From Bacteroidales bacterium (GTDB lineage Bacteria > Bacteroidota > Bacteroidia > Bacteroidales > F082), in assembly GCA_024710405.1 (NCBI GenBank), contig JANJUV010000022.1, forward strand, positions 48,454-112,453: a stretch of DNA of 64,000 bases, given 5' to 3'. The notes under the pieces are model-generated. The model saw nothing but the letters and a program-made list of their open reading frames with translations. It did no database searches and was not told the origin of the DNA. Below, piece after piece: positions 1 to 64,000 of this stretch. Numbering within the stretch: the first letter of the stretch is position 1; every line of letters starts with the position of its first letter. Both the position numbers and the translations under genes were made by a program.

Positions 1-1404
1 GGTTCCGACTTCCCGGAAAACACTTCGGTAAGGACATTGAATGCTGCAAATATCATTACGGCAAGCACAAGGATTGAAGAATGGGCCGTTGCTTCATTCT
101 TTACACGAATGGCTTATGATTTCGATAACCGTTATTATGCCACTTTCAGCATGCGACGCGACGGCTCATCAAAACTGGCCAACCACTGGGGAACAAATCC
201 CTCATTTTCATTAGGATGGCGCGTTTCGTCAGAGGAATTCATGAAGTCCCTCACTGTAGTGGATGATTTAAAAATCAGAGGTGGATGGGGAAAAGCCGGC
301 AATCAGGACGGAATACCCAACTATAGTGCATACGGGCTGATCAATTATTATCGTCGGCCACCAACCAATCCGCTTTCAGGCCCGGCACAGGTTCAGGTTA
401 CCTATGGCAATCCTGATCTGAGGTGGGAAACCACAACCCAGACAAATGTCGGCATCGACTTGTCCATGCTCAACACAAGGCTTAATATCACTGCCGACCT
501 ATATTTGAAACAAAGTGAAGATGTTATCCTGAATGTTCAGCTCGACAACTCACTCCCGATAACCACCATTCAAACCAATAACGGAAGCATCGAAAACAAA
601 GGTTTTGAATTCAATATCAATGCAGTGCCTGTTGCAAACAAATCTATCCGGTGGTCATCAGATTTCAATATGTCGTTCAACAAAAACAAGGTTATTTCCC
701 TCGAATATACCGATGTTCACTTTTTCGGACGCATTTACAGCAACAATCAGGATGTTGCCATTGTGAAGGCGGGTCTTCCTCTTGGATCCTTCTATGGTTA
801 TGTTTCGGAAGGTGTAGATCCCGAAACAGGCATGATCAAATACAAAGACGTGAACAACAACGGTATATTTGATACCGGTGACCGCACAGTGATCGGCAAT
901 GCACAACCCGACTTCATCTTTGGCTTTACCAATACACTTTCATACAAAAAGTTCGACCTGAATGTATTTTTCCAGGGTTCGTATGGAAACGATATATTCA
1001 ATGCAACCAGAATTGACCTCGAAGGAATGTTCGACAGCAAAAACCAATCCACTGTAGTGCTCGACAGATGGAAAAATCCCGGTGACATTACAGATATTCC
1101 CAGAGCCATCGGCAATGGTAATGTGGATAATGTGCGTAATTCTTCAAGATTCATCGAAGATGGTTCGTACATAAGGCTTAAATCCATTACACTAAACTAT
1201 AGAATTCTGGAGAAGAGAAAGTGGAATACCATCAACCAATTGTCTGTTTATGTAACAGGATACAATCTGCTTACATTCACCAAATACAGTGGTTTTGATC
1301 CGGAAGTGAATGCCTATGGTAACAGTGCCACTGAAATGGGAATCGACTACGGAACCTATCCGCAATCACGCACGATCATTGTGGGTTTGAATGTTGAATT
1401 TTAA
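1..1404 (+). CDS. susC: SusC/RagA-family TonB-dependent outer-membrane receptor, C-terminal part
   Basis: The reading frame is open from base 1, so the gene is cut by the window edge and only about the last 467 residues are present. The product is the end of the 22-strand barrel of a SusC-type receptor, which imports oligosaccharides through the outer membrane using TonB energy. Supporting features are alternating amphipathic strands, a plug-distal segment with a DGNNN-like loop near 840-880, and a C-terminus ending in an aromatic residue (LNVEF) as barrel proteins do. The stop codon overlaps the start of the SusD gene (TAATG), which indicates tight coupling. Substrate cannot be read from this part; the following GH30 enzyme suggests a beta-linked glucan or related glycan (inference). 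Confidence 0.95.
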   Translation, partial: GSDFPENTSVRTLNAANIITASTRIEEWAVASFFTRMAYDFDNRYYATFSMRRDGSSKLANHWGTNPSFSLGWRVSSEEFMKSLTVVDDLKIRGGWGKAGNQDGIPNYSAYGLINYYRRPPTNPLSGPAQVQVTYGNPDLRWETTTQTNVGIDLSMLNTRLNITADLYLKQSEDVILNVQLDNSLPITTIQTNNGSIENKGFEFNINAVPVANKSIRWSSDFNMSFNKNKVISLEYTDVHFFGRIYSNNQDVAIVKAGLPLGSFYGYVSEGVDPETGMIKYKDVNNNGIFDTGDRTVIGNAQPDFIFGFTNTLSYKKFDLNVFFQGSYGNDIFNATRIDLEGMFDSKNQSTVVLDRWKNPGDITDIPRAIGNGNVDNVRNSSRFIEDGSYIRLKSITLNYRILEKRKWNTINQLSVYVTGYNLLTFTKYSGFDPEVNAYGNSATEMGIDYGTYPQSRTIIVGLNVEF

Positions 1405-2873
1405 TGCATAAGACAATGAAAGCAATATTTTTATACGTGTTACTTTTTCTGATGGTCTTTATGGTTTCATGCAAGGATTACCTTGACATTAAACCCAGTT
1501 CTCAGGGCATCCAGGTTTCAAATACTTCAGCGGATTCAATTCTATACAAGTCACCCTCGGAAGTTGAAGCCGCCCTCGCAGGTGCTTATGCCGATTTCAG
1601 GAATGAGTATTTCTCACTCGACTATTTTGTTAACGGCGATGCACAGTCAGACGATGCATATGCCGGCGCTGACAATCCGGCAAATTTCCAGATTGATGAG
1701 TACAACATTGATGCTACTAATACAAACGTGAGCCGCGACTGGGCCTACCTGTATTCCACCATCGGTAAAGTAAATGCTGTCTTTAACAACGTAGATGCAG
1801 TTCCAGGAATTGATGCAGAACGCGCAAAACAGATCAAGGGTGAAGCCGCGTTTATCAGGGCATTCATGTATTTCCAACTGGTGCAGCTCTGGGGTGATGT
1901 TCCATTGCAGTTAAAGGAAGTTACTACCATAAGTTATGACCAGCTCGACGAACTTTTCCCGATCATGTTTCCGGCAAGGACGCCTCAATCTGAGGTTTTT
2001 GCGCAAATCATCAGCGATCTTGAACTGGCTGCTGAAAACGTAAAATCCGTGCAACCCGACAAAGGCTTTGCAACCAAAGGAGCCGCAAATGCCATGCTTG
2101 CCAAAGTGTACGCAACCATACAACCACCTCAGTGGGACAAAGTGCTGCAATATTGTGATGCTGTGATGGCAGGAGGATACAGCCTGCTGCCTGATTACGA
2201 TATGCTGTGGGACAACCTCAACGAAAACAGCGTAGAATCCATTTTCGAAATCAATTATGCAGGCACAAGCGAAAGCGGAAACTGGGGTGCAAGCATGTTC
2301 CGCGGACTCGACTGGAAAAAATTCAACACCCCGAGCAACGATCTTGTCAAAGCTTTCGATGACGAACAGGACGTAATTCGCAAAAACGCCTCAATCATCT
2401 GGATGGATGTTTCCGGCAAATGGTCCGACCCCTACTGGCCTCAGACCAACTTCCCCTTCGTCAACAAGTATCGGATTTTCACCAGCAACAGTCCGCAAAA
2501 CTACATTTTCATCCGTCTGGCTGATATCATTTTACTGAAGGCAGAGGCCTTGAATGAGACCGGAGATCTGGGTGGTGCTGAATCATTGGTAAATCAGATA
2601 AGGACAAGAGTAGATCTTCCTGATGTAGTAGCCACTTCGCAGGATGCCATGCGTCTGGCCATCGAAAAGGAGCGTCGGCTCGAACTGGCATTTGAAGGAC
2701 ACCGCTGGTACGACCTCAAAAGAACCGGTAGAGCTATTTTCGTTATCAACAATACCATCGGCCCTCAGGGAACACCCTTTGGCTACAACCTGACGCAAAA
2801 CAGGCTGTTGTGGCCTATTCCTCAGGCCGAACTTGATAAAAATACCAAATTGGTGCAAAATCCGGGATATTGA
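1404..2873 (+). CDS. susD: SusD/RagB-family surface glycan-binding lipoprotein
   Basis: This 489-residue protein is the surface lipoprotein lid of the SusCD import complex. It has a lipoprotein signal with lipidated Cys23 (FMVSC). It shows the SusD N-terminal pattern (CKDYLDIKPSS), TPR-like helices in the first half, and the C-terminal SusD signature in which ERRLELAFEGHRWYDLKR is followed by LWPIP. The ATG at 1404 overlaps the SusC stop; a second in-frame ATG at 1416 (MKAIFL) gives an equally good signal peptide and may be the true start. It belongs to an operon with SusC upstream and the GH30 enzyme 23 bases downstream. The glycan bound is unknown. Confidence 0.95.
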   Translation: MHKTMKAIFLYVLLFLMVFMVSCKDYLDIKPSSQGIQVSNTSADSILYKSPSEVEAALAGAYADFRNEYFSLDYFVNGDAQSDDAYAGADNPANFQIDEYNIDATNTNVSRDWAYLYSTIGKVNAVFNNVDAVPGIDAERAKQIKGEAAFIRAFMYFQLVQLWGDVPLQLKEVTTISYDQLDELFPIMFPARTPQSEVFAQIISDLELAAENVKSVQPDKGFATKGAANAMLAKVYATIQPPQWDKVLQYCDAVMAGGYSLLPDYDMLWDNLNENSVESIFEINYAGTSESGNWGASMFRGLDWKKFNTPSNDLVKAFDDEQDVIRKNASIIWMDVSGKWSDPYWPQTNFPFVNKYRIFTSNSPQNYIFIRLADIILLKAEALNETGDLGGAESLVNQIRTRVDLPDVVATSQDAMRLAIEKERRLELAFEGHRWYDLKRTGRAIFVINNTIGPQGTPFGYNLTQNRLLWPIPQAELDKNTKLVQNPGY

Positions 2874-2896
2874 TGTGACGGTAACTGAGTAACAAC

Positions 2897-4369
2897 ATGA
2901 ATTTTCATCTGATCAGCTATAGAATACTGCTTTTCCTTCTGATGTGCTTGTTGCTGACTACAGCAAGTTGCAGGGGAAAGGACAATCCTGTCGATAAAGA
3001 TACTGACCCTGACCCGGCCGGGCCGTCAGCTTCGGTCTGGCTCACACGAGGCGATAAAACTGCCTTACTCAGTCCACAGGGCACATTACGAATTATAACT
3101 GCAGGCAACTCCGTGTGGCCTGTGATTAAAATAGACAGCACGGTCAGGTTTCAATCAGTGGATGGCTATGGTGCAGCTCTGACAGGTTCGTCAGCATGGT
3201 TGCTCCATAAGAAAATGAATTCCGCCGACAGACAAAAACTGCTCGTGAGTCTTTTTGACCCAATTAATGGAATCGGCATCTCCTACCTCAGGCTGACTAT
3301 GGGCGCATCGGATTTCTCGCTCAGCGATTTTACCTACAGTGATCTGCCGCAGGGCGAAACAGATGAGGAGCTTAATGGATTCAGCCTGAGCCGCGACCTG
3401 GAAGAAGTGGTTCCTGTGCTTTCAGAAATACTTGCCGTCAATAATGAATTGGAAATTATGGGTTCGCCATGGAGTGCTCCTGCTTGGATGAAAACAAACG
3501 GAAGCCTCAAGGGCGGCAAACTCAAACCTGAACATTATGGTGTTTATGCTCAGTATTTCGTTAAATATGTTGAAGCAATGCAATCGCAAGGAGTGACCAT
3601 TAACGCGGTTACACCCCAGAATGAACCTTTGTACTTCACTGCCGGATATCCCTGTATGGAAATGCAGCCACAGGAGCAGCTCGAATTCATCAAGAATCAT
3701 TTGGGGCCGGCTTTTGAGCAGGCAGGAATCAGCACAAAGATCATTGTTTATGACCACAACTGGGACAATACAGATTATGCCATCAGCATACTGAACGACC
3801 CAATGGCACGCCATTACATAGCAGGATCAGCCTTTCATGCATACGGAGGGAACGTATCGGCAATGACAACCGTCAGGAATGCACATCCTGATAAAGGATT
3901 GTATTTCACAGAAATTTCGGGTGGACAATGGGCGGTCGACTTTGCTGCAAACCTGATGTGGTATATGAGTAATATCTTCATAGGCACAGCACAAAACTGG
4001 TCAAAATCGGCCTTGATGTGGAATCTTGTGCTGGACCAGAATCATGGCCCGCGCAACAACGGATGCCAGGATTGCCGGGGTGTTGTCACCCTCAATACGG
4101 TTACAGGTGAAGTCACATTTAACGAAGAATACTACGCCATCGGGCATTTTTCGAAATTCATCAGACCCGGAGCCGAACGCATCAGCCTGATGCAACCACA
4201 AGCGCTGCCCGATTTAGGTGCTGTGTGCTTTGAAAATACAGATGGCTCAAAAGTGCTTGTTGTAGCCAATTACGGAAACGACATGCGCACGTTCAGTGTT
4301 CAGCAGGGCAACAAACAGTTTTCATATTCAATAACAGCAAAATCAGTAGCAACAATACAATGGAATTGA
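2897..4369 (+). CDS. Glycoside hydrolase family 30 lipoprotein (beta-glucosidase/beta-1,6-glucanase type)
   Basis: This 490-residue exported enzyme has a lipoprotein signal with Cys25 (TTASC). Residues 70-420 form the GH30 (beta/alpha)8 catalytic domain: the opening GYGAALTGSSA motif, the acid/base Glu243 in PQNEP, and the nucleophile Glu339 in TEISGGQW. A short beta domain follows, as in the family. GH30 enzymes are retaining glycosidases that include glucosylceramidases, beta-1,6-glucanases and xylanases; the sequence alone does not settle which. It follows SusD in the same direction, so it most likely acts at the cell surface on the glycan taken up by the SusCD pair. The stop at 4367-4369 is followed by a non-coding stretch with a long inverted repeat. 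Confidence 0.9.
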   Translation: MNFHLISYRILLFLLMCLLLTTASCRGKDNPVDKDTDPDPAGPSASVWLTRGDKTALLSPQGTLRIITAGNSVWPVIKIDSTVRFQSVDGYGAALTGSSAWLLHKKMNSADRQKLLVSLFDPINGIGISYLRLTMGASDFSLSDFTYSDLPQGETDEELNGFSLSRDLEEVVPVLSEILAVNNELEIMGSPWSAPAWMKTNGSLKGGKLKPEHYGVYAQYFVKYVEAMQSQGVTINAVTPQNEPLYFTAGYPCMEMQPQEQLEFIKNHLGPAFEQAGISTKIIVYDHNWDNTDYAISILNDPMARHYIAGSAFHAYGGNVSAMTTVRNAHPDKGLYFTEISGGQWAVDFAANLMWYMSNIFIGTAQNWSKSALMWNLVLDQNHGPRNNGCQDCRGVVTLNTVTGEVTFNEEYYAIGHFSKFIRPGAERISLMQPQALPDLGAVCFENTDGSKVLVVANYGNDMRTFSVQQGNKQFSYSITAKSVATIQWN

Positions 4370-4416
4370 CGAAACTGCTTATCATAGTGGTGTTTAGTTA
4401 GTGATTCAGTGGTGTG

Positions 4417-4500
4417 AAATCCGGGGAAGGTATCCGAAACAGGTTAGTTTTTACCAGAATTGCCGGTTTGGGTTAAAAAGGATACCGCTCCCCGGAATTT
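4417..4500. repeat. Long imperfect inverted repeat between the GH30 and serpin genes
   Basis: The left arm (4417-4435) contains CCGGGG and GGTATCC. The right arm (4480-4500) contains GGATACC and CCCCGG in the complementary order, so about 17 of 19 positions can pair around a loop of about 44 bases. It is not followed by a clear T-run. It could be a processing or termination structure or part of a repeat family; the function is unknown. Confidence 0.5.
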
Positions 4501-4639
4501 CATTTTTAGCATTAACCCCCTTTGGGATAGTGTTTTTTTATTCTGACAGTCAGCTATAATCTGAATTTTTAATTCAGTCTGCAACCAAAAGAGAAGAGCA
4601 TTGCATCTATGCAACATACCCTCAAATAACCCCCTGGCC

Positions 4640-5878
4640 ATGAAAAACATTATTCCGGTATTGTTGTCTCTGATCATCCTCACAAGCTTCACTTCATGCA
4701 AAAAACAAGGCCCGGATCCTGAAGGACAACCTGCAAAAATCGACCTTCCTCTCAAGGCAGCTTCTGTGATTAAACATAGCAACGACTTTGGTATCGGCTT
4801 GTTTACAAGGATTGCCGGTCAGGAAGAAGGTAACCTGATGATCTCCCCCCTGAGCGCCAGCATCAATCTCACTATGCTGCTCAACGGTTGCCAAAACAAT
4901 ACCTATGAAGAGATAAAACAAATGCTCGGCTATCCTGCCGACATGACCATCGACGAAATTAATGACTCCTACAAATCACTTGTTGAACAATTGCTTCTGG
5001 TTGATAATCAGGTTCAGCTAAACATTGCAAATGCTATGTTTTACCGCAATGGATTTGAAGTAAAACCGGCTTTTGTATCTGCATTGCAGGAACAATTCAG
5101 CGCCGAAGTTGCAGGTCTTGACTTTGCTTCACCCGATGCGGTAACAACCATCAACAAATGGGCTGCGGACAATACCGCCGGCCGAATCAACAAGGTAATT
5201 GACCAAATCTCAGATGAAACCGTTATGTTCCTGATGAACGCACTGTATTTCAAAGGTGAATGGACGAAAAAATTCGACAAGGCATTCACAGCCGACAGAG
5301 ATTTCAGGCTCGATAACGGACAATTGATACAGGCTCCTGCGATGTTTGAAGACAAGATGAAAGCCTTGTACCAGAATCACCAAAACTTTGATGCGCTTGA
5401 AATCCCTTATGGCAGAAAGAACTTCTCGATGATCATTCTGCTTCCCAAAGACGGTTTAGCAGCTTTTTATGAGCAACTAAACCCCGGTCTTTGGCAAAAC
5501 ATTACTGAAGCCTTTGATGCAACAGGTGGCAACTGGAGTGAGGTCATGGTAACCCTGCCAAAATTCAGTTACGACTATGAAAAATACATGAACAACGAAC
5601 TGCGCGATATGGGTATGATCGATGCTTTCGACCCATATGCAGCTGACCTTAGCAACATATCTGATGCCGATCTGGTTGTGAGTTTTGTGAAGCAGAACAC
5701 CTTTGTGGCCGTCAATGAAGAAGGAACAGAGGCCGCTGCTGTGACGACAACCGGTATTGATGCAGTGAGCATAGGACCAATTTTTACAGTTGACAAACCA
5801 TTTGTGTTTGCCATCCGCGAGCGTACAACGAACACATTGTTGTTTATTGGATCGGTCGCCAATCCGAAGGAATCATGA
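4640..5878 (+). CDS. Serpin-family protease inhibitor, lipoprotein
   Basis: This 412-residue serpin is a suicide inhibitor of serine or cysteine proteases. The ATG at 4640 is chosen because it gives a lipoprotein signal (Cys20 in FTSC); the frame is open 13 codons further upstream. Family features are the N-terminal helix region SPLSASINLTMLLNG, the NALYFKGEW motif, and the reactive-centre hinge around residues 360-370 (EEGTEAAAVTTT) with small residues that allow loop insertion. The end (FVFAIRERTTNTLLFIGSVANP) matches the serpin C-terminus. The predicted scissile region lies around GIDAVSIGP. The length matches a complete serpin domain. Surface anchoring suggests protection from extracellular proteases (inference). 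Confidence 0.93.
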   Translation: MKNIIPVLLSLIILTSFTSCKKQGPDPEGQPAKIDLPLKAASVIKHSNDFGIGLFTRIAGQEEGNLMISPLSASINLTMLLNGCQNNTYEEIKQMLGYPADMTIDEINDSYKSLVEQLLLVDNQVQLNIANAMFYRNGFEVKPAFVSALQEQFSAEVAGLDFASPDAVTTINKWAADNTAGRINKVIDQISDETVMFLMNALYFKGEWTKKFDKAFTADRDFRLDNGQLIQAPAMFEDKMKALYQNHQNFDALEIPYGRKNFSMIILLPKDGLAAFYEQLNPGLWQNITEAFDATGGNWSEVMVTLPKFSYDYEKYMNNELRDMGMIDAFDPYAADLSNISDADLVVSFVKQNTFVAVNEEGTEAAAVTTTGIDAVSIGPIFTVDKPFVFAIRERTTNTLLFIGSVANPKES

Positions 5879-5883
5879 TGCTT

Positions 5884-6912
5884 TCAGATAGCAGCTGCCC
5901 CACACAGTTGAAAGAGCACTCTGGAGCCAACGTTTCCATCCCATTCATCTGCTCCGGGCGACACTTCACAAAGGTCGAACCCAACAACTGTTTTGCCGCT
6001 TTCCTTTACCCTGTTGATCAGATACATTAACTCTTCAAACTGCAGGCCACCGGGCACAGGTGTTCCGGTATTCGGGCAAAGCCTGGGATCGAGACCATCG
6101 ATGTCGACAGAAAGATACACCTGATCCGGAAGAAAATCCAATATACTGTCAACCTGATTCTTCCAATTCATCCCCTCAAATTGTTGCCGGCGCAGGTCGC
6201 GGTCAAAGAAAACCTTTATCCGGTCAGGTCTGGATGAAGCAAACACAGCTTCTTCGTGACAATAATCCCTGATACCCACCTGAACCATTTTTTCTACATG
6301 CTTCATTTGTAGAACATTGTAGAAAATACTCGCATGTGAGTACTGGAAGCCTTCATAAGCGTTTCTGAGGTCCATATGAGCATCAACCATCAGAATACCA
6401 TAACGGATACCTTCCTCTTCAAAAAACTGATGATAGGCCAATGGAATGCTGTGGTCGCCGCCGAGCAACCCAACAATTTTTCCTTTCGCTTTCCAAAATT
6501 TAATCCGTTCTTTCAGCCACAGGTTTTTCTGTTGTGTTGCCTGAGCAATAACTTCATACAAACGAGCAAACTTTTTCGGATGTTCATCAAGTTCACCTGT
6601 TTCAGCAGCACTGATGATGGTATCAGCCAATGGTACCATCTTGTCGTGCAGGTCGCGGAGGTGTAGTGGCCACTCATCCATCCAGATACCTGCTTTCCAT
6701 AATTCCGGAAAATCGTGGTTGTTCAGATCCATCTGCATGGATGCTTCCCTTACAGCCTGCGGCCCACCGGCAGTTCCTTTGCCATAGCTCACTGTCAATT
6801 CCCATTCAACCGGGATGATGATGATTTGTGATTGGTTGGCATCAAAGGGCAGGCCAAATAATCCGGCATCCTGCCTGGCCGCGGAATTGGGGTTGAACTG
6901 TTGCTCGGTCAT
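5884..6912 (-). CDS. Ureohydrolase (arginase/agmatinase/formimidoylglutamase family)
   Basis: A binuclear manganese ureohydrolase of 342 residues. Metal ligands are visible: His154 in GGDHSIP, Asp177, His179 and Asp181 in DAHMDLR, and Asp270 and Asp272 in DIDGLDP. The length and the divergent N-terminal half resemble Bacteroidetes formimidoylglutamase (HutG)-type enzymes of histidine breakdown more than classical agmatinase, but no other hut gene is in the window, so the substrate is uncertain. The start at 6912 (MTEQQ) is preferred to the far upstream ATG at 7044, which would overlap the divergent gene starting at 6986. The intergenic space of about 70 bases should carry both promoters. Confidence 0.85.
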   Translation of the reverse strand: MTEQQFNPNSAARQDAGLFGLPFDANQSQIIIIPVEWELTVSYGKGTAGGPQAVREASMQMDLNNHDFPELWKAGIWMDEWPLHLRDLHDKMVPLADTIISAAETGELDEHPKKFARLYEVIAQATQQKNLWLKERIKFWKAKGKIVGLLGGDHSIPLAYHQFFEEEGIRYGILMVDAHMDLRNAYEGFQYSHASIFYNVLQMKHVEKMVQVGIRDYCHEEAVFASSRPDRIKVFFDRDLRRQQFEGMNWKNQVDSILDFLPDQVYLSVDIDGLDPRLCPNTGTPVPGGLQFEELMYLINRVKESGKTVVGFDLCEVSPGADEWDGNVGSRVLFQLCGAAAI

Positions 6913-6985
6913 GTGTATGAGTTTTTGGCAAAAATCCGAAAAATGCAGGATATACAGTATTTTTGCGGCAATTTGATTGGCATTC

Positions 6986-7807
6986 ATGGATCTTTTTTCT
7001 GCGCAGTACCCTTTTGTGTTTTGCAGTCTGGCCAGCGGCAGCAACGGAAATTGCTATTATATCGGAAACGGTGAAGAAGGAATACTTGTGGATGTAGGTA
7101 TCAGCCTGAGGAGCATCAGGAAAAGACTTTCGGAAATCGGTGTTGGCATCAGCCGGATCAAAGCTGTGTTTGTCACCCACGACCACACCGACCACATCAA
7201 AGGTCTGGCTGCACTCACTATGCAGCAAACAATTCAGGTATTCGCCAGCTCCGAAACTATTATGGCCATCCAAAAAAACCCGGATTGCCATGGCATTTCG
7301 GCTGATTGCCTTTTCCATCTTAATGACCGTGAAACTGTGAAACTTGCCGGACTTGGCATTGAAAACTTCAGCGTTTCGCATGATGCTCCCGGTGCTTCAG
7401 GTTACTATATCCGCAACAGCCACAACAGCATCACCATTGCCACCGATCTGGGATACATCAGCGAAAAGGTGGCCGGATATCTGAAGAAGTCCACCATTGT
7501 TGTAATAGAATCCAACTATGACGAAGAAATGCTGCAAAAAAGCCGCTACCCCCGCTACCTTCGCGAACGTATCAGCGGTGGCATCGGCCATCTGAGCAAC
7601 AGGCAGACCTCGGATTTTCTTGCTGATCATATTGCACCGCATATGAGCCATATTTTTCTGTGTCACCTGAGCAAGGAGAATAACCACCCCGAGCTTGCCC
7701 TGAAAACCCTTGAACATACTCTTCGACAACGGGGAAAATCAACTGATACCACACTGATCCGGGCACTCCCAAGGGGTGCTCGAACCGAACCTTTTTATTT
7801 CTCCTGA
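6986..7807 (+). CDS. Metallo-beta-lactamase-fold hydrolase (WalJ/YycJ type)
   Basis: This 273-residue protein has the fold's metal-binding motif THDHTDH (His65, His67, Asp69, His70) and further ligands downstream (SVSHDA, ATDLG, SNYDEE, CHLSKENN). The N-terminal SLASGSNGNCYYIG pattern is typical of the WalJ/YycJ subgroup, proposed single- or double-strand nucleases or phosphodiesterases linked to DNA repair. The ATG at 6986 (MDLFSAQ) is preferred to the TTG at 6977. The stop falls one base before the HypF start, so the two are probably co-transcribed. The exact substrate is unknown. Confidence 0.88.
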   Translation: MDLFSAQYPFVFCSLASGSNGNCYYIGNGEEGILVDVGISLRSIRKRLSEIGVGISRIKAVFVTHDHTDHIKGLAALTMQQTIQVFASSETIMAIQKNPDCHGISADCLFHLNDRETVKLAGLGIENFSVSHDAPGASGYYIRNSHNSITIATDLGYISEKVAGYLKKSTIVVIESNYDEEMLQKSRYPRYLRERISGGIGHLSNRQTSDFLADHIAPHMSHIFLCHLSKENNHPELALKTLEHTLRQRGKSTDTTLIRALPRGARTEPFYFS

Positions 7808-7808
7808 C

Positions 7809-10088
7809 ATGCAAACTGAAGCACAAGCGTTTATAATACATATCAAAGGGTTGGTGCAGGGTGTCGGATTCAGACCGTTTGTGTACAGAATGGCACTGAA
7901 AAACAACATCAAAGGATGGGTAGAGAACAACAACGAAGGTGTCACTGTTCACGCCGAATGTAACTCTGAGGAGATGAATCGTTTCCTGAATGATGTGCGA
8001 AAGCTGGCTCCTCAGGCTTCCAACATTACTACTGTAGCAACCTATCCGGCTCAGTGGGCGGGCTTCACTGATTTTTCTATCCAAAAAAGCGGCAACCTTT
8101 CGGATGCCGTTACGGAAGTTAGTCCGGATATTGCGGTGTGTAACGATTGTCTGGAAGACATGGAAAAACAACCGCATCGTCTCGGTTATCCTTTTATCAA
8201 CTGCACCCATTGCGGACCGAGGTTTTCGATCATCAGGGAACTGCCCTACGACAGACAAAGCACCACCATGGCACCTTTCGTTATGTGTGCTGCATGCAAA
8301 GCAGAATACGCTGATATCCTCGACAGACGGTTTCATGCCCAACCCATTGCCTGTCGGAATTGCGGACCAAAATACTTCATAAACGAACATGGCAAAAACG
8401 AATTAACAGATAAGGCTTCTGATATTCTTGCCGATTGGATCAATTCAGGCAATATTGTGGCAATGAAAGGGATGGGCGGTTATCATCTGGTGTGTGATGC
8501 ACTGGATGAGGCTGTGGTTTCAAGGCTGCGAAACCGAAAAAAACGCGAGGGAAAACCAGTTGCGGTCATGATTCCGGACATTGAAACTGCATACAACTAC
8601 TTTGAAGTCTCTGAAGCCGAAGCCGATCTGTTGCGTTCGTGGCGACGTCCAATCGTTTTGTTGCGCAACAAATTTGATCTGGCACATTCGGTCAGCCTGG
8701 GGCTCAACACAACCGGTGTGATGTTGCCTTATATGCCGGTTCACACACTGCTGTTCAAAAAATTGAAAACCAATGTGTTGGTTGTTACAAGCGGCAACCT
8801 GAGTGATGAACCTGTAGCCATTGATGATGATGTTGCCTACGAAAGGCTTTACGGTATTGCAGACCATATCATGGGCTACAATCGCGAGATAAATAACCGT
8901 GCCGACGACTCAGTCAGTTTGGTAGTCAACGAGAAGGAAAGAATTATCCGTCGTTCGCGGGGATATGTTCCGTCACCAATATCATTAAGTCTTGACTGCG
9001 AAGGTATTTTTGCTGCCGGAGCCGAATTGGTCAACACTTTTGCCATAGGCAAAGGGACACAGGCTATGCTGAGCCAGCACATAGGCGACTTGAAAAACGC
9101 TGAAACTCTTTCGTTTTATGAGGAAGCATTTGAAAGGTTTTCCAATTTGTTCCGCTTCAGGCCCTCATTGATTGCCTGCGACAGCCACCCGGATTACCTT
9201 TCGTCGCAGTTTGCGCGTAATCTGGGCATTCAAACCATCGAAGTACAGCACCACCATGCCCATATAGCCGCCTGTATGGCCGAATATGGCCTCGACGAAC
9301 CCGTTATCGGCATTGCACTTGATGGTACAGGATATGGCAGTGATGGCACCATCTGGGGCGGCGAGTTCATGATAGCCGATCTGTTGGGTTTTGAACGCAA
9401 ATATTTTTTCGATCCTGTCCCCCTGCCCGGTGGTGACAGAGTCACCGAAGAACCCTGGAGAACGGCATTAAGCTATCTCTACAAATACTTTGGGCCTGAT
9501 TTTTCGGGCAAAGACCCGATGTTTCTGAAGCTGACAGATCCCCTAAAGCAAGAACTTATTCTTCAGATGCTCCGTTCAAACATGAATTGCCCTCTGAGTT
9601 CAGGCGCAGGAAGACTGTTTGATGCAGTAGCCGCGCTCACCGGAATCTGCCCTGTCAGCCTCTTCCATGCCGAAGCCCCCATGAGGCTCGAAGCAGCCAT
9701 CAAACCCGGCTGCAAGGGAAAGTATCATGTTGATTATATCGGAAAACACATAGTCTTTCAGGCTATGTTTCATCAGATTTTATCCGACATGGAACACCAT
9801 GTCAGTACCGCTGAGATCAGCGCCAAATTTCACAATACCATTGCTTCTGTAATACTTGCTGTTTCAAAGAAACTAAGAGAAGAAACCGGTATCACAAAAG
9901 TTGTTTTATCCGGTGGTAGCTTCCAGAACCGCTATTTGCTGGGTCTGGCAGAAGTTATCCTAAGGGAACAGAAATTTTCGGTGTTTGCACATAGCAAGAT
10001 CCCTTCAAACGACGGAGGTATCTCATTGGGTCAGATGGCCATAGCTGCCAAAAGAAGATCGTCTGGTTTGATTTATAAACCATTCTGA
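7809..10088 (+). CDS. hypF: HypF, carbamoyltransferase of [NiFe]-hydrogenase maturation
   Basis: HypF makes the thiocarbamate precursor of the cyanide ligands of [NiFe] hydrogenase from carbamoyl phosphate and ATP. The 759 residues show all the parts: an acylphosphatase domain (VQGVGFRPF, residues 16-24), two zinc fingers (Cys111/114/132/135 and Cys160/163/182/185), a YrdC-like domain (residues about 200-370, including KGMGGYHLVCDA), and a Kae1-like domain with the HHHAHIAACMAE metal motif and the LSGGSFQNRYL segment. The start at 7809 is one base after the preceding stop. The protein is complete, but no hydrogenase or other hyp gene is in the window, so it stands apart from its partners. Confidence 0.95.
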   Translation: MQTEAQAFIIHIKGLVQGVGFRPFVYRMALKNNIKGWVENNNEGVTVHAECNSEEMNRFLNDVRKLAPQASNITTVATYPAQWAGFTDFSIQKSGNLSDAVTEVSPDIAVCNDCLEDMEKQPHRLGYPFINCTHCGPRFSIIRELPYDRQSTTMAPFVMCAACKAEYADILDRRFHAQPIACRNCGPKYFINEHGKNELTDKASDILADWINSGNIVAMKGMGGYHLVCDALDEAVVSRLRNRKKREGKPVAVMIPDIETAYNYFEVSEAEADLLRSWRRPIVLLRNKFDLAHSVSLGLNTTGVMLPYMPVHTLLFKKLKTNVLVVTSGNLSDEPVAIDDDVAYERLYGIADHIMGYNREINNRADDSVSLVVNEKERIIRRSRGYVPSPISLSLDCEGIFAAGAELVNTFAIGKGTQAMLSQHIGDLKNAETLSFYEEAFERFSNLFRFRPSLIACDSHPDYLSSQFARNLGIQTIEVQHHHAHIAACMAEYGLDEPVIGIALDGTGYGSDGTIWGGEFMIADLLGFERKYFFDPVPLPGGDRVTEEPWRTALSYLYKYFGPDFSGKDPMFLKLTDPLKQELILQMLRSNMNCPLSSGAGRLFDAVAALTGICPVSLFHAEAPMRLEAAIKPGCKGKYHVDYIGKHIVFQAMFHQILSDMEHHVSTAEISAKFHNTIASVILAVSKKLREETGITKVVLSGGSFQNRYLLGLAEVILREQKFSVFAHSKIPSNDGGISLGQMAIAAKRRSSGLIYKPF

Positions 10089-10212
10089 GTCTAAGGACCT
10101 TATTGGGAAACAAGTATTTGAGTAATTTCAACATCCACGGTTTTAACAGATTCAGCGACATAACCGCTTTAAGCGTATCTTTGCCCATATTTATAAGCAA
10201 AAACCATCATCC

Positions 10213-11433
10213 TTGACTTTCGAATCGTTCAATCTACATCCAGGCATCAATGAGGGCATTGAAGCTGTAGGGTTTAAAGAACCAAGCCCCATACAACAAC
10301 TGGCCATTCCTGTAGTGATGGAAGGCGCCGACCTCATTGCCTGCGCACAGACCGGAACCGGCAAAACGGCAGCCTACCTCCTGCCTGTAATGCATCGGAT
10401 GCTGCAAGAGAATAACCAAACGCATAAAGTTCAGGCGCTTATCATAGCTCCCACACGCGAACTGGCGGTTCAAATTGACCAGCAACTTGAAGGATTCGGA
10501 TATTTCTCAGGATTAAGTTCCATTGCTATCTATGGCGGTGGCACAGGCGCTGACTTCGAAGCCGAAAAAAAGGCCCTGATTTCAGGTGCTGAATTTGTTG
10601 TCGCCACACCCGGCCGGTTGATCTCGCACCTAAATCTGGGTTATGTGGATTTCAGCGGCCTCAAATTTCTTATTCTGGACGAAGCCGACCGGATGCTCGA
10701 TATGGGCTTCCTGCCCGATATTCAAAAGATCATTCGAACACTGCCTGAAAACCGGCAAACGCTCATGTTTTCGGCCACTATGCCACCTGAAATACGAAAA
10801 CTGGCAGCGACCATCCTACGCAACCACCGCGAAATTAATATTGCTATCTCCAAACCTGCTGCCAACATTCTGCAAGGCGCCTACTTTGTGTATGACAATC
10901 AGAAAATTGCACTTATCGAGAACCTGATCACCGGTCGTGACTTGCCACTGATCCTGATATTTTCGTCCACAAAAGCTGCCGTCAAAGAACTTGAGTTGGC
11001 CCTCAAGAAAAGAAAACTCAATGTAAAAGCCATTCATTCTGATCTGGAGCAAGATCAGCGTAAGGTAGTCCTGAACCAATTCCGAAACCGCGAAATCCAG
11101 ATTCTGGTTGCCACCGACATTGTTTCGCGTGGCATTGATATTGATGATATAAGTCTGGTAATCAACTACAACGTACCCTCAGATGCCGAAGACTATGTGC
11201 ACCGTGTGGGACGAACGGCCAGAGCTGAAAAATCAGGGCTTGCAATTACCTTTATCAACGAACAGGAGATCGGTAAGTTTTCACGAATAGAAAAACTCAT
11301 CGAAACCAGTGTGATGAAACTGCCCCTGCCCACCGAACTGGGCGAAGGCCCTGACCCGAAACGACACCGGAAACCTGCCGGCAACAAAAGACATCCGGGC
11401 GGAAAGACACGAAAATTCCACCGGAAAGGATAA
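10213..11433 (+). CDS. rhlE: DEAD-box ATP-dependent RNA helicase, RhlE-like
   Basis: A 406-residue RNA helicase. Motifs in order: Q motif (SFNLHPGI to SPIQQLAIP), motif I AQTGTGKT, Ia PTRELAVQ, Ib TPGR, II DEAD followed by RMLDMG, III SAT, V ATDIVSRGID, VI HRVGRTARAEKSG. The tail is short and basic (KRHRKPAGNKRHPGG), as in RhlE proteins. No ATG is available at the expected start; the TTG at 10213 gives the usual N-terminus MTFESFNLHP, so this is probably a TTG start. Likely roles are ribosome assembly and RNA remodelling, especially in the cold. Confidence 0.93.
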   Translation: MTFESFNLHPGINEGIEAVGFKEPSPIQQLAIPVVMEGADLIACAQTGTGKTAAYLLPVMHRMLQENNQTHKVQALIIAPTRELAVQIDQQLEGFGYFSGLSSIAIYGGGTGADFEAEKKALISGAEFVVATPGRLISHLNLGYVDFSGLKFLILDEADRMLDMGFLPDIQKIIRTLPENRQTLMFSATMPPEIRKLAATILRNHREINIAISKPAANILQGAYFVYDNQKIALIENLITGRDLPLILIFSSTKAAVKELELALKKRKLNVKAIHSDLEQDQRKVVLNQFRNREIQILVATDIVSRGIDIDDISLVINYNVPSDAEDYVHRVGRTARAEKSGLAITFINEQEIGKFSRIEKLIETSVMKLPLPTELGEGPDPKRHRKPAGNKRHPGGKTRKFHRKG

Positions 11434-11454
11434 AAATTCAGTATCTGAAGTACG

Positions 11455-12258
11455 CTATTTTGATTCCGATCCGAAATACCTGGCCATCACTGCCATAAAC
11501 TGCTGATGCACGAGGGTATTGCTGGCAATGATTTCCCTGCCGAAAATTACTTCCTGCCCACCATTGAAATCACTTAGCTGTCCACCTGCTCTTTCTACAA
11601 TAAATGCTCCGGCAGCCACATCCCAGGGATTAAGGCCGTATTCATAAAACACCTCGAATCGTCCGCAGGCAACATAGGCCAGATCAACAGCCGCAGAACC
11701 CAGCCTCCGGATGCCACGCGTAGTGCGCATCAATTCGTCAAACACTCCCATATAAGGCGTCATCCTCGAGAAATCTGAATAAGGAAAACCGGTGGCCACC
11801 AAACTCTTTTGTAATACCTGTGTGCGGCTTACCGCTATAATCTGACTATTGAGCATGGCCGGACCGTCTTTCCATGCATAAAAACATTCGTCGCGGCCCA
11901 CCTCATATACAACACCCAATACAGTTTCATTTTCATTCTGCAAGGCAATACTGATGGAATACAGGGGTAAGCCATGCACGAAATTTGTTGTGCCATCAAG
12001 CGGATCAATTATCCATCTGAACGAATCCCCATGCCTGTTGCCGCTTTCTTCGGCCAGAAAGCCTGAACCGGGAAGCAATTCAGAAAGCCTCTCCATCAAA
12101 CGTGTCTCAGCCTCACGATCCACAAAAGAAACCAGATCATGAAGCCCCTTTTCCTCCACATAGGCTTCTCCAAATCCCGCCTGAGCCTCTTTCATAAACC
12201 TTCCGACCTCACGGCAAACATCGGAAACCTCAAGGGTAACATATTTATAATCAATCAT
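11455..12258 (-). CDS. suhB: Inositol monophosphatase family protein
   Basis: A 267-residue Mg-dependent phosphatase of the inositol monophosphatase/SuhB family. The metal site is visible: Glu70 in FLAEES, Asp85 and Asp88 in WIIDPLDGTTNF, and the later WDVAAG motif. Likely substrates are myo-inositol phosphate or related sugar phosphates; the bacterial in vivo role is often not catalytic. The start overlaps the end of lgt by 8 bases, so the two genes are probably one transcript, lgt first. Confidence 0.93.
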   Translation of the reverse strand: MIDYKYVTLEVSDVCREVGRFMKEAQAGFGEAYVEEKGLHDLVSFVDREAETRLMERLSELLPGSGFLAEESGNRHGDSFRWIIDPLDGTTNFVHGLPLYSISIALQNENETVLGVVYEVGRDECFYAWKDGPAMLNSQIIAVSRTQVLQKSLVATGFPYSDFSRMTPYMGVFDELMRTTRGIRRLGSAAVDLAYVACGRFEVFYEYGLNPWDVAAGAFIVERAGGQLSDFNGGQEVIFGREIIASNTLVHQQFMAVMARYFGSESK

Positions 12259-13405
12259 GCGTTTCTTTTATTTCCGGGTTTTTCCGAAACCACCAGATCA
12301 GCGCCAGTCCTGTCGCCAACAGCAACACCGAAATCAACTGTGCTTGTGTGACGTTCATCCCCAAAAACTCAAAAGTATTGTTAATGCGTATCTGTTCAAT
12401 AGCAAATCGTTCTATTCCGTTGGCAATCAAATATAAAGCAAACAACATTCCCGGTATCGTGATTTTCTTACGGAGATGCCACAGCCCTCCGAAAATGATC
12501 AGGCAAAGTGCGGTTTCGTAAACAGGTGTAGGAAAAACAGGCTCTTCTAGTCTGAAACAATATGGCCCGGTACAGTCGGGAATGGGAATTCCTTCGCCGA
12601 GTATATTGTTCGGATAATCGTAGGCCCAGAGCCAATCAGGAAGAAAAAACAGCCATTGGGGTTTCTCCATCAGGTTCACAATTCCCCAGTCACCGTCGCC
12701 GGCCACATGACAGCCCATCCTGCCGATACCATAAGCAAGGATCAAGGCTGGTGCAACCGAGTCGCCCAGTATGCGCCAGTGTATTTTATTACGGTTTCCG
12801 TACCAGACCACTGCTGCTGCTGCAACAATAAGACCTCCGTAAAACGTCAGCCCGTCGAATGAAAGCAAAGAACCCAGCGGATCTTTCGTAAACTCATCCG
12901 GATTCTCAAGCAGGTGAAAGATCTTTGCCCCAATGATACCTGCAACAGCGGCAATCAGAATAATCACCGGAGTGTGCTGACGGGGCCTGATCCAATCGTC
13001 TTTTACCTTAGAGGCTGAAACTCTTTTTTCGTACCAAATGCTCAACCCCATGAACAATAACCCACCAAATAGCCCCCACCAGAAGTTTCCCCGCAGCGAC
13101 AATAAACCCGATTGCGGATCAGCGGCAAAGGATGCATAATCATCAAACAGCAGATAGGCCTTGAATCCCAGTATGAAACCCGTGAAGAAAGTAACCAGCC
13201 TGTCGGTCCAGCCCGAGGCAGTGGTTTCAGGAAGGGCTTTTCGGGCTTTCAGCAAGCCCTCCTTCTCTTTGCGGCCCAACTCGAGCCAGACTACATAGCC
13301 CCCGGCCAGAAACGCAAGTGCCAGAAAAAAACCATAGCTCTGCACCGGCCAGGTGAACTGCGTCCCGAAAACATCATTGATAAAGTCACTAATCCTTGGA
13401 TACAT
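12251..13405 (-). CDS. lgt: Prolipoprotein diacylglyceryl transferase
   Basis: Lgt attaches diacylglycerol to the lipobox cysteine of prolipoproteins in the inner membrane, the first step for the many lipoproteins in this window. The 384-residue polytopic protein carries the Lgt signature around YGIGRMGCHVAGDGDWG and the PTPVYE motif. It is longer than proteobacterial Lgt (about 290 residues) because of an extra hydrophilic region and helix near residues 60-150, as seen in other Bacteroidetes. It is followed by the overlapping inositol monophosphatase gene and preceded by the EamA transporter gene. Confidence 0.93.
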   Translation of the reverse strand: MYPRISDFINDVFGTQFTWPVQSYGFFLALAFLAGGYVVWLELGRKEKEGLLKARKALPETTASGWTDRLVTFFTGFILGFKAYLLFDDYASFAADPQSGLLSLRGNFWWGLFGGLLFMGLSIWYEKRVSASKVKDDWIRPRQHTPVIILIAAVAGIIGAKIFHLLENPDEFTKDPLGSLLSFDGLTFYGGLIVAAAAVVWYGNRNKIHWRILGDSVAPALILAYGIGRMGCHVAGDGDWGIVNLMEKPQWLFFLPDWLWAYDYPNNILGEGIPIPDCTGPYCFRLEEPVFPTPVYETALCLIIFGGLWHLRKKITIPGMLFALYLIANGIERFAIEQIRINNTFEFLGMNVTQAQLISVLLLATGLALIWWFRKNPEIKETHD

Positions 13406-13417
13406 AAATAAAGGTAT

Positions 13418-14338
13418 TTAACTTTTACTTGCACGGACCACAGCAAACAGCCACGAAAAGAACACCTTACCAAACTGTTGCAACATGATTCCTGATATGA
13501 TCAGGAGCAGTCCGACAACCGTGGACGGCAGAATTTTTTCACCGACAAAAATGCTGATAAAAAACAAGGCCATGAAAGGCGAAAGAAAAATCAGGTTGCT
13601 CACATGGGCTGTGTTCGCAGCATATTGAAGCGCCAACAACCAAAACACAAAAGTGATCCCCATCTCAAAAAAACCAATGTAAGCAGCCCCTAACATCCCT
13701 TCGACAGACGGAACCTGAATTCCTTCAAATATAATCCCGTAGAGCAATAGATAGACAAATCCGAACAACATATTCACCAGAATTTTACTGACTGCTTCAC
13801 GCTTATCCTTCATATTCAAAATCCAGTAGAGTGCCCACAAAAAAGCACTGCCAATGGCAAGCGCAACACCAAAAGGTTCATCAAAACGCATGTCGAGCAA
13901 ATTACCTCCCGAACTGATGACCAGAATACCCAAAAAACTGACGAATACCGCGAGTAAACTCAGGAATCCGATTCGCTGTTTCAGAAAAACCACCGATAAC
14001 AAAACCAATACTATTGGCCAGGTGTAGTTGAGCATGCCGGCTTCCTGTGCACGAAGCAAACTATAGGCCTTGAACAACACCAGATAATACAGAAATGGGT
14101 TCACAAAACCCATAACTGCCGACCGCATCACATCCATTCGGTTCAGTTCCGTCAAAAAACGAAATTTCCGCTGCACCAACATTACAATAAAAAGCGAAAG
14201 CAAGGCGAAAAGTACCGACCAGAACAACAAACCAAATGGACTCAGATAATTCAGGCTGACCTTAAAGGCCGAACTCATCGTTGACCAGAACAAAACTGCC
14301 AGAAGTGCAAAAATGATAGACTTACGCGGATTCGTCAT
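13418..14338 (-). CDS. EamA/DMT-superfamily transporter
   Basis: A 306-residue inner-membrane protein with about ten hydrophobic segments arranged as two EamA repeats. The first repeat starts with FWSTMSSAFKVSLNYLSP and the second begins near FGVALAIGSAFLWALYWI. Such proteins export or import small metabolites such as amino acids; the substrate cannot be predicted. The start at 14338 (MTNPRKS) is preferred because charged residues directly precede the first membrane helix. It lies 12 bases upstream of lgt on the same strand. Confidence 0.88.
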   Translation of the reverse strand: MTNPRKSIIFALLAVLFWSTMSSAFKVSLNYLSPFGLLFWSVLFALLSLFIVMLVQRKFRFLTELNRMDVMRSAVMGFVNPFLYYLVLFKAYSLLRAQEAGMLNYTWPIVLVLLSVVFLKQRIGFLSLLAVFVSFLGILVISSGGNLLDMRFDEPFGVALAIGSAFLWALYWILNMKDKREAVSKILVNMLFGFVYLLLYGIIFEGIQVPSVEGMLGAAYIGFFEMGITFVFWLLALQYAANTAHVSNLIFLSPFMALFFISIFVGEKILPSTVVGLLLIISGIMLQQFGKVFFSWLFAVVRASKS

Positions 14339-14441
14339 GGGAGCAAAGGTAAGCAAGCATAAGCAACATTTACACCTTCCAGAAAAATTCTGAACACAAC
14401 TTCAGGAATACATAAAGCCTTGAAAGTCCATTAATGAAAAA

Positions 14442-14467
14442 TCCCCGATTGACAAATCAACCGGGGA
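14442..14467 (-). terminator. Rho-independent terminator downstream of the SOD gene
   Basis: An 11-bp stem with one G.T-type mismatch (arms TCCCCGATTGA and TCAACCGGGGA) and a four-base loop. On the minus strand it is followed by TTTTTCATT, so it is placed and oriented to end transcription of the superoxide dismutase gene 30 bases upstream. Confidence 0.75.
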
Positions 14468-14496
14468 CTGCATGATGCATGCAAACACGCACATCA

Positions 14497-15213
14497 TTAT
14501 CTTTTCATGGCTTCGTCATACCTGCGGCCCACTTCTTCCCAGTTGACCACATTCCAGAAAGCATTCAGGTAACTGCCTCTTTTGTTTTGATATTTAAGGT
14601 AATAAGCATGTTCCCAAACATCAATTCCCAGTATGGGCATACCACGTTCTTCGACTACACTCATCAATGGGTTGTCCTGATTGGCTGTCGAAGATATGAA
14701 CAGTTTTCCTTCTTCCGAAACACTCAACCATGCCCATCCGCTTCCAAATCTTGTTGCTCCGGCAGCTTCCATCTGGCTTTTGAAGGTATCAAACGAACCA
14801 AATGTTGCATTAATGGCTTCAGCCAGTGATCCGGTCGGTTCTCCTCCTCCTTCAGGCGACATCACAGCCCAAAACAATTCGTGGTTGAAATAACCGCCGC
14901 CATTGTTACGCACCGACACAGAAAATGCCTCCATCTTCGCGAATATGTCAACCAATGACATCCCATTAGACTCATGTCCGTTCATGGCCTTGACGAAATT
15001 GTTGTAATAAGCACGGGAATGCCTGTCGTAGTGAATCTCCATCGTTTGAGCGTCGATGTGCGGCTCAAGTGCATCATAGGCATACGGAAGAGCTGCAAAT
15101 GTATATGGAGAAACGTCTTTGCTCACTGCAACTGCCGTTGCAGACTGTGCACTAAGCTGATGGTGCAGCCCAAAAGTAATGGCTGCTACAATGATCAAAA
15201 GTGATTTATTCAT
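14497..15213 (-). CDS. sodA: Exported Fe/Mn superoxide dismutase
   Basis: This enzyme converts superoxide to hydrogen peroxide and oxygen. It is 238 residues long, about 35 more than the cytosolic enzyme, because of an N-terminal signal peptide ending around LSAQS. The metal ligands are present: His in MEIHYDRH, His in [11 protein letters not shown], and Asp/His in [15 protein letters not shown]. The ANQDNPLM segment carries the active-site Gln at the position typical of Mn or cambialistic enzymes. The signal peptide has a Sec-type cleavage site and no lipobox, so a periplasmic or extracellular location is expected. A single-gene transcript is likely given the terminator downstream. Confidence 0.93.
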
Positions 15214-15250
15214 GATTTCGTTTTTTTTTTAATGAAACATCTGAAACTGC

Positions 15251-15278
15251 GAAATGTTGGTCGTCGGCCCAACATTTC
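15251..15278. repeat. Perfect 10-bp inverted repeat upstream of the SOD gene
   Basis: The arms GAAATGTTGG (15251-15260) and CCAACATTTC (15269-15278) are perfectly complementary around an eight-base loop. The element is about 40 bases upstream of the SOD start and 67 bases after the phosphoesterase stop. There is no T-run on either side, so it fits a 5'-leader structure or a regulator site better than a terminator; the role is unknown. Confidence 0.5.
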
Positions 15279-15344
15279 AATCCATTTGCGAAAATAAACA
15301 ATTCGGCCAGGAAAGGAAAACATTATTATTGTCACGGTTTGAAG

Positions 15345-16235
15345 CTACTGAGCTTCCCAGCCGTAATCAACATACTTCGCATCAACAAGTCCATGTTCAC
15401 CCAATTCGAGCAGCATAAACCCTTCCTCTAGTTTGCCGTTCGGCCCCCTCCACCAGCGTGCCGACAAAGCTCCGCCTGTGATAAAAACTGTGTTGTTCAC
15501 CTTGATTTCTTCGAGAATATGGAGATGACCCTGCAGCACCAGACTCAGGTTGTGCCGTTCAAACAGTTTCAGCAGTGTGTCGGCATTCGTTACCACAATA
15601 CCCGGACTGTTGGCAGCTGTCGGGCCATTCCACAACTGCCCCGAGACAGTCATCAGCGGAATGTGTGTAACAATTGCAATGGGTGATAATGTGTCGATCT
15701 CGTTAAGCTGGCCTTCGATCCAGGCCATCTGGCTGTCATCAATCCTGCCGTAATATTTGTTTTCTTCATTCAGCATCAGGCCATCAAGCATGAAGAATTG
15801 CCAGTTCTTGTGCGTAAATGTCCTGTATCTTGGTGCTAACAGGCGTTCATACATGGCTTTTCCGTAGTCAGGATGATTCCTTAAAGTAGTGTCGCTAAGG
15901 TACCATGCCCAGATGTCGTGGTTGCCAAGGACTTCATAAACAGGAGGCTGGATGAATTTTTTCAGAGAATCATAAATGGCAAATTGCCGCAGCGACCGTT
16001 CGTGGTCATATGCCAGGGCATCCATAATAATGTCGCCCCCATGCAGCACCAGATCAGGGTTGAGTTTGTTGATGCTGTCCACTGCAAGCGCAAAGGCTTC
16101 CGGAGCCCTGAGTTCGTCCTGAAGGTGGCTATCGGTAATGAATACTACTTTAAAAGTATCAGCCTTTTGGGGTTCGGTTGGCCGGCAGGCTGCCAGCACG
16201 AGCAACAGTATAAGTGTGAAAAACGTGTACTTCAT
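15345..16235 (-). CDS. Calcineurin-like metallophosphoesterase lipoprotein
   Basis: A 296-residue exported protein with a lipobox (LVLAAC) and a calcineurin-like metallophosphoesterase domain. The two-metal site is visible as ITDSHL, HGGDII, VLGNHDIW, VTHIPLM and LQGHLH. The start at 16235 (MKYTFF) is chosen because it begins a clean signal peptide; the frame is open further upstream. Probably a surface or periplasmic phosphodiesterase or phosphatase. Its DSHL replaces the more usual DxH context (D at 46-48 region) without loss of ligands. The substrate is unknown. Confidence 0.88.
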   Translation of the reverse strand: MKYTFFTLILLLVLAACRPTEPQKADTFKVVFITDSHLQDELRAPEAFALAVDSINKLNPDLVLHGGDIIMDALAYDHERSLRQFAIYDSLKKFIQPPVYEVLGNHDIWAWYLSDTTLRNHPDYGKAMYERLLAPRYRTFTHKNWQFFMLDGLMLNEENKYYGRIDDSQMAWIEGQLNEIDTLSPIAIVTHIPLMTVSGQLWNGPTAANSPGIVVTNADTLLKLFERHNLSLVLQGHLHILEEIKVNNTVFITGGALSARWWRGPNGKLEEGFMLLELGEHGLVDAKYVDYGWEAQ

Positions 16236-16423
16236 TGTTTTTTGATTGCTATAATATTCCGCTCCTGTAAACACCGCATTATTAAAACATCATCACCTTG
16301 TTAACTTTCATTTTATATTAGTGCATCCTATCAGAATATTCAGAAATGCACTGTCCGATTGCTTTTACCTTGCTGCTAAACAACTATGTGCGGTTACGGC
16401 GGTCCATCCAAAAAGGAATTTTA

Positions 16424-16921
16424 CTACTGATTTCCAGCTATTTTCCTTGATTTTTCTTCCACTTCGGTTCTGAGCTGTGCTTTGTAGCTGATAATCCTCT
16501 CGCGCAACGATGAATCTGCAACCGACAACATCTGTGCAGCCAGAATACCGGCATTCTTTGCCCCGTTCAGGGCTACGGTAGCCACAGGCACACCTCCGGG
16601 CATCTGGAGTATGGACAGGACCGAGTCCCAACCGTCAATAGAGTTGCTTGATTTAATGGGAACACCGATTACAGGCAGAGGCGAAATGGCGGCCACCATT
16701 CCGGGCAGATGGGCTGCTCCGCCTGCACCGGCAATAATCACCTGAACACCCCTCAAATGAGCCTTTGAGGCAAAATCGAACAGGCGTTCCGGGGTGCGGT
16801 GGGCCGAAACGATATCTATCTCATATCCTACCCCGAATTGTCCGAGGATATCAGCCGCCTGTCGCATCACCGGCAGATCGGAATCTGAACCCATAACGAT
16901 ACTTACTATTCTTTTTTCCAT
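16424..16921 (-). CDS. purE: 5-(carboxyamino)imidazole ribonucleotide mutase PurE
   Basis: PurE moves the carboxylate of N5-CAIR to make CAIR in purine biosynthesis. The 165 residues carry the class I signature: MGSDSDLPVM, SAHRTPER, GAGGAAHLPGMVA and the Gly-rich nucleotide loop. It overlaps the end of purK by 16 bases, in the usual purK-purE order, so the two enzymes are made from one message. Confidence 0.96.
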   Translation of the reverse strand: MEKRIVSIVMGSDSDLPVMRQAADILGQFGVGYEIDIVSAHRTPERLFDFASKAHLRGVQVIIAGAGGAAHLPGMVAAISPLPVIGVPIKSSNSIDGWDSVLSILQMPGGVPVATVALNGAKNAGILAAQMLSVADSSLRERIISYKAQLRTEVEEKSRKIAGNQ

Positions 16922-18072
16922 GAGGTTACTTTGATTAGATTTTTAACTTGTCCGGCTTTCTTCAGGGCGCACTCAAGGGTAGCCGAAAGCACCGTAACAT
17001 GCCCCATTTTGCGGTAGGGCTTGGTTATCTGTTTGCCATAAAGGTGTATTTTCACCCCGTCGAGTGCCATGCTTTCTGTCAAACCCTCATACATCACCGG
17101 GCCTTCGTGTCCTTCAGCGCCCAGCACATTGATCATCACCGAAGGCAGCTTCATCTTTACACTTCCCAGCGGAAGGTTGAGGATGGCGCGCAGGTGCTGC
17201 TCAAACTGCGAAGTGATCATACTTTCGATGGTGTGGTGGCCGCTGTTGTGCGGACGTGGAGCCATCTCATTCACCAGCACTTCTCCCCTGCCGTCGGTGA
17301 AGAACTCCACTGCCAGCAATCCCTGCATGTCGAGCAACTCAATGATCTCAGCTGCAATACTCATGGCCTTCTCCGACTGGGCGGCTGTAATGTTCGACGG
17401 GCAAATCAGTTTATCAACAAGGTTGGCTGCCGGGTCGAAGACCATTTCGGCAACAGGATAACATTTCACCTCGCCTTTCTTGTTGCGGGCAACGATCACC
17501 GAGATTTCCTTCTCAATGTCCACTTTTTGCTCCACGACGGATGGCCCGGGAAGCAGTTTATGAAGTTCAGTCATATCGTTGATCACGGCTACCCCACGCC
17601 CGTCGTAGCCGCCACGACGGAGCTTCTGCACAAACGGAAGGCTTACTGTTCCCGCTTCAAGTTCCTGCTTAAGAGCTTCTGCATCATCAAAAAGAATAAA
17701 AGGTGCCGTTGGTATTCCGTTTCGCTGATAGAACTGCTTTTGCTGTCCCTTATCCTGTATCATCGCCAGCACTTCAGGGTCGGGAACAATGCGGCATCCT
17801 TCTGCTTTCAGCTGCCTCAGTGCATCAATATTGACACTCTCAATCTCAAACGTGAGTATATCTACCATTTTACCAAAGGCATACACAGCTTCGTAATCCA
17901 GATGGCTTCCCTGAATAAAATGTGAAGCAATGCTGCGGGCCGGACAATGCTCATCGCTGTCGAGGATATAGGTGATGATGTTCCATTTGCTTGCTTCCTG
18001 AATCAGCATCTTGCCTAATTGTCCTCCGGCAATGATCCCAAGCCTGAGGTTAGAGGTTACCAATCGTTCCAT
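16906..18072 (-). CDS. purK: 5-(carboxyamino)imidazole ribonucleotide synthase PurK
   Basis: An ATP-grasp enzyme that carboxylates AIR with bicarbonate to N5-CAIR, the substrate of PurE. The 388 residues show the N-terminal GIIAGGQLGKMLIQEA segment, the ATP-grasp loop LRRGGYDGRGV, the metal-binding VEFFTD and the NEMAPRPHNSGHHTIE motif. It is the promoter-proximal gene of the purKE pair. Confidence 0.96.
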   Translation of the reverse strand: MERLVTSNLRLGIIAGGQLGKMLIQEASKWNIITYILDSDEHCPARSIASHFIQGSHLDYEAVYAFGKMVDILTFEIESVNIDALRQLKAEGCRIVPDPEVLAMIQDKGQQKQFYQRNGIPTAPFILFDDAEALKQELEAGTVSLPFVQKLRRGGYDGRGVAVINDMTELHKLLPGPSVVEQKVDIEKEISVIVARNKKGEVKCYPVAEMVFDPAANLVDKLICPSNITAAQSEKAMSIAAEIIELLDMQGLLAVEFFTDGRGEVLVNEMAPRPHNSGHHTIESMITSQFEQHLRAILNLPLGSVKMKLPSVMINVLGAEGHEGPVMYEGLTESMALDGVKIHLYGKQITKPYRKMGHVTVLSATLECALKKAGQVKNLIKVTSWKKE

Positions 18073-18151
18073 TAAAGATTATTGTATTAGTTTTTTGAAC
18101 GGAGGCAGTGATGCACATGCGTCAGAACTCTGTTCCCGGCAAAAATAATGC

Positions 18152-19036
18152 TTAATGACTGTTTTGCTCGGCTTTTTTGAAAAAGTTGCCCGCCACGGTC
18201 AGAAACTCCTTCGGTTTTTCCAGATGGTGTTCGTGCGAAGCATCTTCAAAAACGTGCAGTTCGGCACCGGGCACAAGAATTTGGAAATAGCGGCATGTTT
18301 CAGGACGGGCTTCATCGTATTGGCCACAGCTAAGGAGTACAGGCATCGTTAACTCCCCGAGGTGTTCAGCGCGTTCAAATGATTTCAGTGTTCCGGTAAC
18401 CGTGAATTCGCTGGGCCCCCACATATGCACATACTGCTTCAGGTTCAGCTTCTCAAAAGTGCGGTTGATGCAATCGGGCCACTGTTCGAGGCGACAAACG
18501 TGCCGACGATAAAACGCCATCATGGCTTCCTGATATTCCGGAGCGGAAAAATCACCCGATTCTTCTGCTTTTTCAATTGTCATCCTGAGATCAGATGGCA
18601 TTTCTTCCACCCATTTTCGCTGATCTGCTATCCATCGCGAAGCACTCAGCAAGGGACCGGAAAGCAGCAGACTGACAACACCTGTTGGTTTCCTTGTCAA
18701 TATATATTCTGCCACCAATGATGCTCCCCACGACTGGCCCAGCAGATGCACCTTTTCAAGACCCAATTCTTCACGTAGCTGATGCAACTCATGGACAAAA
18801 CGCTCAATAACCCAAAGTGACGAATCGTCGGGATGTTCTGAATTTCCACATCCCAGCTGATCGTAAAAAACTACAGGTCGTTCATCAGACAATGCTTCAA
18901 GCGGCTCCAGATAATCATGTGTCGCCCCGGGGCCACCATGAACAAGCAACAGCGGAACTCCTTTTTTCTCCCGGCCGACAATACGATACCAGGTTTTACC
19001 ACCGGCAAAACCAATATACCCTTCTTCTTTTTGCAT
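18152..19036 (-). CDS. Alpha/beta hydrolase, proline iminopeptidase-like (peptidase S33)
   Basis: A 294-residue soluble alpha/beta hydrolase. The oxyanion-hole motif HGGPG and the nucleophile elbow GQSWG (Ser near residue 104) are those of prolyl aminopeptidases. The acid is in QYDEARP and the His in DASHEHHLEKP. The family trims N-terminal proline or other residues from peptides; the true substrate is not certain. No signal peptide is visible, so it is cytoplasmic. Confidence 0.88.
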   Translation of the reverse strand: MQKEEGYIGFAGGKTWYRIVGREKKGVPLLLVHGGPGATHDYLEPLEALSDERPVVFYDQLGCGNSEHPDDSSLWVIERFVHELHQLREELGLEKVHLLGQSWGASLVAEYILTRKPTGVVSLLLSGPLLSASRWIADQRKWVEEMPSDLRMTIEKAEESGDFSAPEYQEAMMAFYRRHVCRLEQWPDCINRTFEKLNLKQYVHMWGPSEFTVTGTLKSFERAEHLGELTMPVLLSCGQYDEARPETCRYFQILVPGAELHVFEDASHEHHLEKPKEFLTVAGNFFKKAEQNSH

Positions 19037-19302
19037 ACTTTTTTTTATTTACCACTATGGTCTATGTTTATTAGCAATCTTTCGAAAAATGACGAATCCA
19101 ATTTTTTGCTGCAATGAGTGTGATCAATCCAAAGCATGTACTTCAAATCTTATTTAATGATGGTTACTTTGGAATTCCGGAAATGGTAACATAGCCTGTC
19201 CGCATGATCAACAAGACTTCTATAATTCGGATAACAAGGTTTCTGTTACTCTCCTGACATGGAACAGAGCATTGCGAACACATCATTTATCCCGTCCGGA
19301 AA

Positions 19303-19953
19303 TCAATGATTGATTCTGAAATCAATCAGCTTCTTCTCAAACAGGGTATCCTGACTGGTGGTATCAACGATAACTTCATATATCAATCCAATCCCCTTTG
19401 CGTATTTCTGGTAACTCTTTTTATTGATTTCAGGCCCGTAAACCCAACGTCCTTCGAGTACCAAAACTGAGTCCTGTCCGTCAAAAAATTTATTGGCAAC
19501 GCGCACTTTCTCGCTGAAATCCCCATAACGCTTGTCGGACCAATACCGCTCAAACGAAAATCCAACCGTTTCTGACAATATCGGCCATTGTGTGTAAAAA
19601 TCACCAAATGGTGGTCTGATATGCTCAATACGCATGTAACCATAGATAGGCCGTCCATTCAAGAAAGGTACATAAACCGTATCTGAATACGAATCAACAA
19701 CGTTTCCGGCGCTGTCGTAGGTAAACTGATTGTTCTTGTAGAAATGCATCTGGTACTTCGCTCCCACATTATCTGTGTTAATCTGCGCACCATTAACCAT
19801 ATATTTCCACCACGAACCGGGATATGCCGGATAGTATGCCATCGGCTTTATTGTGTCGTAAGTTTGCGGCAGTGGTTTCTCAACTTCTGTTATGTTTTTT
19901 TTGCAGGCTGTGAACAGAATAATCAGCAGCAGCATTTTGATGATCCGTTTCAT
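19303..19953 (-). CDS. Hypothetical lipoprotein
   Basis: A 216-residue exported protein with a clear lipobox (LFTAC) after MKRIIKMLLLIILFTACKK. The body is rich in Tyr, Trp and beta-strand-like segments (YPAYPGSWWKYMVNG), suggesting a soluble surface beta-protein. I do not recognise a family. It is the first of a run of small accessory genes on the minus strand. Confidence 0.7.
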   Translation of the reverse strand: MKRIIKMLLLIILFTACKKNITEVEKPLPQTYDTIKPMAYYPAYPGSWWKYMVNGAQINTDNVGAKYQMHFYKNNQFTYDSAGNVVDSYSDTVYVPFLNGRPIYGYMRIEHIRPPFGDFYTQWPILSETVGFSFERYWSDKRYGDFSEKVRVANKFFDGQDSVLVLEGRWVYGPEINKKSYQKYAKGIGLIYEVIVDTTSQDTLFEKKLIDFRINH

Positions 19954-20043
19954 ATCTGAACAAACATCATGTGATTCTATAAAAATTAACGACTAATACA
20001 TAATTGTCTCATGCCCTGATTCCCTTTTAGCCATTCAATTGTG

Positions 20044-20478
20044 CTATTTCAACTGCTTTTTGAATGTAATAATTACTTCCACATCTTTCAGTTGTTCCCC
20101 TTGCCCGACGGCAATTACCAAAGGAATAAGTTTTCCGATGGGTTTTGCTTTCTGAAACTGCTGTTTGATTGTCGGGTCAATTTCGAGCTGCATCAACTCG
20201 TGCCGGTTTTTTTCCGTGAAGAAAAAACTCAGCTGAAACATCTGTGGAAAAACCGACAACCAGCAAATCGTCTTTTTGCCACTGCTAATCCTGCACAGCC
20301 ATGCTTTTCCGTCATTATAATACTTCCATGTTGCCTCCAGTTGAAAGATTTCGGAGCTTGTGTGCGAAAACTGCTGATAGACCCCGAAAAGCGCCGGGCC
20401 AAGAGCATCTTCAATTACCAAAGCGGTTGGTTCTGTGTCTTTATCGCGCAGGAGCATCGTTCTTTGCTTTTGTTCCAT
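20044..20478 (-). CDS. DUF3788 family protein
   Basis: This 144-residue cytoplasmic protein matches the DUF3788 pattern: an aromatic WKYYNDGKAWLCRISSGKK strand pair, then TICWLSVF and a later GKLIPL. Biochemical function is unknown. Such small genes are frequent mobile cargo. Its first codons and upstream flank are repeated at 22031-22064, where a fragment of a second copy precedes the intact SMR gene, showing a local duplication. Confidence 0.7.
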   Translation of the reverse strand: MEQKQRTMLLRDKDTEPTALVIEDALGPALFGVYQQFSHTSSEIFQLEATWKYYNDGKAWLCRISSGKKTICWLSVFPQMFQLSFFFTEKNRHELMQLEIDPTIKQQFQKAKPIGKLIPLVIAVGQGEQLKDVEVIITFKKQLK

Positions 20479-20697
20479 ATAACTGATTTAATGATTTATC
20501 ATACGTCTGATTAATAATATTGTTTGCGGCAGATGCGCTCCTATTACACTTAATGAGTTATCTTCAAACCGACAATCCCGACTACTATGAGCAGCGCCGA
20601 CAACATCCTCCATATCCCTGCCGAATCGCCGAAAAACACAATGCCGACCAGCAGTGTACGTACCGCCCCTATTCCAGTCCAGACGCTATAGGACGTA
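20445..20697. repeat. Direct duplication, copy A (with 22031-22283)
   Basis: About 253 bases including the DUF3788 start, the intergenic region and the 3' half of an SMR gene recur at 22031-22283 with a constant offset of 1586 bases and scattered substitutions. The copies diverge abruptly at about 20698, where an attC-like repeat begins. Confidence 0.85.
20550..20697 (-). pseudogene. Truncated SMR exporter gene (second copy of the 22136 gene)
   Basis: The last 48 or so codons match the C-terminal half of the intact SugE-like gene at 22136-22453 (VWTGIGAV, VGIVFFGDSAGIWRMLS, LLIVVGIVGLK). The N-terminal half is missing; the sequence upstream is instead an attC-like repeat. The open frame runs into the repeat to 20741 but that part has no SMR similarity. 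The loss of helix 1 with its essential Glu means no function is expected. Confidence 0.85.
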
Positions 20698-20699
20698 CT

Positions 20700-20822
20700 G
20701 ACGATTTGGCTCTTGGCACAGTGGCTGATTACGGAGCACAAAACTTCAATATATCACAAAATTTGATTCTAGATAAAACCTTGATTTAAAATCTGAACCA
20801 GCCATTGAGCCATACGCCTGTT
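20700..20822. repeat. attC-like site S0, isolated, abutting the truncated SMR gene
   Basis: It shares the body of the sites in the large array: GGCTCTTGGCACAGTGGC with the complementary GCCATTGAGCC near the right end, GGAGCACAAAAC in the loop, and a terminal GTTGGCGG at 20820. The left AAC core is degenerate (GACG). Left and right arms pair over about 18 positions. Confidence 0.75.
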
Positions 20823-20847
20823 GGCGGTTCGTTGCTTTTTGTATGTT

Positions 20848-21664
20848 TTATTTCAATTTCTTTATCGCGTTACTTTCAAGCAATGATTTCATTTGTGTAA
20901 TGGCAACTCTATTGAGCTGGATAAGTCTTTCGTTTTGAGTCAATCCTTGTCTGAGAAGTAATGCGTTGATACTTTCCATATTACTCAATACAACCAACTG
21001 TTCCAATGTCGCATTATCTCTGATATTACCGCTTTTATCAGGATGGCTGTCCCGCCATTCTTTGGATGTAATTCCGAAAAGTGCCACGTTCAATAAGTCT
21101 GCTTCGTTGGCGTAAACAAAACTTGCCTGTTGTTTAGTAATTTTATTGAGGTATCAGGTTTTCTTTGATTGCGTCTGTGTGTATGTGGTAATTTACTTTG
21201 GCTAAAGTTCGTTGCAAATTCCATTCTAATTTCAAGCGGTCGTTTTCTTCGCTTTTTAAACGTTGAAACTCTTTGATTAGATAAACTTTAAATTGCGGAC
21301 TAATCCACATTCCAAATTCAAATGCAATATCCGGATGTGCATAAGTTCCACCATACCTGCCTGCTGTGGCTTTCAATCCGATTGCGTTCGTTTTCTCAAC
21401 CCACTCTTTTACACTTAGTTTGTATCTATTCAAACCTGCCTGACTTTTAATTATGGCAAATTCGCCATAATTAAAATCCGGATTGTAAACCGATTCCCAA
21501 ATTCCAAGATATTCAACTGTGTTCCTGTTGCGTAACCAATCGGAAATGAAAAAATCTCCGTCCTTAGCTTTCAGCATATCCGTCAATGAAATATACTCCT
21601 TTTCGTTGTCAAAAAGTATGGTTATTTCTTTGCCTTCAACTTGTATCTTTTTATTCTTTGCCAT
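20848..21664 (-). pseudogene. KilA-N domain protein, frameshifted
   Basis: Two frames together encode one KilA-N-type DNA-binding protein. 21664-21143 gives the N-terminal part (ISLTDMLKAKDGDFFISDWLRN, then GRYGGTYAHPDIAFEFGMWIS), ending in IPQ and a stop. 21146-20848 resumes in another frame with NKITKQQASFVYANEADLLNVALFGIT and SKEWRDSHPD. Removal of one copy of a tandem eight-base TACCTCAA would explain the shift exactly, because the remaining sequence reads ATACCTCAATAAA. KilA-N proteins occur in phages and as accessory genes in Bacteroidetes; function unknown. Confidence 0.8.
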
Positions 21665-22030
21665 ATTATTCTTGTAAGTGACAAATTTACACATAGAAAT
21701 TCAGCGGAAATCTATGTCAAACTTTCGCAAAGTTTTTCACTTTCGGACAGCAATTATCATCATAATTGCTCATCTGTTTTTCTGAAAATCAATGCATATT
21801 ACATTTTATAGGCTTCCCACCACAAAACAACAACACTTGGCGCTGATTAAATTTAGTCCGTATTCACTTCGTTCCGCGAATCAAAACTCGCGGTTTGTAA
21901 TCTTTGACAGTTCAAAAGAGCTTGTATGCGTGTAAAACTTTGTCGCGCCTGTCCTTTTTTAACCAGTATAATTGATTGGGCACCGATAGCTAATCGGCGC
22001 TAGCAGGAGCACCTGGCTCTATGCTTTTTT
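21665..22030. other. Non-coding stretch between KilA-N remnant and duplication copy B
   Basis: No supported gene. A small hairpin (CCGCGA at 21874 with TCGCGG at 21888) is present and a piece of repeat-like sequence (TTGGCGCTG near 21838). No complete attC-like site could be recognised, although the cassette start matching S0 would be expected here. Confidence 0.5.
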
Positions 22031-22283
22031 CGCGCAGGAGCATCGTTCTTTGCTTTTGTTCCATCTAACTGATTTAATGATTTATCATACGTCTGATTAA
22101 TAATATTGTTTGCGGCAGATGCGCTCATTAAGCACTCAGTGTGCTATCTTTAAACCGACAATCCCGACTACGATGAGCAGCGCCGACAACATCCTCCATA
22201 TCCCTGCCGAATCGCCGAAAAACACAATGCCGACCAGCAGTGTTCCTACCGCCCCTATTCCGGTCCACACGGCATAGGCCGTC
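22031..22283. repeat. Direct duplication, copy B (with 20445-20697)
   Basis: It contains the first codons of a DUF3788 gene (22031-22064, no continuation upstream) and the 3' part of the intact SMR gene. See copy A for alignment. The fragment of the DUF3788 start shows that the ancestral order was DUF3788 followed upstream by SMR. Confidence 0.85.
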
Positions 22284-22453
22284 CCAATGGGGATGCTCTT
22301 CTGTGCCAGCCACAAAAACAAACCGCTCAAACTCATCGACACAACCGCCAGCGCAATGCCCGTGTAACGCTCAGTCATGGTTTGTGATAGTTTCAACCCC
22401 AGCGGCCAGCCTATTTCAAACAGGCCTGCAATAATCAGATATATCCAACTCAT
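22136..22453 (-). CDS. sugE: SMR-family exporter, SugE/Gdx (guanidinium) type
   Basis: A 105-residue four-helix inner-membrane transporter. The essential Glu is in helix 1 (AGLFEIGWPLGLK), and the VWTGIGAVGTLLVGIVFFGD segment is that of SugE/Gdx proteins rather than EmrE/Qac. Gdx transporters exchange guanidinium for protons. SMR genes are classical integron cassette cargo. No guanidine riboswitch could be recognised upstream. The 3' half is duplicated at 20550-20697. Confidence 0.9.
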   Translation of the reverse strand: MSWIYLIIAGLFEIGWPLGLKLSQTMTERYTGIALAVVSMSLSGLFLWLAQKSIPIGTAYAVWTGIGAVGTLLVGIVFFGDSAGIWRMLSALLIVVGIVGLKIAH

Positions 22454-22636
22454 AACAAAAGATTCAATTGTACTTTAATTAATTTCTTTTCTCAGCATCT
22501 GCAAACGGCAGACTTCTATCTATTAACGAGCCGGTGAGCCACTCTACAAAATTAAAAACTACCGTCTTTCATCCTCTCCTATTCTGAATTATTCTCAATC
22601 CTAAACATCGCCCGTGATAGCTGATTTAACTTTAAT

Positions 22637-23101
22637 CTATTTCGTTGTTTTCAAGCCCATTTCCGTAAAAACACGGTCAACAGGTTCCCACAATTCTATC
22701 TTGTTGCCATCGGCGTCCATAATATGCACAAACTTCCCGTAGTCGTAGGTTTCAATGGCATCCAGAATGGTCACACCATTGTTTCTGAGTTTGTCCACCA
22801 GTCCTTCTATGTTCTGAACCCGGTAATTGATCATGAATTCTTTTTTTGATGGGGCAAAATAAGCACTCCCCTGTTCGAACGGACTCCATTGCAGGTAGTT
22901 AATTTCGTCAGGCCGGTTCGCATTTCTGAATTCAAAACTGGAGCCCCATTGATTTACCTCAAGCCCCAATTGAGCAGCATACCATTCTTTTGTCTTTTCG
23001 GGGTTTTCGGAGAAAAAGAAAATGCCCCCGATTCCGGTCACTTTTGGTGTTGCGTCTGGCTGAGCAACCGATTCGTCAGCATGTTTGTTGTGTTCATTCA
23101 T
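22637..23101 (-). CDS. VOC (glyoxalase/bleomycin-resistance fold) protein
   Basis: This 154-residue protein has one complete VOC unit: GIGGIFFFSENPEKTKEWYAAQLGL at the start and DADGNKIELWEPVD near the end, containing the usual metal-site Glu. VOC proteins range from lyases to drug-binding resistance proteins; the specific function is unknown. The first 20 residues (NEHNKHADESVAQPDATPK) are a polar extension. Confidence 0.85.
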   Translation of the reverse strand: MNEHNKHADESVAQPDATPKVTGIGGIFFFSENPEKTKEWYAAQLGLEVNQWGSSFEFRNANRPDEINYLQWSPFEQGSAYFAPSKKEFMINYRVQNIEGLVDKLRNNGVTILDAIETYDYGKFVHIMDADGNKIELWEPVDRVFTEMGLKTTK

Positions 23102-23165
23102 AGATCTGATTTATTGATTTGAAAATAAAAAGGATGTCGTGTCGACTTATCCCTAACCTGCCAAG

Positions 23166-23618
23166 CTATTCCCTCAAATTTTTTGATAGATAAATCATAT
23201 CAACCAACTGTATATCGCCATCAAACATTGGGTGGTCGTAATTGTCGGTAAAAAAATTCTTCACCCTGTGCGATTGTTCGAATCCGCAACTTTCGTAAAA
23301 GGACAAGATTGCCAGCGTTTCGCCCGTGCCAACAAGCATTGTTTTGTAGTGGTCTTTGTAAAAATCCGAGATGTAACGAATTAATCTCCTGCCGTAACCT
23401 TTGCCCTGATAGTTCGGATAAGTCGCAATGTTTTTCAACTCGCAGGTTTCATCGTTTATTTGCACAACAACGCAAACACTTTTCAAATCATCGTCATACA
23501 AAGCAAACAAGTCTCCATCAGGCAAATACCTGTCAATCATATTTTCCTGCTCATCTGCCAGCAACAATAAGCCGAGGAACTGTTTCTTGTTATTGGTGAT
23601 TTTTTCGATATGCACCAT
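23166..23618 (-). CDS. GNAT-family N-acetyltransferase
   Basis: A 150-residue acetyltransferase. The acetyl-CoA binding motif A is [17 protein letters not shown] (QGKGYG P-loop), followed by the [15 protein letters not shown] motif B. The acceptor is unknown. A decayed second copy of the N-terminal part of this gene lies at 24575-24703. Confidence 0.88.
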
Positions 23619-23788
23619 AATGATGTTTACTTTTTTGTCATATAATTTATGCTGCTGTAATGATCAGGTGTAATAGACAGTAGTATTTGCGCATGGCTCC
23701 CGATTCACCAATGGTAACTTATGGCCGGCTTCTTTGGTTGATGACCCTCTGAAACCCTTTTGGGATATAGATTAGCTATTAGTTGCTG

Positions 23789-24133
23789 TCAGTTCTGCCC
23801 GTTCAACAGTCCTTCAACTTCAGTTTTTAGTTTTTGCAAATGATTGATCACAATACTCCATATCATGTCGTCAGATACCCTGTCATATCCATGAACAATC
23901 CGGTTTCGGGTTCCCACAATCTGTTTTGCGTTATTAAGCTCAAAATTCTTATCCATTTTCAGAATCCGGTTGACAGCCTCTCCAATAATCTCAATATTAC
24001 GTTCGATTGCCCGCTTTGTTCTGATGTCCTTTTGATATTCAGCGAAAATTTTAGGTCTGTCCGCATAATAGCTTTCAATTTCATCTATCGATTGAAGAAT
24101 ATCAAAGAGCCAGGTTTTGATTTAAGGATTCAT
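23789..24133 (-). pseudogene. hepT: HepT-like HEPN toxin gene with an early stop
   Basis: From 24121 downward the frame encodes a HEPN/DUF86 protein (IKTWLFDILQSIDEIESYY, RAIERNIEIIGEAVNRI), with the RNase/AMPylation-target motif in GTRNRIVHGYDRV (RX4H). The only in-frame ATG (24133) is followed by TAA as the fourth codon (24122-24124). Expression needs readthrough or an unusual start (ATC at 24121 or ATT at 24106), so it is either inactive or weakly expressed. It overlaps the end of the MNT antitoxin gene by about 30 bases, the standard MNT-HepT arrangement. Confidence 0.75.
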
Positions 24134-24425
24134 ACAGTAGTAGTTTTGAAGAATTAATTGACTGTCGCAGATAAGGATTTCTGATAGCATTGTTTTCCAA
24201 TAAATCAACCTGCCGTTTGAATATCTCTTCAAGCGCTTGTTTCAGGCTGAAATAATTGTCGGCATAGTCTCGCAGGTCAATGTCGGAGAAGTCAACCAGG
24301 AAGTCAACATCGCTATTATTGTCAAATCTATCCGTCAAAACCGATCCAAAAACAAATAGCTGCGAAACATAATGCTGCTTGCATAACTGATGAATTTTTT
24401 CCAAATTTTGATCAATGATACCCAT
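24102..24425 (-). CDS. mntA: MNT-type nucleotidyltransferase antitoxin
   Basis: A minimal nucleotidyltransferase of about 107 residues with the GSX10DXD motif (FGSVLTDRFDNNSDVDFLVDF). In MNT-HepT systems it AMPylates a tyrosine of the HEPN toxin to silence it. The start at 24425 (MGIIDQ) is preferred; the frame is open to 24458. The adjacent toxin gene carries a nonsense codon. Confidence 0.85.
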   Translation of the reverse strand: MGIIDQNLEKIHQLCKQHYVSQLFVFGSVLTDRFDNNSDVDFLVDFSDIDLRDYADNYFSLKQALEEIFKRQVDLLENNAIRNPYLRQSINSSKLLLYESLNQNLAL

Positions 24426-24574
24426 ACCCCAAAAATACAATTTTTCTACTTCACACAATTATTGCTACTATCTGGTTGCTCTTTAGCATTTTGAATCCTG
24501 CTTCGCTTACAAATCCCGCCGCATTTTTTATTGCGAATCAACCGGCGTCGGAAATACAACGGGAACACTTTTCT

Positions 24575-24703
24575 AGCCATCATAATCTCAAGCAAACAAA
24601 TCCCCTTCAGGCAAATACCTGTCAATCATATTTTCCTGCTCATCTGCCAACAACAATAGTCAAGGTACTGCTTTTTGTTTTCGAGGATCTGAACGATTTT
24701 CAC
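24575..24703 (-). pseudogene. GNAT acetyltransferase fragment, frameshifted
   Basis: The minus strand encodes KIVQILENKKQYLD and then, after a one-base shift, [20 protein letters not shown] and LFA. This parallels the N-terminus of the intact GNAT gene ([30 protein letters not shown]). A stop follows and the acetyl-CoA motif is absent. It is a relic of a paralogous gene. Confidence 0.75.
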
Positions 24704-24952
24704 AGCTTAAGTTTACGTTACTGTGCTCCATACTATCACTTGACCGACTGAGGAGACCTGAAAAGTGGTCAATGTCAATATGAACCAGCAACTGTACAAA
24801 GTAGCACACTAAATCGAAGCTAAAAGTGTAATGCCATCATGCACTTGAGTACTAAATCTGCATAGTTGCTCAGGCTAACCGGCAATACTTTCTTATGACT
24901 CTTTGGCTATATAAAACCATGAAATCAGCTCAAAGAAATAGTTCCCGACTGT
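24704..24952. other. Non-coding stretch in the decayed segment
   Basis: I see no gene, repeat or RNA here. It sits between two relics and has many stops in all frames. Confidence 0.4.
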
Positions 24953-25380
24953 TTAAGGTGTGTTGGTGAGGTAATTCCCAACGTAAGCTACTACGGCAAC
25001 AAACAGGCCTACTATTATGTTGCCCCACAATAGGCTTACTTCAACGGAGCACAAGTAGTACTGCCAAAGATCCGATAATCATGTGTTTACAACAAAGTTA
25101 CAAAAACCATGTTTGAGGATCACGCAGATTCTTTTTCGAATTGAAGATCTAAGGTCCTTTGATACAGTGTAATAAGCAGTCAGTATCAATAACACGGGAA
25201 GTGAAGTGGCCAGATGCACACCCATTCCCAACACAGTAACAACATCATTGTTGATGCAATCAACCTAAACGGGAAGTACATCATATTTCCTGAATGTAAA
25301 TAATTTATACCCCAGTTAATGGCGACACTGATCACACCATTGACAGTTGCTCCAAGAAGATTCTTGTCTATATATAACAT
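24953..25380 (-). pseudogene. Decayed integral-membrane protein gene
   Basis: Pieces in successive frames of the minus strand read as one small membrane protein: LLGATVNGVISVAINWGINYL (25360-25290), VVTVLGMGVHLATSLPVLLI and TAYYTVSKDLR with KRICVILKHGFCNFVV (25250-25090), then SLLWGNIIVGLFVAVVAYVGN and YLTNTP ending at 24953. Together they make about 140 residues with three or four helices, interrupted by at least two frameshifts. I do not recognise the family by name. Confidence 0.6.
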
Positions 25381-25766
25381 TCAAGAGTTTGGACACCGTC
25401 GCCTCCTGCCTTATTCACCAAAATCTCAATGCTTCCAAATTTCTTCTCTGCGATATGCACCAGGTTCACAAGATCTTCATCCTTATTTACTATACAAACA
25501 GCAGCCATGGCGTTGCCTCCATATTTGTATGTCGGGGAACCCACATATTCAGCCGCCTCCTGATTAAGGTCTGCATCAACAACCTTAGCTCCGAAGGCAG
25601 CGAGTATTTCAGAGGAACATTTTCCCATTCCGGCACCTACTCCTGCGACATTTGTTGTTTTGTTCGATAAACAAATTAATTCTTCTTGTCTATTTTCTTT
25701 TCGATTGTTGACATGATTCCCGTAGCGAAAAAAGTACATGGTTTGCGAAAAATTGCAACACATCAT
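25368..25766 (-). pseudogene. Short-chain dehydrogenase/reductase relic, N-terminal half
   Basis: Residues from about 40 on resemble the first half of an SDR: a damaged Rossmann glycine loop (VAGVGAGMGKCSSEIL), AAFGAKVVDADLNQEAAEYV, then KDEDLVNLVHIAEKKFGSIEI and LVNKAGG. The normal NNAGG is altered to NKAGG, and the catalytic Ser-Tyr-Lys half is missing. It ends against the decayed membrane-protein gene, so it is very likely non-functional. Confidence 0.7.
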
Positions 25767-25866
25767 ACTGACTTACAGTTTCATCATTCAATGTACACAG
25801 TAAAAGCTATACTCATTGTAATGTTTCAAAAGAACTTCCTTGAAACAGTCAATTTCCTTAAAACAA

Positions 25867-27132
25867 TTATTCGCTTAACATTCCGGTAGCTTTCATGAAG
25901 TCAACCATGGCTATTTTATTCATAAGATTACTGTTAATCAAATTAGTATAGGCCTGCAACCAGGTCAGCTGCGACGAAAGCACATCAATAATCGGCAACC
26001 GGCCTTCATTATAGCTTAGTGTGTTCAGCTCCAGATTTTCATGTGCAATACCCAGACTGTTTTTCACAATGAGAAGCTGTTTGGCTGTTTCGTTTAGATT
26101 TGTAACTGCATGATTGTATTCAAGATTTACCTGATCTTTGATTTTAGATTTTTCATACGAGCTGATTAATTCATTTACTCTTGCCTGTTCTATTTCATAT
26201 TTTCGGTTATTCCAGTTAAATACAGGAACGTAAAGATTGGCAAAAGCAATGGTGTTAAAGCTTGTGGAGTTGTCAACGTTTAAAAAAGATGTCCCCCAGC
26301 TTTCCTGAACACCGACATTGATCTGAGGCAGATATTCTGATTTGACAAGCTTTGTCTGATAGGCCGCAATTTGAGTCTGAATATCTGCCAGACGATATAC
26401 AGGCCTTGATTCAAGTGCCTGATCTATTGTTTTCCTAACCGGAAGTGGCAATTCAGAATCAATTGGGAGCAATTGCATCACAGAATCAGCATTAAGTCCG
26501 ATAAACTGATTTAGCTGCTGATTGGCAATGAGATATGCGTTTTCGGCATTTGAAAGCTGTAGTTCAGCCTCTGCTATACGGGTTTCAAGCATCAGTAAAT
26601 CTGTGCGCGCGATGTAACCATCGTTGAAACGGTCTTCAACTACTGCATGCAACTGCTTAACCAAATCGAGGAATTGCTCTGATACGGTTTGCATTTCGAA
26701 ATGTGCTGAAGTGTTCCAGTAGCGCATAAATGCAGTGTATGCCACATTTTCTTTAGTAGCCTCTTCGGCAACAGACAATCTGATTTGGCTCAGGCGGGTG
26801 ATGGTAAGCTGATTGAGCACACTGCTGCCACTGTATATATTCTGAAGCAACGTTAAATTGGCATTCCACGATTCATTTTTCAGTTGCTGCGCACCAAAAG
26901 CAGACGGTTCGAACTGATATTGTGCAGACGCATCCATGTTCAGGCGCGGCAACCGGAATGTCTGAACAGATTTTACAGCCCATGAAGCCGCTCTGCTATT
27001 TTCTACCGATATTCTGACATCCTGATTGTAGCCGAATACCTGCTGTAAATATGCTTCCGGCATTAAAACCTGCGCATGAACCGAAAATCCAAACACAAAG
27101 ATGTTGATAAATAAAAAAAGTCTAAGTCTCAT
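25867..27132 (-). CDS. TolC-family outer-membrane efflux channel
   Basis: This 421-residue exported protein has a signal peptide ending at VHAQ and the two-repeat TolC/OEP architecture of long amphipathic helices (for example SKIKDQVNLEYNHAVTNLNE near the end). It forms the exit duct of the RND pump encoded just upstream. Its ATG overlaps the pump gene stop by one base (TAATG), so the two are translationally coupled. The lack of a lipobox cysteine sets it apart from OprM-type channels. Confidence 0.92.
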   Translation of the reverse strand: MRLRLFLFINIFVFGFSVHAQVLMPEAYLQQVFGYNQDVRISVENSRAASWAVKSVQTFRLPRLNMDASAQYQFEPSAFGAQQLKNESWNANLTLLQNIYSGSSVLNQLTITRLSQIRLSVAEEATKENVAYTAFMRYWNTSAHFEMQTVSEQFLDLVKQLHAVVEDRFNDGYIARTDLLMLETRIAEAELQLSNAENAYLIANQQLNQFIGLNADSVMQLLPIDSELPLPVRKTIDQALESRPVYRLADIQTQIAAYQTKLVKSEYLPQINVGVQESWGTSFLNVDNSTSFNTIAFANLYVPVFNWNNRKYEIEQARVNELISSYEKSKIKDQVNLEYNHAVTNLNETAKQLLIVKNSLGIAHENLELNTLSYNEGRLPIIDVLSSQLTWLQAYTNLINSNLMNKIAMVDFMKATGMLSE

Positions 27133-30100
27133 TATTGCTGGGATTTTGTGACAGAAATACTATACATCAAACTATAGGTAACCGGAAGAACAAAAATGGT
27201 CAACAAGGTAGCAACGAGCAATCCACCCATAATACTGGCAGCCATTCCGCCAAACATGGCATCAAAAAGTAGCGGCAACATACCAAGGATGGTTGTACCC
27301 GAAGCCATAGTAACAGGAATAATACGTGATTTAGTAGCCTGAATGATTGCGTCAAGAGGCTTTCTGCCCTCGTTGATCTCGATACCAATCTGATCCACAA
27401 GCACAATAGCGTTTTTAATATTCATACCAACCAAACCAAGCACACCCAGGATGGCAAAGAAATCGAGAGATTTGCCGGTAACAACGAGTCCAAATACGAC
27501 TCCAATGAAAATAAGCGGTACCATCAGCATAATCATTACAGGCTTGCGATAGGCACGAAACAGAAACAACAGCACTAGAAACATTAGCAAAAAAGTGAGT
27601 GGCATATTGGCTGCCAGTGCTGCATTGGATTCGGCTGAACTTTCAGCCTCTCCAAAAACTTTGAATTTGTATCCTTCGGGCACCTCAATCTGCTCCATTG
27701 CCTCAAACACTTTTGAAGCCATAGCGGCAGTATTCTCTCCCCTCACAGGAGTGCATTGCGCCATCATTACCCGTTGGCGGTTATAGCGTTTAATTACACT
27801 GTAATCGTAGGAAACTGCTGCGGATTCTGTAACCTGTTCAAGTGCTACAGTATTGCCTTTTGCATTGAATACAGGCAAAGTCATCAGATTTGACAGGTCA
27901 AACTCCTCAATATTCTCATCTTTTATTAATATGGGCATGAAAAGATCACCTTCACGATATTCTCCCATAGCTATTCCATTAGTTGCCAGTTTGATAGAAT
28001 ATGCCATAGACTGTCGGGTTATACCAAGCCGTTGTCCTTTTTCCTGCGAATATTCAGGAATCCAAACCGGGATTTTGTTTCCCCAACTCTGACGAACATC
28101 TGTTACACCGTCAATCTGACGCATAAGCGACAAAGCTTGTTGTGTCAGATGTTCAAGCGTATCTATATTGTCGCCTATAAATCCAACCTCAATCGGGGTT
28201 TCAACAGCCGGTGCCAGGTTAAACAGTGTTGACCGCACCCATGCATTGGGATAATTTTCGCGAAGATAGCGATCAAACCTTTCTTCATAAATTTTGGTCG
28301 AATCATCACTGTTCAGTTCAATCAGAAAGTTGGCATAGTTAGGTTTTGGCCCAAAAGAAGCCGATGCCAGATAATAACGCAACGGTGATACTCCGATGGT
28401 AACCGAAATTTGTTTCACATCGGATTGTTCCACAAGATATTGCTCAATCTTTTTAACTTCTTTCTCGGCATTCCTGATAGTGTACCCTTCAGGGAAAAAG
28501 ACATCGACCCTGAAATAAGGTTTATCCAGATTAGGGATAAAATTAGTAGGCATCAGCCCCATAACAACCAATGAACCAACAAACAAGCTTATCACAATCA
28601 CTATTGTAATAACTTTATGTTTTATCAATTTTGTCAAAAGGTGTTCAAATTTGTTATAAAAGGGTTTATCGTAAGGATCTTTGACTGAGGTTCCGTCAGC
28701 TTCTTTTAACATGAAGCTTCCAAAGGTTGTCGTTTGGGTTAATGCAAGAACCCAGCTTAATCCGAGAGAAATTGCCAAAACAACAAACAAAGGCTTCACA
28801 ATTTCGGCAACCGATGAAGGTGCCAGATATAGAGGCAGAAATGAAATGATGGCTATCAGCGTAGCTCCGAACAGTCCCCACTGCGGAATGGATGCCCCGT
28901 CAATGAGTGCTTTCCGTCGGCTAAGCCCTTTCTTAATGCCAATTTGTGCGTTATCAGTAACTACAATGGCGTTGTCTACCAGCATTCCCATTGCAATTAT
29001 AAAGCCTGCAAGCGAAGTGCGGTTCAATCCCGTCCCGGTAAGCTCCATGATCAGCAATGAACCTCCTATGGAAAACACCAGAGAACTTCCGATCAAAATT
29101 CCGGCACGCCAACCCATCGCAAAAAGTATAATAACAACGACGATTCCAACCGATTCGAGCAAATTGACTATGAAGCCCATATTTGCCTCTGAGGCAATTA
29201 CATCTTCGGGATACAACGAAACCACCTCAATGCCAAGCGGTATCTGAGATTGCAACAACAATAATTCTTTTCTTACAAGTTCGCCCGTGAGCGCCACATC
29301 TTCGCCTTTGGCCGTTGAAACGCCAAAACCAATTGCCCTTTTACCATTCACGCGCATCAAATTTGCAGGCGGTTCCTGATATCCTTTCTCAACACGTGCA
29401 AAATCTCCAAACCTCACTTGCTGCCCTGTTTTGGATGTCATCAACAAATTCCGGATATCATCCAGGTCTTTATATGTTCCATCTGCGATTACTTTAATCT
29501 GTAAATCTCCGGCAATTTTTTCGCCTGTACCCACCAATACATTCTGGGTTTTTAGTGTTTGAGCAATAGTGTTGAGGTCGACGGCAAGATTGGCCAGTTT
29601 CTCTGCTGAAATGAAAACATTAACCACTTCCTTCTGCTCGCCCATAAGTGATATTTTCTGCACTCCTTCAATAGTTACTAATTCCGTTTTCAGGAAATTA
29701 GCCCACTTACGCAGTTCATCATAACCGAATCCGTTGTCTGCCGTTATTGCATAGTATATTCCAAAAACATCTCCAAAATCATCAGCTACATTGATAGGCG
29801 AAACACCGGCCGGTAGCGTATGCTGAACATCCAGCACCTTGCGCCGAAGCTCATCCCACATTTGCGGTATTTCATCCGGCGGGGTAGTGGCTAAGAGCTC
29901 TACATCAATTTTTGAAAGACCAAACGACGATTCTGATTTTATCTTCCGAATCCTACGCATGGATTGAATAGTACGCTCAATAGGCTCTGTGACAAGCTGT
30001 TCTACCTCCAGTGGTGTAGCACCGGGATAAGAAGTAACAACACTAACCTGCTTAATTACAAATGGTGCATCCTCTTTTTTTTCAAGCGAGCCAAATGAAA

Positions 30101-30179
30101 TAATACCGCCAATGAGTAATATTGTCAGCAGAAAGTAAATAACCTTCGGGTTTTGAAGGGAATAACTCGGTATATTCAT
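27132..30179 (-). CDS. RND-family efflux pump, inner-membrane permease
   Basis: A 1015-residue proton-driven pump with 12 helices and two large periplasmic loops. Visible features are the N-terminal SYPGATPLEVEQLVTEPIE segment, helix 4 with GMLVDNAIVVTDN, and the second-half GLVGMNIKNAIVLVDQI and PVTMASGTTILGMLPLL segments. Helix 4 has a single Asp (VDNA) rather than the Asp-Asp pair of AcrB, a variant found in many Bacteroidetes pumps. It stands between the adaptor and channel genes in one operon; substrate unknown. Confidence 0.94.
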   Translation of the reverse strand: MNIPSYSLQNPKVIYFLLTILLIGGIISFGSLEKKEDAPFVIKQVSVVTSYPGATPLEVEQLVTEPIERTIQSMRRIRKIKSESSFGLSKIDVELLATTPPDEIPQMWDELRRKVLDVQHTLPAGVSPINVADDFGDVFGIYYAITADNGFGYDELRKWANFLKTELVTIEGVQKISLMGEQKEVVNVFISAEKLANLAVDLNTIAQTLKTQNVLVGTGEKIAGDLQIKVIADGTYKDLDDIRNLLMTSKTGQQVRFGDFARVEKGYQEPPANLMRVNGKRAIGFGVSTAKGEDVALTGELVRKELLLLQSQIPLGIEVVSLYPEDVIASEANMGFIVNLLESVGIVVVIILFAMGWRAGILIGSSLVFSIGGSLLIMELTGTGLNRTSLAGFIIAMGMLVDNAIVVTDNAQIGIKKGLSRRKALIDGASIPQWGLFGATLIAIISFLPLYLAPSSVAEIVKPLFVVLAISLGLSWVLALTQTTTFGSFMLKEADGTSVKDPYDKPFYNKFEHLLTKLIKHKVITIVIVISLFVGSLVVMGLMPTNFIPNLDKPYFRVDVFFPEGYTIRNAEKEVKKIEQYLVEQSDVKQISVTIGVSPLRYYLASASFGPKPNYANFLIELNSDDSTKIYEERFDRYLRENYPNAWVRSTLFNLAPAVETPIEVGFIGDNIDTLEHLTQQALSLMRQIDGVTDVRQSWGNKIPVWIPEYSQEKGQRLGITRQSMAYSIKLATNGIAMGEYREGDLFMPILIKDENIEEFDLSNLMTLPVFNAKGNTVALEQVTESAAVSYDYSVIKRYNRQRVMMAQCTPVRGENTAAMASKVFEAMEQIEVPEGYKFKVFGEAESSAESNAALAANMPLTFLLMFLVLLFLFRAYRKPVMIMLMVPLIFIGVVFGLVVTGKSLDFFAILGVLGLVGMNIKNAIVLVDQIGIEINEGRKPLDAIIQATKSRIIPVTMASGTTILGMLPLLFDAMFGGMAASIMGGLLVATLLTIFVLPVTYSLMYSISVTKSQQ

Positions 30180-30194
30180 GTGTTTGCTTTTTAT

Positions 30195-31250
30195 TTAGTT
30201 TTCAAGTATGGTTACCGGTTGTCCTTCATAGATATTGTTTACGCCAGCAGCAACAATTAAATCACCTTCTGCCAATCCGGCAAGCACTTCTACCTTGTCG
30301 TTGCTTACCAACTGACCCACTTCTACGTTTCGCCTGACAATGGTTCCTGTCCCTTTATCAAAAAGCCATACCGACTGTCCTTCGGCTTGTATGTTTCCAA
30401 ACATTGAAGCTACCGGAATAACAAGAACAGGCTTTTCACCTGCTTTTCCCGGCCTCGTGATTGTAACAGAACAGGAAAATCCGGCTGAAACAAGATTTTT
30501 GTGTTCCTCAAATTTTTCATCATCAATAACCAGAGTTACCGGAATACCGGATCCATCCGGAGAAGCACCAACAACCTCCTTAATTCTCGCATTAAACTTT
30601 TTGCCTTTGACGGCTTCAAAAGCTACCTCAATTGTGTTCTCGTTTCTGATTTGATCAACTCCGGTTTCGGGCAAGGTAAAACGAACATTTATCAGTTCAG
30701 GATTTACTAACTTAACTACAGGCTCTCCTGCCTGAACTTTTTGATAGTTCTCCACAAATTTCTTTTCAATGAAACCAGAAAAAGGAGCAGTAAGACGTGT
30801 ATCTGAAAGCATATTCTTTGCGTTCTCAAACTTTGCTTTTGAATTAGTAAACTCGGCTTTGGCTATTTCAAACTCCTGCATCGAGATTGCCTTCTTTTCC
30901 AGCAACCGTTCATTACGCTCCAGTATCGACTTTGAGGTCATGTAAGCAACACGGGCAGCTTCAAGCTGCAACGCAAAATCGCGTATGTCCAATTCGGCAA
31001 TAACCTCACCTTTCTTCATGTTTCTTCCTTCTGAAACATGCATTGCGTTAATGGTTCCGCCTACCTTAAAAGTGAGATTACTGTACTGGTCTGCTGTCAC
31101 TAAACCGGAATAGGTTTTCGACAAAGCCGAAACAGCTTCTACTTTGGCAATTTTAACAGGCCTTTTTACTTGCTGAGGTGTTTGCTGCTTACCAGAACAC
31201 CCATACAGAAGCACAAAACAAACAGACAAAGCTGGCAATAAAACTCTCAT
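30195..31250 (-). CDS. RND efflux periplasmic adaptor (membrane fusion) lipoprotein
   Basis: A 351-residue adaptor with a lipobox (LLYGC, Cys18) that links the pump to the channel. It has the split biotinyl-lipoyl motif (LTFKVGGTINAMHVSEGRNM and LTAPFSGFIEKKFVENYQ), a coiled-coil hairpin at about residues 95-145, and beta-barrel and membrane-proximal domains. It is the first gene of the adaptor-pump-channel operon, and the TetR gene lies just upstream on the same strand. Confidence 0.93.
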   Translation of the reverse strand: MRVLLPALSVCFVLLYGCSGKQQTPQQVKRPVKIAKVEAVSALSKTYSGLVTADQYSNLTFKVGGTINAMHVSEGRNMKKGEVIAELDIRDFALQLEAARVAYMTSKSILERNERLLEKKAISMQEFEIAKAEFTNSKAKFENAKNMLSDTRLTAPFSGFIEKKFVENYQKVQAGEPVVKLVNPELINVRFTLPETGVDQIRNENTIEVAFEAVKGKKFNARIKEVVGASPDGSGIPVTLVIDDEKFEEHKNLVSAGFSCSVTITRPGKAGEKPVLVIPVASMFGNIQAEGQSVWLFDKGTGTIVRRNVEVGQLVSNDKVEVLAGLAEGDLIVAAGVNNIYEGQPVTILEN

Positions 31251-31335
31251 ATTGTGTTGATTTAAGTTGAAACTATACTTTCAGAACATAATTTTGTGAA
31301 ATCCTGATTGGCAAAAGTAATAATGTAAACAAATT

Positions 31336-31354
31336 AACAAACATTTTGTTTGTT
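31336..31354. promoter_or_regulatory. Candidate TetR operator upstream of the efflux operon
   Basis: A perfect inverted repeat AACAAACA-TTT-TGTTTGTT lies between the tetR stop and the adaptor start, 86 bases upstream of the adaptor ATG. Its symmetry and size fit a TetR-family binding site. A near copy occurs at 33383-33401. Confidence 0.65.
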
Positions 31355-31401
31355 TTTTTCATTAAATCAGGAACAAATATGAAGTCTTCTGCCGAGTCAG
31401 A

Positions 31402-32007
31402 TTACTTGATCAGATAGGGATCAAACAGCCTTAAGATTCCCTGTAAAAAGAATGGCTTCATTGACGAATAAGACTGATCAGGGAAATACACTACTTTGCT
31501 GATAACCCACGTGGTAAACAGATTTACGAGCTGAAACTCAAAAACAGGATAATTAGCTTCAGATAAGATTGTTGGACTCAGGCTGTTATTCTGAACCATG
31601 ACCTCAACCATTTGTCGTATTCTTAATTTATCATTTTTGTAAGAATTGCCGAGATGCTTACTCATCTCATTCTTGCTGCTACCGACACCGGATATATATA
31701 AAACTGCACAACGATATTTGTACTGATTATCCATTATCCTCTCAAACAGCACCTGCAAATCCTCGAAGCGAATTTCTTGTTTCTCTTTAGAGAAGTTTGT
31801 TACGATCTGCAACACCTTTAACTGGTAAACTTCACCAATAGCAACAAAAATGGAATCTCGTGTTGCAAAAAAATGACTGATTCTGCCTCTGCTTATCTTT
31901 AAAAGCTTAGCCAGCTGGTTCAGCGTAATGTCAATACCATGTTTGTTAAATACCTTAACACTGTTGTCAATGATCCACTGTCTCGACCTTTCTCCTTTTT
32001 TCTCCAT
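31402..32007 (-). CDS. TetR-family transcriptional regulator
   Basis: This 201-residue repressor has an N-terminal helix-turn-helix (ITLNQLAKLLKISRGRISHFFATRDSIF, residues about 24-52) and a divergent ligand-binding domain. It is encoded directly upstream of, and in the same direction as, the RND efflux operon, so it is the likely local regulator of that operon. Ligand unknown. Confidence 0.9.
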   Translation of the reverse strand: MEKKGERSRQWIIDNSVKVFNKHGIDITLNQLAKLLKISRGRISHFFATRDSIFVAIGEVYQLKVLQIVTNFSKEKQEIRFEDLQVLFERIMDNQYKYRCAVLYISGVGSSKNEMSKHLGNSYKNDKLRIRQMVEVMVQNNSLSPTILSEANYPVFEFQLVNLFTTWVISKVVYFPDQSYSSMKPFFLQGILRLFDPYLIK

Positions 32008-32101
32008 CTTTTATTTCAATAGATTGAACAGGGCTTCTTTTCTTCAACACTAAATGAACCTCAAAACTAACAAATAGTCTATTCCCTTCGCTTAATGAAT
32101 G

Positions 32102-33349
32102 CTAAAATGTCTCTGAAAGACCAAACCAGATACCTGTTGAACCGTCACTTCCTGCTCCAAGGTCTATGCAAATATTGGTACGTGTTTCCTTTGTCATTTT
32201 GATCCTGAGGCCAGTTCCATATCCAATGGCAAAACGATCGCCCAATGATTGATCTGTAAACTTATTGTCAGTTGACGTGGTGTTGAGGTAAACTACCCCC
32301 CCGAGCAATCCTGATTCTGAAAGAGAAAACCTCCATTCAGCCTCCCCGTAAACCATATTTCGTCCTCTAAACCTGCCCTGCACAAATCCTCTTCCGCTTC
32401 GGTTATATGTGTCCCAACCTATTGATGGAAGTGCCAGATAAGGCAAATTGCCCTCCAGAATAAAATTTCCAATAAACCAAAAGGCTAACTGCTGCTTGTC
32501 GGAAACAACAGTAAAATACTTGCGGGCCTCAAGATATAGCAGGGAACTGCTTTGGTCACTCCCAAGCCAAAGAGTGTTGCGCCTGTATGCCATATCCAGA
32601 TAAGCACCAGAATAAGCATGTACAGAATTATCCCTGGTATCATATACAGCCCGCAACAATATACCGTTGGCCGAATATTTTTGAGCAGAATAGTTCTCTA
32701 GCTCACTATAAGCATAATGAGAAGTGATGAAAGCAGTAGCGCTGTCCAGTTGCAGCATTTCGTCTCTGATGTTCCAATGATAATCCAAAGCAATACCCGC
32801 TCCGAGGTAAAACCGTTTGGTGACCTTTCGGAGAATGGTTTCATAAACCCTGAGATAATTAAACCGCATGGGCTGTGCTCCATTGTTGTCATCAGCAGAT
32901 AGCCCCAGCAAGGAAAAAACCGGTGGATAATCATAGATCCCAAGTCCATAGGTTGGCTGCGAGAAAAACAACAGCCTCCAATCGCCCTGAAATATAAACC
33001 TGTCTCTACTGGTGTAAATATTATGCCTTAAATGAATGTTTTTTTGATTCCGGGAAGTAAACTGAAGGTTAGTCTGCAGGGTTGACAGATGTGTGTGTTG
33101 AATACTATCAAGCAATATAGCCGGAGCCAATCCCACGCCAACCACAAATCCATTGGCAGGTGCATATCCGATAATCGGCAGTACCGGAATATACAACTTA
33201 CGGATCTGAAGTGTGCCGGAAACATCATCAGAAGCCGGAACAAATATATCGCCTATGTCCTTCTGCCGGGCCAAACTGCCGCTTCCTGACTGTGAATGTA
33301 CAGTGTGAAAAACTATCAATAAATGCAAGGATAACAATGATATACGCAT
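32102..33349 (-). CDS. BamA/TamA-type outer-membrane barrel protein (surface antigen D15 fold)
   Basis: A 415-residue exported protein with signal peptide MRISLLSLHLLIVFHTVHSQ and a 16-strand-type barrel related to the D15/Omp85 C-terminal domain (NLQFTSRNQKNIHLRHNIY near the start, GFVQGRFRGRN and GGVVYLNTTST later). POTRA domains are absent. The frame is open to 33424, but the start at 33349 best fits the signal peptide. It is divergent from the deacylase gene, and a candidate TetR operator lies between. Function unknown; not a full BamA. Confidence 0.8.
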   Translation of the reverse strand: MRISLLSLHLLIVFHTVHSQSGSGSLARQKDIGDIFVPASDDVSGTLQIRKLYIPVLPIIGYAPANGFVVGVGLAPAILLDSIQHTHLSTLQTNLQFTSRNQKNIHLRHNIYTSRDRFIFQGDWRLLFFSQPTYGLGIYDYPPVFSLLGLSADDNNGAQPMRFNYLRVYETILRKVTKRFYLGAGIALDYHWNIRDEMLQLDSATAFITSHYAYSELENYSAQKYSANGILLRAVYDTRDNSVHAYSGAYLDMAYRRNTLWLGSDQSSSLLYLEARKYFTVVSDKQQLAFWFIGNFILEGNLPYLALPSIGWDTYNRSGRGFVQGRFRGRNMVYGEAEWRFSLSESGLLGGVVYLNTTSTDNKFTDQSLGDRFAIGYGTGLRIKMTKETRTNICIDLGAGSDGSTGIWFGLSETF

Positions 33350-33382
33350 AATATACAAATAAAAAACAAAACTCTTAATAAA

Positions 33383-33401
33383 AACAAACATTATGTTTTT
33401 A
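33383..33401. promoter_or_regulatory. Second candidate TetR operator, between two divergent outer-membrane genes
   Basis: AACAAACA-TTA-TGTTTTTA repeats the first half-site of the 31336 element exactly and six of eight bases of the second. It lies in the divergent intergenic region 33350-33430, and may put both outer-membrane genes under the same TetR regulator. Confidence 0.5.
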
Positions 33402-33430
33402 TTTTTGCGCAAATCTAAGGACAAAAGTAC

Positions 33431-34573
33431 ATGATAAGGTTTTCATTTAGTCAAAATGTAATTGCTTTGATTTTTATTCTCTGCATAATGGCAACATTAA
33501 AAATGAAAGCACAGGAAATGAATGATAAATTCCGTTCCCTTGAGTTGAAACTTCATTCCGGTTTTCACATCTATTCAGGGAAGAGCTTAAATGACGCTCT
33601 CGACAATGGTTATGGGGCTGTTGAAATAAGGCTGGGTTGGGCTGTTCCTAAAAACGAGAAATGGACTCATTATTATAATAATCCCACTTACGGATTTGGT
33701 GTATATTCTGGAGCCCTGGGCAATCCTGATCTATTGGGCTCCCCTAATGCCATATTTGGCTTTGTTTCTTTTCCTATCGGCAAACCCGATAAACATGTTT
33801 TCGTGATTGAACCTTCTTTAGGCATCACCTACGATTTAAAACCACACGACCCGGAAACTAACCCTTTGAATGATGCCATTGGCTCTCGCGCCGGTGTATA
33901 TTTCGACCTCAATCTGGGTGGGGTGCTGTGGGTAAACCGGGAAGTTGACTTTACCTACGGTTTCGACCTTTCACACTTTAGCAATGGCCGGACATTTACT
34001 CCAAATTATGGCCTGAATATGGCCGGTTTTAATGTGGGGCTCAGATATCATTTCAACCGTAACCAAAACAAAATTGACAACAGCTTTGTGCCGAAAACGA
34101 TTCTTCCTTCAAGGCCTCAGGGGCTGCCTGTTTTGAAAGACACTCTGGTCAGGAGGCATCTTTACAGCGTTTATGCAGCCATCGGCACGACACAGTTGAA
34201 TAATCGTGACGACAGATTCTTCAATTCGACCATTACACTTGAATACGCCTATAAAAGATCGGTTAAACATAGTTACAGCCTTGGTATTGACCTGATGTAT
34301 GACGGCAGTTTGATTGTGGATTATCCTGAAAGAAGTAAACAATACCTTGCAGGTATTCATCCGGGATATAGTTTCAGTTTCTGGCGATTTGACATGAAAG
34401 CACAACTTGGCTTCTACCTGACTGATAACAGAGGTAAAGGTGTCTTCTACATGCGCCCCGCCTTACGATACCATATAAACAAAAACATTTTTGCCCAGGT
34501 AGGTCTCAAAACCCTTGATGGCGGAGCGGCTGACTGGGTTGAATATGGACTTGGCATCTCATTTCAACGTTAG
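33431..34573 (+). CDS. PagL-like lipid A 3-O-deacylase
   Basis: A 380-residue outer-membrane protein with a signal peptide ending near KMKAQ. The middle carries the PagL catalytic context YGFDLSHFSNGRTF and PNYGLNMAGFNVGLRYHF with the His-Ser pair in LSHFSNG. A second barrel-like half (from about residue 215) follows, which makes it about twice the length of PagL. The family removes the 3-O acyl chain of lipid A and so remodels the outer membrane. It is the only plus-strand gene in this part of the window. Confidence 0.8.
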   Translation: MIRFSFSQNVIALIFILCIMATLKMKAQEMNDKFRSLELKLHSGFHIYSGKSLNDALDNGYGAVEIRLGWAVPKNEKWTHYYNNPTYGFGVYSGALGNPDLLGSPNAIFGFVSFPIGKPDKHVFVIEPSLGITYDLKPHDPETNPLNDAIGSRAGVYFDLNLGGVLWVNREVDFTYGFDLSHFSNGRTFTPNYGLNMAGFNVGLRYHFNRNQNKIDNSFVPKTILPSRPQGLPVLKDTLVRRHLYSVYAAIGTTQLNNRDDRFFNSTITLEYAYKRSVKHSYSLGIDLMYDGSLIVDYPERSKQYLAGIHPGYSFSFWRFDMKAQLGFYLTDNRGKGVFYMRPALRYHINKNIFAQVGLKTLDGGAADWVEYGLGISFQR

Positions 34574-34741
34574 CTCTTTGTGCTCAGCATGAGCCTGTTC
34601 ATTATTCTGCCAGCATTAAAGCAGATTCACTGCCCGCTACCCGGATTTCTTTTTGCAATCCCTCTTTTATTGTCTTGCTTGTCCTTTCCATCTGACAATT
34701 GATTTTAATTTTTATCATGCAGCTAGGTGTCAATATTGTCT

Positions 34742-34984
34742 TCAGTATGGATCGTACACATAAAAATATACCACAGTTTTTTTAATCATACTGTTTCTGT
34801 CGGCCACATAATTTGTTGCAAAACTAAGGTCCGACTTGTGTACACTGAAATTAACCTTTCGAAGTCGTGTAACCGCAGGCTGTCGGCTCCCCGATAAAAA
34901 AGTATTGGGTCGGCCTCTGAATGTAATGGTAACCATACTGCCGGCTCTCCCGGTACCCGGGCCAATAACCACAGTTATCGGCAT
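34742..34984 (-). CDS. Small hypothetical ORF coupled to tspO
   Basis: An 80-codon frame whose ATG overlaps the tspO stop (TGATG). The predicted protein (MPITVVIGPGTGRAGSMVTI at the start) resembles nothing I recognise and has no clear domain. The overlap is its only support; it may be spurious or the relic of a larger gene. Confidence 0.3.
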   Translation of the reverse strand: MPITVVIGPGTGRAGSMVTITFRGRPNTFLSGSRQPAVTRLRKVNFSVHKSDLSFATNYVADRNSMIKKTVVYFYVYDPY

Positions 34985-35457
34985 CAGTTAAGAATGTAAT
35001 AAGCTGCATTGAGTATTGCTGCAAATGAAACCCACAACAGATAAGGTATGTTGATGTAAGCAGCTATTGGCTTAACCTTTTTAAACAAAACCAGCATCAG
35101 GATAATTGCACACCATAACAAAACAATTTCAACCAATGCAAGTCCAATCAATTTGAAATAGAAAAAGATAAAGCTCCAGGCAAAATTAAGCAGCAATTGA
35201 ACCGAATAAATCAAAATGGCCAGATTGCGCAATTTGTCTTTCTCCTGCTTCCATACCATAAAAAAGGAAATGCCCATCAGCAGGTAAAGTAATGTCCACA
35301 CAGGCCCGAATATCCAGCCGGGAGGGTTGAATGCCGGTTTGTTTAATGCAGCATACCAGTCGGGGACCGACTGTGATGTAAACATGCCTGCAACTGAACC
35401 CAAAACCAAAGGCAAAGCAATGGATATGATTAACTTGGCAATATTCTTTTTACTCAT
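34984..35457 (-). CDS. tspO: TspO/MBR family tryptophan-rich sensory protein
   Basis: A 157-residue five-helix membrane protein. Signature segments are WYAALNKPAFNPPGWIFGPVW and LLYLLMGIS near the first two helices, and NFAWSFIFF in the third. TspO proteins bind porphyrins and have roles in stress and tetrapyrrole handling. The downstream small ORF overlaps its stop codon. Confidence 0.93.
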   Translation of the reverse strand: MSKKNIAKLIISIALPLVLGSVAGMFTSQSVPDWYAALNKPAFNPPGWIFGPVWTLLYLLMGISFFMVWKQEKDKLRNLAILIYSVQLLLNFAWSFIFFYFKLIGLALVEIVLLWCAIILMLVLFKKVKPIAAYINIPYLLWVSFAAILNAAYYILN

Positions 35458-35469
35458 GTGCCATCACTT

Positions 35470-36228
35470 TTAATGTATACTGTTTCCGAAACTATATGTC
35501 AGGCCAACAGCTGCATAATGAAACAGCGAAAAGGTGTACACAGCATCATTGTCAGCACCACCTTCAAGAATACGGTATCCGGCGCGGATGGTAAATCTTT
35601 CTGTCAATGTATAGGTAGCAGCCAGCTGAACATCCTCTGCTCTACCCTGTGGTGCCGCAAGCGCATCACCTTCAAATAAAAGTCCGAAAGTGTCATCAAT
35701 GTTCCACAACAGCCTGAAGTTAATGATGGGGACAAATCCTACATTAACTTTCTCCTCAGTTAAATCCCCTGAAGAGAGCGCTATCCGTGCATCCCTGATT
35801 TTAGCGGTAAAGCCTAACCCAAACTCAATCCGCGGTCTTTTCACTAAATCATAACGGTAGGTCAACCTGTAAGAGTTAAATTTATAGTCGCCTGTTACAT
35901 CCGTATTGGCTTTAAAATCAACTGTCTGAAATATAATATCAAACGGCACACGGCCCTTCGATCGGGTTTCAAGAGGGGCATACAACAATGAAAATGTATG
36001 CCGGGAGCCAACAGTGTAGTTCAATCTGATCCGGTAAAACAATCCGGTTTTGGATACTAAATCGTTTTTTAATGAAAACAAGGTTCCGTTATTGCCCGGA
36101 ATGCGCACATCATTATAGCCTGTAGAAACAGCACCTGTTTCAAAATCTATTAAAGCCTGAGCTTTAGCAGTATTTACTCCTATGCAGAAAAGCCACACAA
36201 ACGTTGCTGAGAAGAATGTCTTTGTCAT
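35470..36228 (-). CDS. Outer-membrane beta-barrel protein
   Basis: A 252-residue exported protein with a signal peptide ending at AKAQA and alternating strands ending in an aromatic-rich tail (AAVGLTYSFGN). It is probably an eight- or ten-stranded barrel of OmpW-like size. The start at 36228 (MTKTFF) is chosen because the frame upstream to 36387 merely reads through the first attC-like site. It is 12 bases upstream of tspO, so a short operon is likely. Confidence 0.75.
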   Translation of the reverse strand: MTKTFFSATFVWLFCIGVNTAKAQALIDFETGAVSTGYNDVRIPGNNGTLFSLKNDLVSKTGLFYRIRLNYTVGSRHTFSLLYAPLETRSKGRVPFDIIFQTVDFKANTDVTGDYKFNSYRLTYRYDLVKRPRIEFGLGFTAKIRDARIALSSGDLTEEKVNVGFVPIINFRLLWNIDDTFGLLFEGDALAAPQGRAEDVQLAATYTLTERFTIRAGYRILEGGADNDAVYTFSLFHYAAVGLTYSFGNSIH

Positions 36229-36312
36229 TACTTTTTCTTTATTTAATGCGTTCAATACCTCTTTACGTTTGCCTGAGAAGTCAATGTTCGTGGTATAAGG
36301 AGGATTGCGTAC

Positions 36313-36434
36313 AACGGTCACATGTATGAAACGTTGGGGATTGCGGGCTTCGTCCCTGTCTGACGTTGCAAAAGCTGATGCGGGCAAAATGCATCACGCA
36401 ACCACATAGACACCAATGTTTTATACCTGATGCT
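36313..36434. repeat. attC-like site S1 (lower boundary of the array)
   Basis: It begins ACAACGGTCA and shares TTGGGGATTGCGGGC and AAAAGCTGATGCGGG with site S20. The right GTT core is degraded (GATGCTAACACC). Confidence 0.7.
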
Positions 36435-36462
36435 AACACCCGGCATTATATATCTTTCATAT

Positions 36463-37632
36463 TTAGTAATTCATTCCAAAAGCCCATAATGGTATTACGT
36501 TTCGATACCCAAATTCTATATCATCTTTCACCAAAAATGATTTTCCGTCATGATCAATTTGGGATTGCTGTTTATTCTTTCCGCCAATCTCAAACGTATA
36601 ATTATCAATTATGAAATCAGCTTTGGCAGATGAAATAACTTCATTATTTAGTCGCATTTGATTGAAAAAGAAGGTTTCCCGGATGTTTCCAATATTTGAA
36701 TTTTCTCCAACCAAATTAAAAATGATATTAGTATTATCCAGATAAACTTTATCAACTTTTCCTAATCCACGAATACCGCTTGTTTCATGACGCAACTGAC
36801 CAATAAGCCCAGCTTTCTCCATATATGAAAAATAGTCGTCTAAGGAATTCCGGCTTACGCCTATTATTTCAGAAATTTTTGTGAAATTTGGCTTAAAAGG
36901 TACACTTTCAGCTATAATCGAAAGTAAACGCTTTAATTTTCGGCTTGTACCGACATTGAGATTTGCATATTGCGGAATATCTGTTTCCAATGTTTGCACA
37001 ATTATTTGGCCTAAACGTAAATCCAATTCATTTTCAAGTCCAAAAGGATAATATCCTCGTTTTAAATAGTCTTTAAACAGCGGCAAAGGATGCATAATGT
37101 CACTTAGCTTGACTTCGTTATTAACTATTTGCTCCAACGAATATACTTCTATGCCATAATTATGAAACAACTTTAAATATTCGCGAAATGAGAGTCCATG
37201 TAATTTATAGATTATTGCACGACGGCTTAAATCTGCTGACCCTGCAAGGATATCAAGCACAGAAGAACCGGTGAAAATAATTTTTAAGGAAGGAAACGAA
37301 TCATAGATGTTCTTCAATTCCCGCGACCAGTCTGAATACTTATGAATTTCATCAATAAACAGATACTCACCTGCATTTTTGTAAAAGTCATCAGCTAAAT
37401 CAAACAGGTTGTTTTCACCAAAATAAATGTCGTCTGCTGAAACGTATAAGGCTTTTTTACTGTCTAAATTCTCTTTGATGTATTGTAGAATCATAGTAGT
37501 TTTACCAACTCCACGTGCTCCAACTATCCCAATCATCCGACTGTTCCATGCAACTTTATCATATAAATATCGCTTATAGTCTGAAGTCGTATTCTGTAAA
37601 AGCGTCTCAAATTTCTGGTAAAGTTTATTCAT
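36463..37632 (-). CDS. AAA ATPase with DUF4143 (AAA_14 type)
   Basis: A 389-residue cytoplasmic ATPase. Walker A is GARGVGKTT near residue 37-45, Walker B is YLFIDEIHK near residue 90, and sensor-like FTGSSVLDIL follows. The C-terminal part has the DUF4143 winged-helix and nuclease-like fold (FEIGGKNKQQSQI, with a conserved Glu and Lys). Such proteins are common in Bacteroidetes genomes with unknown roles. It is complete and may be the last unit in array order. Confidence 0.85.
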   Translation of the reverse strand: MNKLYQKFETLLQNTTSDYKRYLYDKVAWNSRMIGIVGARGVGKTTMILQYIKENLDSKKALYVSADDIYFGENNLFDLADDFYKNAGEYLFIDEIHKYSDWSRELKNIYDSFPSLKIIFTGSSVLDILAGSADLSRRAIIYKLHGLSFREYLKLFHNYGIEVYSLEQIVNNEVKLSDIMHPLPLFKDYLKRGYYPFGLENELDLRLGQIIVQTLETDIPQYANLNVGTSRKLKRLLSIIAESVPFKPNFTKISEIIGVSRNSLDDYFSYMEKAGLIGQLRHETSGIRGLGKVDKVYLDNTNIIFNLVGENSNIGNIRETFFFNQMRLNNEVISSAKADFIIDNYTFEIGGKNKQQSQIDHDGKSFLVKDDIEFGYRNVIPLWAFGMNY

Positions 37633-37741
37633 TTCTTTAATGTGCTATTTTTGCAAAGATACATAAAGCACAACAAAATAAACAATAAATTCCATAATTG
37701 CTCATTAAGTTGTGCGGACGTCTGTTTTTATGCTGGGCGTT

Positions 37742-37850
37742 AACGTTTTGCCGCTTGCCGCAGTGGGGGATTTCGGAGCACAAAACTGTCATATCGATAC
37801 AAAATCTGAAGCGATTTACCATTTGTGAATACGCTATCTAATCGGCAATT
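37742..37850. repeat. attC-like site S2, right half worn
   Basis: The left half (AACGTTTTGCCGCTTGCCGC then AGTGGGGGATTTCGGAGC) is nearly identical to site S23. The right arm is no longer recognisable. Confidence 0.7.
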
Positions 37851-37889
37851 TATAACAGAGCGAATGAGCAGATGATATTCTGTCATCCG

Positions 37890-38504
37890 CTACTCAGTGT
37901 CTTGTTTAAAACTCCAATTTATCAAAGGCAATTTTCGTTTCTGGTTTATATTCCACAATCCGATTTGAATTCCTTTGAGTTTCATTGATCTGTTGAATAG
38001 TCCCGCCTGAACTCCTTTAACATAATAGGCCTCATTCAATAGCGCTATCATAATTCCGTTATGTTTTTGAGAAAAGTTCCCCAGAAACGAGGTCGATATA
38101 CCGTTAACCTGAAAATTGATATTTCCAATCAGTCCTATATTAAATCCATTTGTTATACAGTCACAAACTGTCCCGGATGCAGAAATGCTCAAACCGTTAA
38201 TCACTTCCGAAATGGGTTCTTCAGACAATTTTATAAATTCACTTTCATCCTGAGCAACCGGGCTTTGCGGAATTAATGGTATGGCAATGCCTGCCCCAAT
38301 TATTTCAACTTTAATACCGTTTGTATTTGTAAATCTTGGCGCTGCTTTAACAGTACCTATTCCGACCGATACTCCGTGAATGTTAATATTCTTCTGGTGA
38401 TATGTCCAGATCGGGAAATAGTTCTTTCTCTTTTCAACCTGTCCGTATGAACTGATTGTCAAAATCAAAAAAAGAATGGTCATTATAGTTATTATGTGTC
38501 TCAT
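37890..38504 (-). CDS. Exported repeat protein of LA_2272-like type
   Basis: A 204-residue protein with a signal peptide (MRHIITIMTILFLILTISSY followed by GQ). The body has short repeats around NGxxxGLxxN (NGFNIGLIGNINFQVNGIST, KGVQAGLFNRSMKLKGIQIG) as in LA_2272-type surface repeat proteins. The start at 38504 is preferred to 38519. Probably a surface or periplasmic beta-solenoid; function unknown. Confidence 0.6.
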   Translation of the reverse strand: MRHIITIMTILFLILTISSYGQVEKRKNYFPIWTYHQKNINIHGVSVGIGTVKAAPRFTNTNGIKVEIIGAGIAIPLIPQSPVAQDESEFIKLSEEPISEVINGLSISASGTVCDCITNGFNIGLIGNINFQVNGISTSFLGNFSQKHNGIMIALLNEAYYVKGVQAGLFNRSMKLKGIQIGLWNINQKRKLPLINWSFKQDTE

Positions 38505-38514
38505 TACAATACCT

Positions 38515-38590
38515 GCCATCGTTTGATTGTATGATTAGTGGCATATTGCGCGGCACTTTCCCTGCCATTACTCATACAAAAGGTTAACCG
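38515..38590. repeat. Short attC-like site S3
   Basis: Arms TTGTATGATTAGTGGCA and TGCCATTACTCATACAA pair over 15 of 17 positions, followed by GTTAACCG at 38583. The loop is only about 20 bases. The left AAC core is replaced by CATCG. Confidence 0.55.
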
Positions 38591-38597
38591 AGGTAAT

Positions 38598-39053
38598 TTA
38601 CTTCTCTAAGAATTTATTTGTTCTGTTTTCAGCATTTTCCCTCAGATTAAAGTAATAAAAAGGGAAATCGAAGCCATGGTAAATACCTAACATACCACCG
38701 TATGATTGATAAATAGCGCTGTCATTCACACTGCTGCAAATTAAAACCCCTTGTGCTAAATCAATCCGGGCATCTGCAAAATTGAGCACCTGTTCATAGT
38801 CTTGTGTATTGTTAACTGGCATATAGGAACCCAGACTTTCGCTGGCCGTAGCCAATGTCTCGTCCCTTTTCCAGTTTATCGGATTTATCACCAGACCAAT
38901 ATTATTTCCAACCACGATGTTAGTCCCGGGGGCTATATTGGGAGACTGTGTATTGTAGGAAATTATCACGCCCGTATCATCGGGACCTTCAGGGAAGTTT
39001 CTCCAAATGATAATGTGGTGCATTTTGTCCCATATTCGTTTAATTTGTCCCAA
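38598..39053 (-). pseudogene. DUF3089-family protein, C-terminal remnant
   Basis: About 150 codons matching the end of DUF3089 alpha/beta-hydrolase-like proteins (NPINWKRDE with a following LGSYMP, then GIYHGFDFPFYYFNLRENAE). The N-terminal half that would hold the nucleophile is absent, so this is a truncated gene rather than a working enzyme. Confidence 0.55.
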
Positions 39054-39191
39054 AAATACAAATTATGGTACAATTATTCATGTTTCGGAGGTCATTTTTT
39101 TGGATGAAGCCTGACAACGTGAAGCATTTTATCTGCCGATTGCCTGCAAATATAGCGACAAGTCAGTTTCTTAGGATTATCCATCTGTTAT

Positions 39192-39323
39192 TTAGGATAC
39201 CCCTAAACAGGTCTCTGTTCTTTGAACAAGTTCAATATAAGTGTGAATCGCTCGGGGACTGTGGTTGCAAACGCGTAACTCACGCTCAAGCAAATAAGAA
39301 ATTGATAAGTTTTTCTTTTCCAT
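39192..39323 (-). pseudogene. Fragment of a tyrosine recombinase (N-terminal SAM-like core-binding domain)
   Basis: The 43 codons from ATG 39323 resemble the start of XerC/D-like or integrase recombinases (YLLERELRVCNHSPRAIHTY then a LGVS end). The pattern R.HSP.[AT]I.TY is typical of the domain that grips DNA. A stop follows, and no catalytic domain with the Arg/His/Tyr residues is found. It is a relic, the only recombinase trace in the window. Confidence 0.55.
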
Positions 39324-39394
39324 GATGGTAGATTCTAAGTTTGGCACCTCAAAATTACCATCAAATTGCCGCCTCCGCATGGGGGCAGCTTAGT

Positions 39395-39454
39395 TCAATG
39401 GTTAGCATATGCGTAGCGCGACCGTTTAGGGAGCATTATCGCATATACACTGTT
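39395..39454. repeat. Worn attC-like site S4
   Basis: Inverted segments GCATATGCG and CGCATATAC precede GTTCTGCG (39452). The left AAC core is not present. The matching end of the next unit is CACAGAAC at 40568. Confidence 0.45.
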
Positions 39455-39469
39455 CTGCGTTCGTATTTT

Positions 39470-40546
39470 TTACCAAGGTCCATTCTTTGTAATGTTCAGA
39501 AATTTGCCGTTTTCCAATCGGTATGCACCGCCAAAGCCTAAAAACCATAGTCTATCATTTTGGTCTCTGTAGATTTGATAAACTACAGGTCCCTTATTAT
39601 CTTCGGTCTTTTCGAATTCGATTATCTCTTTGCCATCATAGATAAGCAGATAATGCTGATTGAAAACAAAGTATAACTTACCATTTTTGTCTTCTGCAAT
39701 ACTCCCTATCCCTTTGCCGATTTCCGATACTTGTTCTGTAATATTTTCTAACTGATTTCCTGACAATTTGTATAATGCCTCTTTAGTTGAAATCCAGTAA
39801 CCTCCTTTTTCGCTTTCAATGATTTCGTTTATAAAGTTGGTTTTAATTCCAAATTTTTCAGAGGCATTATGAAGAATGTTGTCTTTTAATCTAAAAAGTC
39901 CTGCATTGGTACAAAACCAGATATTTCCTTTACTGTCCTCCATAATGCAATGCACCATCTTAGTGCTTGAAACACCAAGTGTTGTGTCACGAATTCCTTC
40001 AGGTAATTCGAAGTTTGTAAATTCATCTCCATTAAATTTGCATAAACCTCCTATTGTCCCAATCCAAATAGTACCATTGGCATCCGATTCAATATTCCAA
40101 ACATCATTATTCAATAATCCATCTGATTCATAATAATTCTTCACTATTTCTCCATCATAACTACTGAGACCATCGGTATGCCCGAACCAAATTTTTCCAT
40201 CCTTACCTTCTGTAATATCGTGTATTGTAACACGTCCTCCTGTTTCACTTTTTATACTATCAATTTTACTCAAAGTGTTATTGGAAAGTTTAAAAGCCCC
40301 ACTCTGCGCTCCAAACCAAATATTTCCTTTGCTATCCTGAAACATCATTCTTACAACTTCGCTTATCTGCTCATCAGTTGGATTATTTCCAAAAAACAAA
40401 CTTTGAGTTGCATCTGCATGCACTTGTAATAAATCACCCCTTGTTTTGTTCCAATTTTCTTGTCCGGTAGATGAAAAGACCAGAACGGAAAGAGATGTAA
40501 TAATTAATGATTTTACTCCAAAAAATGATATTCTTTCTTTATTCAT
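39470..40546 (-). CDS. Exported two-component-regulator propeller protein
   Basis: A 358-residue protein with a signal peptide (to FSSTGQ) and about seven blades of the hybrid two-component sensor propeller type (DSKGNIWFGAQSGAFKL, DANGTIWIGTIGGLCKF, and so on). In Bacteroidetes such propellers usually form the periplasmic sensor of hybrid kinases. Here no kinase part is present, so it is a stand-alone propeller. Ligand unknown. Confidence 0.8.
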   Translation of the reverse strand: MNKERISFFGVKSLIITSLSVLVFSSTGQENWNKTRGDLLQVHADATQSLFFGNNPTDEQISEVVRMMFQDSKGNIWFGAQSGAFKLSNNTLSKIDSIKSETGGRVTIHDITEGKDGKIWFGHTDGLSSYDGEIVKNYYESDGLLNNDVWNIESDANGTIWIGTIGGLCKFNGDEFTNFELPEGIRDTTLGVSSTKMVHCIMEDSKGNIWFCTNAGLFRLKDNILHNASEKFGIKTNFINEIIESEKGGYWISTKEALYKLSGNQLENITEQVSEIGKGIGSIAEDKNGKLYFVFNQHYLLIYDGKEIIEFEKTEDNKGPVVYQIYRDQNDRLWFLGFGGAYRLENGKFLNITKNGPW

Positions 40547-40572
40547 AGTTTTTTACTTTTTTTATGACACAG

Positions 40573-40638
40573 AACGTTGTGCGACTTGGCGAAGTGCCTG
40601 TGTTGCGTCTGCGGCAGGCATTTTGTGTAACCGCTGTT
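40573..40638. repeat. Short attC-like site S5
   Basis: Only 66 bases from AAC to GTT. Left end CACAGAAC, right end GTTGTGCGACG. It keeps TTGGCGAAGTGCC at left with a shorter right arm. Confidence 0.6.
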
Positions 40639-40646
40639 GTGCGACG

Positions 40647-41378
40647 TTACTTGTCTCTTCTGAATTTTTTTCGATGTTCCTTATCCATTTTTTCTGTTGC
40701 ATATTGAATTATTTTCCTTCCACAAGAATCTTTCCATTCTAGAAGAAATTCCTCTGTAATTGCAGGGCGTATCTTCCAGGACTCTCTTAAAAAGGTGCCA
40801 AGTCCCTTCTGAACATCCTCCTCCTCATCAAGCATAATAGATTCAATAATTGTAAAATATTGTGCCGGATCTTCTCCTGCTTTTACCGCCTCAAAAAAAG
40901 TAACAGGAACTGCACGTCTGGTCCATTTTGATTGCGAATTTGTCCATTCAATAAAACTTTCAGGCTGAACTATTTTTTTATTTATAAAACAGGAAAGAAC
41001 CAACATACATAAAACATCAGTACTTGCCCAATTTGTGTAACTTTCCAGCCATTTTTTCATATGGTTGAACACATCAATTGAGTAGTGTTCCTTTTTAAGG
41101 GAAATAAATGCTGTAGCAATAGAAACCTCTTCAAATTTTCCAGATAGAATAAGCTGGTCACCCAAGTTCAGGAAGTCATCAATTGAAAAAGAGTTCCATT
41201 CTCTGAACCATAAATCTCTTTGGTTTTCAAATACTTTCTGATCTATGCCATATCCAACATATCCTTCCTTAAAATACCGGGAATATTTGGCAACAATTGC
41301 TGGATCAGCATAACTTTCAAAAAACAATCTAATTTCTTTTAATTTTTGTTCAATAAGCATGTCAGATTTAGTAGTCAT
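40647..41378 (-). CDS. DNA alkylation repair (AlkD-like HEAT-repeat) protein
   Basis: A 243-residue all-helical protein with the AlkD/AlkC pattern (WAST then DVLCMLVLSCFI, SKWTRRAVPVTFFEAVKAGED, GLGTFLRESWKI). AlkD excises positively charged alkylated bases such as 7-methylguanine. The start at 41378 (MTTKSD) is preferred, although the frame is open to 41390. It fills one cassette between sites S5 and S6. The key Trp and Arg residues are plausible but were not aligned in detail. Confidence 0.75.
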   Translation of the reverse strand: MTTKSDMLIEQKLKEIRLFFESYADPAIVAKYSRYFKEGYVGYGIDQKVFENQRDLWFREWNSFSIDDFLNLGDQLILSGKFEEVSIATAFISLKKEHYSIDVFNHMKKWLESYTNWASTDVLCMLVLSCFINKKIVQPESFIEWTNSQSKWTRRAVPVTFFEAVKAGEDPAQYFTIIESIMLDEEEDVQKGLGTFLRESWKIRPAITEEFLLEWKDSCGRKIIQYATEKMDKEHRKKFRRDK

Positions 41379-41420
41379 ATAAACCTCCAATTAAACGGAA
41401 GACCAGTTTTAATTCGGCAC

Positions 41421-41549
41421 AACGGTTCTCAGCTATACGCATTCAGGGATTCTTACCACTGAAACCGCCTCTGGCGGAAACTGAACTTTAAACTTAGCAC
41501 TTTCCTGTCCTACGAAGCACAAAACCCCTGCTTGCGGATAGGTGATGTT
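41421..41549. repeat. attC-like site S6
   Basis: 129 bases; left end CGGCACAAC matches GTTGTGC at the lower end of its unit. Right end GTTATCCG. It contains CGAAGCACAAAA in the loop. Confidence 0.7.
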
Positions 41550-41565
41550 ATCCGTTCGGTTTTCA

Positions 41566-42924
41566 TTAAAGTTTACTGAATTTTGCAGTTTTCAAATTTC
41601 CATTTTCATTTAATATAATAATGTAAGTTCCGTTTGATAAATTAGAAATGTCTATTACGTAATCCTTTGAATTAATTTGTTTAGTTAAAAGTTTTTGACC
41701 AAGTGTATTGTAAAGCGTTACGTCTGATTCATTATTTAATTTGAAATTAATAAAATCTTTTGCTGGATTTGGATAAAAATTTATACTTTGATTTGTTGCA
41801 ATTTGTTCAGAAATACTTATAACAGTAGAAGAATTCCAATATACATTTGTTTTATCTACAAATCCTTGTATAATAATATCTTTTAGTCCATCTCCATTAA
41901 AATCATCTATTATACAATCTGCAATATATTCACCACCCAAAATTTGGGTTTGGACAAATGTATTATTCCCGTCATTTCTATAAACAATATTGAAAATATT
42001 CGGCAAACCACCAGCTTGACTGCCCACTATTAGTAAGTCTTGGTCTCCATCGTTATCCAAATCAGCAAAGGCATTTTGCCCTGCAAAAGTTTGTTGAATA
42101 TTAGTAGCAATTTGTGTAAAAACTCCTGTTCCATTATTGATATATAATAAATTTTGTGTATTACCATTGATAAGTAAATCTAAATCTCCATCGTTATCTG
42201 TGTCAGCCACTTCAATACCTTCAGCAGTAATTGCCGGGAATGTTGTATTTGTGTTTAAAGTATATACACCAGAACCATTATTTTGATATAATTTAATGGT
42301 ATTTGAACCAGAAATAATAACATCTTGATCTCCATCGTTTTCTATATCAATAATTTGTACAATTCCATCTACTGGAGTAAAAACGGAGTTTCCTTGTGGC
42401 GTGAAAACCGCGTTTCCATTATTAAGATAAATTCCTGCAACAGTAGAAGTAGTAATAACCAAGTCTTGGTCACCATCATTGTCCACGTCTGCAATTGCAG
42501 CTCCTTTAATAAATACAGGTAAATTATTAGGTACTTGAGTAAAATTACCCGTGCCATCATTTCTATAAATATTTGCAAATTTTTGGGCAAGTTCATCCTG
42601 TCCAGAGAAAAACAAGTCTAAATCTCCATCACCATCTAAATCTTTAAAAAATGCTTGGCCATTTCCTGAACGAGGAAAATTATGAGTTACCTCTGTGAAA
42701 TTTCCAGTTCCATCGTTTTTATAAAGTTTTGTCCATATTTGGGGAGTCAATCCAGTCATGAACAAGTCTAAATCGCCATCTCCATCTATATCACCACTTG
42801 CAAATGTCCCGCCATAAGCTTCCATTATGTTAGGCTGTGGATTTGCTAAAGTGAAATTTAATGTTTGAGTGAAGCCATTTGTACAAATTAGTATAATGGT
42901 CTGAATTAATAAAATTTGTCTCAT
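41566..42924 (-). CDS. FG-GAP/VCBS-repeat protein with type IX secretion signal
   Basis: A 452-residue exported protein. After the signal peptide there are about seven FG-GAP/VCBS repeats with Ca-binding loops of the form DxDGDGDLDL and DNDGDQDL. The last 75 residues form the type IX secretion C-terminal domain (FYPNPAKDFINF, then LYNTLGQKL, ISNLSNGTYIIIL). It is secreted or surface-bound. Repeats form a beta-propeller for adhesion or substrate binding; no enzyme domain. Confidence 0.88.
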   Translation of the reverse strand: MRQILLIQTIILICTNGFTQTLNFTLANPQPNIMEAYGGTFASGDIDGDGDLDLFMTGLTPQIWTKLYKNDGTGNFTEVTHNFPRSGNGQAFFKDLDGDGDLDLFFSGQDELAQKFANIYRNDGTGNFTQVPNNLPVFIKGAAIADVDNDGDQDLVITTSTVAGIYLNNGNAVFTPQGNSVFTPVDGIVQIIDIENDGDQDVIISGSNTIKLYQNNGSGVYTLNTNTTFPAITAEGIEVADTDNDGDLDLLINGNTQNLLYINNGTGVFTQIATNIQQTFAGQNAFADLDNDGDQDLLIVGSQAGGLPNIFNIVYRNDGNNTFVQTQILGGEYIADCIIDDFNGDGLKDIIIQGFVDKTNVYWNSSTVISISEQIATNQSINFYPNPAKDFINFKLNNESDVTLYNTLGQKLLTKQINSKDYVIDISNLSNGTYIIILNENGNLKTAKFSKL

Positions 42925-42959
42925 GTTTTTTGTGTTAAATTGTTATTTTAGTTTATTGA

Positions 42960-43090
42960 ATTCTCACACGTTTCGCCAAACTGACGGCTAAGGGTTTGCA
43001 GTGGAATTTCTTTCAGTCATAGTTGTCAATTTAAACTGTCAATACACGGGTTTAATATTTTATAGAACAAACAGTGTATACTTTATTCTT
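42960..43090. repeat. Strongly worn attC-like site S7
   Basis: CACACGTTTCGCC, TTTGCAGTGGAATTTC and a weak TTTAAACTGTC recall the site family, but no clear GTT/AAC pair was found. Confidence 0.3.
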
Positions 43091-43126
43091 TATTTTTAAT
43101 TTGTAAAATTCTTGGTCCCTTTAGTT

Positions 43127-43459
43127 TTAAAATTTAAATACTTTTCCATTTTCTAATAGTTTTTTTGCTTCATCCCAGGATGGTAGAGTATCAGTATCTA
43201 TAGTGATTGTTCTTATTTCTTTTGCAATGTCTTTGCTTTTTTTCATTGCATCTAAATGTGCACCACTTTTAGCAAAATCTTTTAGTTCACTCTCATTATT
43301 CCAAAGAGTCATTGTATAATGTGTAGTCCACACACCCCTTTTTTTAAAGTCTTTATAGCTAGTCGCTTTAAGTTGCCTTATAATTTTTAACGCATTTGCT
43401 GATAAAGCAAAAAACTTAAGAGGACCTTTTAGTTCAATTGATGTAATTGTCGCTTTCAT
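43127..43459 (-). CDS. Small ABM/spheroidene-monooxygenase-like protein
   Basis: A 110-residue cytoplasmic protein with the ferredoxin-like alpha/beta pattern seen in DUF3291 and CrtA-like proteins (FKKRGVWTTHYTMTLWNNES, then LKDFAKSGAHLDAMK). These small dimers often bind heme or act on small organics. The exact function is unknown. Confidence 0.55.
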   Translation of the reverse strand: MKATITSIELKGPLKFFALSANALKIIRQLKATSYKDFKKRGVWTTHYTMTLWNNESELKDFAKSGAHLDAMKKSKDIAKEIRTITIDTDTLPSWDEAKKLLENGKVFKF

Positions 43460-43513
43460 ATTTATTTGTCAGTTTTATATTATTGTTTACTGTGTCGTCA
43501 AATCATTGCAAGT

Positions 43514-43638
43514 AACGTTTCGCATATGCCCCGTAGCCGTATCTGCGGAGCTACAAATCTAACCACAATTGCCGCCGCCTGCGCGGGCTACAAACGCCTA
43601 AATACTTGCGAAACGGCTATGGGGTATGATGCGGTGTT
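43514..43638. repeat. attC-like site S8
   Basis: 125 bases. The loop contains GCGGAGCTACAAA and GCGGGCTACAAA. Right end GTTATCGGC; the far end of the same unit is GCCGACG (44894), missing three bases of the expected complement. Confidence 0.75.
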
Positions 43639-43683
43639 ATCGGCTGGCATTCTATTTTATAATTCTTTCTGTTTTTTATATGA

Positions 43684-44406
43684 TTAAAATAGTTTTTCGC
43701 CGTTTAAAATATTAATTCCAATTTCTTTTGCCATACTACTTTGCTTGAATGGATTGATTTTTTGAACTGTGCCGTTATATTTAAAAAGCGAGCCTGTGTT
43801 TTTAAACCAAAATGTTATTCCTGCTTTAACACATTGTTCTCGAATATCTAAAACCCAATCATAATTACAGATACGAGCTTCTCGTCCTGTTTCACCACCT
43901 ACGGTAACATGCTTAATTCCGCCAAGATAAGCCAATATATCAATAGCGCCCAAAAGTGGTGCAGCTGCTATAAATCTCCTTTTAATTGGGTAAGACAGAA
44001 ACAAGGGCAGTCGATAATCCGCCGATTCCTGATTTTCAATAGTGCATCCTATATTCACATTATCATATCCATCGCCCCAATCGTTTGGTAGAGAAACATT
44101 AAAACGGTCAATGCGCTTAGTTAATATCAAAAAGTCAAGGTCTGGTCGTTTCTTTATCATTGCCCAAGCTTCAGTACGCCATTCGTCAGCTTCTGCAATA
44201 AAAAAATCGCTTGCGAAACAAGTAGCAACAATCTTTCCGCTTTGAATTTTATCTGTGCCTTTTCTCGTTTTAGCTATCGGTTTATCAAACTCGTCCGTTT
44301 TAAGCACGTTGCTTTGTCCGCAACGTTTTGAGAAAGGCCCATAGAAATAGCAGTAAGTGCAACCATCACTTATTTTATAACAACCTGTCCACGGCTCCCA
44401 ATTCAT
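43684..44406 (-). CDS. DUF5131 (phage Gp37/Gp68-like) protein
   Basis: A 240-residue protein related to phage Gp37/Gp68 and DUF5131 proteins. The N-terminus has three cysteines (GCYKISDGCTYCY, CX6-CX2C), close to a radical SAM cluster motif, and a conserved LILTKR strand. The start at 44406 (MNWEPW) is chosen because this sequence begins the family; the frame is open to 44439. The VOC gene upstream ends 2 bases above this start. Activity unknown, possibly a base or protein modification. Confidence 0.75.
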   Translation of the reverse strand: MNWEPWTGCYKISDGCTYCYFYGPFSKRCGQSNVLKTDEFDKPIAKTRKGTDKIQSGKIVATCFASDFFIAEADEWRTEAWAMIKKRPDLDFLILTKRIDRFNVSLPNDWGDGYDNVNIGCTIENQESADYRLPLFLSYPIKRRFIAAAPLLGAIDILAYLGGIKHVTVGGETGREARICNYDWVLDIREQCVKAGITFWFKNTGSLFKYNGTVQKINPFKQSSMAKEIGINILNGEKLF

Positions 44407-44407
44407 A

Positions 44408-44809
44408 TTATTGCGCAGCCAAAGGTGTAAAAAACTCAATTAAATTTTCTTCCGGGTCTCTTAAGTGAACAACTCTCATTCCCCAGTCAGGCATACCAGT
44501 TGGCTCATTAATAAAGCAAATTCCTTTTTCTAATAATGCTTGATAAGTATCATCTACATTTGATACTTCAAACACAACCACTGATTTTTCCCTATAACCA
44601 ATCGGTTGTGTTTTTTCATCATTTCCAATAGCCGAAGCCATTAAATCAGAAGAAAAAATCGCAAATCCTTCAATCCCGTCTGCGACTTTAAATGCAGCAT
44701 AACATCCGTTTTCATCTCCCCAAATGGGTTCTAATCCTAATTGTTCTGTGTAAAATTTAAAACATTGAATGTAGTCTTTGACTAATAATCTTACGTTACT
44801 GAATTTCAT
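44408..44809 (-). CDS. VOC-family protein
   Basis: A 133-residue glyoxalase-fold protein (KFYTEQLGLEPIWGDENGCY, VVFEVSNVDDTYQALLEKGI, HLRDPEENLIEFFTPL). It is the upstream gene of a two-gene cassette with DUF5131. VOC proteins are frequent cassette cargo and include antibiotic-binding resistance factors; the substrate here is unknown. Confidence 0.85.
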   Translation of the reverse strand: MKFSNVRLLVKDYIQCFKFYTEQLGLEPIWGDENGCYAAFKVADGIEGFAIFSSDLMASAIGNDEKTQPIGYREKSVVVFEVSNVDDTYQALLEKGICFINEPTGMPDWGMRVVHLRDPEENLIEFFTPLAAQ

Positions 44810-44896
44810 AAGTATTCAATTTGAATTTATTTCTATTATTCTGATTAATGTTCCTTGTTTCACTTCATTATCCAGTTGTGAAACTTCTGCTTGCCG

Positions 44897-45023
44897 ACGT
44901 TCGGTTTGGCGCTTGGCGCAATGGCGGATTTCGGAGCACAAAACTGTCAATACACCACAAAAGTTGATGCGAGGTAGAATGTTCAATTAACCACTTCACC
45001 CGCCATTGAGCCAAACGCCTGTT
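44897..45023. repeat. attC-like site S9
   Basis: Arms GGCGCTTGGCGCAATGGCGG and CCGCCATTGAGCCAAACGCC pair over 18 of 20 positions. Right end GTTAGCGGTA. The loop has GGAGCACAAAACTGTC. Confidence 0.85.
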
Positions 45024-45909
45024 AGCGGTAGTTTTTTGTTTCAATAAGCTTTCCATCTGAATATATTTCTTCCGTTTCTAAATTACCTGCATCGTCCCAA
45101 TATTTCCACGTTCCGTTTTTTTGCCCTAATCTATAGATTCCTGTTGCATATAGTTGACCGTTTCTATGCCAATAACTAGCCTCTCCATCCATTTTACCTT
45201 CATTGCGGAATTCAACTTGTCTTGTTGTTCCATTTTCATACCAATCTTCCCACTTATTTACCTGTTTATCATTAATATATAATCCTCTTGTGCGAATTTG
45301 TCCGTTTATGAAGTAAAATGTATGTTCTCCTTCTTTTTTACCATCAACATAATGAAATTCTGATTGTAAACTTCCATCGCGATAATACCATAACCATTTC
45401 CCATTTCTTTCTCCATTTAGGTATGTACCTTGAACTTGTAATATACCATTATCGTAATACGAAAGATAAACACCTGTTCCATTTATGATAAGTTGCTTAT
45501 CATCAGGTGTCCAATAATTAATTATAGAACATTTGGAAGAAAACAATCTAATATTTTCAATCTCACATTTACTTTCTGATTCTTTTACTCCATTTTCATA
45601 CCACTTCTCATTTAGTCCTACTAAACATCCATCTTGATAAAATCCTCTCTGTTGAATATTCCCATTTGGCCAATATGAAATTGTCTCTCCATTTCTTTTT
45701 CCATCTCTATAATGCAATTTCAATCCAATTTGTTCTGGATTAGTCTCGCAATAGGCAATCCAAATCCCATCGGGCAATGAATCTGGTCTAATAAATAGTC
45801 CACTCTTTGGAAATAATTGGTTAAAATAATAAGTGGTTTCACTATTTATCTGACCTTGTAAAAACAAAGAAGTCAATATGCTAAATTTTAAAAGTAGTAC
45901 TATTCTCAT
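45022..45909 (-). CDS. Exported MORN-variant repeat protein
   Basis: A 295-residue protein with a signal peptide (to LQGQ) and about ten MORN-type repeats (GxxxGxWKYWxxxGxL pattern, for example YLNGERNGKWLWYYRDGSLQ). Such proteins are widespread in Bacteroidetes; some are toxin-immunity or surface proteins. The cassette core sequence supplies the stop: the TAA (45024-45022) lies inside the GTTA core of site S9. The unit's ends match perfectly over ten bases (GTTAGCGGTA and TACCGCTAAC). Confidence 0.8.
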   Translation of the reverse strand: MRIVLLLKFSILTSLFLQGQINSETTYYFNQLFPKSGLFIRPDSLPDGIWIAYCETNPEQIGLKLHYRDGKRNGETISYWPNGNIQQRGFYQDGCLVGLNEKWYENGVKESESKCEIENIRLFSSKCSIINYWTPDDKQLIINGTGVYLSYYDNGILQVQGTYLNGERNGKWLWYYRDGSLQSEFHYVDGKKEGEHTFYFINGQIRTRGLYINDKQVNKWEDWYENGTTRQVEFRNEGKMDGEASYWHRNGQLYATGIYRLGQKNGTWKYWDDAGNLETEEIYSDGKLIETKNYR

Positions 45910-45928
45910 TTTCCTTAAAATTACCGCT

Positions 45929-46052
45929 AACGCTTTGGCGCTTGGCGCAGTGGCGGATTACGAAGCACAAAACTGTCTACCAGCACTGAACTTGATACGA
46001 AGCACAAAGCTCCAAGTTTGCACGTCACCCCGCCTGACGCAAAACCGGTGTT
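45929..46052. repeat. attC-like site S10 (chimeric arms)
   Basis: 124 bases. The left half resembles S9 (GGCGCTTGGCGCAGTGGCGG); the right half resembles S11 and S18 (CCCGCCTGACGCAAAACCGG), so the arms no longer match well. Loop: GAAGCACAAAACTGTC and GAAGCACAAAGC. Confidence 0.85.
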
Positions 46053-46082
46053 AGCGGTCGCTGTTTATTCATTTATTATGTT

Positions 46083-46562
46083 TTAGTTCTCAGGTTTTCT
46101 CAATATTATTTCTACAATGTGGTAATATCTTTCAGGATAATAAAAATGTATTTCTCCGTCAAATTTTTCGGAAAGCTGTTCGTCATTCCTGCCAATATTC
46201 TCTTTCGTTTTCACCTTCCACGGAATTCTTTCAGACTCTGTGAGTTTAACTAAATCTTTGTTTCTACTGTCTGAGAATTTGAAATATACAGCGTAACCAC
46301 TTGCCCAAACGTTTGGCCAATTAGCGACCACTAATTTTGAAAAATTATTTGTGACTCGTCCTAATGTATCGTATTTTAAAATGTCTGAAAGTGAGAAGTT
46401 AGTGTTGTCAGTTTGACGCATATATTCTCTTATCAGATACGAAAGAGCTACCACGTCTCTGTTGTCTTCACCAATTACCTTCATTTGGGCAGTCTTTGAA
46501 GTAGTTCTGCAACTAACACTAACACATAAAATAATAATCAAAGGAATCAATCGTAAAATCAT
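46083..46562 (-). CDS. Hypothetical lipoprotein
   Basis: A 159-residue protein with a lipobox (LCVSVSC). The start at 46562 (MILRLIPL) is the best signal-peptide start; the frame upstream only runs through site S11. The domain (a region around NWPNVWASGYAVYFKFSDS) is not known to me. Confidence 0.6.
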   Translation of the reverse strand: MILRLIPLIIILCVSVSCRTTSKTAQMKVIGEDNRDVVALSYLIREYMRQTDNTNFSLSDILKYDTLGRVTNNFSKLVVANWPNVWASGYAVYFKFSDSRNKDLVKLTESERIPWKVKTKENIGRNDEQLSEKFDGEIHFYYPERYYHIVEIILRKPEN

Positions 46563-46613
46563 ATATGTCACTTTATTTAAATGCTTAGTCTTTTCGTTAT
46601 TACAGTGCCGCCT

Positions 46614-46736
46614 AACGTTTTCGGGCTTTGCGTTCGGGCGGGTTTCGAAGCGCAAAACTGTCAACCAGCACTTCACTTGAATAGAAGCACAAAGCTCCAT
46701 TTTGCACGTCAGCCCGCCTGACGCAAAACCGGTGTT
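46614..46736. repeat. attC-like site S11
   Basis: Arms CGGGCTTTGCGTTCGGGCGGG and CCCGCCTGACGCAAAACCGG pair with one bulge. Right end GTTATCGG. Confidence 0.85.
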
Positions 46737-46799
46737 ATCGGTTCGGTTTTTGTTGTTAAATCTATGTTTCTCAATTAAATTGTGTCTCTAATCTCAAGT

Positions 46800-47867
46800 T
46801 CAAAACTTATTTTTCTTCAAATCCTTTTTGTAGTTCTTAATCAGCTTTCCAAACTCTTTATCTTTTCTTCGTCTTTCTTCAATCGTTGAATCAAAATGTG
46901 CTTTTTCCCGCTCCATTTTCAGATAGTTTTCATAGGATTTCTTGTCTATATCCCCTTTTTCAACTGCTTCAATTACCGAACAACCGATTTCATTTGTATG
47001 TGTACAATCTTTAAATTTACAATTTAGCGAAAGGTGGACAATCCTGTCAAAGGTAGTTTCTAATCCGCTTGAAGCATCAGTAATCCCTACTTCTCTCATT
47101 CCCGGATTGTCAATAAGAATGCCACCACTTTCAAGAACAATCAATTCCCTATGACTTGTTATGTGCCTTCCTTTATTTGTACTTTGGCTTATTGAATCCG
47201 TTTTCATTAAAGCTTTCCCTGAGAGATTGTTCAATAATGTTGACTTTCCCACTCCTGAAGAACCAAGCAAACAATAGGTTTTACCTTTTTCAATAGTCAT
47301 TTTTAGTGCTTCGTATCCTTCCTGAGTTTCGTTACTAATTGCGAAAACCACAATGTCTTTTATTCGTTGTTTAATAGTGTCAGTAATTTCAGCAATCTTT
47401 TGTTCATTTATTAAATCGGTTTTAGTCAACACAATTATTGGTTTTACTTTTGATGAATAACAAATTGTCAGGTATCTTTCAAGTCTGTTGATATTAAAGT
47501 CCCTGTCAACGGCTTGTATCAGAAATGCATAATCAATATTTGTTGCAATTATTTGTATCTCTCCAAATTGACCAACGGCTTGTCTTGTAATCATTGATAG
47601 TCTAGGCAATACTTTATGGATTACCGAAAATTCAGCATCATATGTTGTCAATGCAACCCAATCGCCAACCGCAGGAAAATCTATACGGCTTTTTGCTGAA
47701 AATCGTAGATGCCCTGTTATTTCGGCTTCATATTCACCGTTTTCGGTTTTTACAATATATCTTTCCTTATGTTCTGCAATGACCCTCCCAATCTCAAAGT
47801 CTGCAAGATTAATCTCAACACTTAATTTTTGGAGTTTGTCGTTGTATCCAAAATCTTCTAATTTCAT
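46800..47867 (-). CDS. rsgA: RsgA-like ribosome small-subunit-dependent GTPase
   Basis: A 355-residue circularly permuted GTPase. The OB-fold precedes the GTPase: G4 LTKTDL, then G1 GSSGVGKST, G2 and G3 (GGILIDNPGMRE), followed by the zinc-binding CKFKDCTHTNEIGC. RsgA helps mature the 30S subunit and clear RbfA. The protein is complete and nearly full-length for the family, and its basic tail (KKDLKKNKF) is intact. It lies in a single-gene cassette, an odd place for a housekeeping factor; possibly a second paralog or a resistance-related variant. Confidence 0.9.
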   Translation of the reverse strand: MKLEDFGYNDKLQKLSVEINLADFEIGRVIAEHKERYIVKTENGEYEAEITGHLRFSAKSRIDFPAVGDWVALTTYDAEFSVIHKVLPRLSMITRQAVGQFGEIQIIATNIDYAFLIQAVDRDFNINRLERYLTICYSSKVKPIIVLTKTDLINEQKIAEITDTIKQRIKDIVVFAISNETQEGYEALKMTIEKGKTYCLLGSSGVGKSTLLNNLSGKALMKTDSISQSTNKGRHITSHRELIVLESGGILIDNPGMREVGITDASSGLETTFDRIVHLSLNCKFKDCTHTNEIGCSVIEAVEKGDIDKKSYENYLKMEREKAHFDSTIEERRRKDKEFGKLIKNYKKDLKKNKF

Positions 47868-47905
47868 AACTTCTGTAGTGTTTTTGTCTTTTTACAATGA
47901 CCGAC

Positions 47906-48029
47906 AACGTTCCGCGTATATGACTTGTGGCGGTTTTCGAAGCACTTTCTTGTCGGCTTGCACCAAACTTACTTAAATGCTTAAAGCTTGAATTTAACAC
48001 TTTCCCCGCCATAAGTTATATACGCTGTT
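47906..48029. repeat. attC-like site S12
   Basis: Arms GCGTATATGACTTGTGGCGG and CCGCCATAAGTTATATACGC pair over 18 positions plus two G.T wobbles. Left end CCGACAAC, right end GTTACCAGC. Confidence 0.88.
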
Positions 48030-48052
48030 ACCAGCTGCCTTTCTTTCTGTCG

Positions 48053-48949
48053 TCATAGTTCACATAGTAAGGTTACTGGATATTTTTGTTCTCCAAATAC
48101 TTTCATATGATTGTCAAGGTCACTGTAAATACTTTCAAATCTGTCAAATGACGATTCGTAACCATAACCACCGTCTTTTTTGAAACTCTCTTTTATTTTG
48201 AGTTTCCCAACAATTTCAAACTTGTCTTTGAATGATATAATGTCTCTGTGTGTTACCAAATGATATGGTAGTCCAAAAATAAAATTGTCTTGCTTTGCAT
48301 AACGCCAAATTTCGTCAACATTTGGTTGATGTGACAAAGTCGTTTTAATGTCATAACCTGAGCCGATTTTACGACCAGCTATAAAGCAATTTTTTAAATC
48401 ATCTATTGTCGGCTTTGTTTTGCCTTTATAAGTTGTTGCCACAAGGTCATAAGTGCATTGTCCACGCTGTTGAGTTACTTTGGCACAAATTACAGCGTAA
48501 TAATTTTTGTCAGAAAGTTGAAAAGTCAACACATCGTCAGGTTGAAAATAAAAGTTCTTTATTTGCTTATATTTTTTTCGTTTTCTGATTTTTTGATTTG
48601 GTTCGGAAATTTTCTTTAAAAGCTTATCAAGTTCTTTTTGTCTTTTCTTGCCTTCATTTTCATCGCATTCTTCTGTCCAAACTTTAACCCCAACTTTTAA
48701 TTCAATAACTCGTTTTACTTCATTAAGAATTTCGTCTGTCATTTCTCCGATTTCCCAAAAAGCCAAGGCATAAGATGTTACAAATATTTCGTGGTAAAAG
48801 TCGGTGTCTGGTCCATAGTCGTCTTTAACAAATGGAACTTCTTTTCTTATGGTTTCAATGTTTGCGTCACTGTCATACAAGTCCATAATTTGGTCGTAAG
48901 TATCCCTTGCTAAATCTCCGTCAATTATTTTAGTTCCGTCTGTTGCCAT
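48053..48949 (-). CDS. Hypothetical protein, possible Imm26-like
   Basis: A 298-residue soluble protein with no signal peptide. It has a charged coiled-coil middle (KKRQKELDKLLKKISEPNQK) and a C-terminal beta region (FQPDDVLTFQLSDKNYYAVI) that recalls immunity-type Imm26 domains. I do not recognise it with certainty. Single-gene cassette between S12 and S13. Confidence 0.55.
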   Translation of the reverse strand: MATDGTKIIDGDLARDTYDQIMDLYDSDANIETIRKEVPFVKDDYGPDTDFYHEIFVTSYALAFWEIGEMTDEILNEVKRVIELKVGVKVWTEECDENEGKKRQKELDKLLKKISEPNQKIRKRKKYKQIKNFYFQPDDVLTFQLSDKNYYAVICAKVTQQRGQCTYDLVATTYKGKTKPTIDDLKNCFIAGRKIGSGYDIKTTLSHQPNVDEIWRYAKQDNFIFGLPYHLVTHRDIISFKDKFEIVGKLKIKESFKKDGGYGYESSFDRFESIYSDLDNHMKVFGEQKYPVTLLCEL

Positions 48950-48981
48950 TGTTTACTGTGTCGTTCTTTAAGGTTGCTGGT

Positions 48982-49104
48982 AACGGTCACGCATATGGCC
49001 AGTGGCGGTTTGCGGGCTACATCTCTGTCCACCGACACGGATGCTGACGCGGGCCACAAAGCTTCGAATACACACTTCACCCGCCATTGGCTATATGCGA
49101 TGTT
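48982..49104. repeat. attC-like site S13
   Basis: Arms CGCATATGGCCAGTGGCGG and CCGCCATTGGCTATATGCG pair with two G.T wobbles. Left end GCTGGTAAC, right end GTTACCAGCC. Loop: GCGGGCTACA and GCGGGCCACAAAG. Confidence 0.9.
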
Positions 49105-49115
49105 ACCAGCCGTAA

Positions 49116-50057
49116 TTATTTCTTCAGTCTTACTTTCCATGCAAAATCTATGCTTATTAAATGTTCATATAAAAATTTGTCTGTCATTTTTGGTCTGTAA
49201 AAAGTCGGCCTGTAAACAACTCCGATATAAAAATGCTCTCCCAACTGAAAATAGGTTGGAAAAATTAAACCTAATGCGTTATTACTTTTTTTAACCGGGT
49301 CTCTTGTAGGTGGCGGTGGGTCAAATCTGTCATAATATCTAAAGTCCCAAGTGTTTTTTGCGTAGGATAGTCCGTATCCTAGTGAAAAGCGTCCAAGTCT
49401 ATGATTATTAGAGATACTTGCATATCTTGAACTCATCAATTCGTATTCACCACTAATGTCAACTGCTGCTGGGAATGGAACAAAAAAGTCTGACACCCCT
49501 GAAATTCCAACATTTAAGAATTGGTTCTTCGAATGATAATAGTCAAGTCCTACTGTTAAGCCCCAAAATCCAGTATTTGTTTTAGTTCCTTCATTTTCAG
49601 GATTCAGATTAAATGAGTTTATGTGAGGCAATGATATGTGCAAGTGTAATTCTCCTTTGTTGTTTGCTTGTCCATATCTGTAATACCTGTTGATTGTGTC
49701 TGTAGAGTTTATATAAATTCTTTGTGGGTACGAATAGCGTTTGGAATTTTTTCTGTCAACAAGCATTCCAATACCACAATTGCAAAAAATATTGCTCCAA
49801 TACATAAAAGAGTTCTTTGGCTCAACTTCAAATTCTTTGGTAAGACTATCTGTAGAAGCAGTAATTTTTATCGGTTCTTTTTTTCTCTCAACCTTCAAAT
49901 TTGCTTTGTTGCCAATCGTGTTAATTGTGTCACGGTTTAAAATAATCTTGCTCGGTTCAGTTGTGTAAATAGTAACATTCTTATGCGACGGGTTCATAAT
50001 TGTCGCACAAGAAGTCAAAAGAATAGAAACTGTCAATATGTATAGTGTCTGTCTCAT
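49116..50057 (-). CDS. Hypothetical lipoprotein/outer-membrane protein
   Basis: A 313-residue exported protein with a lipobox (ILLTSC). The N-terminal part looks like a PEGA-type or DUF3575-like linker (NVTIYTTEPSKIILNRDTI), and the rest is strand-rich with a barrel-like end (DFAWKVRLKK). Start at 50057 (MRQTLY) is used because the upstream frame is the repeat. Unit ends GTTACCAGCC and GGCTGGTAAC are complementary over ten bases. Confidence 0.65.
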   Translation of the reverse strand: MRQTLYILTVSILLTSCATIMNPSHKNVTIYTTEPSKIILNRDTINTIGNKANLKVERKKEPIKITASTDSLTKEFEVEPKNSFMYWSNIFCNCGIGMLVDRKNSKRYSYPQRIYINSTDTINRYYRYGQANNKGELHLHISLPHINSFNLNPENEGTKTNTGFWGLTVGLDYYHSKNQFLNVGISGVSDFFVPFPAAVDISGEYELMSSRYASISNNHRLGRFSLGYGLSYAKNTWDFRYYDRFDPPPPTRDPVKKSNNALGLIFPTYFQLGEHFYIGVVYRPTFYRPKMTDKFLYEHLISIDFAWKVRLKK

Positions 50058-50069
50058 ATTATGGCTGGT

Positions 50070-50193
50070 AACGTTGGATGGAATGGTGTCGTGCGGGATT
50101 ACGAGGCGATTTCCTATCAGTTTACACCGACCTTTTTTACGAGCCACAAACACTCGAAAACCACTGAAACCCGCATGCACTATACCATGTGTT
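50070..50193. repeat. attC-like site S14
   Basis: 124 bases. Left end GGCTGGTAAC, right end GTTAGCGAGC (not complementary to each other). The inner arms match only partly (CGTGCGGG with CCCGCATG). Confidence 0.85.
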
Positions 50194-50209
50194 AGCGAGC
50201 GTAAATCAT

Positions 50210-51769
50210 TCATCCTGTTTCATTTAGGTATTTTTTGAAAGGAAAATATATCAACCCAATTACAAATCCACTTACTAACCCGCCAAGGTGAGCAGAATTA
50301 TCCGAAGGTGTAACTAATCCCATCAATAATGTAGAACCAACAATTACAAAAAGTCCTATTGAAAAAATTGCTCTCGAATCTCCAGAACCAATTTTTAATA
50401 TTATCATTGAAATCCCTAGGCCATACATACCCATTATAGCTCCTGATGCTCCAGCACTAATAGTTTTATCATGGAAAAATAAACTTGTCAAACTTGCAAT
50501 GATTCCTGTTAAAATATAAAAAATTAGATACTCCTTAACTGATAATTCTTTATCCATTTGAAAACCCACGAGTGCAAACCCAATAATATTAAACATTAAA
50601 TGAAAAATTCCAATATGTATAAAAATGGATGTAAATACTCTCCACCATTCTCCTTCAAGGACAAGTGGCTTAAAATTAGCTCCCCAGTTTAATAAATCTC
50701 TTGAACTGGGTGATACAGCATCAGCCCCTGAAATAATCATTAGAAGTATAATGATAATGTTAATATCTAATATTATTGAAGTAACTAATCTTTCTTTTGT
50801 AGGAATCAAATAAATCAATAAACCCAATGATTCCTTTAGCTTTTTAATCGTATCAAGTTTTTCAAATTTGCTAATAGCTGTTGTTTTTATTGCTCTCCTA
50901 AAAATTAAAAGAAAAAACACAATCTGACCTAATATCAAGGTGCAAATAAACCATATAAATTTATGACCTGTCCTAGTTTCATAACTTCCTTTCTCAGGAA
51001 CTAAAATAATTGCATTTTTGGCAATCTCTTTTCCATAAGGGACTCTCTCAATAGCAAAAAGAAAATTATCCTTATCATCTGAATTTCCGATGCGCTGAAA
51101 ATAATTCTGTGGATGGAAATCAAAAACTTTAAATTCTTCAATACATTTATCTACAAACTTTTGAATTTTTTCGGGCTGCTCACCCATGTCCCATTTGCGA
51201 TTGCTAAATTTTTCGCTATACTCTTTGCCAATCCAAATATTAAAATCTTGAGGTGACTTATAATATGCGAATGTATCCACCATTGGACAGGTAAAATAAG
51301 CAGTTACAGTTATTTCTGTCCCATGCTTGTTAGATGTTCGACGTGATGTCCAAAAACTTCCAAATCCTTTATATGCAAAATATTTATCAACTTCATAATA
51401 TTTCGTTTCCGGTAATTTTGTAATTTCAATTGTGCTTTCAAGTTTAGTTAATTTTCCATTTTTTACATCAATGTAATGCTGTGAAATTATAAGAGGAACA
51501 GCAAGTATTATAGCACTAAAAAAAGTCAAGAATTCGCCAGTATTATCCCGAATTGCCAAAAACTTCATTTTAGGTCTAACAAATAGGTATGCGAAAAGTC
51601 CAGATAGACCGAAAGGAATAAAGAAGTTCAATAACATTTCCTTAGGTTCAATCAGATGGTAGCGAATAATTAAGAAATAATTCAATAGAGTATATATCCC
51701 AATTATCAACAGAATCCCAATTAGTATAGGGAAATATATGTGCTTTAATATTTTCTTAAAATCTTTCAT
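50210..51769 (-). CDS. Rhomboid-family intramembrane protease with extended N-terminal region
   Basis: A 519-residue polytopic protein. The last 210 residues form a rhomboid domain: WWRVFTSIFIHIGIFHLMFN, the catalytic Ser in GASGAIMGM, and the catalytic His in NSAHLGGLVSG. The first ~300 residues have four further helices and a soluble region of unknown fold. Rhomboids cleave membrane-spanning substrates; the N-terminal part may choose them. Unit ends agree over 14 of 15 bases, GTTAGCGAGC plus a tail. Confidence 0.85.
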   Translation of the reverse strand: MKDFKKILKHIYFPILIGILLIIGIYTLLNYFLIIRYHLIEPKEMLLNFFIPFGLSGLFAYLFVRPKMKFLAIRDNTGEFLTFFSAIILAVPLIISQHYIDVKNGKLTKLESTIEITKLPETKYYEVDKYFAYKGFGSFWTSRRTSNKHGTEITVTAYFTCPMVDTFAYYKSPQDFNIWIGKEYSEKFSNRKWDMGEQPEKIQKFVDKCIEEFKVFDFHPQNYFQRIGNSDDKDNFLFAIERVPYGKEIAKNAIILVPEKGSYETRTGHKFIWFICTLILGQIVFFLLIFRRAIKTTAISKFEKLDTIKKLKESLGLLIYLIPTKERLVTSIILDINIIIILLMIISGADAVSPSSRDLLNWGANFKPLVLEGEWWRVFTSIFIHIGIFHLMFNIIGFALVGFQMDKELSVKEYLIFYILTGIIASLTSLFFHDKTISAGASGAIMGMYGLGISMIILKIGSGDSRAIFSIGLFVIVGSTLLMGLVTPSDNSAHLGGLVSGFVIGLIYFPFKKYLNETG

Positions 51770-51809
51770 TCGTTATCTATGATGTCGGCTGTCTGTTTTT
51801 ATGCTCGCT

Positions 51810-51931
51810 AACGGTTGAGGCTATGTGCAGTAAGGGATTGCGGGCTACTTTTTTGTCCACCGATACCGAAGTTTAAGCGGGGCAGTTGGCTTGAATTACC
51901 AATGAAACCCTTATTGCATATAGCCTTTGTT
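51810..51931. repeat. attC-like site S15
   Basis: Arms AGGCTATGTGCAGTAAGGG and CCCTTATTGCATATAGCCT pair with two G.T wobbles. Left end GCTCGCTAAC, right end GTTACCACC. Confidence 0.9.
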
Positions 51932-51940
51932 ACCACCATG

Positions 51941-52549
51941 TTATTGTTTTTCTGTCTTGTAAATTGAAGTTGAACGTCCACTGTCAGAGCCTCCCGCAAA
52001 AAGTGCAAATCCCCACATTTTTATGGTATGGTCAACAACTATGTCATTTTCAACTTTTCCAATTCTCACTCGTTCAAAATTATGAACATAGAAAACAGGA
52101 AAAAACGGAATTAAAAAAACTTTCGGTTTTACATAAAAATACCCATTCTTAAATTTTCCTCTAATTTTTTTGGAAAGGAAAATCTGTCCATTTTGATAAG
52201 CACTTACATTTGCTTGTCTCTTGGAAATAAATTCAAATTTAACAGTAACATCATTTTCATATGCTTTGTCAGGAAAAAAGATAAATAGTCTGTCTAATAA
52301 ATTTCTATTATTCTCATTTATACCCCGGTATGGCATATGTACAATTTGTCCAAATACAGTGTCTTGAGAATTTTTATAAATCCCATTAAGTTTTACAAAA
52401 TCGCTTTTTTGTAGGTTGTCAATTAGATAATCATTTGAACTCATATTTTTCAAAGGTTGACATCCTATTGTCGAGTTTAAGATTATGAAAATCAGCAATC
52501 CTTTAATAAAGAGGCTTTTAAATTCAAATATATTTCTCGTTTTAATCAT
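51941..52549 (-). CDS. Hypothetical lipoprotein
   Basis: A 202-residue protein with a lipobox (NSTIGC, after about 29 residues of signal). No domain recognised; the predicted body is beta-rich (FEFISKRQANVSAYQNGQIF). Unit ends GTTACCACCA and TGGTGGTAAC. Confidence 0.6.
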   Translation of the reverse strand: MIKTRNIFEFKSLFIKGLLIFIILNSTIGCQPLKNMSSNDYLIDNLQKSDFVKLNGIYKNSQDTVFGQIVHMPYRGINENNRNLLDRLFIFFPDKAYENDVTVKFEFISKRQANVSAYQNGQIFLSKKIRGKFKNGYFYVKPKVFLIPFFPVFYVHNFERVRIGKVENDIVVDHTIKMWGFALFAGGSDSGRSTSIYKTEKQ

Positions 52550-52577
52550 TCTCTGTATTGTCTTTATAATTGGTGGT

Positions 52578-52700
52578 AACGGTAGTGTATATGGTTTGTG
52601 GCGGTTTTCATAGCAATAATTTTCAATTTAAGATAAATTTATTTTAATACAAAGTCTTTCATATACTACACTTTACCCGCAATAAACTATATACGATGTT
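52578..52700. repeat. attC-like site S16
   Basis: 123 bases. Arms TGTATATGGTTTGTGGCGG and CCGCAATAAACTATATACG pair imperfectly. The loop is AT-rich. Right end GTTATGCAC. Confidence 0.85.
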
Positions 52701-52707
52701 ATGCACT

Positions 52708-53892
52708 TTATTTTTTTATTATCTTTTCAATCTTGTGAATTCTTTGATTTAAGTCGGTAATTTTCAATAGGTAAATACCATTTTTGTAATTGTTGCAATC
52801 TACTTTGTATGTTTTATCTGATATCGTTTTTTTATCCATCAATTTTCCTTCACAATTGAATATTTCCAGATAATAAAAGTCTTTGAGATTTCCGTCATAA
52901 CAAATTGAAAAACTTCTGCTGAATGGATTGGGATGTATATTTATTTCAGGTTCTTTTGGTATGTCTTCAATTGTGGTAGGCAAAACAACAGTAATATCAG
53001 AGTAGAGAATATCTGTTAAAAATCCAATATCATAATTTTTAATCGTAATAATGCAAGGGAAAAAACCAGTTGTACTAGGCAAACCTGTAAGTATGCCTGT
53101 TGTTTCATCAAATTCAAAATCTTCTGGGATCACATCTCCAATCAGAGCAAATGAGTCAACATTATTTGTGTCAGATATTTGCAACTGAAATTCATAAGAT
53201 TCATTTAAATAGGCGGTGTCATAATATTCAGAGGATATTTTCGGATAAAACTCTTGGATAAAGCAGGAATTGTAAATCGTGTCATAGTATAAAAGGGTGT
53301 CATTTTTGGAACAACAAAGTAAATCCATGCCACCGCCAGCAGTGGGAGCACCACCAAAACCACTATAAAGTAAGCCATATTTGCTACCTATTCCTTCAAT
53401 CCAGATATCAGAAATACCATACATATCTGGAGTCGAAAAGTAGAATTGGTTTCTTGAAATACCATTGATGATAACAGGATTAACACTGTCACAAATTAAC
53501 AGTACATCTTCAAAATCGGCATAATAATTATCAATTACAACACTATCACCTACCGCTAAATCAAAATCGTAAATTAGACCTATTTCCTCTGGATCCCATG
53601 CTGAGAAGTATATTTTTTTATTAATCGTATCTTCTCTTAAGTAACCGACTTGATCCCAGTCTTGTTGAAGCGAATCTTGTGCTTCATAAACCTTGAAAAA
53701 TGTGCTGTCATTAAATATAACTTCTCCTACAATTTTATTTGACTTGGTGCCACCACAGTGTGCAATACTTCATGACCAGAAACCATAATAAACAGTGTTC
53801 CATTTTTTCGTTGAGTCGGCAATTTGGTATTGACTTTGGCTAAAAGTCAGAAAAGAAATTACAAGTAAGATTGTTGTTAACAGTGTTCTCAT
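52708..53892 (-). pseudogene. Type IX-secreted protein gene with one in-frame stop
   Basis: A 394-codon frame from ATG 53892 (signal peptide TILLVISFLTFSQS) to 52708 with a single in-frame TGA at codon 41 (53772-53770). Downstream the reading frame continues without fault to a type IX C-terminal domain (HPNPFSRSF, IFNCEGKLM, NNYKNGIYLLKI). The rest has strand-rich repeats (YSGFGGAPTAGGG). The stop may be a recent mutation or a reading error; otherwise the gene is intact. Unit ends GTTATGCAC and GTGCATAAC match. Confidence 0.75.
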
Positions 53893-53912
53893 TTTTTCTC
53901 AATATTGTGCAT

Positions 53913-54036
53913 AACGGTCGGCTATACCTGCAGTTGCGGATTACGGGCTGCTAAACTATCCCCCGATACGAAAGATAACGCGATGCAGAAACCCCGAAAC
54001 CTGCACTGCACCCGCAATTGTCAGGTATAGCATGTT
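53913..54036. repeat. attC-like site S17
   Basis: Arms GCTATACCTGCAGTTGCGG and CCGCAATTGTCAGGTATAGC pair with one bulge. Left end GTGCATAAC, right end GTTGGCAACT. Confidence 0.88.
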
Positions 54037-54057
54037 GGCAACTGTGTTTCTTTCATT

Positions 54058-54564
54058 TTATTCGTTTTTTTTCTTGTCCCATGAATTTCTTTCGTAAACA
54101 CCCGGAATTGCATGATCTCCTTCTTCAAAGTCAAATGATAAATGTTTTATTCCAGTTAATTCAGTAAAGTAAAATGTTGTTGAAATCATAAAACTCTCTG
54201 CTCCCGTTGTACCCATTTGTTGTGTCAATACTCCACTGTTTGGAATGGATATGAACGCTGTATCATTTGAAGTTCGAATAAATTTGATCTGCACTCTCGG
54301 CCAAGACTTATTTATTATTTTCTCTAAGGTCTCTCCTGTTAATGTGTCTCTGTCAACTGGTCTTAATTGTGTTACCTTAATTTCTTCTATCTGTTGGTCA
54401 TAGTCGTATTCCCAAATTGCTCCTGATGGGTCATAAACCAATGAACTCTCTGTTTCGAATTCACTCTTCTCAACTGTGTCATCTGTCACGGTATCTTCCT
54501 GTCGTGTCGGATTACAGCTAATTAACAAAAAAGTCAGTCCAAAGGAAATCAGTATAGTTCTCAT
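54058..54564 (-). CDS. Hypothetical lipoprotein
   Basis: A 168-residue protein with a lipobox (FLLISC). A Glu/Thr-rich segment (DTVTDDTVEKSEFETESS) follows as a linker. The C-terminal domain is unknown. Unit ends GTTGGCAACT and AGTTGCCAAC. Confidence 0.6.
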   Translation of the reverse strand: MRTILISFGLTFLLISCNPTRQEDTVTDDTVEKSEFETESSLVYDPSGAIWEYDYDQQIEEIKVTQLRPVDRDTLTGETLEKIINKSWPRVQIKFIRTSNDTAFISIPNSGVLTQQMGTTGAESFMISTTFYFTELTGIKHLSFDFEEGDHAIPGVYERNSWDKKKNE

Positions 54565-54599
54565 AAATTGTTAGTATCTGGCGATTTAACATAGTTGCC

Positions 54600-54684
54600 A
54601 ACGGTTTCGGGCTTTGCGTTCGGGCGGAAAGTCCCCTGGCACATCAGGTTTGCACTTCACCCCGCCTGACGCAAAACCCGTGTT
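54600..54684. repeat. Short attC-like site S18
   Basis: 85 bases. Left AACGGTTTCGGGCTTTGCG and right CCCGCCTGACGCAAAACCCG (as in S11), with about 40 bases of the loop missing. Right end GTTGGCAGCA. Confidence 0.8.
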
Positions 54685-54734
54685 GGCAGCATGTGCTATT
54701 ATTTGACCGAAGTCGTAAAGTCTGAAATTTGTCG

Positions 54735-55850
54735 TTATTGTTCCCATTGAGGTGAGCTTCCCAATTTTTTATCTGTCTTAATTATCTCAATTACAATTTT
54801 ATCTTTTAGCTTGTCCTGGACAGTAGGGAAATAAATCAACTGTTCTTTAGCCATGATGTCCAAGTTCTGCATTATCCAGTTCATACAGAATTGAAAATGT
54901 TTGTCGTTACTCTTAGGTATATTTAAAACAACTTTACTAGTTGGAACATCTAAAATCTTTAAGAAGATTGAAATGTCTATCCGAAATGCTCCATGACTTT
55001 CAAAGTTAAATTCAAATTTTGCTTCATTCTTCGGTGCTTTGGTTTCTTGAAATTCTATGAAGTCAGGTTTAATTGTATTGATAAACTCTTTTACAGCATT
55101 TACAAAAGGAGTGAGATTAATATTTACCAATTCATCAAACACTTTATGAAAGTGTTGCTGGTTTTTTGTTTTTGTTGAACGCAAATGAATTATGTCGTTC
55201 CGCAATGAGTTTAGGTTGAGCAATTTGTCGTAAACCTTTTGATGTGATTTCTGAAAATCAATCTTGGTAAGTTGTGGAACAACGCCACTTAGCTTTTCTT
55301 TAAATAATATATATCGCTCTGTTTGTTCCTTATTATACTCCTTTGTTTGTTTTAAAAACTTGTCGGACTTTTCTCCTTCGTATTCTTGTTTGTAAACAAA
55401 TTCTTCTGGCATTAAGTAGTTAATGAATGCTTCAACAGTTGAATGAAGAAATATTATTGTGCTTATTTTGTATTGTAGGTGCCAGTTGTATAAATAACCA
55501 TTTACAAAATTTAAAACTCTGTCTTGACCTTTCTGAAATGTTATGTTATGTCTTGTCTTTTTAGCAAACTGATAGTTAGCAAACGCAAGCGAAAAATATA
55601 GTTGAATTGGGTCAGGGAATTGTGATGCAAAAAATTGGTCATTCTCAATTATTGGAATGAATGTAAAAAGTTCTTTCTTGTCAGGGACAACTGCAAGAAA
55701 ATGTCCAGAACCACTTTGCTTAATATTTTTTATGACATCTTTAATTGTTTTCTGAGGGTCAGTTTCAGGATGAGTATTTTTCTCAACCGAATCAATCACT
55801 TGGTCTGTCACTTTGAAAACTCCAAAAGGTTTGACTTTAACTATTTTCAT
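54735..55850 (-). CDS. Hypothetical protein with HEPN-like motif
   Basis: A 371-residue soluble protein. The helical middle contains LNSLRNDIIHLRSTK, a RX4H motif like that of HEPN ribonucleases, in a domain that looks like an extended HEPN or Cthe_2314-type helical bundle. This suggests, without proof, an RNA-cleaving toxin or antiphage factor. Ends: GTTGGCAGCA and TGCTGCCAAC. Confidence 0.55.
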   Translation of the reverse strand: MKIVKVKPFGVFKVTDQVIDSVEKNTHPETDPQKTIKDVIKNIKQSGSGHFLAVVPDKKELFTFIPIIENDQFFASQFPDPIQLYFSLAFANYQFAKKTRHNITFQKGQDRVLNFVNGYLYNWHLQYKISTIIFLHSTVEAFINYLMPEEFVYKQEYEGEKSDKFLKQTKEYNKEQTERYILFKEKLSGVVPQLTKIDFQKSHQKVYDKLLNLNSLRNDIIHLRSTKTKNQQHFHKVFDELVNINLTPFVNAVKEFINTIKPDFIEFQETKAPKNEAKFEFNFESHGAFRIDISIFLKILDVPTSKVVLNIPKSNDKHFQFCMNWIMQNLDIMAKEQLIYFPTVQDKLKDKIVIEIIKTDKKLGSSPQWEQ

Positions 55851-55899
55851 TTTATGTGGTCAGTTTCAAGTTAGCACTGTCGTTCAAAGCATTGCTGCC

Positions 55900-56024
55900 A
55901 ACGGTTGGCGGTATGAAACGTTGGGGAGTTCGGAGCTACTTTACTATCAAGGTACAACGGACTTTGATGCGAGAACCGAGGCTCGAATAACCACTTCGCC
56001 CCCAATGTTTTATGACCGCGTGTT
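55900..56024. repeat. attC-like site S19
   Basis: Arms GCGGTATGAAACGTTGGGG and CCCCAATGTTTTATGACCGC pair with one bulge and two G.T wobbles. Right end GTTAGCAAAA. Confidence 0.9.
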
Positions 56025-56032
56025 AGCAAAAG

Positions 56033-56686
56033 TTATTTTTTGAAAATCATTGAATTTATTGATTCTAAAAGAATTTCCTTTTGTTCATCTGAAATATATG
56101 ATATTATTACATTGAAACTAAATCCTTTTAAAACAGTCGAATAATAAATCTGCTTAATTTCAAGTCCCATGTAGTTCAAACGAGCATCCATTTTATAAAA
56201 ATCAGACTCATTTATCTTTTCTTTGTCAAATTTTTCTGATAAATAATCATATTTAAATTGTCCTTGCTGAATCATTCTTCTGGCTTGAAATAAATAATCA
56301 CTTCCATTTTTTATCCCAGGTGCATTTTTTACACTCTCAGCAACAATCATGATATTTGGATTATACTCAACTGCAGAACCTAACTCATATTGGAATACTG
56401 CTAATAAATTCGCCGTATTTATCTCTGATGCTTTAATTACTGCTTGCATATTTTCGTCATCTCCCGCTACCAATTTTTTTCCAGTATTTGCAAGATTTTC
56501 AGTTTGTTCTTTTGATTGCACAATCCAATCAATTGGTAATTTAATCTTAAAGTCAAAATAATCATTTTGATAGTTCCCATTTTCTACGTGTCCATAATCA
56601 AAATTATCAGGTTGCCCTTTACTATTACAACTTGATGACATAATGACTATGAGAATAAGGCCGAAAGTTTTAATTGAAATTTTCAT
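56033..56686 (-). CDS. Hypothetical lipoprotein
   Basis: A 217-residue protein with a lipobox (IMSSSC). It resembles PsbP/DUF1795-like stress proteins with a conserved YFDFKIKLPIDWIVQSKEQT start, but the match is only a pattern. The stop codon TAA lies 9 bases beyond the GTT core. Unit ends GTTAGCAAAA and TTTTGCTAAC. Confidence 0.6.
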   Translation of the reverse strand: MKISIKTFGLILIVIMSSSCNSKGQPDNFDYGHVENGNYQNDYFDFKIKLPIDWIVQSKEQTENLANTGKKLVAGDDENMQAVIKASEINTANLLAVFQYELGSAVEYNPNIMIVAESVKNAPGIKNGSDYLFQARRMIQQGQFKYDYLSEKFDKEKINESDFYKMDARLNYMGLEIKQIYYSTVLKGFSFNVIISYISDEQKEILLESINSMIFKK

Positions 56687-56744
56687 ATTCTAAATTTTTA
56701 TTGATTTGTTTCTTGATTTTGCAATGTCGTCAATAATTTTTGCT

Positions 56745-56867
56745 AACGGTCACATATATGAAATGTTGGGGATTGCGGGCGTCGTCATTGTCTGCCGTTA
56801 CAAAAGCTGATGCGGGGCAGAAAGTTTCGAGTAACCACCTAACCCCCAATATTTTATATATGATGTT
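56745..56867. repeat. attC-like site S20
   Basis: Arms CATATATGAAATGTTGGGG and CCCCAATATTTTATATATG pair with two G.T wobbles. Right end GTTGGGGTGC. The left and loop sequence resemble S1. Confidence 0.9.
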
Positions 56868-56882
56868 GGGGTGCGTAATTTT

Positions 56883-57479
56883 TCATCTTGCATATTTAAA
56901 ATTGTCTAATAATTGACTAATCTTATATTCGTTAGATTTGTAAATCTCACCAATAGTCGTTGAAGTAATCACTTGAATTGTAGCATCTTTATCAATTGCA
57001 ATTACTTTGTCGTAAATCTCTCTTGATGTTGCTCTTATTTGGTATCCTTCGCTAACAACTTCACCATATTCTAATTTCTTAGGAAATGGCACTTTGTTAA
57101 TTGTGTCAGTCATAGCAAACGTGTCTAAATTCCCTTCGAATGGAACAGACAGTTTAAAAAATGGAGCGTTAAAAAATCTATTTTCTTTAGTCAGGTTAGT
57201 GATTGTTACACCAAAACTGATTCCTGTCACAGCACCAGGAGCTATTAGAAAATTTAAACTCAAATAAACGTTTGCACCTGAATCAATTTGAATTTCGTTT
57301 GTGTTTTTGTTTTCCATAAGTTCTAAAATTGTCTTTGGTAATGAACTTAGATTTTGTTGAAAGTCAATAAAAAACTTTCGTATTTCTTCTGGATTATTCA
57401 TGTTTATAGTAATCTCAGAATTATCAGAATCCTGAATCACAACATTGCCATTTCCGTCAATTTCAGCCTTATTAATCAT
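56883..57479 (-). CDS. Hypothetical protein with GNGNVVIQDSDNS motif
   Basis: A 198-residue soluble protein. Its first 25 residues (GNGNVVIQDSDNSEITINMN) match the beta-hairpin-like motif of the small gene upstream and of effector-associated modules in bacterial conflict proteins. The remainder is a beta-rich domain without a family I know. Its ATG overlaps the stop of the upstream gene by four bases (ATGA), showing that both form one cassette. Confidence 0.6.
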   Translation of the reverse strand: MINKAEIDGNGNVVIQDSDNSEITINMNNPEEIRKFFIDFQQNLSSLPKTILELMENKNTNEIQIDSGANVYLSLNFLIAPGAVTGISFGVTITNLTKENRFFNAPFFKLSVPFEGNLDTFAMTDTINKVPFPKKLEYGEVVSEGYQIRATSREIYDKVIAIDKDATIQVITSTTIGEIYKSNEYKISQLLDNFKYAR

Positions 57480-57679
57480 TTTGCAAAGAAGTTTAAAATG
57501 TTATCCCAACCAATTATTATAGTAGCAATCAATCCCAAAACTGCAACAATTATCCCAATCCATGTATAAATCTGTCTATCTCCTAAATTCTTATTTCTAT
57601 TCTGGATGTCAACTTTTGAATTCTTAATTCCTTGAACAACAATATTCTTGTCTCCTTTTATTCTAGTCTCATTTTTCAT
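57476..57679 (-). CDS. Small membrane protein with the same GDKNIVVQG motif
   Basis: A 67-residue protein (start at 57679, MKNETRIKG; the frame is open to 57718). The first part reads KGDKNIVVQGIKNSKVDIQN, the second is a single helix (IYTWIGIIVAVLGLIATIII). It is probably a membrane partner of the protein encoded downstream. Unit ends GTTGGGGTGC and GCACCCCAAC match over ten bases. Confidence 0.6.
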   Translation of the reverse strand: MKNETRIKGDKNIVVQGIKNSKVDIQNRNKNLGDRQIYTWIGIIVAVLGLIATIIIGWDNILNFFAK

Positions 57680-57706
57680 GGGTTCTCGGTTTTTATTATG
57701 CACCCC

Positions 57707-57828
57707 AACGTTTGACAATATGGCCAGTAAGGGATTGCGGGCGATTTCCTATCACGGTACACGAAAAGTTGAAGCGGGCTACAAACCTTCGCATACCACT
57801 GAAACCCTTATTGGCTATATTGTGTGTT
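57707..57828. repeat. attC-like site S21
   Basis: Arms ACAATATGGCCAGTAAGGG and CCCTTATTGGCTATATTGT pair with two G.T wobbles. Left end GCACCCCAAC, right end GTTGTGCCCA. Confidence 0.92.
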
Positions 57829-57844
57829 GTGCCCAGTATTGCAT

Positions 57845-58528
57845 TCATAATCTGTAGTTTAATCCAATTCCAAGATTCAAATAGCTATAAGGTAAATTTT
57901 TGTCCGTATTAGTAAATTTATATATTAAAGTTCCGCCAAGTTTCACACTCATTCTTAATCTATGTCCTCCAAATCGTATAAATCCAACTGGCTCAAACAA
58001 AATACTTTCGTCATGATAAATCTTAAATGGTCCCGTTTCTGAAGTCCAGTCATAATAGTTCTTGTCTGTTAGATTTGAATGAAGGTAACCGGCCTTTATT
58101 CCAAATCCAGTCTCAAAGTTTGAAGAATTACTTGAAATTTTTCCGAAATTTGCTTGTCCAAAATATAGTTGATAATCACCTAATAGATTTCCTGGATTCG
58201 CATCTTTGTAAGCGTTTCCATATCCATAGCCAAATCCGCCATAAAGTTCAAAAATCTTGTTGTCTCCCTTATTCTTATATAATCCAGTCGCTGCTTGAAA
58301 ATAATACCTATTATCTGCTCCAATACTCCCAAATCCTTGAATTGCAATCTTATCAGTCAGTCCGTATGAAACGGTCGCATTTGCAGAAGGAACAATCGAA
58401 ATACCTGCATCAATTCTCAAATCGTTTTTTTCGCTAATCAACGGAATATCTGTTGTCATAGGATGATAAACTATACAACTTGACATCATCAACGAAATCA
58501 AGAATCCAAATATTATTAATCTATTTTT
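57845..58528 (-). CDS. Outer-membrane beta-barrel lipoprotein
   Basis: A 227-residue protein with a lipobox (LMMSSC; start at 58528, MKNRLI) and a strand-rich body ending in a short aromatic tail (LGIGLNYRL). It is probably an eight-stranded barrel. Function unknown. Unit ends GTTGTGCCCA and TGGGCACAAC. Confidence 0.7.
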   Translation of the reverse strand, partial: KNRLIIFGFLISLMMSSCIVYHPMTTDIPLISEKNDLRIDAGISIVPSANATVSYGLTDKIAIQGFGSIGADNRYYFQAATGLYKNKGDNKIFELYGGFGYGYGNAYKDANPGNLLGDYQLYFGQANFGKISSNSSNFETGFGIKAGYLHSNLTDKNYYDWTSETGPFKIYHDESILFEPVGFIRFGGHRLRMSVKLGGTLIYKFTNTDKNLPYSYLNLGIGLNYRL

Positions 58529-58561
58529 CATAGTTTGTAGGGTTTTTCTCATATTGGGCAC

Positions 58562-58685
58562 AACGGTTGGCAATAAGAAACGTAGGGCATTTCGAAGCTC
58601 CTACCTATCAAGTTACCGAGCCGTTTATTAAATGTTATATCGTTCAAATTTAGTACTTTCTGCCCTATGTTTTTTATTGCGTGTT
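58562..58685. repeat. attC-like site S22
   Basis: Arms GCAATAAGAAACGTAGGGCA and TGCCCTATGTTTTTTATTGC pair with two G.T wobbles. Left end TGGGCACAAC, right end GTTGGCAAAC. Confidence 0.92.
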
Positions 58686-58693
58686 GGCAAACG

Positions 58694-59251
58694 TTATTCT
58701 TTCATAAGTTTATTTTTAAATTGATGAAATCCTGATGAAAGTCCAATTAACATGATTTGATCAGTATTAGGATAGTCTTTAATTCCTGGAACAACAACGA
58801 CAGTTGCCCCGAAAGTCGTATTGAACTTACTATGAAATACAAGTTTGCCTGTCTTGGTGGAGACAAGTTTGTACTCAACTTTGCAATCCCTTGTTTGATT
58901 CATTACTTTTAGTAATTCAATTTTTGCAGTCAAAACGTAGTCAGCATTTATATCATGTGCAACTGCATTTTTCATTTCATTCTCGATGATGTTAAATTCT
59001 GGAAGTTTGTCCTCAGATTTTTCAATTATGAAGTTGAAATCTTTTAATTCCTGCTGGGCAACAAGTGTCAATATTTCTTGAACTTCATTTTCCGCCTGAT
59101 TAACGCTTATCAATGTCGGTTGAGACACTATTATTTTCGTATTTTCTATCAGTTTAGTATTCTCATCAAGATAAAGTGTCTTACTGCCTAAGGATGCACA
59201 AGAATATATTCCGGCTATCATTATTGCAAAAAGAAGTGTCTTCCGTTTCAT
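58694..59251 (-). CDS. Hypothetical lipoprotein
   Basis: A 185-residue protein with a lipobox (AGIYSC). The remainder (KLIENTKIIVSQPTLISVNQ and a C-terminal GIKDYPNTDQIMLIGLSSG) has a mixed alpha/beta pattern with no family I recognise. Unit ends GTTGGCAAAC and GTTTGCCAAC. Confidence 0.6.
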   Translation of the reverse strand: MKRKTLLFAIMIAGIYSCASLGSKTLYLDENTKLIENTKIIVSQPTLISVNQAENEVQEILTLVAQQELKDFNFIIEKSEDKLPEFNIIENEMKNAVAHDINADYVLTAKIELLKVMNQTRDCKVEYKLVSTKTGKLVFHSKFNTTFGATVVVVPGIKDYPNTDQIMLIGLSSGFHQFKNKLMKE

Positions 59252-59277
59252 ATATTGTTATTTTTTTAATGTTTGCC

Positions 59278-59401
59278 AACGTTTTGCCGCTTGCCGCAGT
59301 GGGGGATTTCGGAGCACAAAACTGTCAACCAAGCACAAACTTTGATAGAAGCACTGCACTTGATTTAACCACGTCAGCCCCCATTGCGGCAAACGGCTGT
59401 T
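59278..59401. repeat. attC-like site S23
   Basis: Arms GCCGCTTGCCGCAGTGGGGG and CCCCCATTGCGGCAAACGGC pair over 18 of 20. Loop has GGAGCACAAAACTGTC and AGAAGCACTGC. Right end GTTGGTGGCA. Confidence 0.92.
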
Positions 59402-59418
59402 GGTGGCAGTTATTCTTA

Positions 59419-60237
59419 TCATTTTGTCACTCTTTTTAGTCTGAATGCAACATCTGTTGGTTTTCCACCTGCAAAGTCTCCATCTTCATATATTTCTTCA
59501 ACATTTCTTAATACTAGGTCGTCATTATCAAAAGTCCAATTGTAGTAGATAGCATCTCCGTTTTTGTCGTAAAAATAAATCAAGTCCATTTGCGGAATCA
59601 TTTCCCAAAAATCAACTGCAATTGAATAAGTCTGAAATCCATTAACTCCCTTTAAATCGTAAAAGTCAGTAAAGTCGTCTTTCTTTATTAGGTTAGCTGT
59701 CAACTCAATTTGTAACGTGTCATTTTTATAAACACCTTTCAAAATATTTGAAACAAAATGCTTGCTGGGGCTTAATATCTTATTTTCTGTCAAGCTGAAA
59801 TGGTAAGTTCTTGGGTCTGCTTTATGAGCATACGTTGGGTCCATATATTCTTTAAAAGTCAATTTGGAAAAGTCGTCACTAAATTTTAACTCCCAATGTT
59901 GAATCTCATCACCTGCCCAATATGTTTTTTCATCCTTTTTGATTAACGGCAAAATTGTCTGCTCATGATAGCCGATAAAATGAATGCTGTCAGGCTTATT
60001 TGTGTCGAAAGTTATTTGGTAGGCAAAACTTGCACATGTGTACGAATATTTGAAAACTGACTTGTGAAAAATTGTCGAGTCTATATATGCAGAGTAATAC
60101 CAATTCCCACGTGGTATTTTAGAGCTTATTATTTCAGTGGTTTCTGTAGAAGTCTGTTCGTCATTTTGTTTTTTGTTCGCTTGATTGGAACAGGAAAACA
60201 AAGCGAGTATTAATATGCAAATTGCTATCTGTTTCAT
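59419..60237 (-). CDS. Hypothetical lipoprotein
   Basis: A 272-residue protein with a lipobox (LALFSC; start 60237, MKQIAI) and a polar linker (NKKQNDEQTSTETTE). The beta-rich domain is unknown to me. Unit ends GTTGGTGGCA and TGCCACCAAC match over ten bases. Confidence 0.6.
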   Translation of the reverse strand: MKQIAICILILALFSCSNQANKKQNDEQTSTETTEIISSKIPRGNWYYSAYIDSTIFHKSVFKYSYTCASFAYQITFDTNKPDSIHFIGYHEQTILPLIKKDEKTYWAGDEIQHWELKFSDDFSKLTFKEYMDPTYAHKADPRTYHFSLTENKILSPSKHFVSNILKGVYKNDTLQIELTANLIKKDDFTDFYDLKGVNGFQTYSIAVDFWEMIPQMDLIYFYDKNGDAIYYNWTFDNDDLVLRNVEEIYEDGDFAGGKPTDVAFRLKRVTK

Positions 60238-60259
60238 GTCGTCTGTTATAATTGCCACC

Positions 60260-60383
60260 AACGGTTCGCAGCTACCCGAAGGTGGCGATTTCGAAGCACT
60301 TCACTGTCAACCAAACACAAACTTTGATAGAAGCACAAAGCTTGATTTAACCACTGAACCGCCACTTTTGGGTAGGTGCTGTT
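60260..60383. repeat. attC-like site S24
   Basis: Arms GCAGCTACCCGAAGGTGGCG and CGCCACTTTTGGGTAGGTGC pair over 17 of 20, with two G.T positions. Left end TGCCACCAAC, right end GTTGTGCCTA. Confidence 0.92.
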
Positions 60384-60387
60384 GTGC

Positions 60388-60768
60388 CTAGTTTTTTTCA
60401 TTTTTCACTTCTAATTTCATTGTCTTTATTGGTTCTGATTGGTTTCTATAATAGCCAATTACTTCGTTTTTCTCTGGTCTGTCAACTGAATATTCAATCA
60501 AAATTTTGTCTCCGATTTTTTGAAGTCCTTCTCTTTGTCCTGCTTTGAATTTGTCAGTATAAATACTGTCTTTGGCTGCAAATTTATAAGTCACTAATTG
60601 AAGTCGATATCCTTTTACGCCATAAGTCCACTCTGTATTCGTAACTGTCCCTTTTATTTTTTCTGTCTTTTCGAAAAGGAAAAATGACGGTAACTCAAAG
60701 TGGTTGAAGCCCAAATAGAAAACTAACCCAATGAAAAGTAGAGCAAATATGTACGGTGTAGTTTTCAC
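60388..60768 (-). CDS. Small membrane protein, DUF3592-like
   Basis: A 126-residue protein with one N-terminal helix (YIFALLFIGLVFYLGF) and a small beta domain (KGTVTNTEWTYGVKGYRLQL, then GDKILIEYSVDRPEKNEV) like DUF3592. Function unknown. Its start directly abuts the stop of the upstream gene, so the pair forms one two-gene cassette. Confidence 0.6.
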   Translation of the reverse strand: MKTTPYIFALLFIGLVFYLGFNHFELPSFFLFEKTEKIKGTVTNTEWTYGVKGYRLQLVTYKFAAKDSIYTDKFKAGQREGLQKIGDKILIEYSVDRPEKNEVIGYYRNQSEPIKTMKLEVKNEKN

Positions 60769-61443
60769 TTAATATATGGTCCCTATCATTCTTTGTTTCA
60801 ATCCATTTTTGTCAAACACCCATACCAATTGATAATAGCCTGCTCCGTCACTATTTGCCTGGTACACAATAAATGAGTCTCCGTTTTGATAAATTGATAA
60901 TACATTTTCACATTCGTAAATGTCAGAGTAAAATACTTCGTGAATTTCAATTTCTTTTCCGACAATTAAAACTTTGATATCGTCAACTTGGGTCTTCGGA
61001 AAATTGCCGTCAGTTCCCCATACAGGTCGGCCGTCAATAGCCGTGATCCATTTTCCGTCTTGTTTGTCGATTATTCGATTGGTGGAATCGAAGTCACTTA
61101 GTTCATATTCAAAAGTGAAGTCATTACCTGTATATACCTGAAGTATTTCCAATGGAAGAAGTCGCGACTTATGAATGAATCCAACTATGTAGCTCGGTTC
61201 GCTCTTTTCAAGGCTATAGTCGTTTTTCGGAAGGTAAATTGAAATCCATTCTTGTTCTTGGTCGGCTTCTTCATAGTCATACCAAAACACTTCATTTTCA
61301 TAAACCCTTTGAATTATCTCTGATTTTCCGTCAGGCGATTTTCTCACGTTTGTCCAACCGTCAGTGTCTTGGATAGTCGCGACTTGTCCAAATGAGATTT
61401 GGATAGTCAAAACGGTCAATATAATTGTTAGGACGATTTTCAT
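60769..61443 (-). CDS. Exported protein with bacterial SH3-like domain
   Basis: A 224-residue protein with a signal peptide (to QISFGQ) and an SH3b-like domain (DTDGWTNVRKSPDGKSEIIQ). The C-terminal domain is unknown. It is the first gene of the array in gene order. Unit ends GTTGTGCCTA and TAGGCACAAC. Confidence 0.65.
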   Translation of the reverse strand: MKIVLTIILTVLTIQISFGQVATIQDTDGWTNVRKSPDGKSEIIQRVYENEVFWYDYEEADQEQEWISIYLPKNDYSLEKSEPSYIVGFIHKSRLLPLEILQVYTGNDFTFEYELSDFDSTNRIIDKQDGKWITAIDGRPVWGTDGNFPKTQVDDIKVLIVGKEIEIHEVFYSDIYECENVLSIYQNGDSFIVYQANSDGAGYYQLVWVFDKNGLKQRMIGTIY

Positions 61444-61460
61444 TTTTTCAAATTAGGCAC

Positions 61461-61585
61461 AACGTTTTGGCGGTATGTTTTTGTTGCCGATTTCGAAGCA
61501 ATTCACTGTCAATTTACACGAAAGTTTATTAGTTGCAGAAGCACTGAAAACCGCACTATCTCGGCAATAAAATATACCGCATGTT
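61461..61585. repeat. attC-like site S25 (upper boundary of the array)
   Basis: Arms GCGGTATGTTTTTGTTGCCG and CGGCAATAAAATATACCGC pair with one bulge and two G.T wobbles. Left end TAGGCACAAC; right end GTTATAGC has no partner in the window. Confidence 0.9.
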
Positions 61586-61640
61586 ATAGCTATTTGATTT
61601 TTAATAATTTAGATGTTCTCTTGTTTCATATGGAAGTATT

Positions 61641-62843
61641 TTATGCTTCAAGAACCTGATTTTGATCAACAAAAGTTAATCTAACTATGGCTCCTTTACT
61701 CTCATTATTGTTAATTTCAATTTGTCCATTATGAACATCCATAATGTATTTAATCAGTAAAAGATTCAATCCGGTGCTTTTATCTAAATGCTCAGCTGTA
61801 TTTGAAAATGGGCGGAATGGATCTTCAATAATATCCTGATTAAATCCTGAACCCTGGTCAACAAAATCAAGCAAAATAGAATCATCCACTGAAGTAACAA
61901 TTAATGACACCTCACTATCTCTGGGTGAGTATTTCACCGAATTATCAAGCAGGCAATCAAAACAGAGCTGTATCAGTTCACGGTCACCATATAAGAAGTT
62001 ATTACCTGAATTATTATGCAACCGAATCGAAATACCTTCACTTTGAAGTTTTTCCTGTAATACTAAACTTGAAAGGGACATTATATTATTTATATCAAGT
62101 TTTTCACATTTAGTTATGAATTTGCCGACTCGTAATTCCGTGATGAGCAAGGCCTGATAAGTAAACTTTTCCAGCCTTTTGGCAGATAAATCAACATAGT
62201 TAATGTATTCAAGCACTTCAGGTGAGTTGACTACATCTTTCAAAATCCCGGTAAAACCTAGGATTCCATTTAGGGGAGTCCTGAGTTCATGGCTAATCAA
62301 ATTCAGAAATCCGTTTTTTGCCTGATCCAACATTGAGAGTTCCCTGTTTGCCAATTCAATTTTATGATAAGCTTTTTCCAGTTCATAAGTTCGCTCTCTG
62401 ACCTTCTCCTCAAGTATAAGGTTTTGATCTTTTAGCAACAGATGAAGATAACGGGTTTCGAGAAGGTTCTTTATGCGGGCTTGTACCTCGTGCATATTAA
62501 ACGGTTTCGACAGAAAGTCCTTTGCTCCTCCGGTAAGCGCCCTATGTCTGGCTTCAATGGTAATGTCAGCTGTTAGCACCAATATGGGCAGAAAGGAATC
62601 AACAGGAATCACCTCCTTTAGCTGATCCATGACTTCAAAGCCATCTAAATGTGGCATCATCAGATCAAGAAGGATAAGGTCGGGATGAAATGAATGCACT
62701 ATATCAACCACGACCCGAGAGTCGGTTGTAGACTGAAGATTTGAATAACCTGCCAATTCGAGCAGGTCACATAGAACTTCGATATTGGAAACATTATCGT
62801 CCACAATAAGAATTCTGGCTTCTTTTAAAACTGTTTCTTCCAT
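61641..62843 (-). CDS. Response regulator-histidine kinase fusion
   Basis: A 400-residue protein with an N-terminal receiver domain (phosphoacceptor Asp in LILLDLMMPHLDG, Lys in LSKPF), a coiled-coil, a HisKA domain (LISHELRTPLNGILGF) and a HATPase domain. The ATPase G-box is weak (FVDQGSGFNQDII and GLNLLLIKYI). There is no signal peptide or sensor domain, so it is cytoplasmic and probably signals through a partner. It lies 20 bases downstream of the second kinase gene. Confidence 0.9.
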   Translation of the reverse strand: MEETVLKEARILIVDDNVSNIEVLCDLLELAGYSNLQSTTDSRVVVDIVHSFHPDLILLDLMMPHLDGFEVMDQLKEVIPVDSFLPILVLTADITIEARHRALTGGAKDFLSKPFNMHEVQARIKNLLETRYLHLLLKDQNLILEEKVRERTYELEKAYHKIELANRELSMLDQAKNGFLNLISHELRTPLNGILGFTGILKDVVNSPEVLEYINYVDLSAKRLEKFTYQALLITELRVGKFITKCEKLDINNIMSLSSLVLQEKLQSEGISIRLHNNSGNNFLYGDRELIQLCFDCLLDNSVKYSPRDSEVSLIVTSVDDSILLDFVDQGSGFNQDIIEDPFRPFSNTAEHLDKSTGLNLLLIKYIMDVHNGQIEINNNESKGAIVRLTFVDQNQVLEA

Positions 62844-62863
62844 GGTTTAATCGGTATTATTAT

Positions 62864-64000
62864 TTAAAAAAGTTTTGCGTTTGTATAAATGTCTATTACT
62901 TGTAAAAACTTGATTAAATCCAGCGGCTTCGTCAGGTAGTCTTTTGCCCCTGCATGAATCAGTTTTTCTATCTGATGTGGCATTGCATCGGCACTGACAA
63001 CTATTATCGGGATTGATTTTGTGCTGACATCATTCAATAATTGTTCTAAAACCTCAATTCCTTGTATATCAGGCAGGTCAAGATCAAGCAGGATTAGTGC
63101 AGGCTGGTGTTTTCTGGCCAGGTCAGTTGCCTCAAAGCCCAAACTGGTTGTAAAAAGATTTATTCCCGGACGATGCTCTGATAGAATATCATTAACGAGT
63201 TCAATATTTGAAAGATTATCTTCCACGTACAGAATGGATGATGAGTATTCATTGTGCTCAAATTCAGGGTGTTTCGATTCTATAATTTTTACACTTGCCT
63301 GGTTGGATTCTTTGCCGGCGGGTAGTTCAACCCAAAAGATACTTCCTTTACCAAGCGTACTCTCAACCCCCACTGTCCCTCCCATGGCTTCGGTCAGTCG
63401 CTTCACAACCATCAGACCCAGCCCGGTTCCTTCAATATTTGTTTTATCGGCTCCGATGCGTTCAAATGGCTGGAAAAGCTTACTAATATCTTCGGCTTTA
63501 ATTCCGGTTCCGGTATCTGTAACTTTAATTTTCACATGCCTGTTGCAATTATCATTGCCCGCATCAATTTCCGTGAGAACGGAGACCGTCCCGCCTTCAA
63601 CATTGTATTTGATGGCGTTTCCGATTAGATTTATCAGGATTTGACGCAAACGGACCCTGTCGGCCAATACAGTGACTTTTTCTGAGGATGAACCTTCGAA
63701 AATAATGGATACCATTTTCTTACCTGCTAAACCCTGTAAGCTGTCTATAACTTCATTGATCAGGAGAGGCAAGGCGATGGGTTCTTTTAGCAAGGTCTGT
63801 CTTCCTGCCTCAATCCCGCTTATGTCGAGAACTTCGTTGATCAGGTCGAGGAGATGTTTCCCGTTGTTTAGTATATGTGTCACTCCTTTTTTCTGTTTCT
63901 GGTTCAGCTCACCCATCTCCAGCAGTTGTGCAAATCCAAGGATCGAATTCATAGGCGTACGCAGTTCGTGACTCATTCGCGACAGAAACATACTTTTTGC
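62864..64000 (-). CDS. Hybrid histidine kinase, C-terminal part (N-terminus outside the window)
   Basis: At least 378 residues: HisKA (FLSRMSHELRTPMNSILGFAQ), a HATPase domain (NAIKYN, VTDTGTGIKAED, GTGLGLMVVKRL), then a C-terminal receiver (LILLDLDLPDIQG, phospho-Asp; KPLD). The frame is open to base 64000 (AKS precedes the first ATG at 63991), so the sensor part lies beyond the edge. It is probably co-transcribed with the downstream kinase gene. Confidence 0.93.
   Translation of the reverse strand, partial: AKSMFLSRMSHELRTPMNSILGFAQLLEMGELNQKQKKGVTHILNNGKHLLDLINEVLDISGIEAGRQTLLKEPIALPLLINEVIDSLQGLAGKKMVSIIFEGSSSEKVTVLADRVRLRQILINLIGNAIKYNVEGGTVSVLTEIDAGNDNCNRHVKIKVTDTGTGIKAEDISKLFQPFERIGADKTNIEGTGLGLMVVKRLTEAMGGTVGVESTLGKGSIFWVELPAGKESNQASVKIIESKHPEFEHNEYSSSILYVEDNLSNIELVNDILSEHRPGINLFTTSLGFEATDLARKHQPALILLDLDLPDIQGIEVLEQLLNDVSTKSIPIIVVSADAMPHQIEKLIHAGAKDYLTKPLDLIKFLQVIDIYTNAKLF

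What the first reader, a model, noticed from the sequence alone, without database searches (positions are those of the whole stretch)
36313..61585. Integron-like cassette array of about 25 units in a Bacteroidetes genome, with cassette-specific complementary ends
Seen: a run of minus-strand genes in one- or two-gene units separated by palindromes mostly 122-125 bases long from AAC to GTT. For unit after unit the lower end (GTT plus seven bases) is the exact reverse complement of that unit's own upper end, for example GTTAGCGGTA/TACCGCTAAC, GTTACCAGCC/GGCTGGTAAC, GTTGGGGTGC/GCACCCCAAC, GTTGTGCCTA/TAGGCACAAC. Ends of one palindrome that belong to different units usually differ. Known: in integrons the inverse core site of a cassette is complementary to the cassette's own start, because both come from one circular molecule. 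Inference: these are integron cassettes, or a parallel system using the same circular-excision logic.
Basis: partly seen in the sequence, partly recalled or inferred. Interest (0 to 1): 0.95.

Follow-up and report, generated by a model that had tools for sequence, protein, structure and literature searches.

The report
Integron-like cassette system without IntI
This stretch of a Bacteroidota genome is an array of gene cassettes whose matching ends follow the same rule as integron cassettes; in related genomes such arrays lie next to a recombinase that lacks the helix integrons rely on, so this is likely a second gene-capture system, and its sites occur in about half of the Bacteroidota genomes sampled.

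Summary
In 18 units bounded by 19 palindromic sites (window 41421-61585) the seven bases after GTT match the unit's own other end 106 of 126 times; no shuffle exceeded 75. The rule recurs in relatives (315 of 371; shuffle maximum 180) and in a Vibrio superintegron used as control (308 of 343).
No intact cassette recombinase was found in the window's genome. In relatives the arrays follow a tyrosine recombinase ("HARP-YR") that lacks IntI's I2 helix region and often carries HARP-like N-terminal modules. The far end of the first cassette predicts where that cassette begins: 25 of 32 starts fall within 400 bp after the recombinase stop (about 0.3 expected). Two near-identical recombinase loci carry different cassettes from exactly that point on.
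Across 198 Bacteroidota genomes, sites occur in 109. HARP-YR goes with them (64 of 70 carriers, 45 of 128 others); canonical IntI does not (26 of 57, 83 of 141). The sites also lack the constant one-sided extra bases of the Vibrio sites.
Excision, circles and single-strand recombination are inferred. Nine searches of the held papers showed no description; preprints are not held.

The parts
36313..36434 (+). decayed site (66 bits); right end GCTAAC instead of GTT
36432..37744 (-). decayed unit with AAA_14/DUF4143 ATPase gene; ends match 8 of 10
37742..37850 (+). half-decayed site (28.7 bits)
38518..38585 (+). decayed site (36.2 bits)
41421..41549 (+). weak site (31.2 bits)
41554..43516 (-). unit with FG-GAP repeat gene and DUF3291 gene; ends do not match (1/7)
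43514..43638 (+). site, 56.4 bits
43636..44899 (-). unit with DUF5131 and glyoxalase genes; ends do not match (0/7)
44896..45023 (+). site (AAC changed to GAC)
45021..45931 (-). cassette, MORN-repeat gene; ends 7/7
45929..46052 (+). site
46050..46616 (-). cassette; ends 4/7
46614..46736 (+). site
46734..47908 (-). cassette, RsgA-like GTPase; ends 5/7
47906..48029 (+). site
48027..48984 (-). cassette, unknown gene found in 1 of 100 genomes (its own); ends 6/7
48982..49104 (+). site, best model score (116 bits)
49102..50072 (-). cassette; ends 7/7
50070..50193 (+). site
50191..51812 (-). cassette, rhomboid-domain gene; ends 7/7
51810..51931 (+). site
51929..52580 (-). cassette; ends 7/7
52578..52700 (+). 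site
52698..53915 (-). cassette, gene with C-terminal sorting domain; its reading frame covers only part of the unit; ends 6/7
53913..54036 (+). site
54034..54602 (-). cassette; ends 7/7
54600..54684 (+). short site, 85 nt
54682..55902 (-). cassette; ends 7/7
55900..56024 (+). site
56022..56747 (-). cassette; ends 7/7
56745..56867 (+). site
56865..57709 (-). two-gene cassette; ends 7/7
57707..57828 (+). site
57826..58564 (-). cassette; ends 7/7
58562..58685 (+). site
58683..59280 (-). cassette; ends 7/7
59278..59401 (+). site
59399..60262 (-). cassette; ends 7/7
60260..60383 (+). site
60381..61463 (-). two-gene cassette; ends 7/7
61461..61585 (+). upstream-most site; a histidine-kinase gene follows, and no start matching its outer end was found in the window

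Best explanation
The window holds an array of 18 units separated by palindromic sites of about 124 nt, most of which are cassettes that are likely excised as circles and re-inserted at an attI-like spot by a tyrosine recombinase ("HARP-YR"), which in related genomes lies directly upstream of such arrays. Shown: each cassette's two ends match, as if once joined in one circle; the start of the first cassette, predicted from its far end, lies just after the recombinase stop; in one compared pair of relatives the cassettes differ exactly from that point. Inferred: recombination between two flanking sites frees a circle whose single site has a continuous outer stem (9-10 bp, a T.G wobble, about 3 more bp on the strand opposite to the genes); that strand folds into a hairpin; HARP-like modules, a fold resembling domains that act on forked DNA (function recalled), help to recognise the hairpin in place of IntI's I2 helix and the extra-helical bases. 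In the window's own genome the two recognisable recombinase copies are damaged and lie on other contigs, so this array is probably static now or moved only in trans.
For: End rule in the window and in 53 other distinct adjacent-site pairs, 315 of 371 against a shuffle maximum of 180. Same rule in a canonical Vibrio array, 308 of 343. Predicted first-cassette start within 400 bp of the recombinase stop in 25 of 32 loci, about 0.3 expected. G016 and G029: recombinase region 96.7% identical, then different cassettes from GTT on. In L096 (G000) against L078 (G001) the 91% identity stops at that kind of GTT. G004 carries a unit of about 519 bp four times (90-93% identical), once after another cassette. 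Further recombinase loci have sites in 12 of 40, Xer loci in 0 of 20. Named loci: sites in 20 of 80. 198 genomes: HARP-YR against sites, odds 19.7, p 2e-15; IntI against sites, odds 0.6, p 0.11; carriers whose match includes the module: 37 of 39 against 72 of 159. Stem covariation 0.809 against at most 0.136 when slid. Residues taken as the catalytic Arg, Lys, His, Arg, His and Tyr (assignment recalled) are invariant in 14 members. Closest fold in the PDB is IntI 2A3V.
Against: No recombination, circle or strand choice was observed. No intact HARP-YR was found in the window's 97% complete genome. Of the 40 further loci 28 show no site, though in 24 of the 40 the contig ends within 1 kb. 45 of 128 genomes without a strong HARP-YR match have sites, and 6 of 70 with one have none. 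In 4 of 12 further and 3 of 20 named loci with sites the layout differs. The repeated G004 units themselves match only 4 of 7 at their ends. The HARP assignment is weak: 3 of 24 members at E<=0.1, best PDB match E 0.24; two linked recombinases (L090, L221) show no module in frame, and about half of the listed phylum matches (43 of 87, counted by eye) begin after the module. By sequence profile an archaeal Xer (4A8E, 239.7 bits) scores slightly above IntI 2A3V (229.3). The wobble bias does not prove which strand is used, since it runs the other way in VCR sites.
Confidence: 0.85

Rival explanations
1. These are ordinary integron cassettes (a CALIN) whose canonical IntI is elsewhere or lost, and IntI moves them in trans.
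For: Same end rule and similar site length as Vibrio VCR sites. Canonical IntI over its cut-off in 57 of 198 Bacteroidota genomes. Integrons in Bacteroidota are mentioned in print (passages of PMC9024848, PMC9668308 and PMC8618304).
Against: Sites do not track IntI (26 of 57 carriers, 83 of 141 non-carriers); in the window's class 39 of 49 genomes have sites and 1 has IntI, without sites. 0 of 61 tabulated site places lay within 30 kb of a listed IntI, 32 near a listed HARP-YR (the 61 lean to contigs with a HARP-YR, so only a hint). 0 of 16 window starts fit GTTRRRY. No constant bulges. The model finds nothing in the Vibrio array.
Confidence: 0.07
2. HARP-YR cassettes recombine as double-stranded DNA, like Xer/dif; the palindrome is only a pair of inverted binding sites.
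For: The recombinase lacks I2 and resembles XerA as well as IntI. Many stems have no bulge (67 of 130).
Against: G.T wobbles outnumber A.C mismatches 248 to 81 on one strand and one pair is G.U in 43 of 56 sites, which points to folding of one strand. The module resembles HARP and XPB domains.
Confidence: 0.25
3. The palindromes are a dispersed repeat family, or transcription terminators, between genes that do not move.
For: Some sites stand alone (window 20700; C7, C8, C15), and near-identical sites flank units without reported similarity.
Against: A repeat family does not explain cassette-specific ends, the recombinase junction or cassette differences at the same junction.
Confidence: 0.02

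Closest known systems
Sedentary chromosomal integron (Vibrio VCR superintegron, compared directly in Vibrio sp. HDW18)
   Same: Arrays of mostly one-gene units mostly in one direction, palindromic sites of about 120 nt, end matching within each cassette, array beginning beside a tyrosine recombinase
   Different: There: annotated IntI divergent from the cassettes; three one-sided extra bases in 51 of 57 sites, spacers 3/3 in 54 of 57, end matching fading after base 11. Here: no I2 region, recombinase mostly upstream and co-directional, no bulge in 67 of 130 sites, spacers mostly 5 against 1-2 nt, matching resumes at bases 12-14
CALIN (cluster of attC sites without integrase)
   Same: The window array has no neighbouring recombinase
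   Different: The cassette starts do not follow the canonical core consensus
Xer recombinases (XerC/D, archaeal XerA)
   Same: Core and catalytic domains; NCBIfam XerA model scores about as high as the integron model
   Different: Nine Bacteroidota Xer sequences form their own group (100/97) in the tree; Xer loci have no sites nearby (0 of 20)
HARP domain (SMARCAL1) and XPB N-terminal domain
   Same: One recombinase passes the Pfam HARP cut-off (29.0 against 25 bits); top Foldseek matches of the module model are XPB and HARP
   Different: Sequence similarity is marginal in most members (3 of 24); fused to a tyrosine recombinase, often repeated

Membership tests
Integron | IntI tyrosine recombinase with the I2 helix insertion | tested here: not met
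   HARP-YR profile matches 2A3V at 6-180 and 240-319, about 60 residues in between absent; TIGR02249 211 bits in L188 against cut-off 265; no full IntI in the window's genome. PMC7790495 (passages) ties I2 to single-strand recombination and cassette capture.
Integron | Cassette ends complementary within each cassette | tested here: met
   Vibrio control
Integron | attC core boxes RYYYAAC / GTTRRRY (consensus recalled) | tested here: not met
   0 of 16 window starts; in 43 relatives' pairs only the purine at base 4 is constant among bases 4-7
Integron | Extra-helical bases on one side of the attC stem | tested here: not met
   no bulge in 67 of 130 sites and no constant pattern; VCR: three one-sided bases in 51 of 57
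Integron | attI-like junction next to the integrase gene | tested here: met
   relatives only: 25 of 32 loci within 400 bp of the stop; not seen in the window
Integron | Cassette gain and loss | tested here: met
   one pair of near-identical loci with different cassettes; repeated unit in G004
Integron | Recombination of the folded bottom strand | not testable with these tools
   only compositional hints
Integron | Pc promoter driving the array | not tested
   -
CALIN | At least two canonical attC sites without nearby intI | tested here: inconclusive
   no recombinase next to the array, but sites not canonical; IntegronFinder's attC model was not available here
Xer recombinase | Groups with XerC/XerD | tested here: not met
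   Xer rows apart, 100/97
HARP domain (PF07443) | Pfam gathering score | tested here: inconclusive
   passed in L171; 3 of 24 in A5 at E<=0.1; fold rank 2-3, probability 0.77

The most novel reading that the evidence does not exclude
Bacteroidota carry a phylum-wide second gene-cassette capture system, separate from IntI integrons and sometimes alongside them, in which recombinases with HARP-like modules recombine folded single-stranded sites without the I2 helix and without extra-helical bases: reading a hairpin evolved twice.
Probability: 0.55. Interest if true: 0.97.

Novelty: new variant of a known kind. Interest (0 to 1): 0.92.

Why it matters
Integrons are the textbook platform for capturing genes, and the I2 helix is held to be the innovation that made it possible (PMC7790495, passages). 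A system with the same cassette rule but no I2 and no constant extra-helical bases tests that idea directly. It may also explain much accessory gene content in Bacteroidota: sites in 109 of 198 genomes (lower bound, only 18 candidates scored per genome), including at least 51 in Flavobacterium enshiense and 42 in Alkalitalea saponilacus. The end-matching measurement, here made for both systems, bears on the open question of how new cassettes arise.

Tried and rejected
Finding the sites by stem score alone did not separate them from a reversed control; end matching and the covariance model did. The repeat finder saw only 4 inverted pairs in 34000-64000. Rfam has no match at its gathering scores in the window. 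MFE folding of the two strands is a weak test: plus strand lower in 14 of 19. A cassette gene (48053-48949) was found only in its own genome among 100, so transfer of a whole cassette between genomes was not traced. Five loci thought to carry IntI gave no usable attC control; the Vibrio array did. PADLOC: 10 of the window's genes scanned, three with candidate-family or weak hits. HARP was first suspected from recalled motifs, then tested. The truncated recombinase locus on G000:C2 shows a junction GTT but no model match.

Rows dropped or chosen: duplicate site pairs (55 to 53; 54 to 49); per-position counts use the 43 of 53 pairs with at least 5 of 7. L205 (same contig as L083) was dropped. 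In one search, 130 sites kept both ends. The 40 further recombinase loci were taken from the list in roughly its order, after loci sharing a contig with listed sites had already been fetched; at least seven hits in between were passed over, among them G098:C215, G032:C117, G051:C69, G051:C23, G021:C79 and G049:C13. The 24-of-40 contig-end count rests on edges typed and is approximate. Co-location used 61 typed site places out of a longer, cut list. Eight of the ten Bacteroidota genomes were picked because their loci had sites. The Fisher tests ignore kinship.
Full report
OBSERVATION. The window is G000:C10:48454-112453 of a 24-contig, 97% complete genome. Nineteen sites AAC...GTT between 41421 and 61585 separate 18 units with minus-strand genes. 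The seven bases after GTT at a unit's lower end match the reverse complement of the same unit's upper end in 106 of 126 positions; over non-own pairings the mean is 2.4 of 7, and 20,000 permutations never exceeded 75. The two ends of one palindrome match in 51 of 133. Base 11 never matches (0 of 18), bases 13 and 14 match in 14 of 18 (about 6 expected), base 15 and later are at chance.

RELATIVES. A covariance model of 18 sites finds 28 matches at E<=1 in the genome, including other contigs, and matches at E<=1e-4 in 81 of 100 genomes, the window's own included. In 53 distinct adjacent pairs from fetched stretches and named loci, end matching is 315 of 371 (26 pairs 7/7, 17 pairs 6/7; shuffle maximum 180). 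In the 43 pairs with at least 5 of 7, bases 4-9 match 42-43 times, base 10 28 times, base 11 never (start always A, end G in 35), bases 12-14 39, 37 and 33 times (19, 13 and 13 expected), then chance.

CANONICAL CONTROL. A Vibrio array next to an annotated integron integrase gives 308 of 343 over 49 distinct pairs (maximum of 2,000 shuffles 185). There matching runs to bases 10-11 and is at chance by base 13. So the end rule itself is an integron property; the constant mismatch at base 11 plus the second block is what differs in the Bacteroidota sites.

LINKAGE. Forty further recombinase hits (chosen as told under Tried and rejected): sites in 12 loci; twenty Xer loci (340 kb): none. In about 24 of the 40 the contig ends within 1 kb downstream of the recombinase match. 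A separate scan of named genomes gave 80 loci; 20, all Bacteroidota by record title, have sites, and 50 of 53 sites lie on the strand that makes cassettes co-directional with the recombinase. Whole genomes: sites in 10 of 10 Bacteroidota (eight picked for their sites; Rufibacter marginal, E 2e-5) and 0 of 14 others.

JUNCTION. For each recombinase in the fetched stretches that is followed within 5 kb by a same-direction site, the first cassette's start was predicted from its far end. In 25 of 32 it lies within 400 bp of the recombinase stop with at most one mismatch in seven, about 0.26 expected. G016:C39 and G029:C9 are 96.7% identical through recombinase and downstream stretch and differ from the GTT on, with different first cassettes. 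G000:C2 and G001 part at the same kind of GTT. G004, one contig, carries a unit of about 519 bp four times (90-93%), although these copies match only 4 of 7 at their ends.

PHYLUM. In 198 genomes drawn evenly, sites at E<=1e-6 occur in 109, canonical IntI over cut-off in 57, HARP-YR-profile matches at E<=1e-70 in 70. HARP-YR and sites: 64 of 70 against 45 of 128, odds 19.7, p 2e-15; among IntI-negative genomes odds 23.9. IntI and sites: 26 of 57 against 83 of 141, odds 0.6, p 0.11. Matches that include the module: sites in 37 of 39 carriers; matches without it: 27 of 31; neither: 45 of 128.

SITE STRUCTURE. In 56 sites of the first stretches the stem is 94.6% paired, with a covariation score of 0.809 against at most 0.136 for slid versions (alignment fitted to the model). 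Of 130 distinct sites 67 have no bulge; spacers are mostly 5 nt against 1-2 nt. Of 57 VCR sites 51 have three extra bases on one side and 54 have 3/3 spacers. On the strand opposite to the genes G.T outnumbers A.C 248 to 81 here, but 9 to 31 in VCR.

MECHANISM. Shown: matched ends, a junction beside the recombinase, cassette differences at that junction. Inferred: circles, folding of one strand, recognition by the modules, immobility of the window array.

LITERATURE. PMC9024848 (passages) reports one complete integron in a Bacteroidetes species, Salinibacter ruber M1, besides Chlorobi and Ignavibacteriae; PMC9668308 (passages) and PMC8618304 (passage) list Bacteroidota among phyla with integrons; PMC8138268 (passages) notes that the integrase insertion is not fully conserved in its integron-like subgroup; PMC7790495 (passages) gives the role of I2; PMC8352920 (passages) says attC pairing often extends beyond the boxes. 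Nine searches (listings) showed no description of this system. Preprints and most subscription papers are not held.

Noticed in passing
window 20700-20822; G000 C7:165182, C8:18738, C15:460416: Solitary sites far from the array.
   Followed up: no
L097, L131, L132, L136, L137: Short recombinases of about 260-308 aa beside sites in another layout; L097's shows no N-terminal module.
   Followed up: partly
L094 (G074), L199: Sites on the other side, recombinase divergent from the cassettes, as in canonical integrons.
   Followed up: partly
L096 (G000:C2) 6773-7092: The truncated recombinase follows a tRNA-Asn gene and a partial repeat of it, as after insertion or deletion at a tRNA.
   Followed up: partly
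L095 4275-4396 and window 44902-45023: Sites 97.5% identical, no similarity reported between the adjoining units.
   Followed up: no
window 36463-37632 and 43684-44439: Matches to PADLOC candidate families PDC-S01 and PDC-M30B/M41B.
   Followed up: no
198 Bacteroidota genomes: Canonical IntI over the NCBIfam cut-off in 57 of 198, 56 of them outside the window's class.
   Followed up: partly
L188 (Flavobacterium enshiense): A second length class of sites, 156-159 nt.
   Followed up: no
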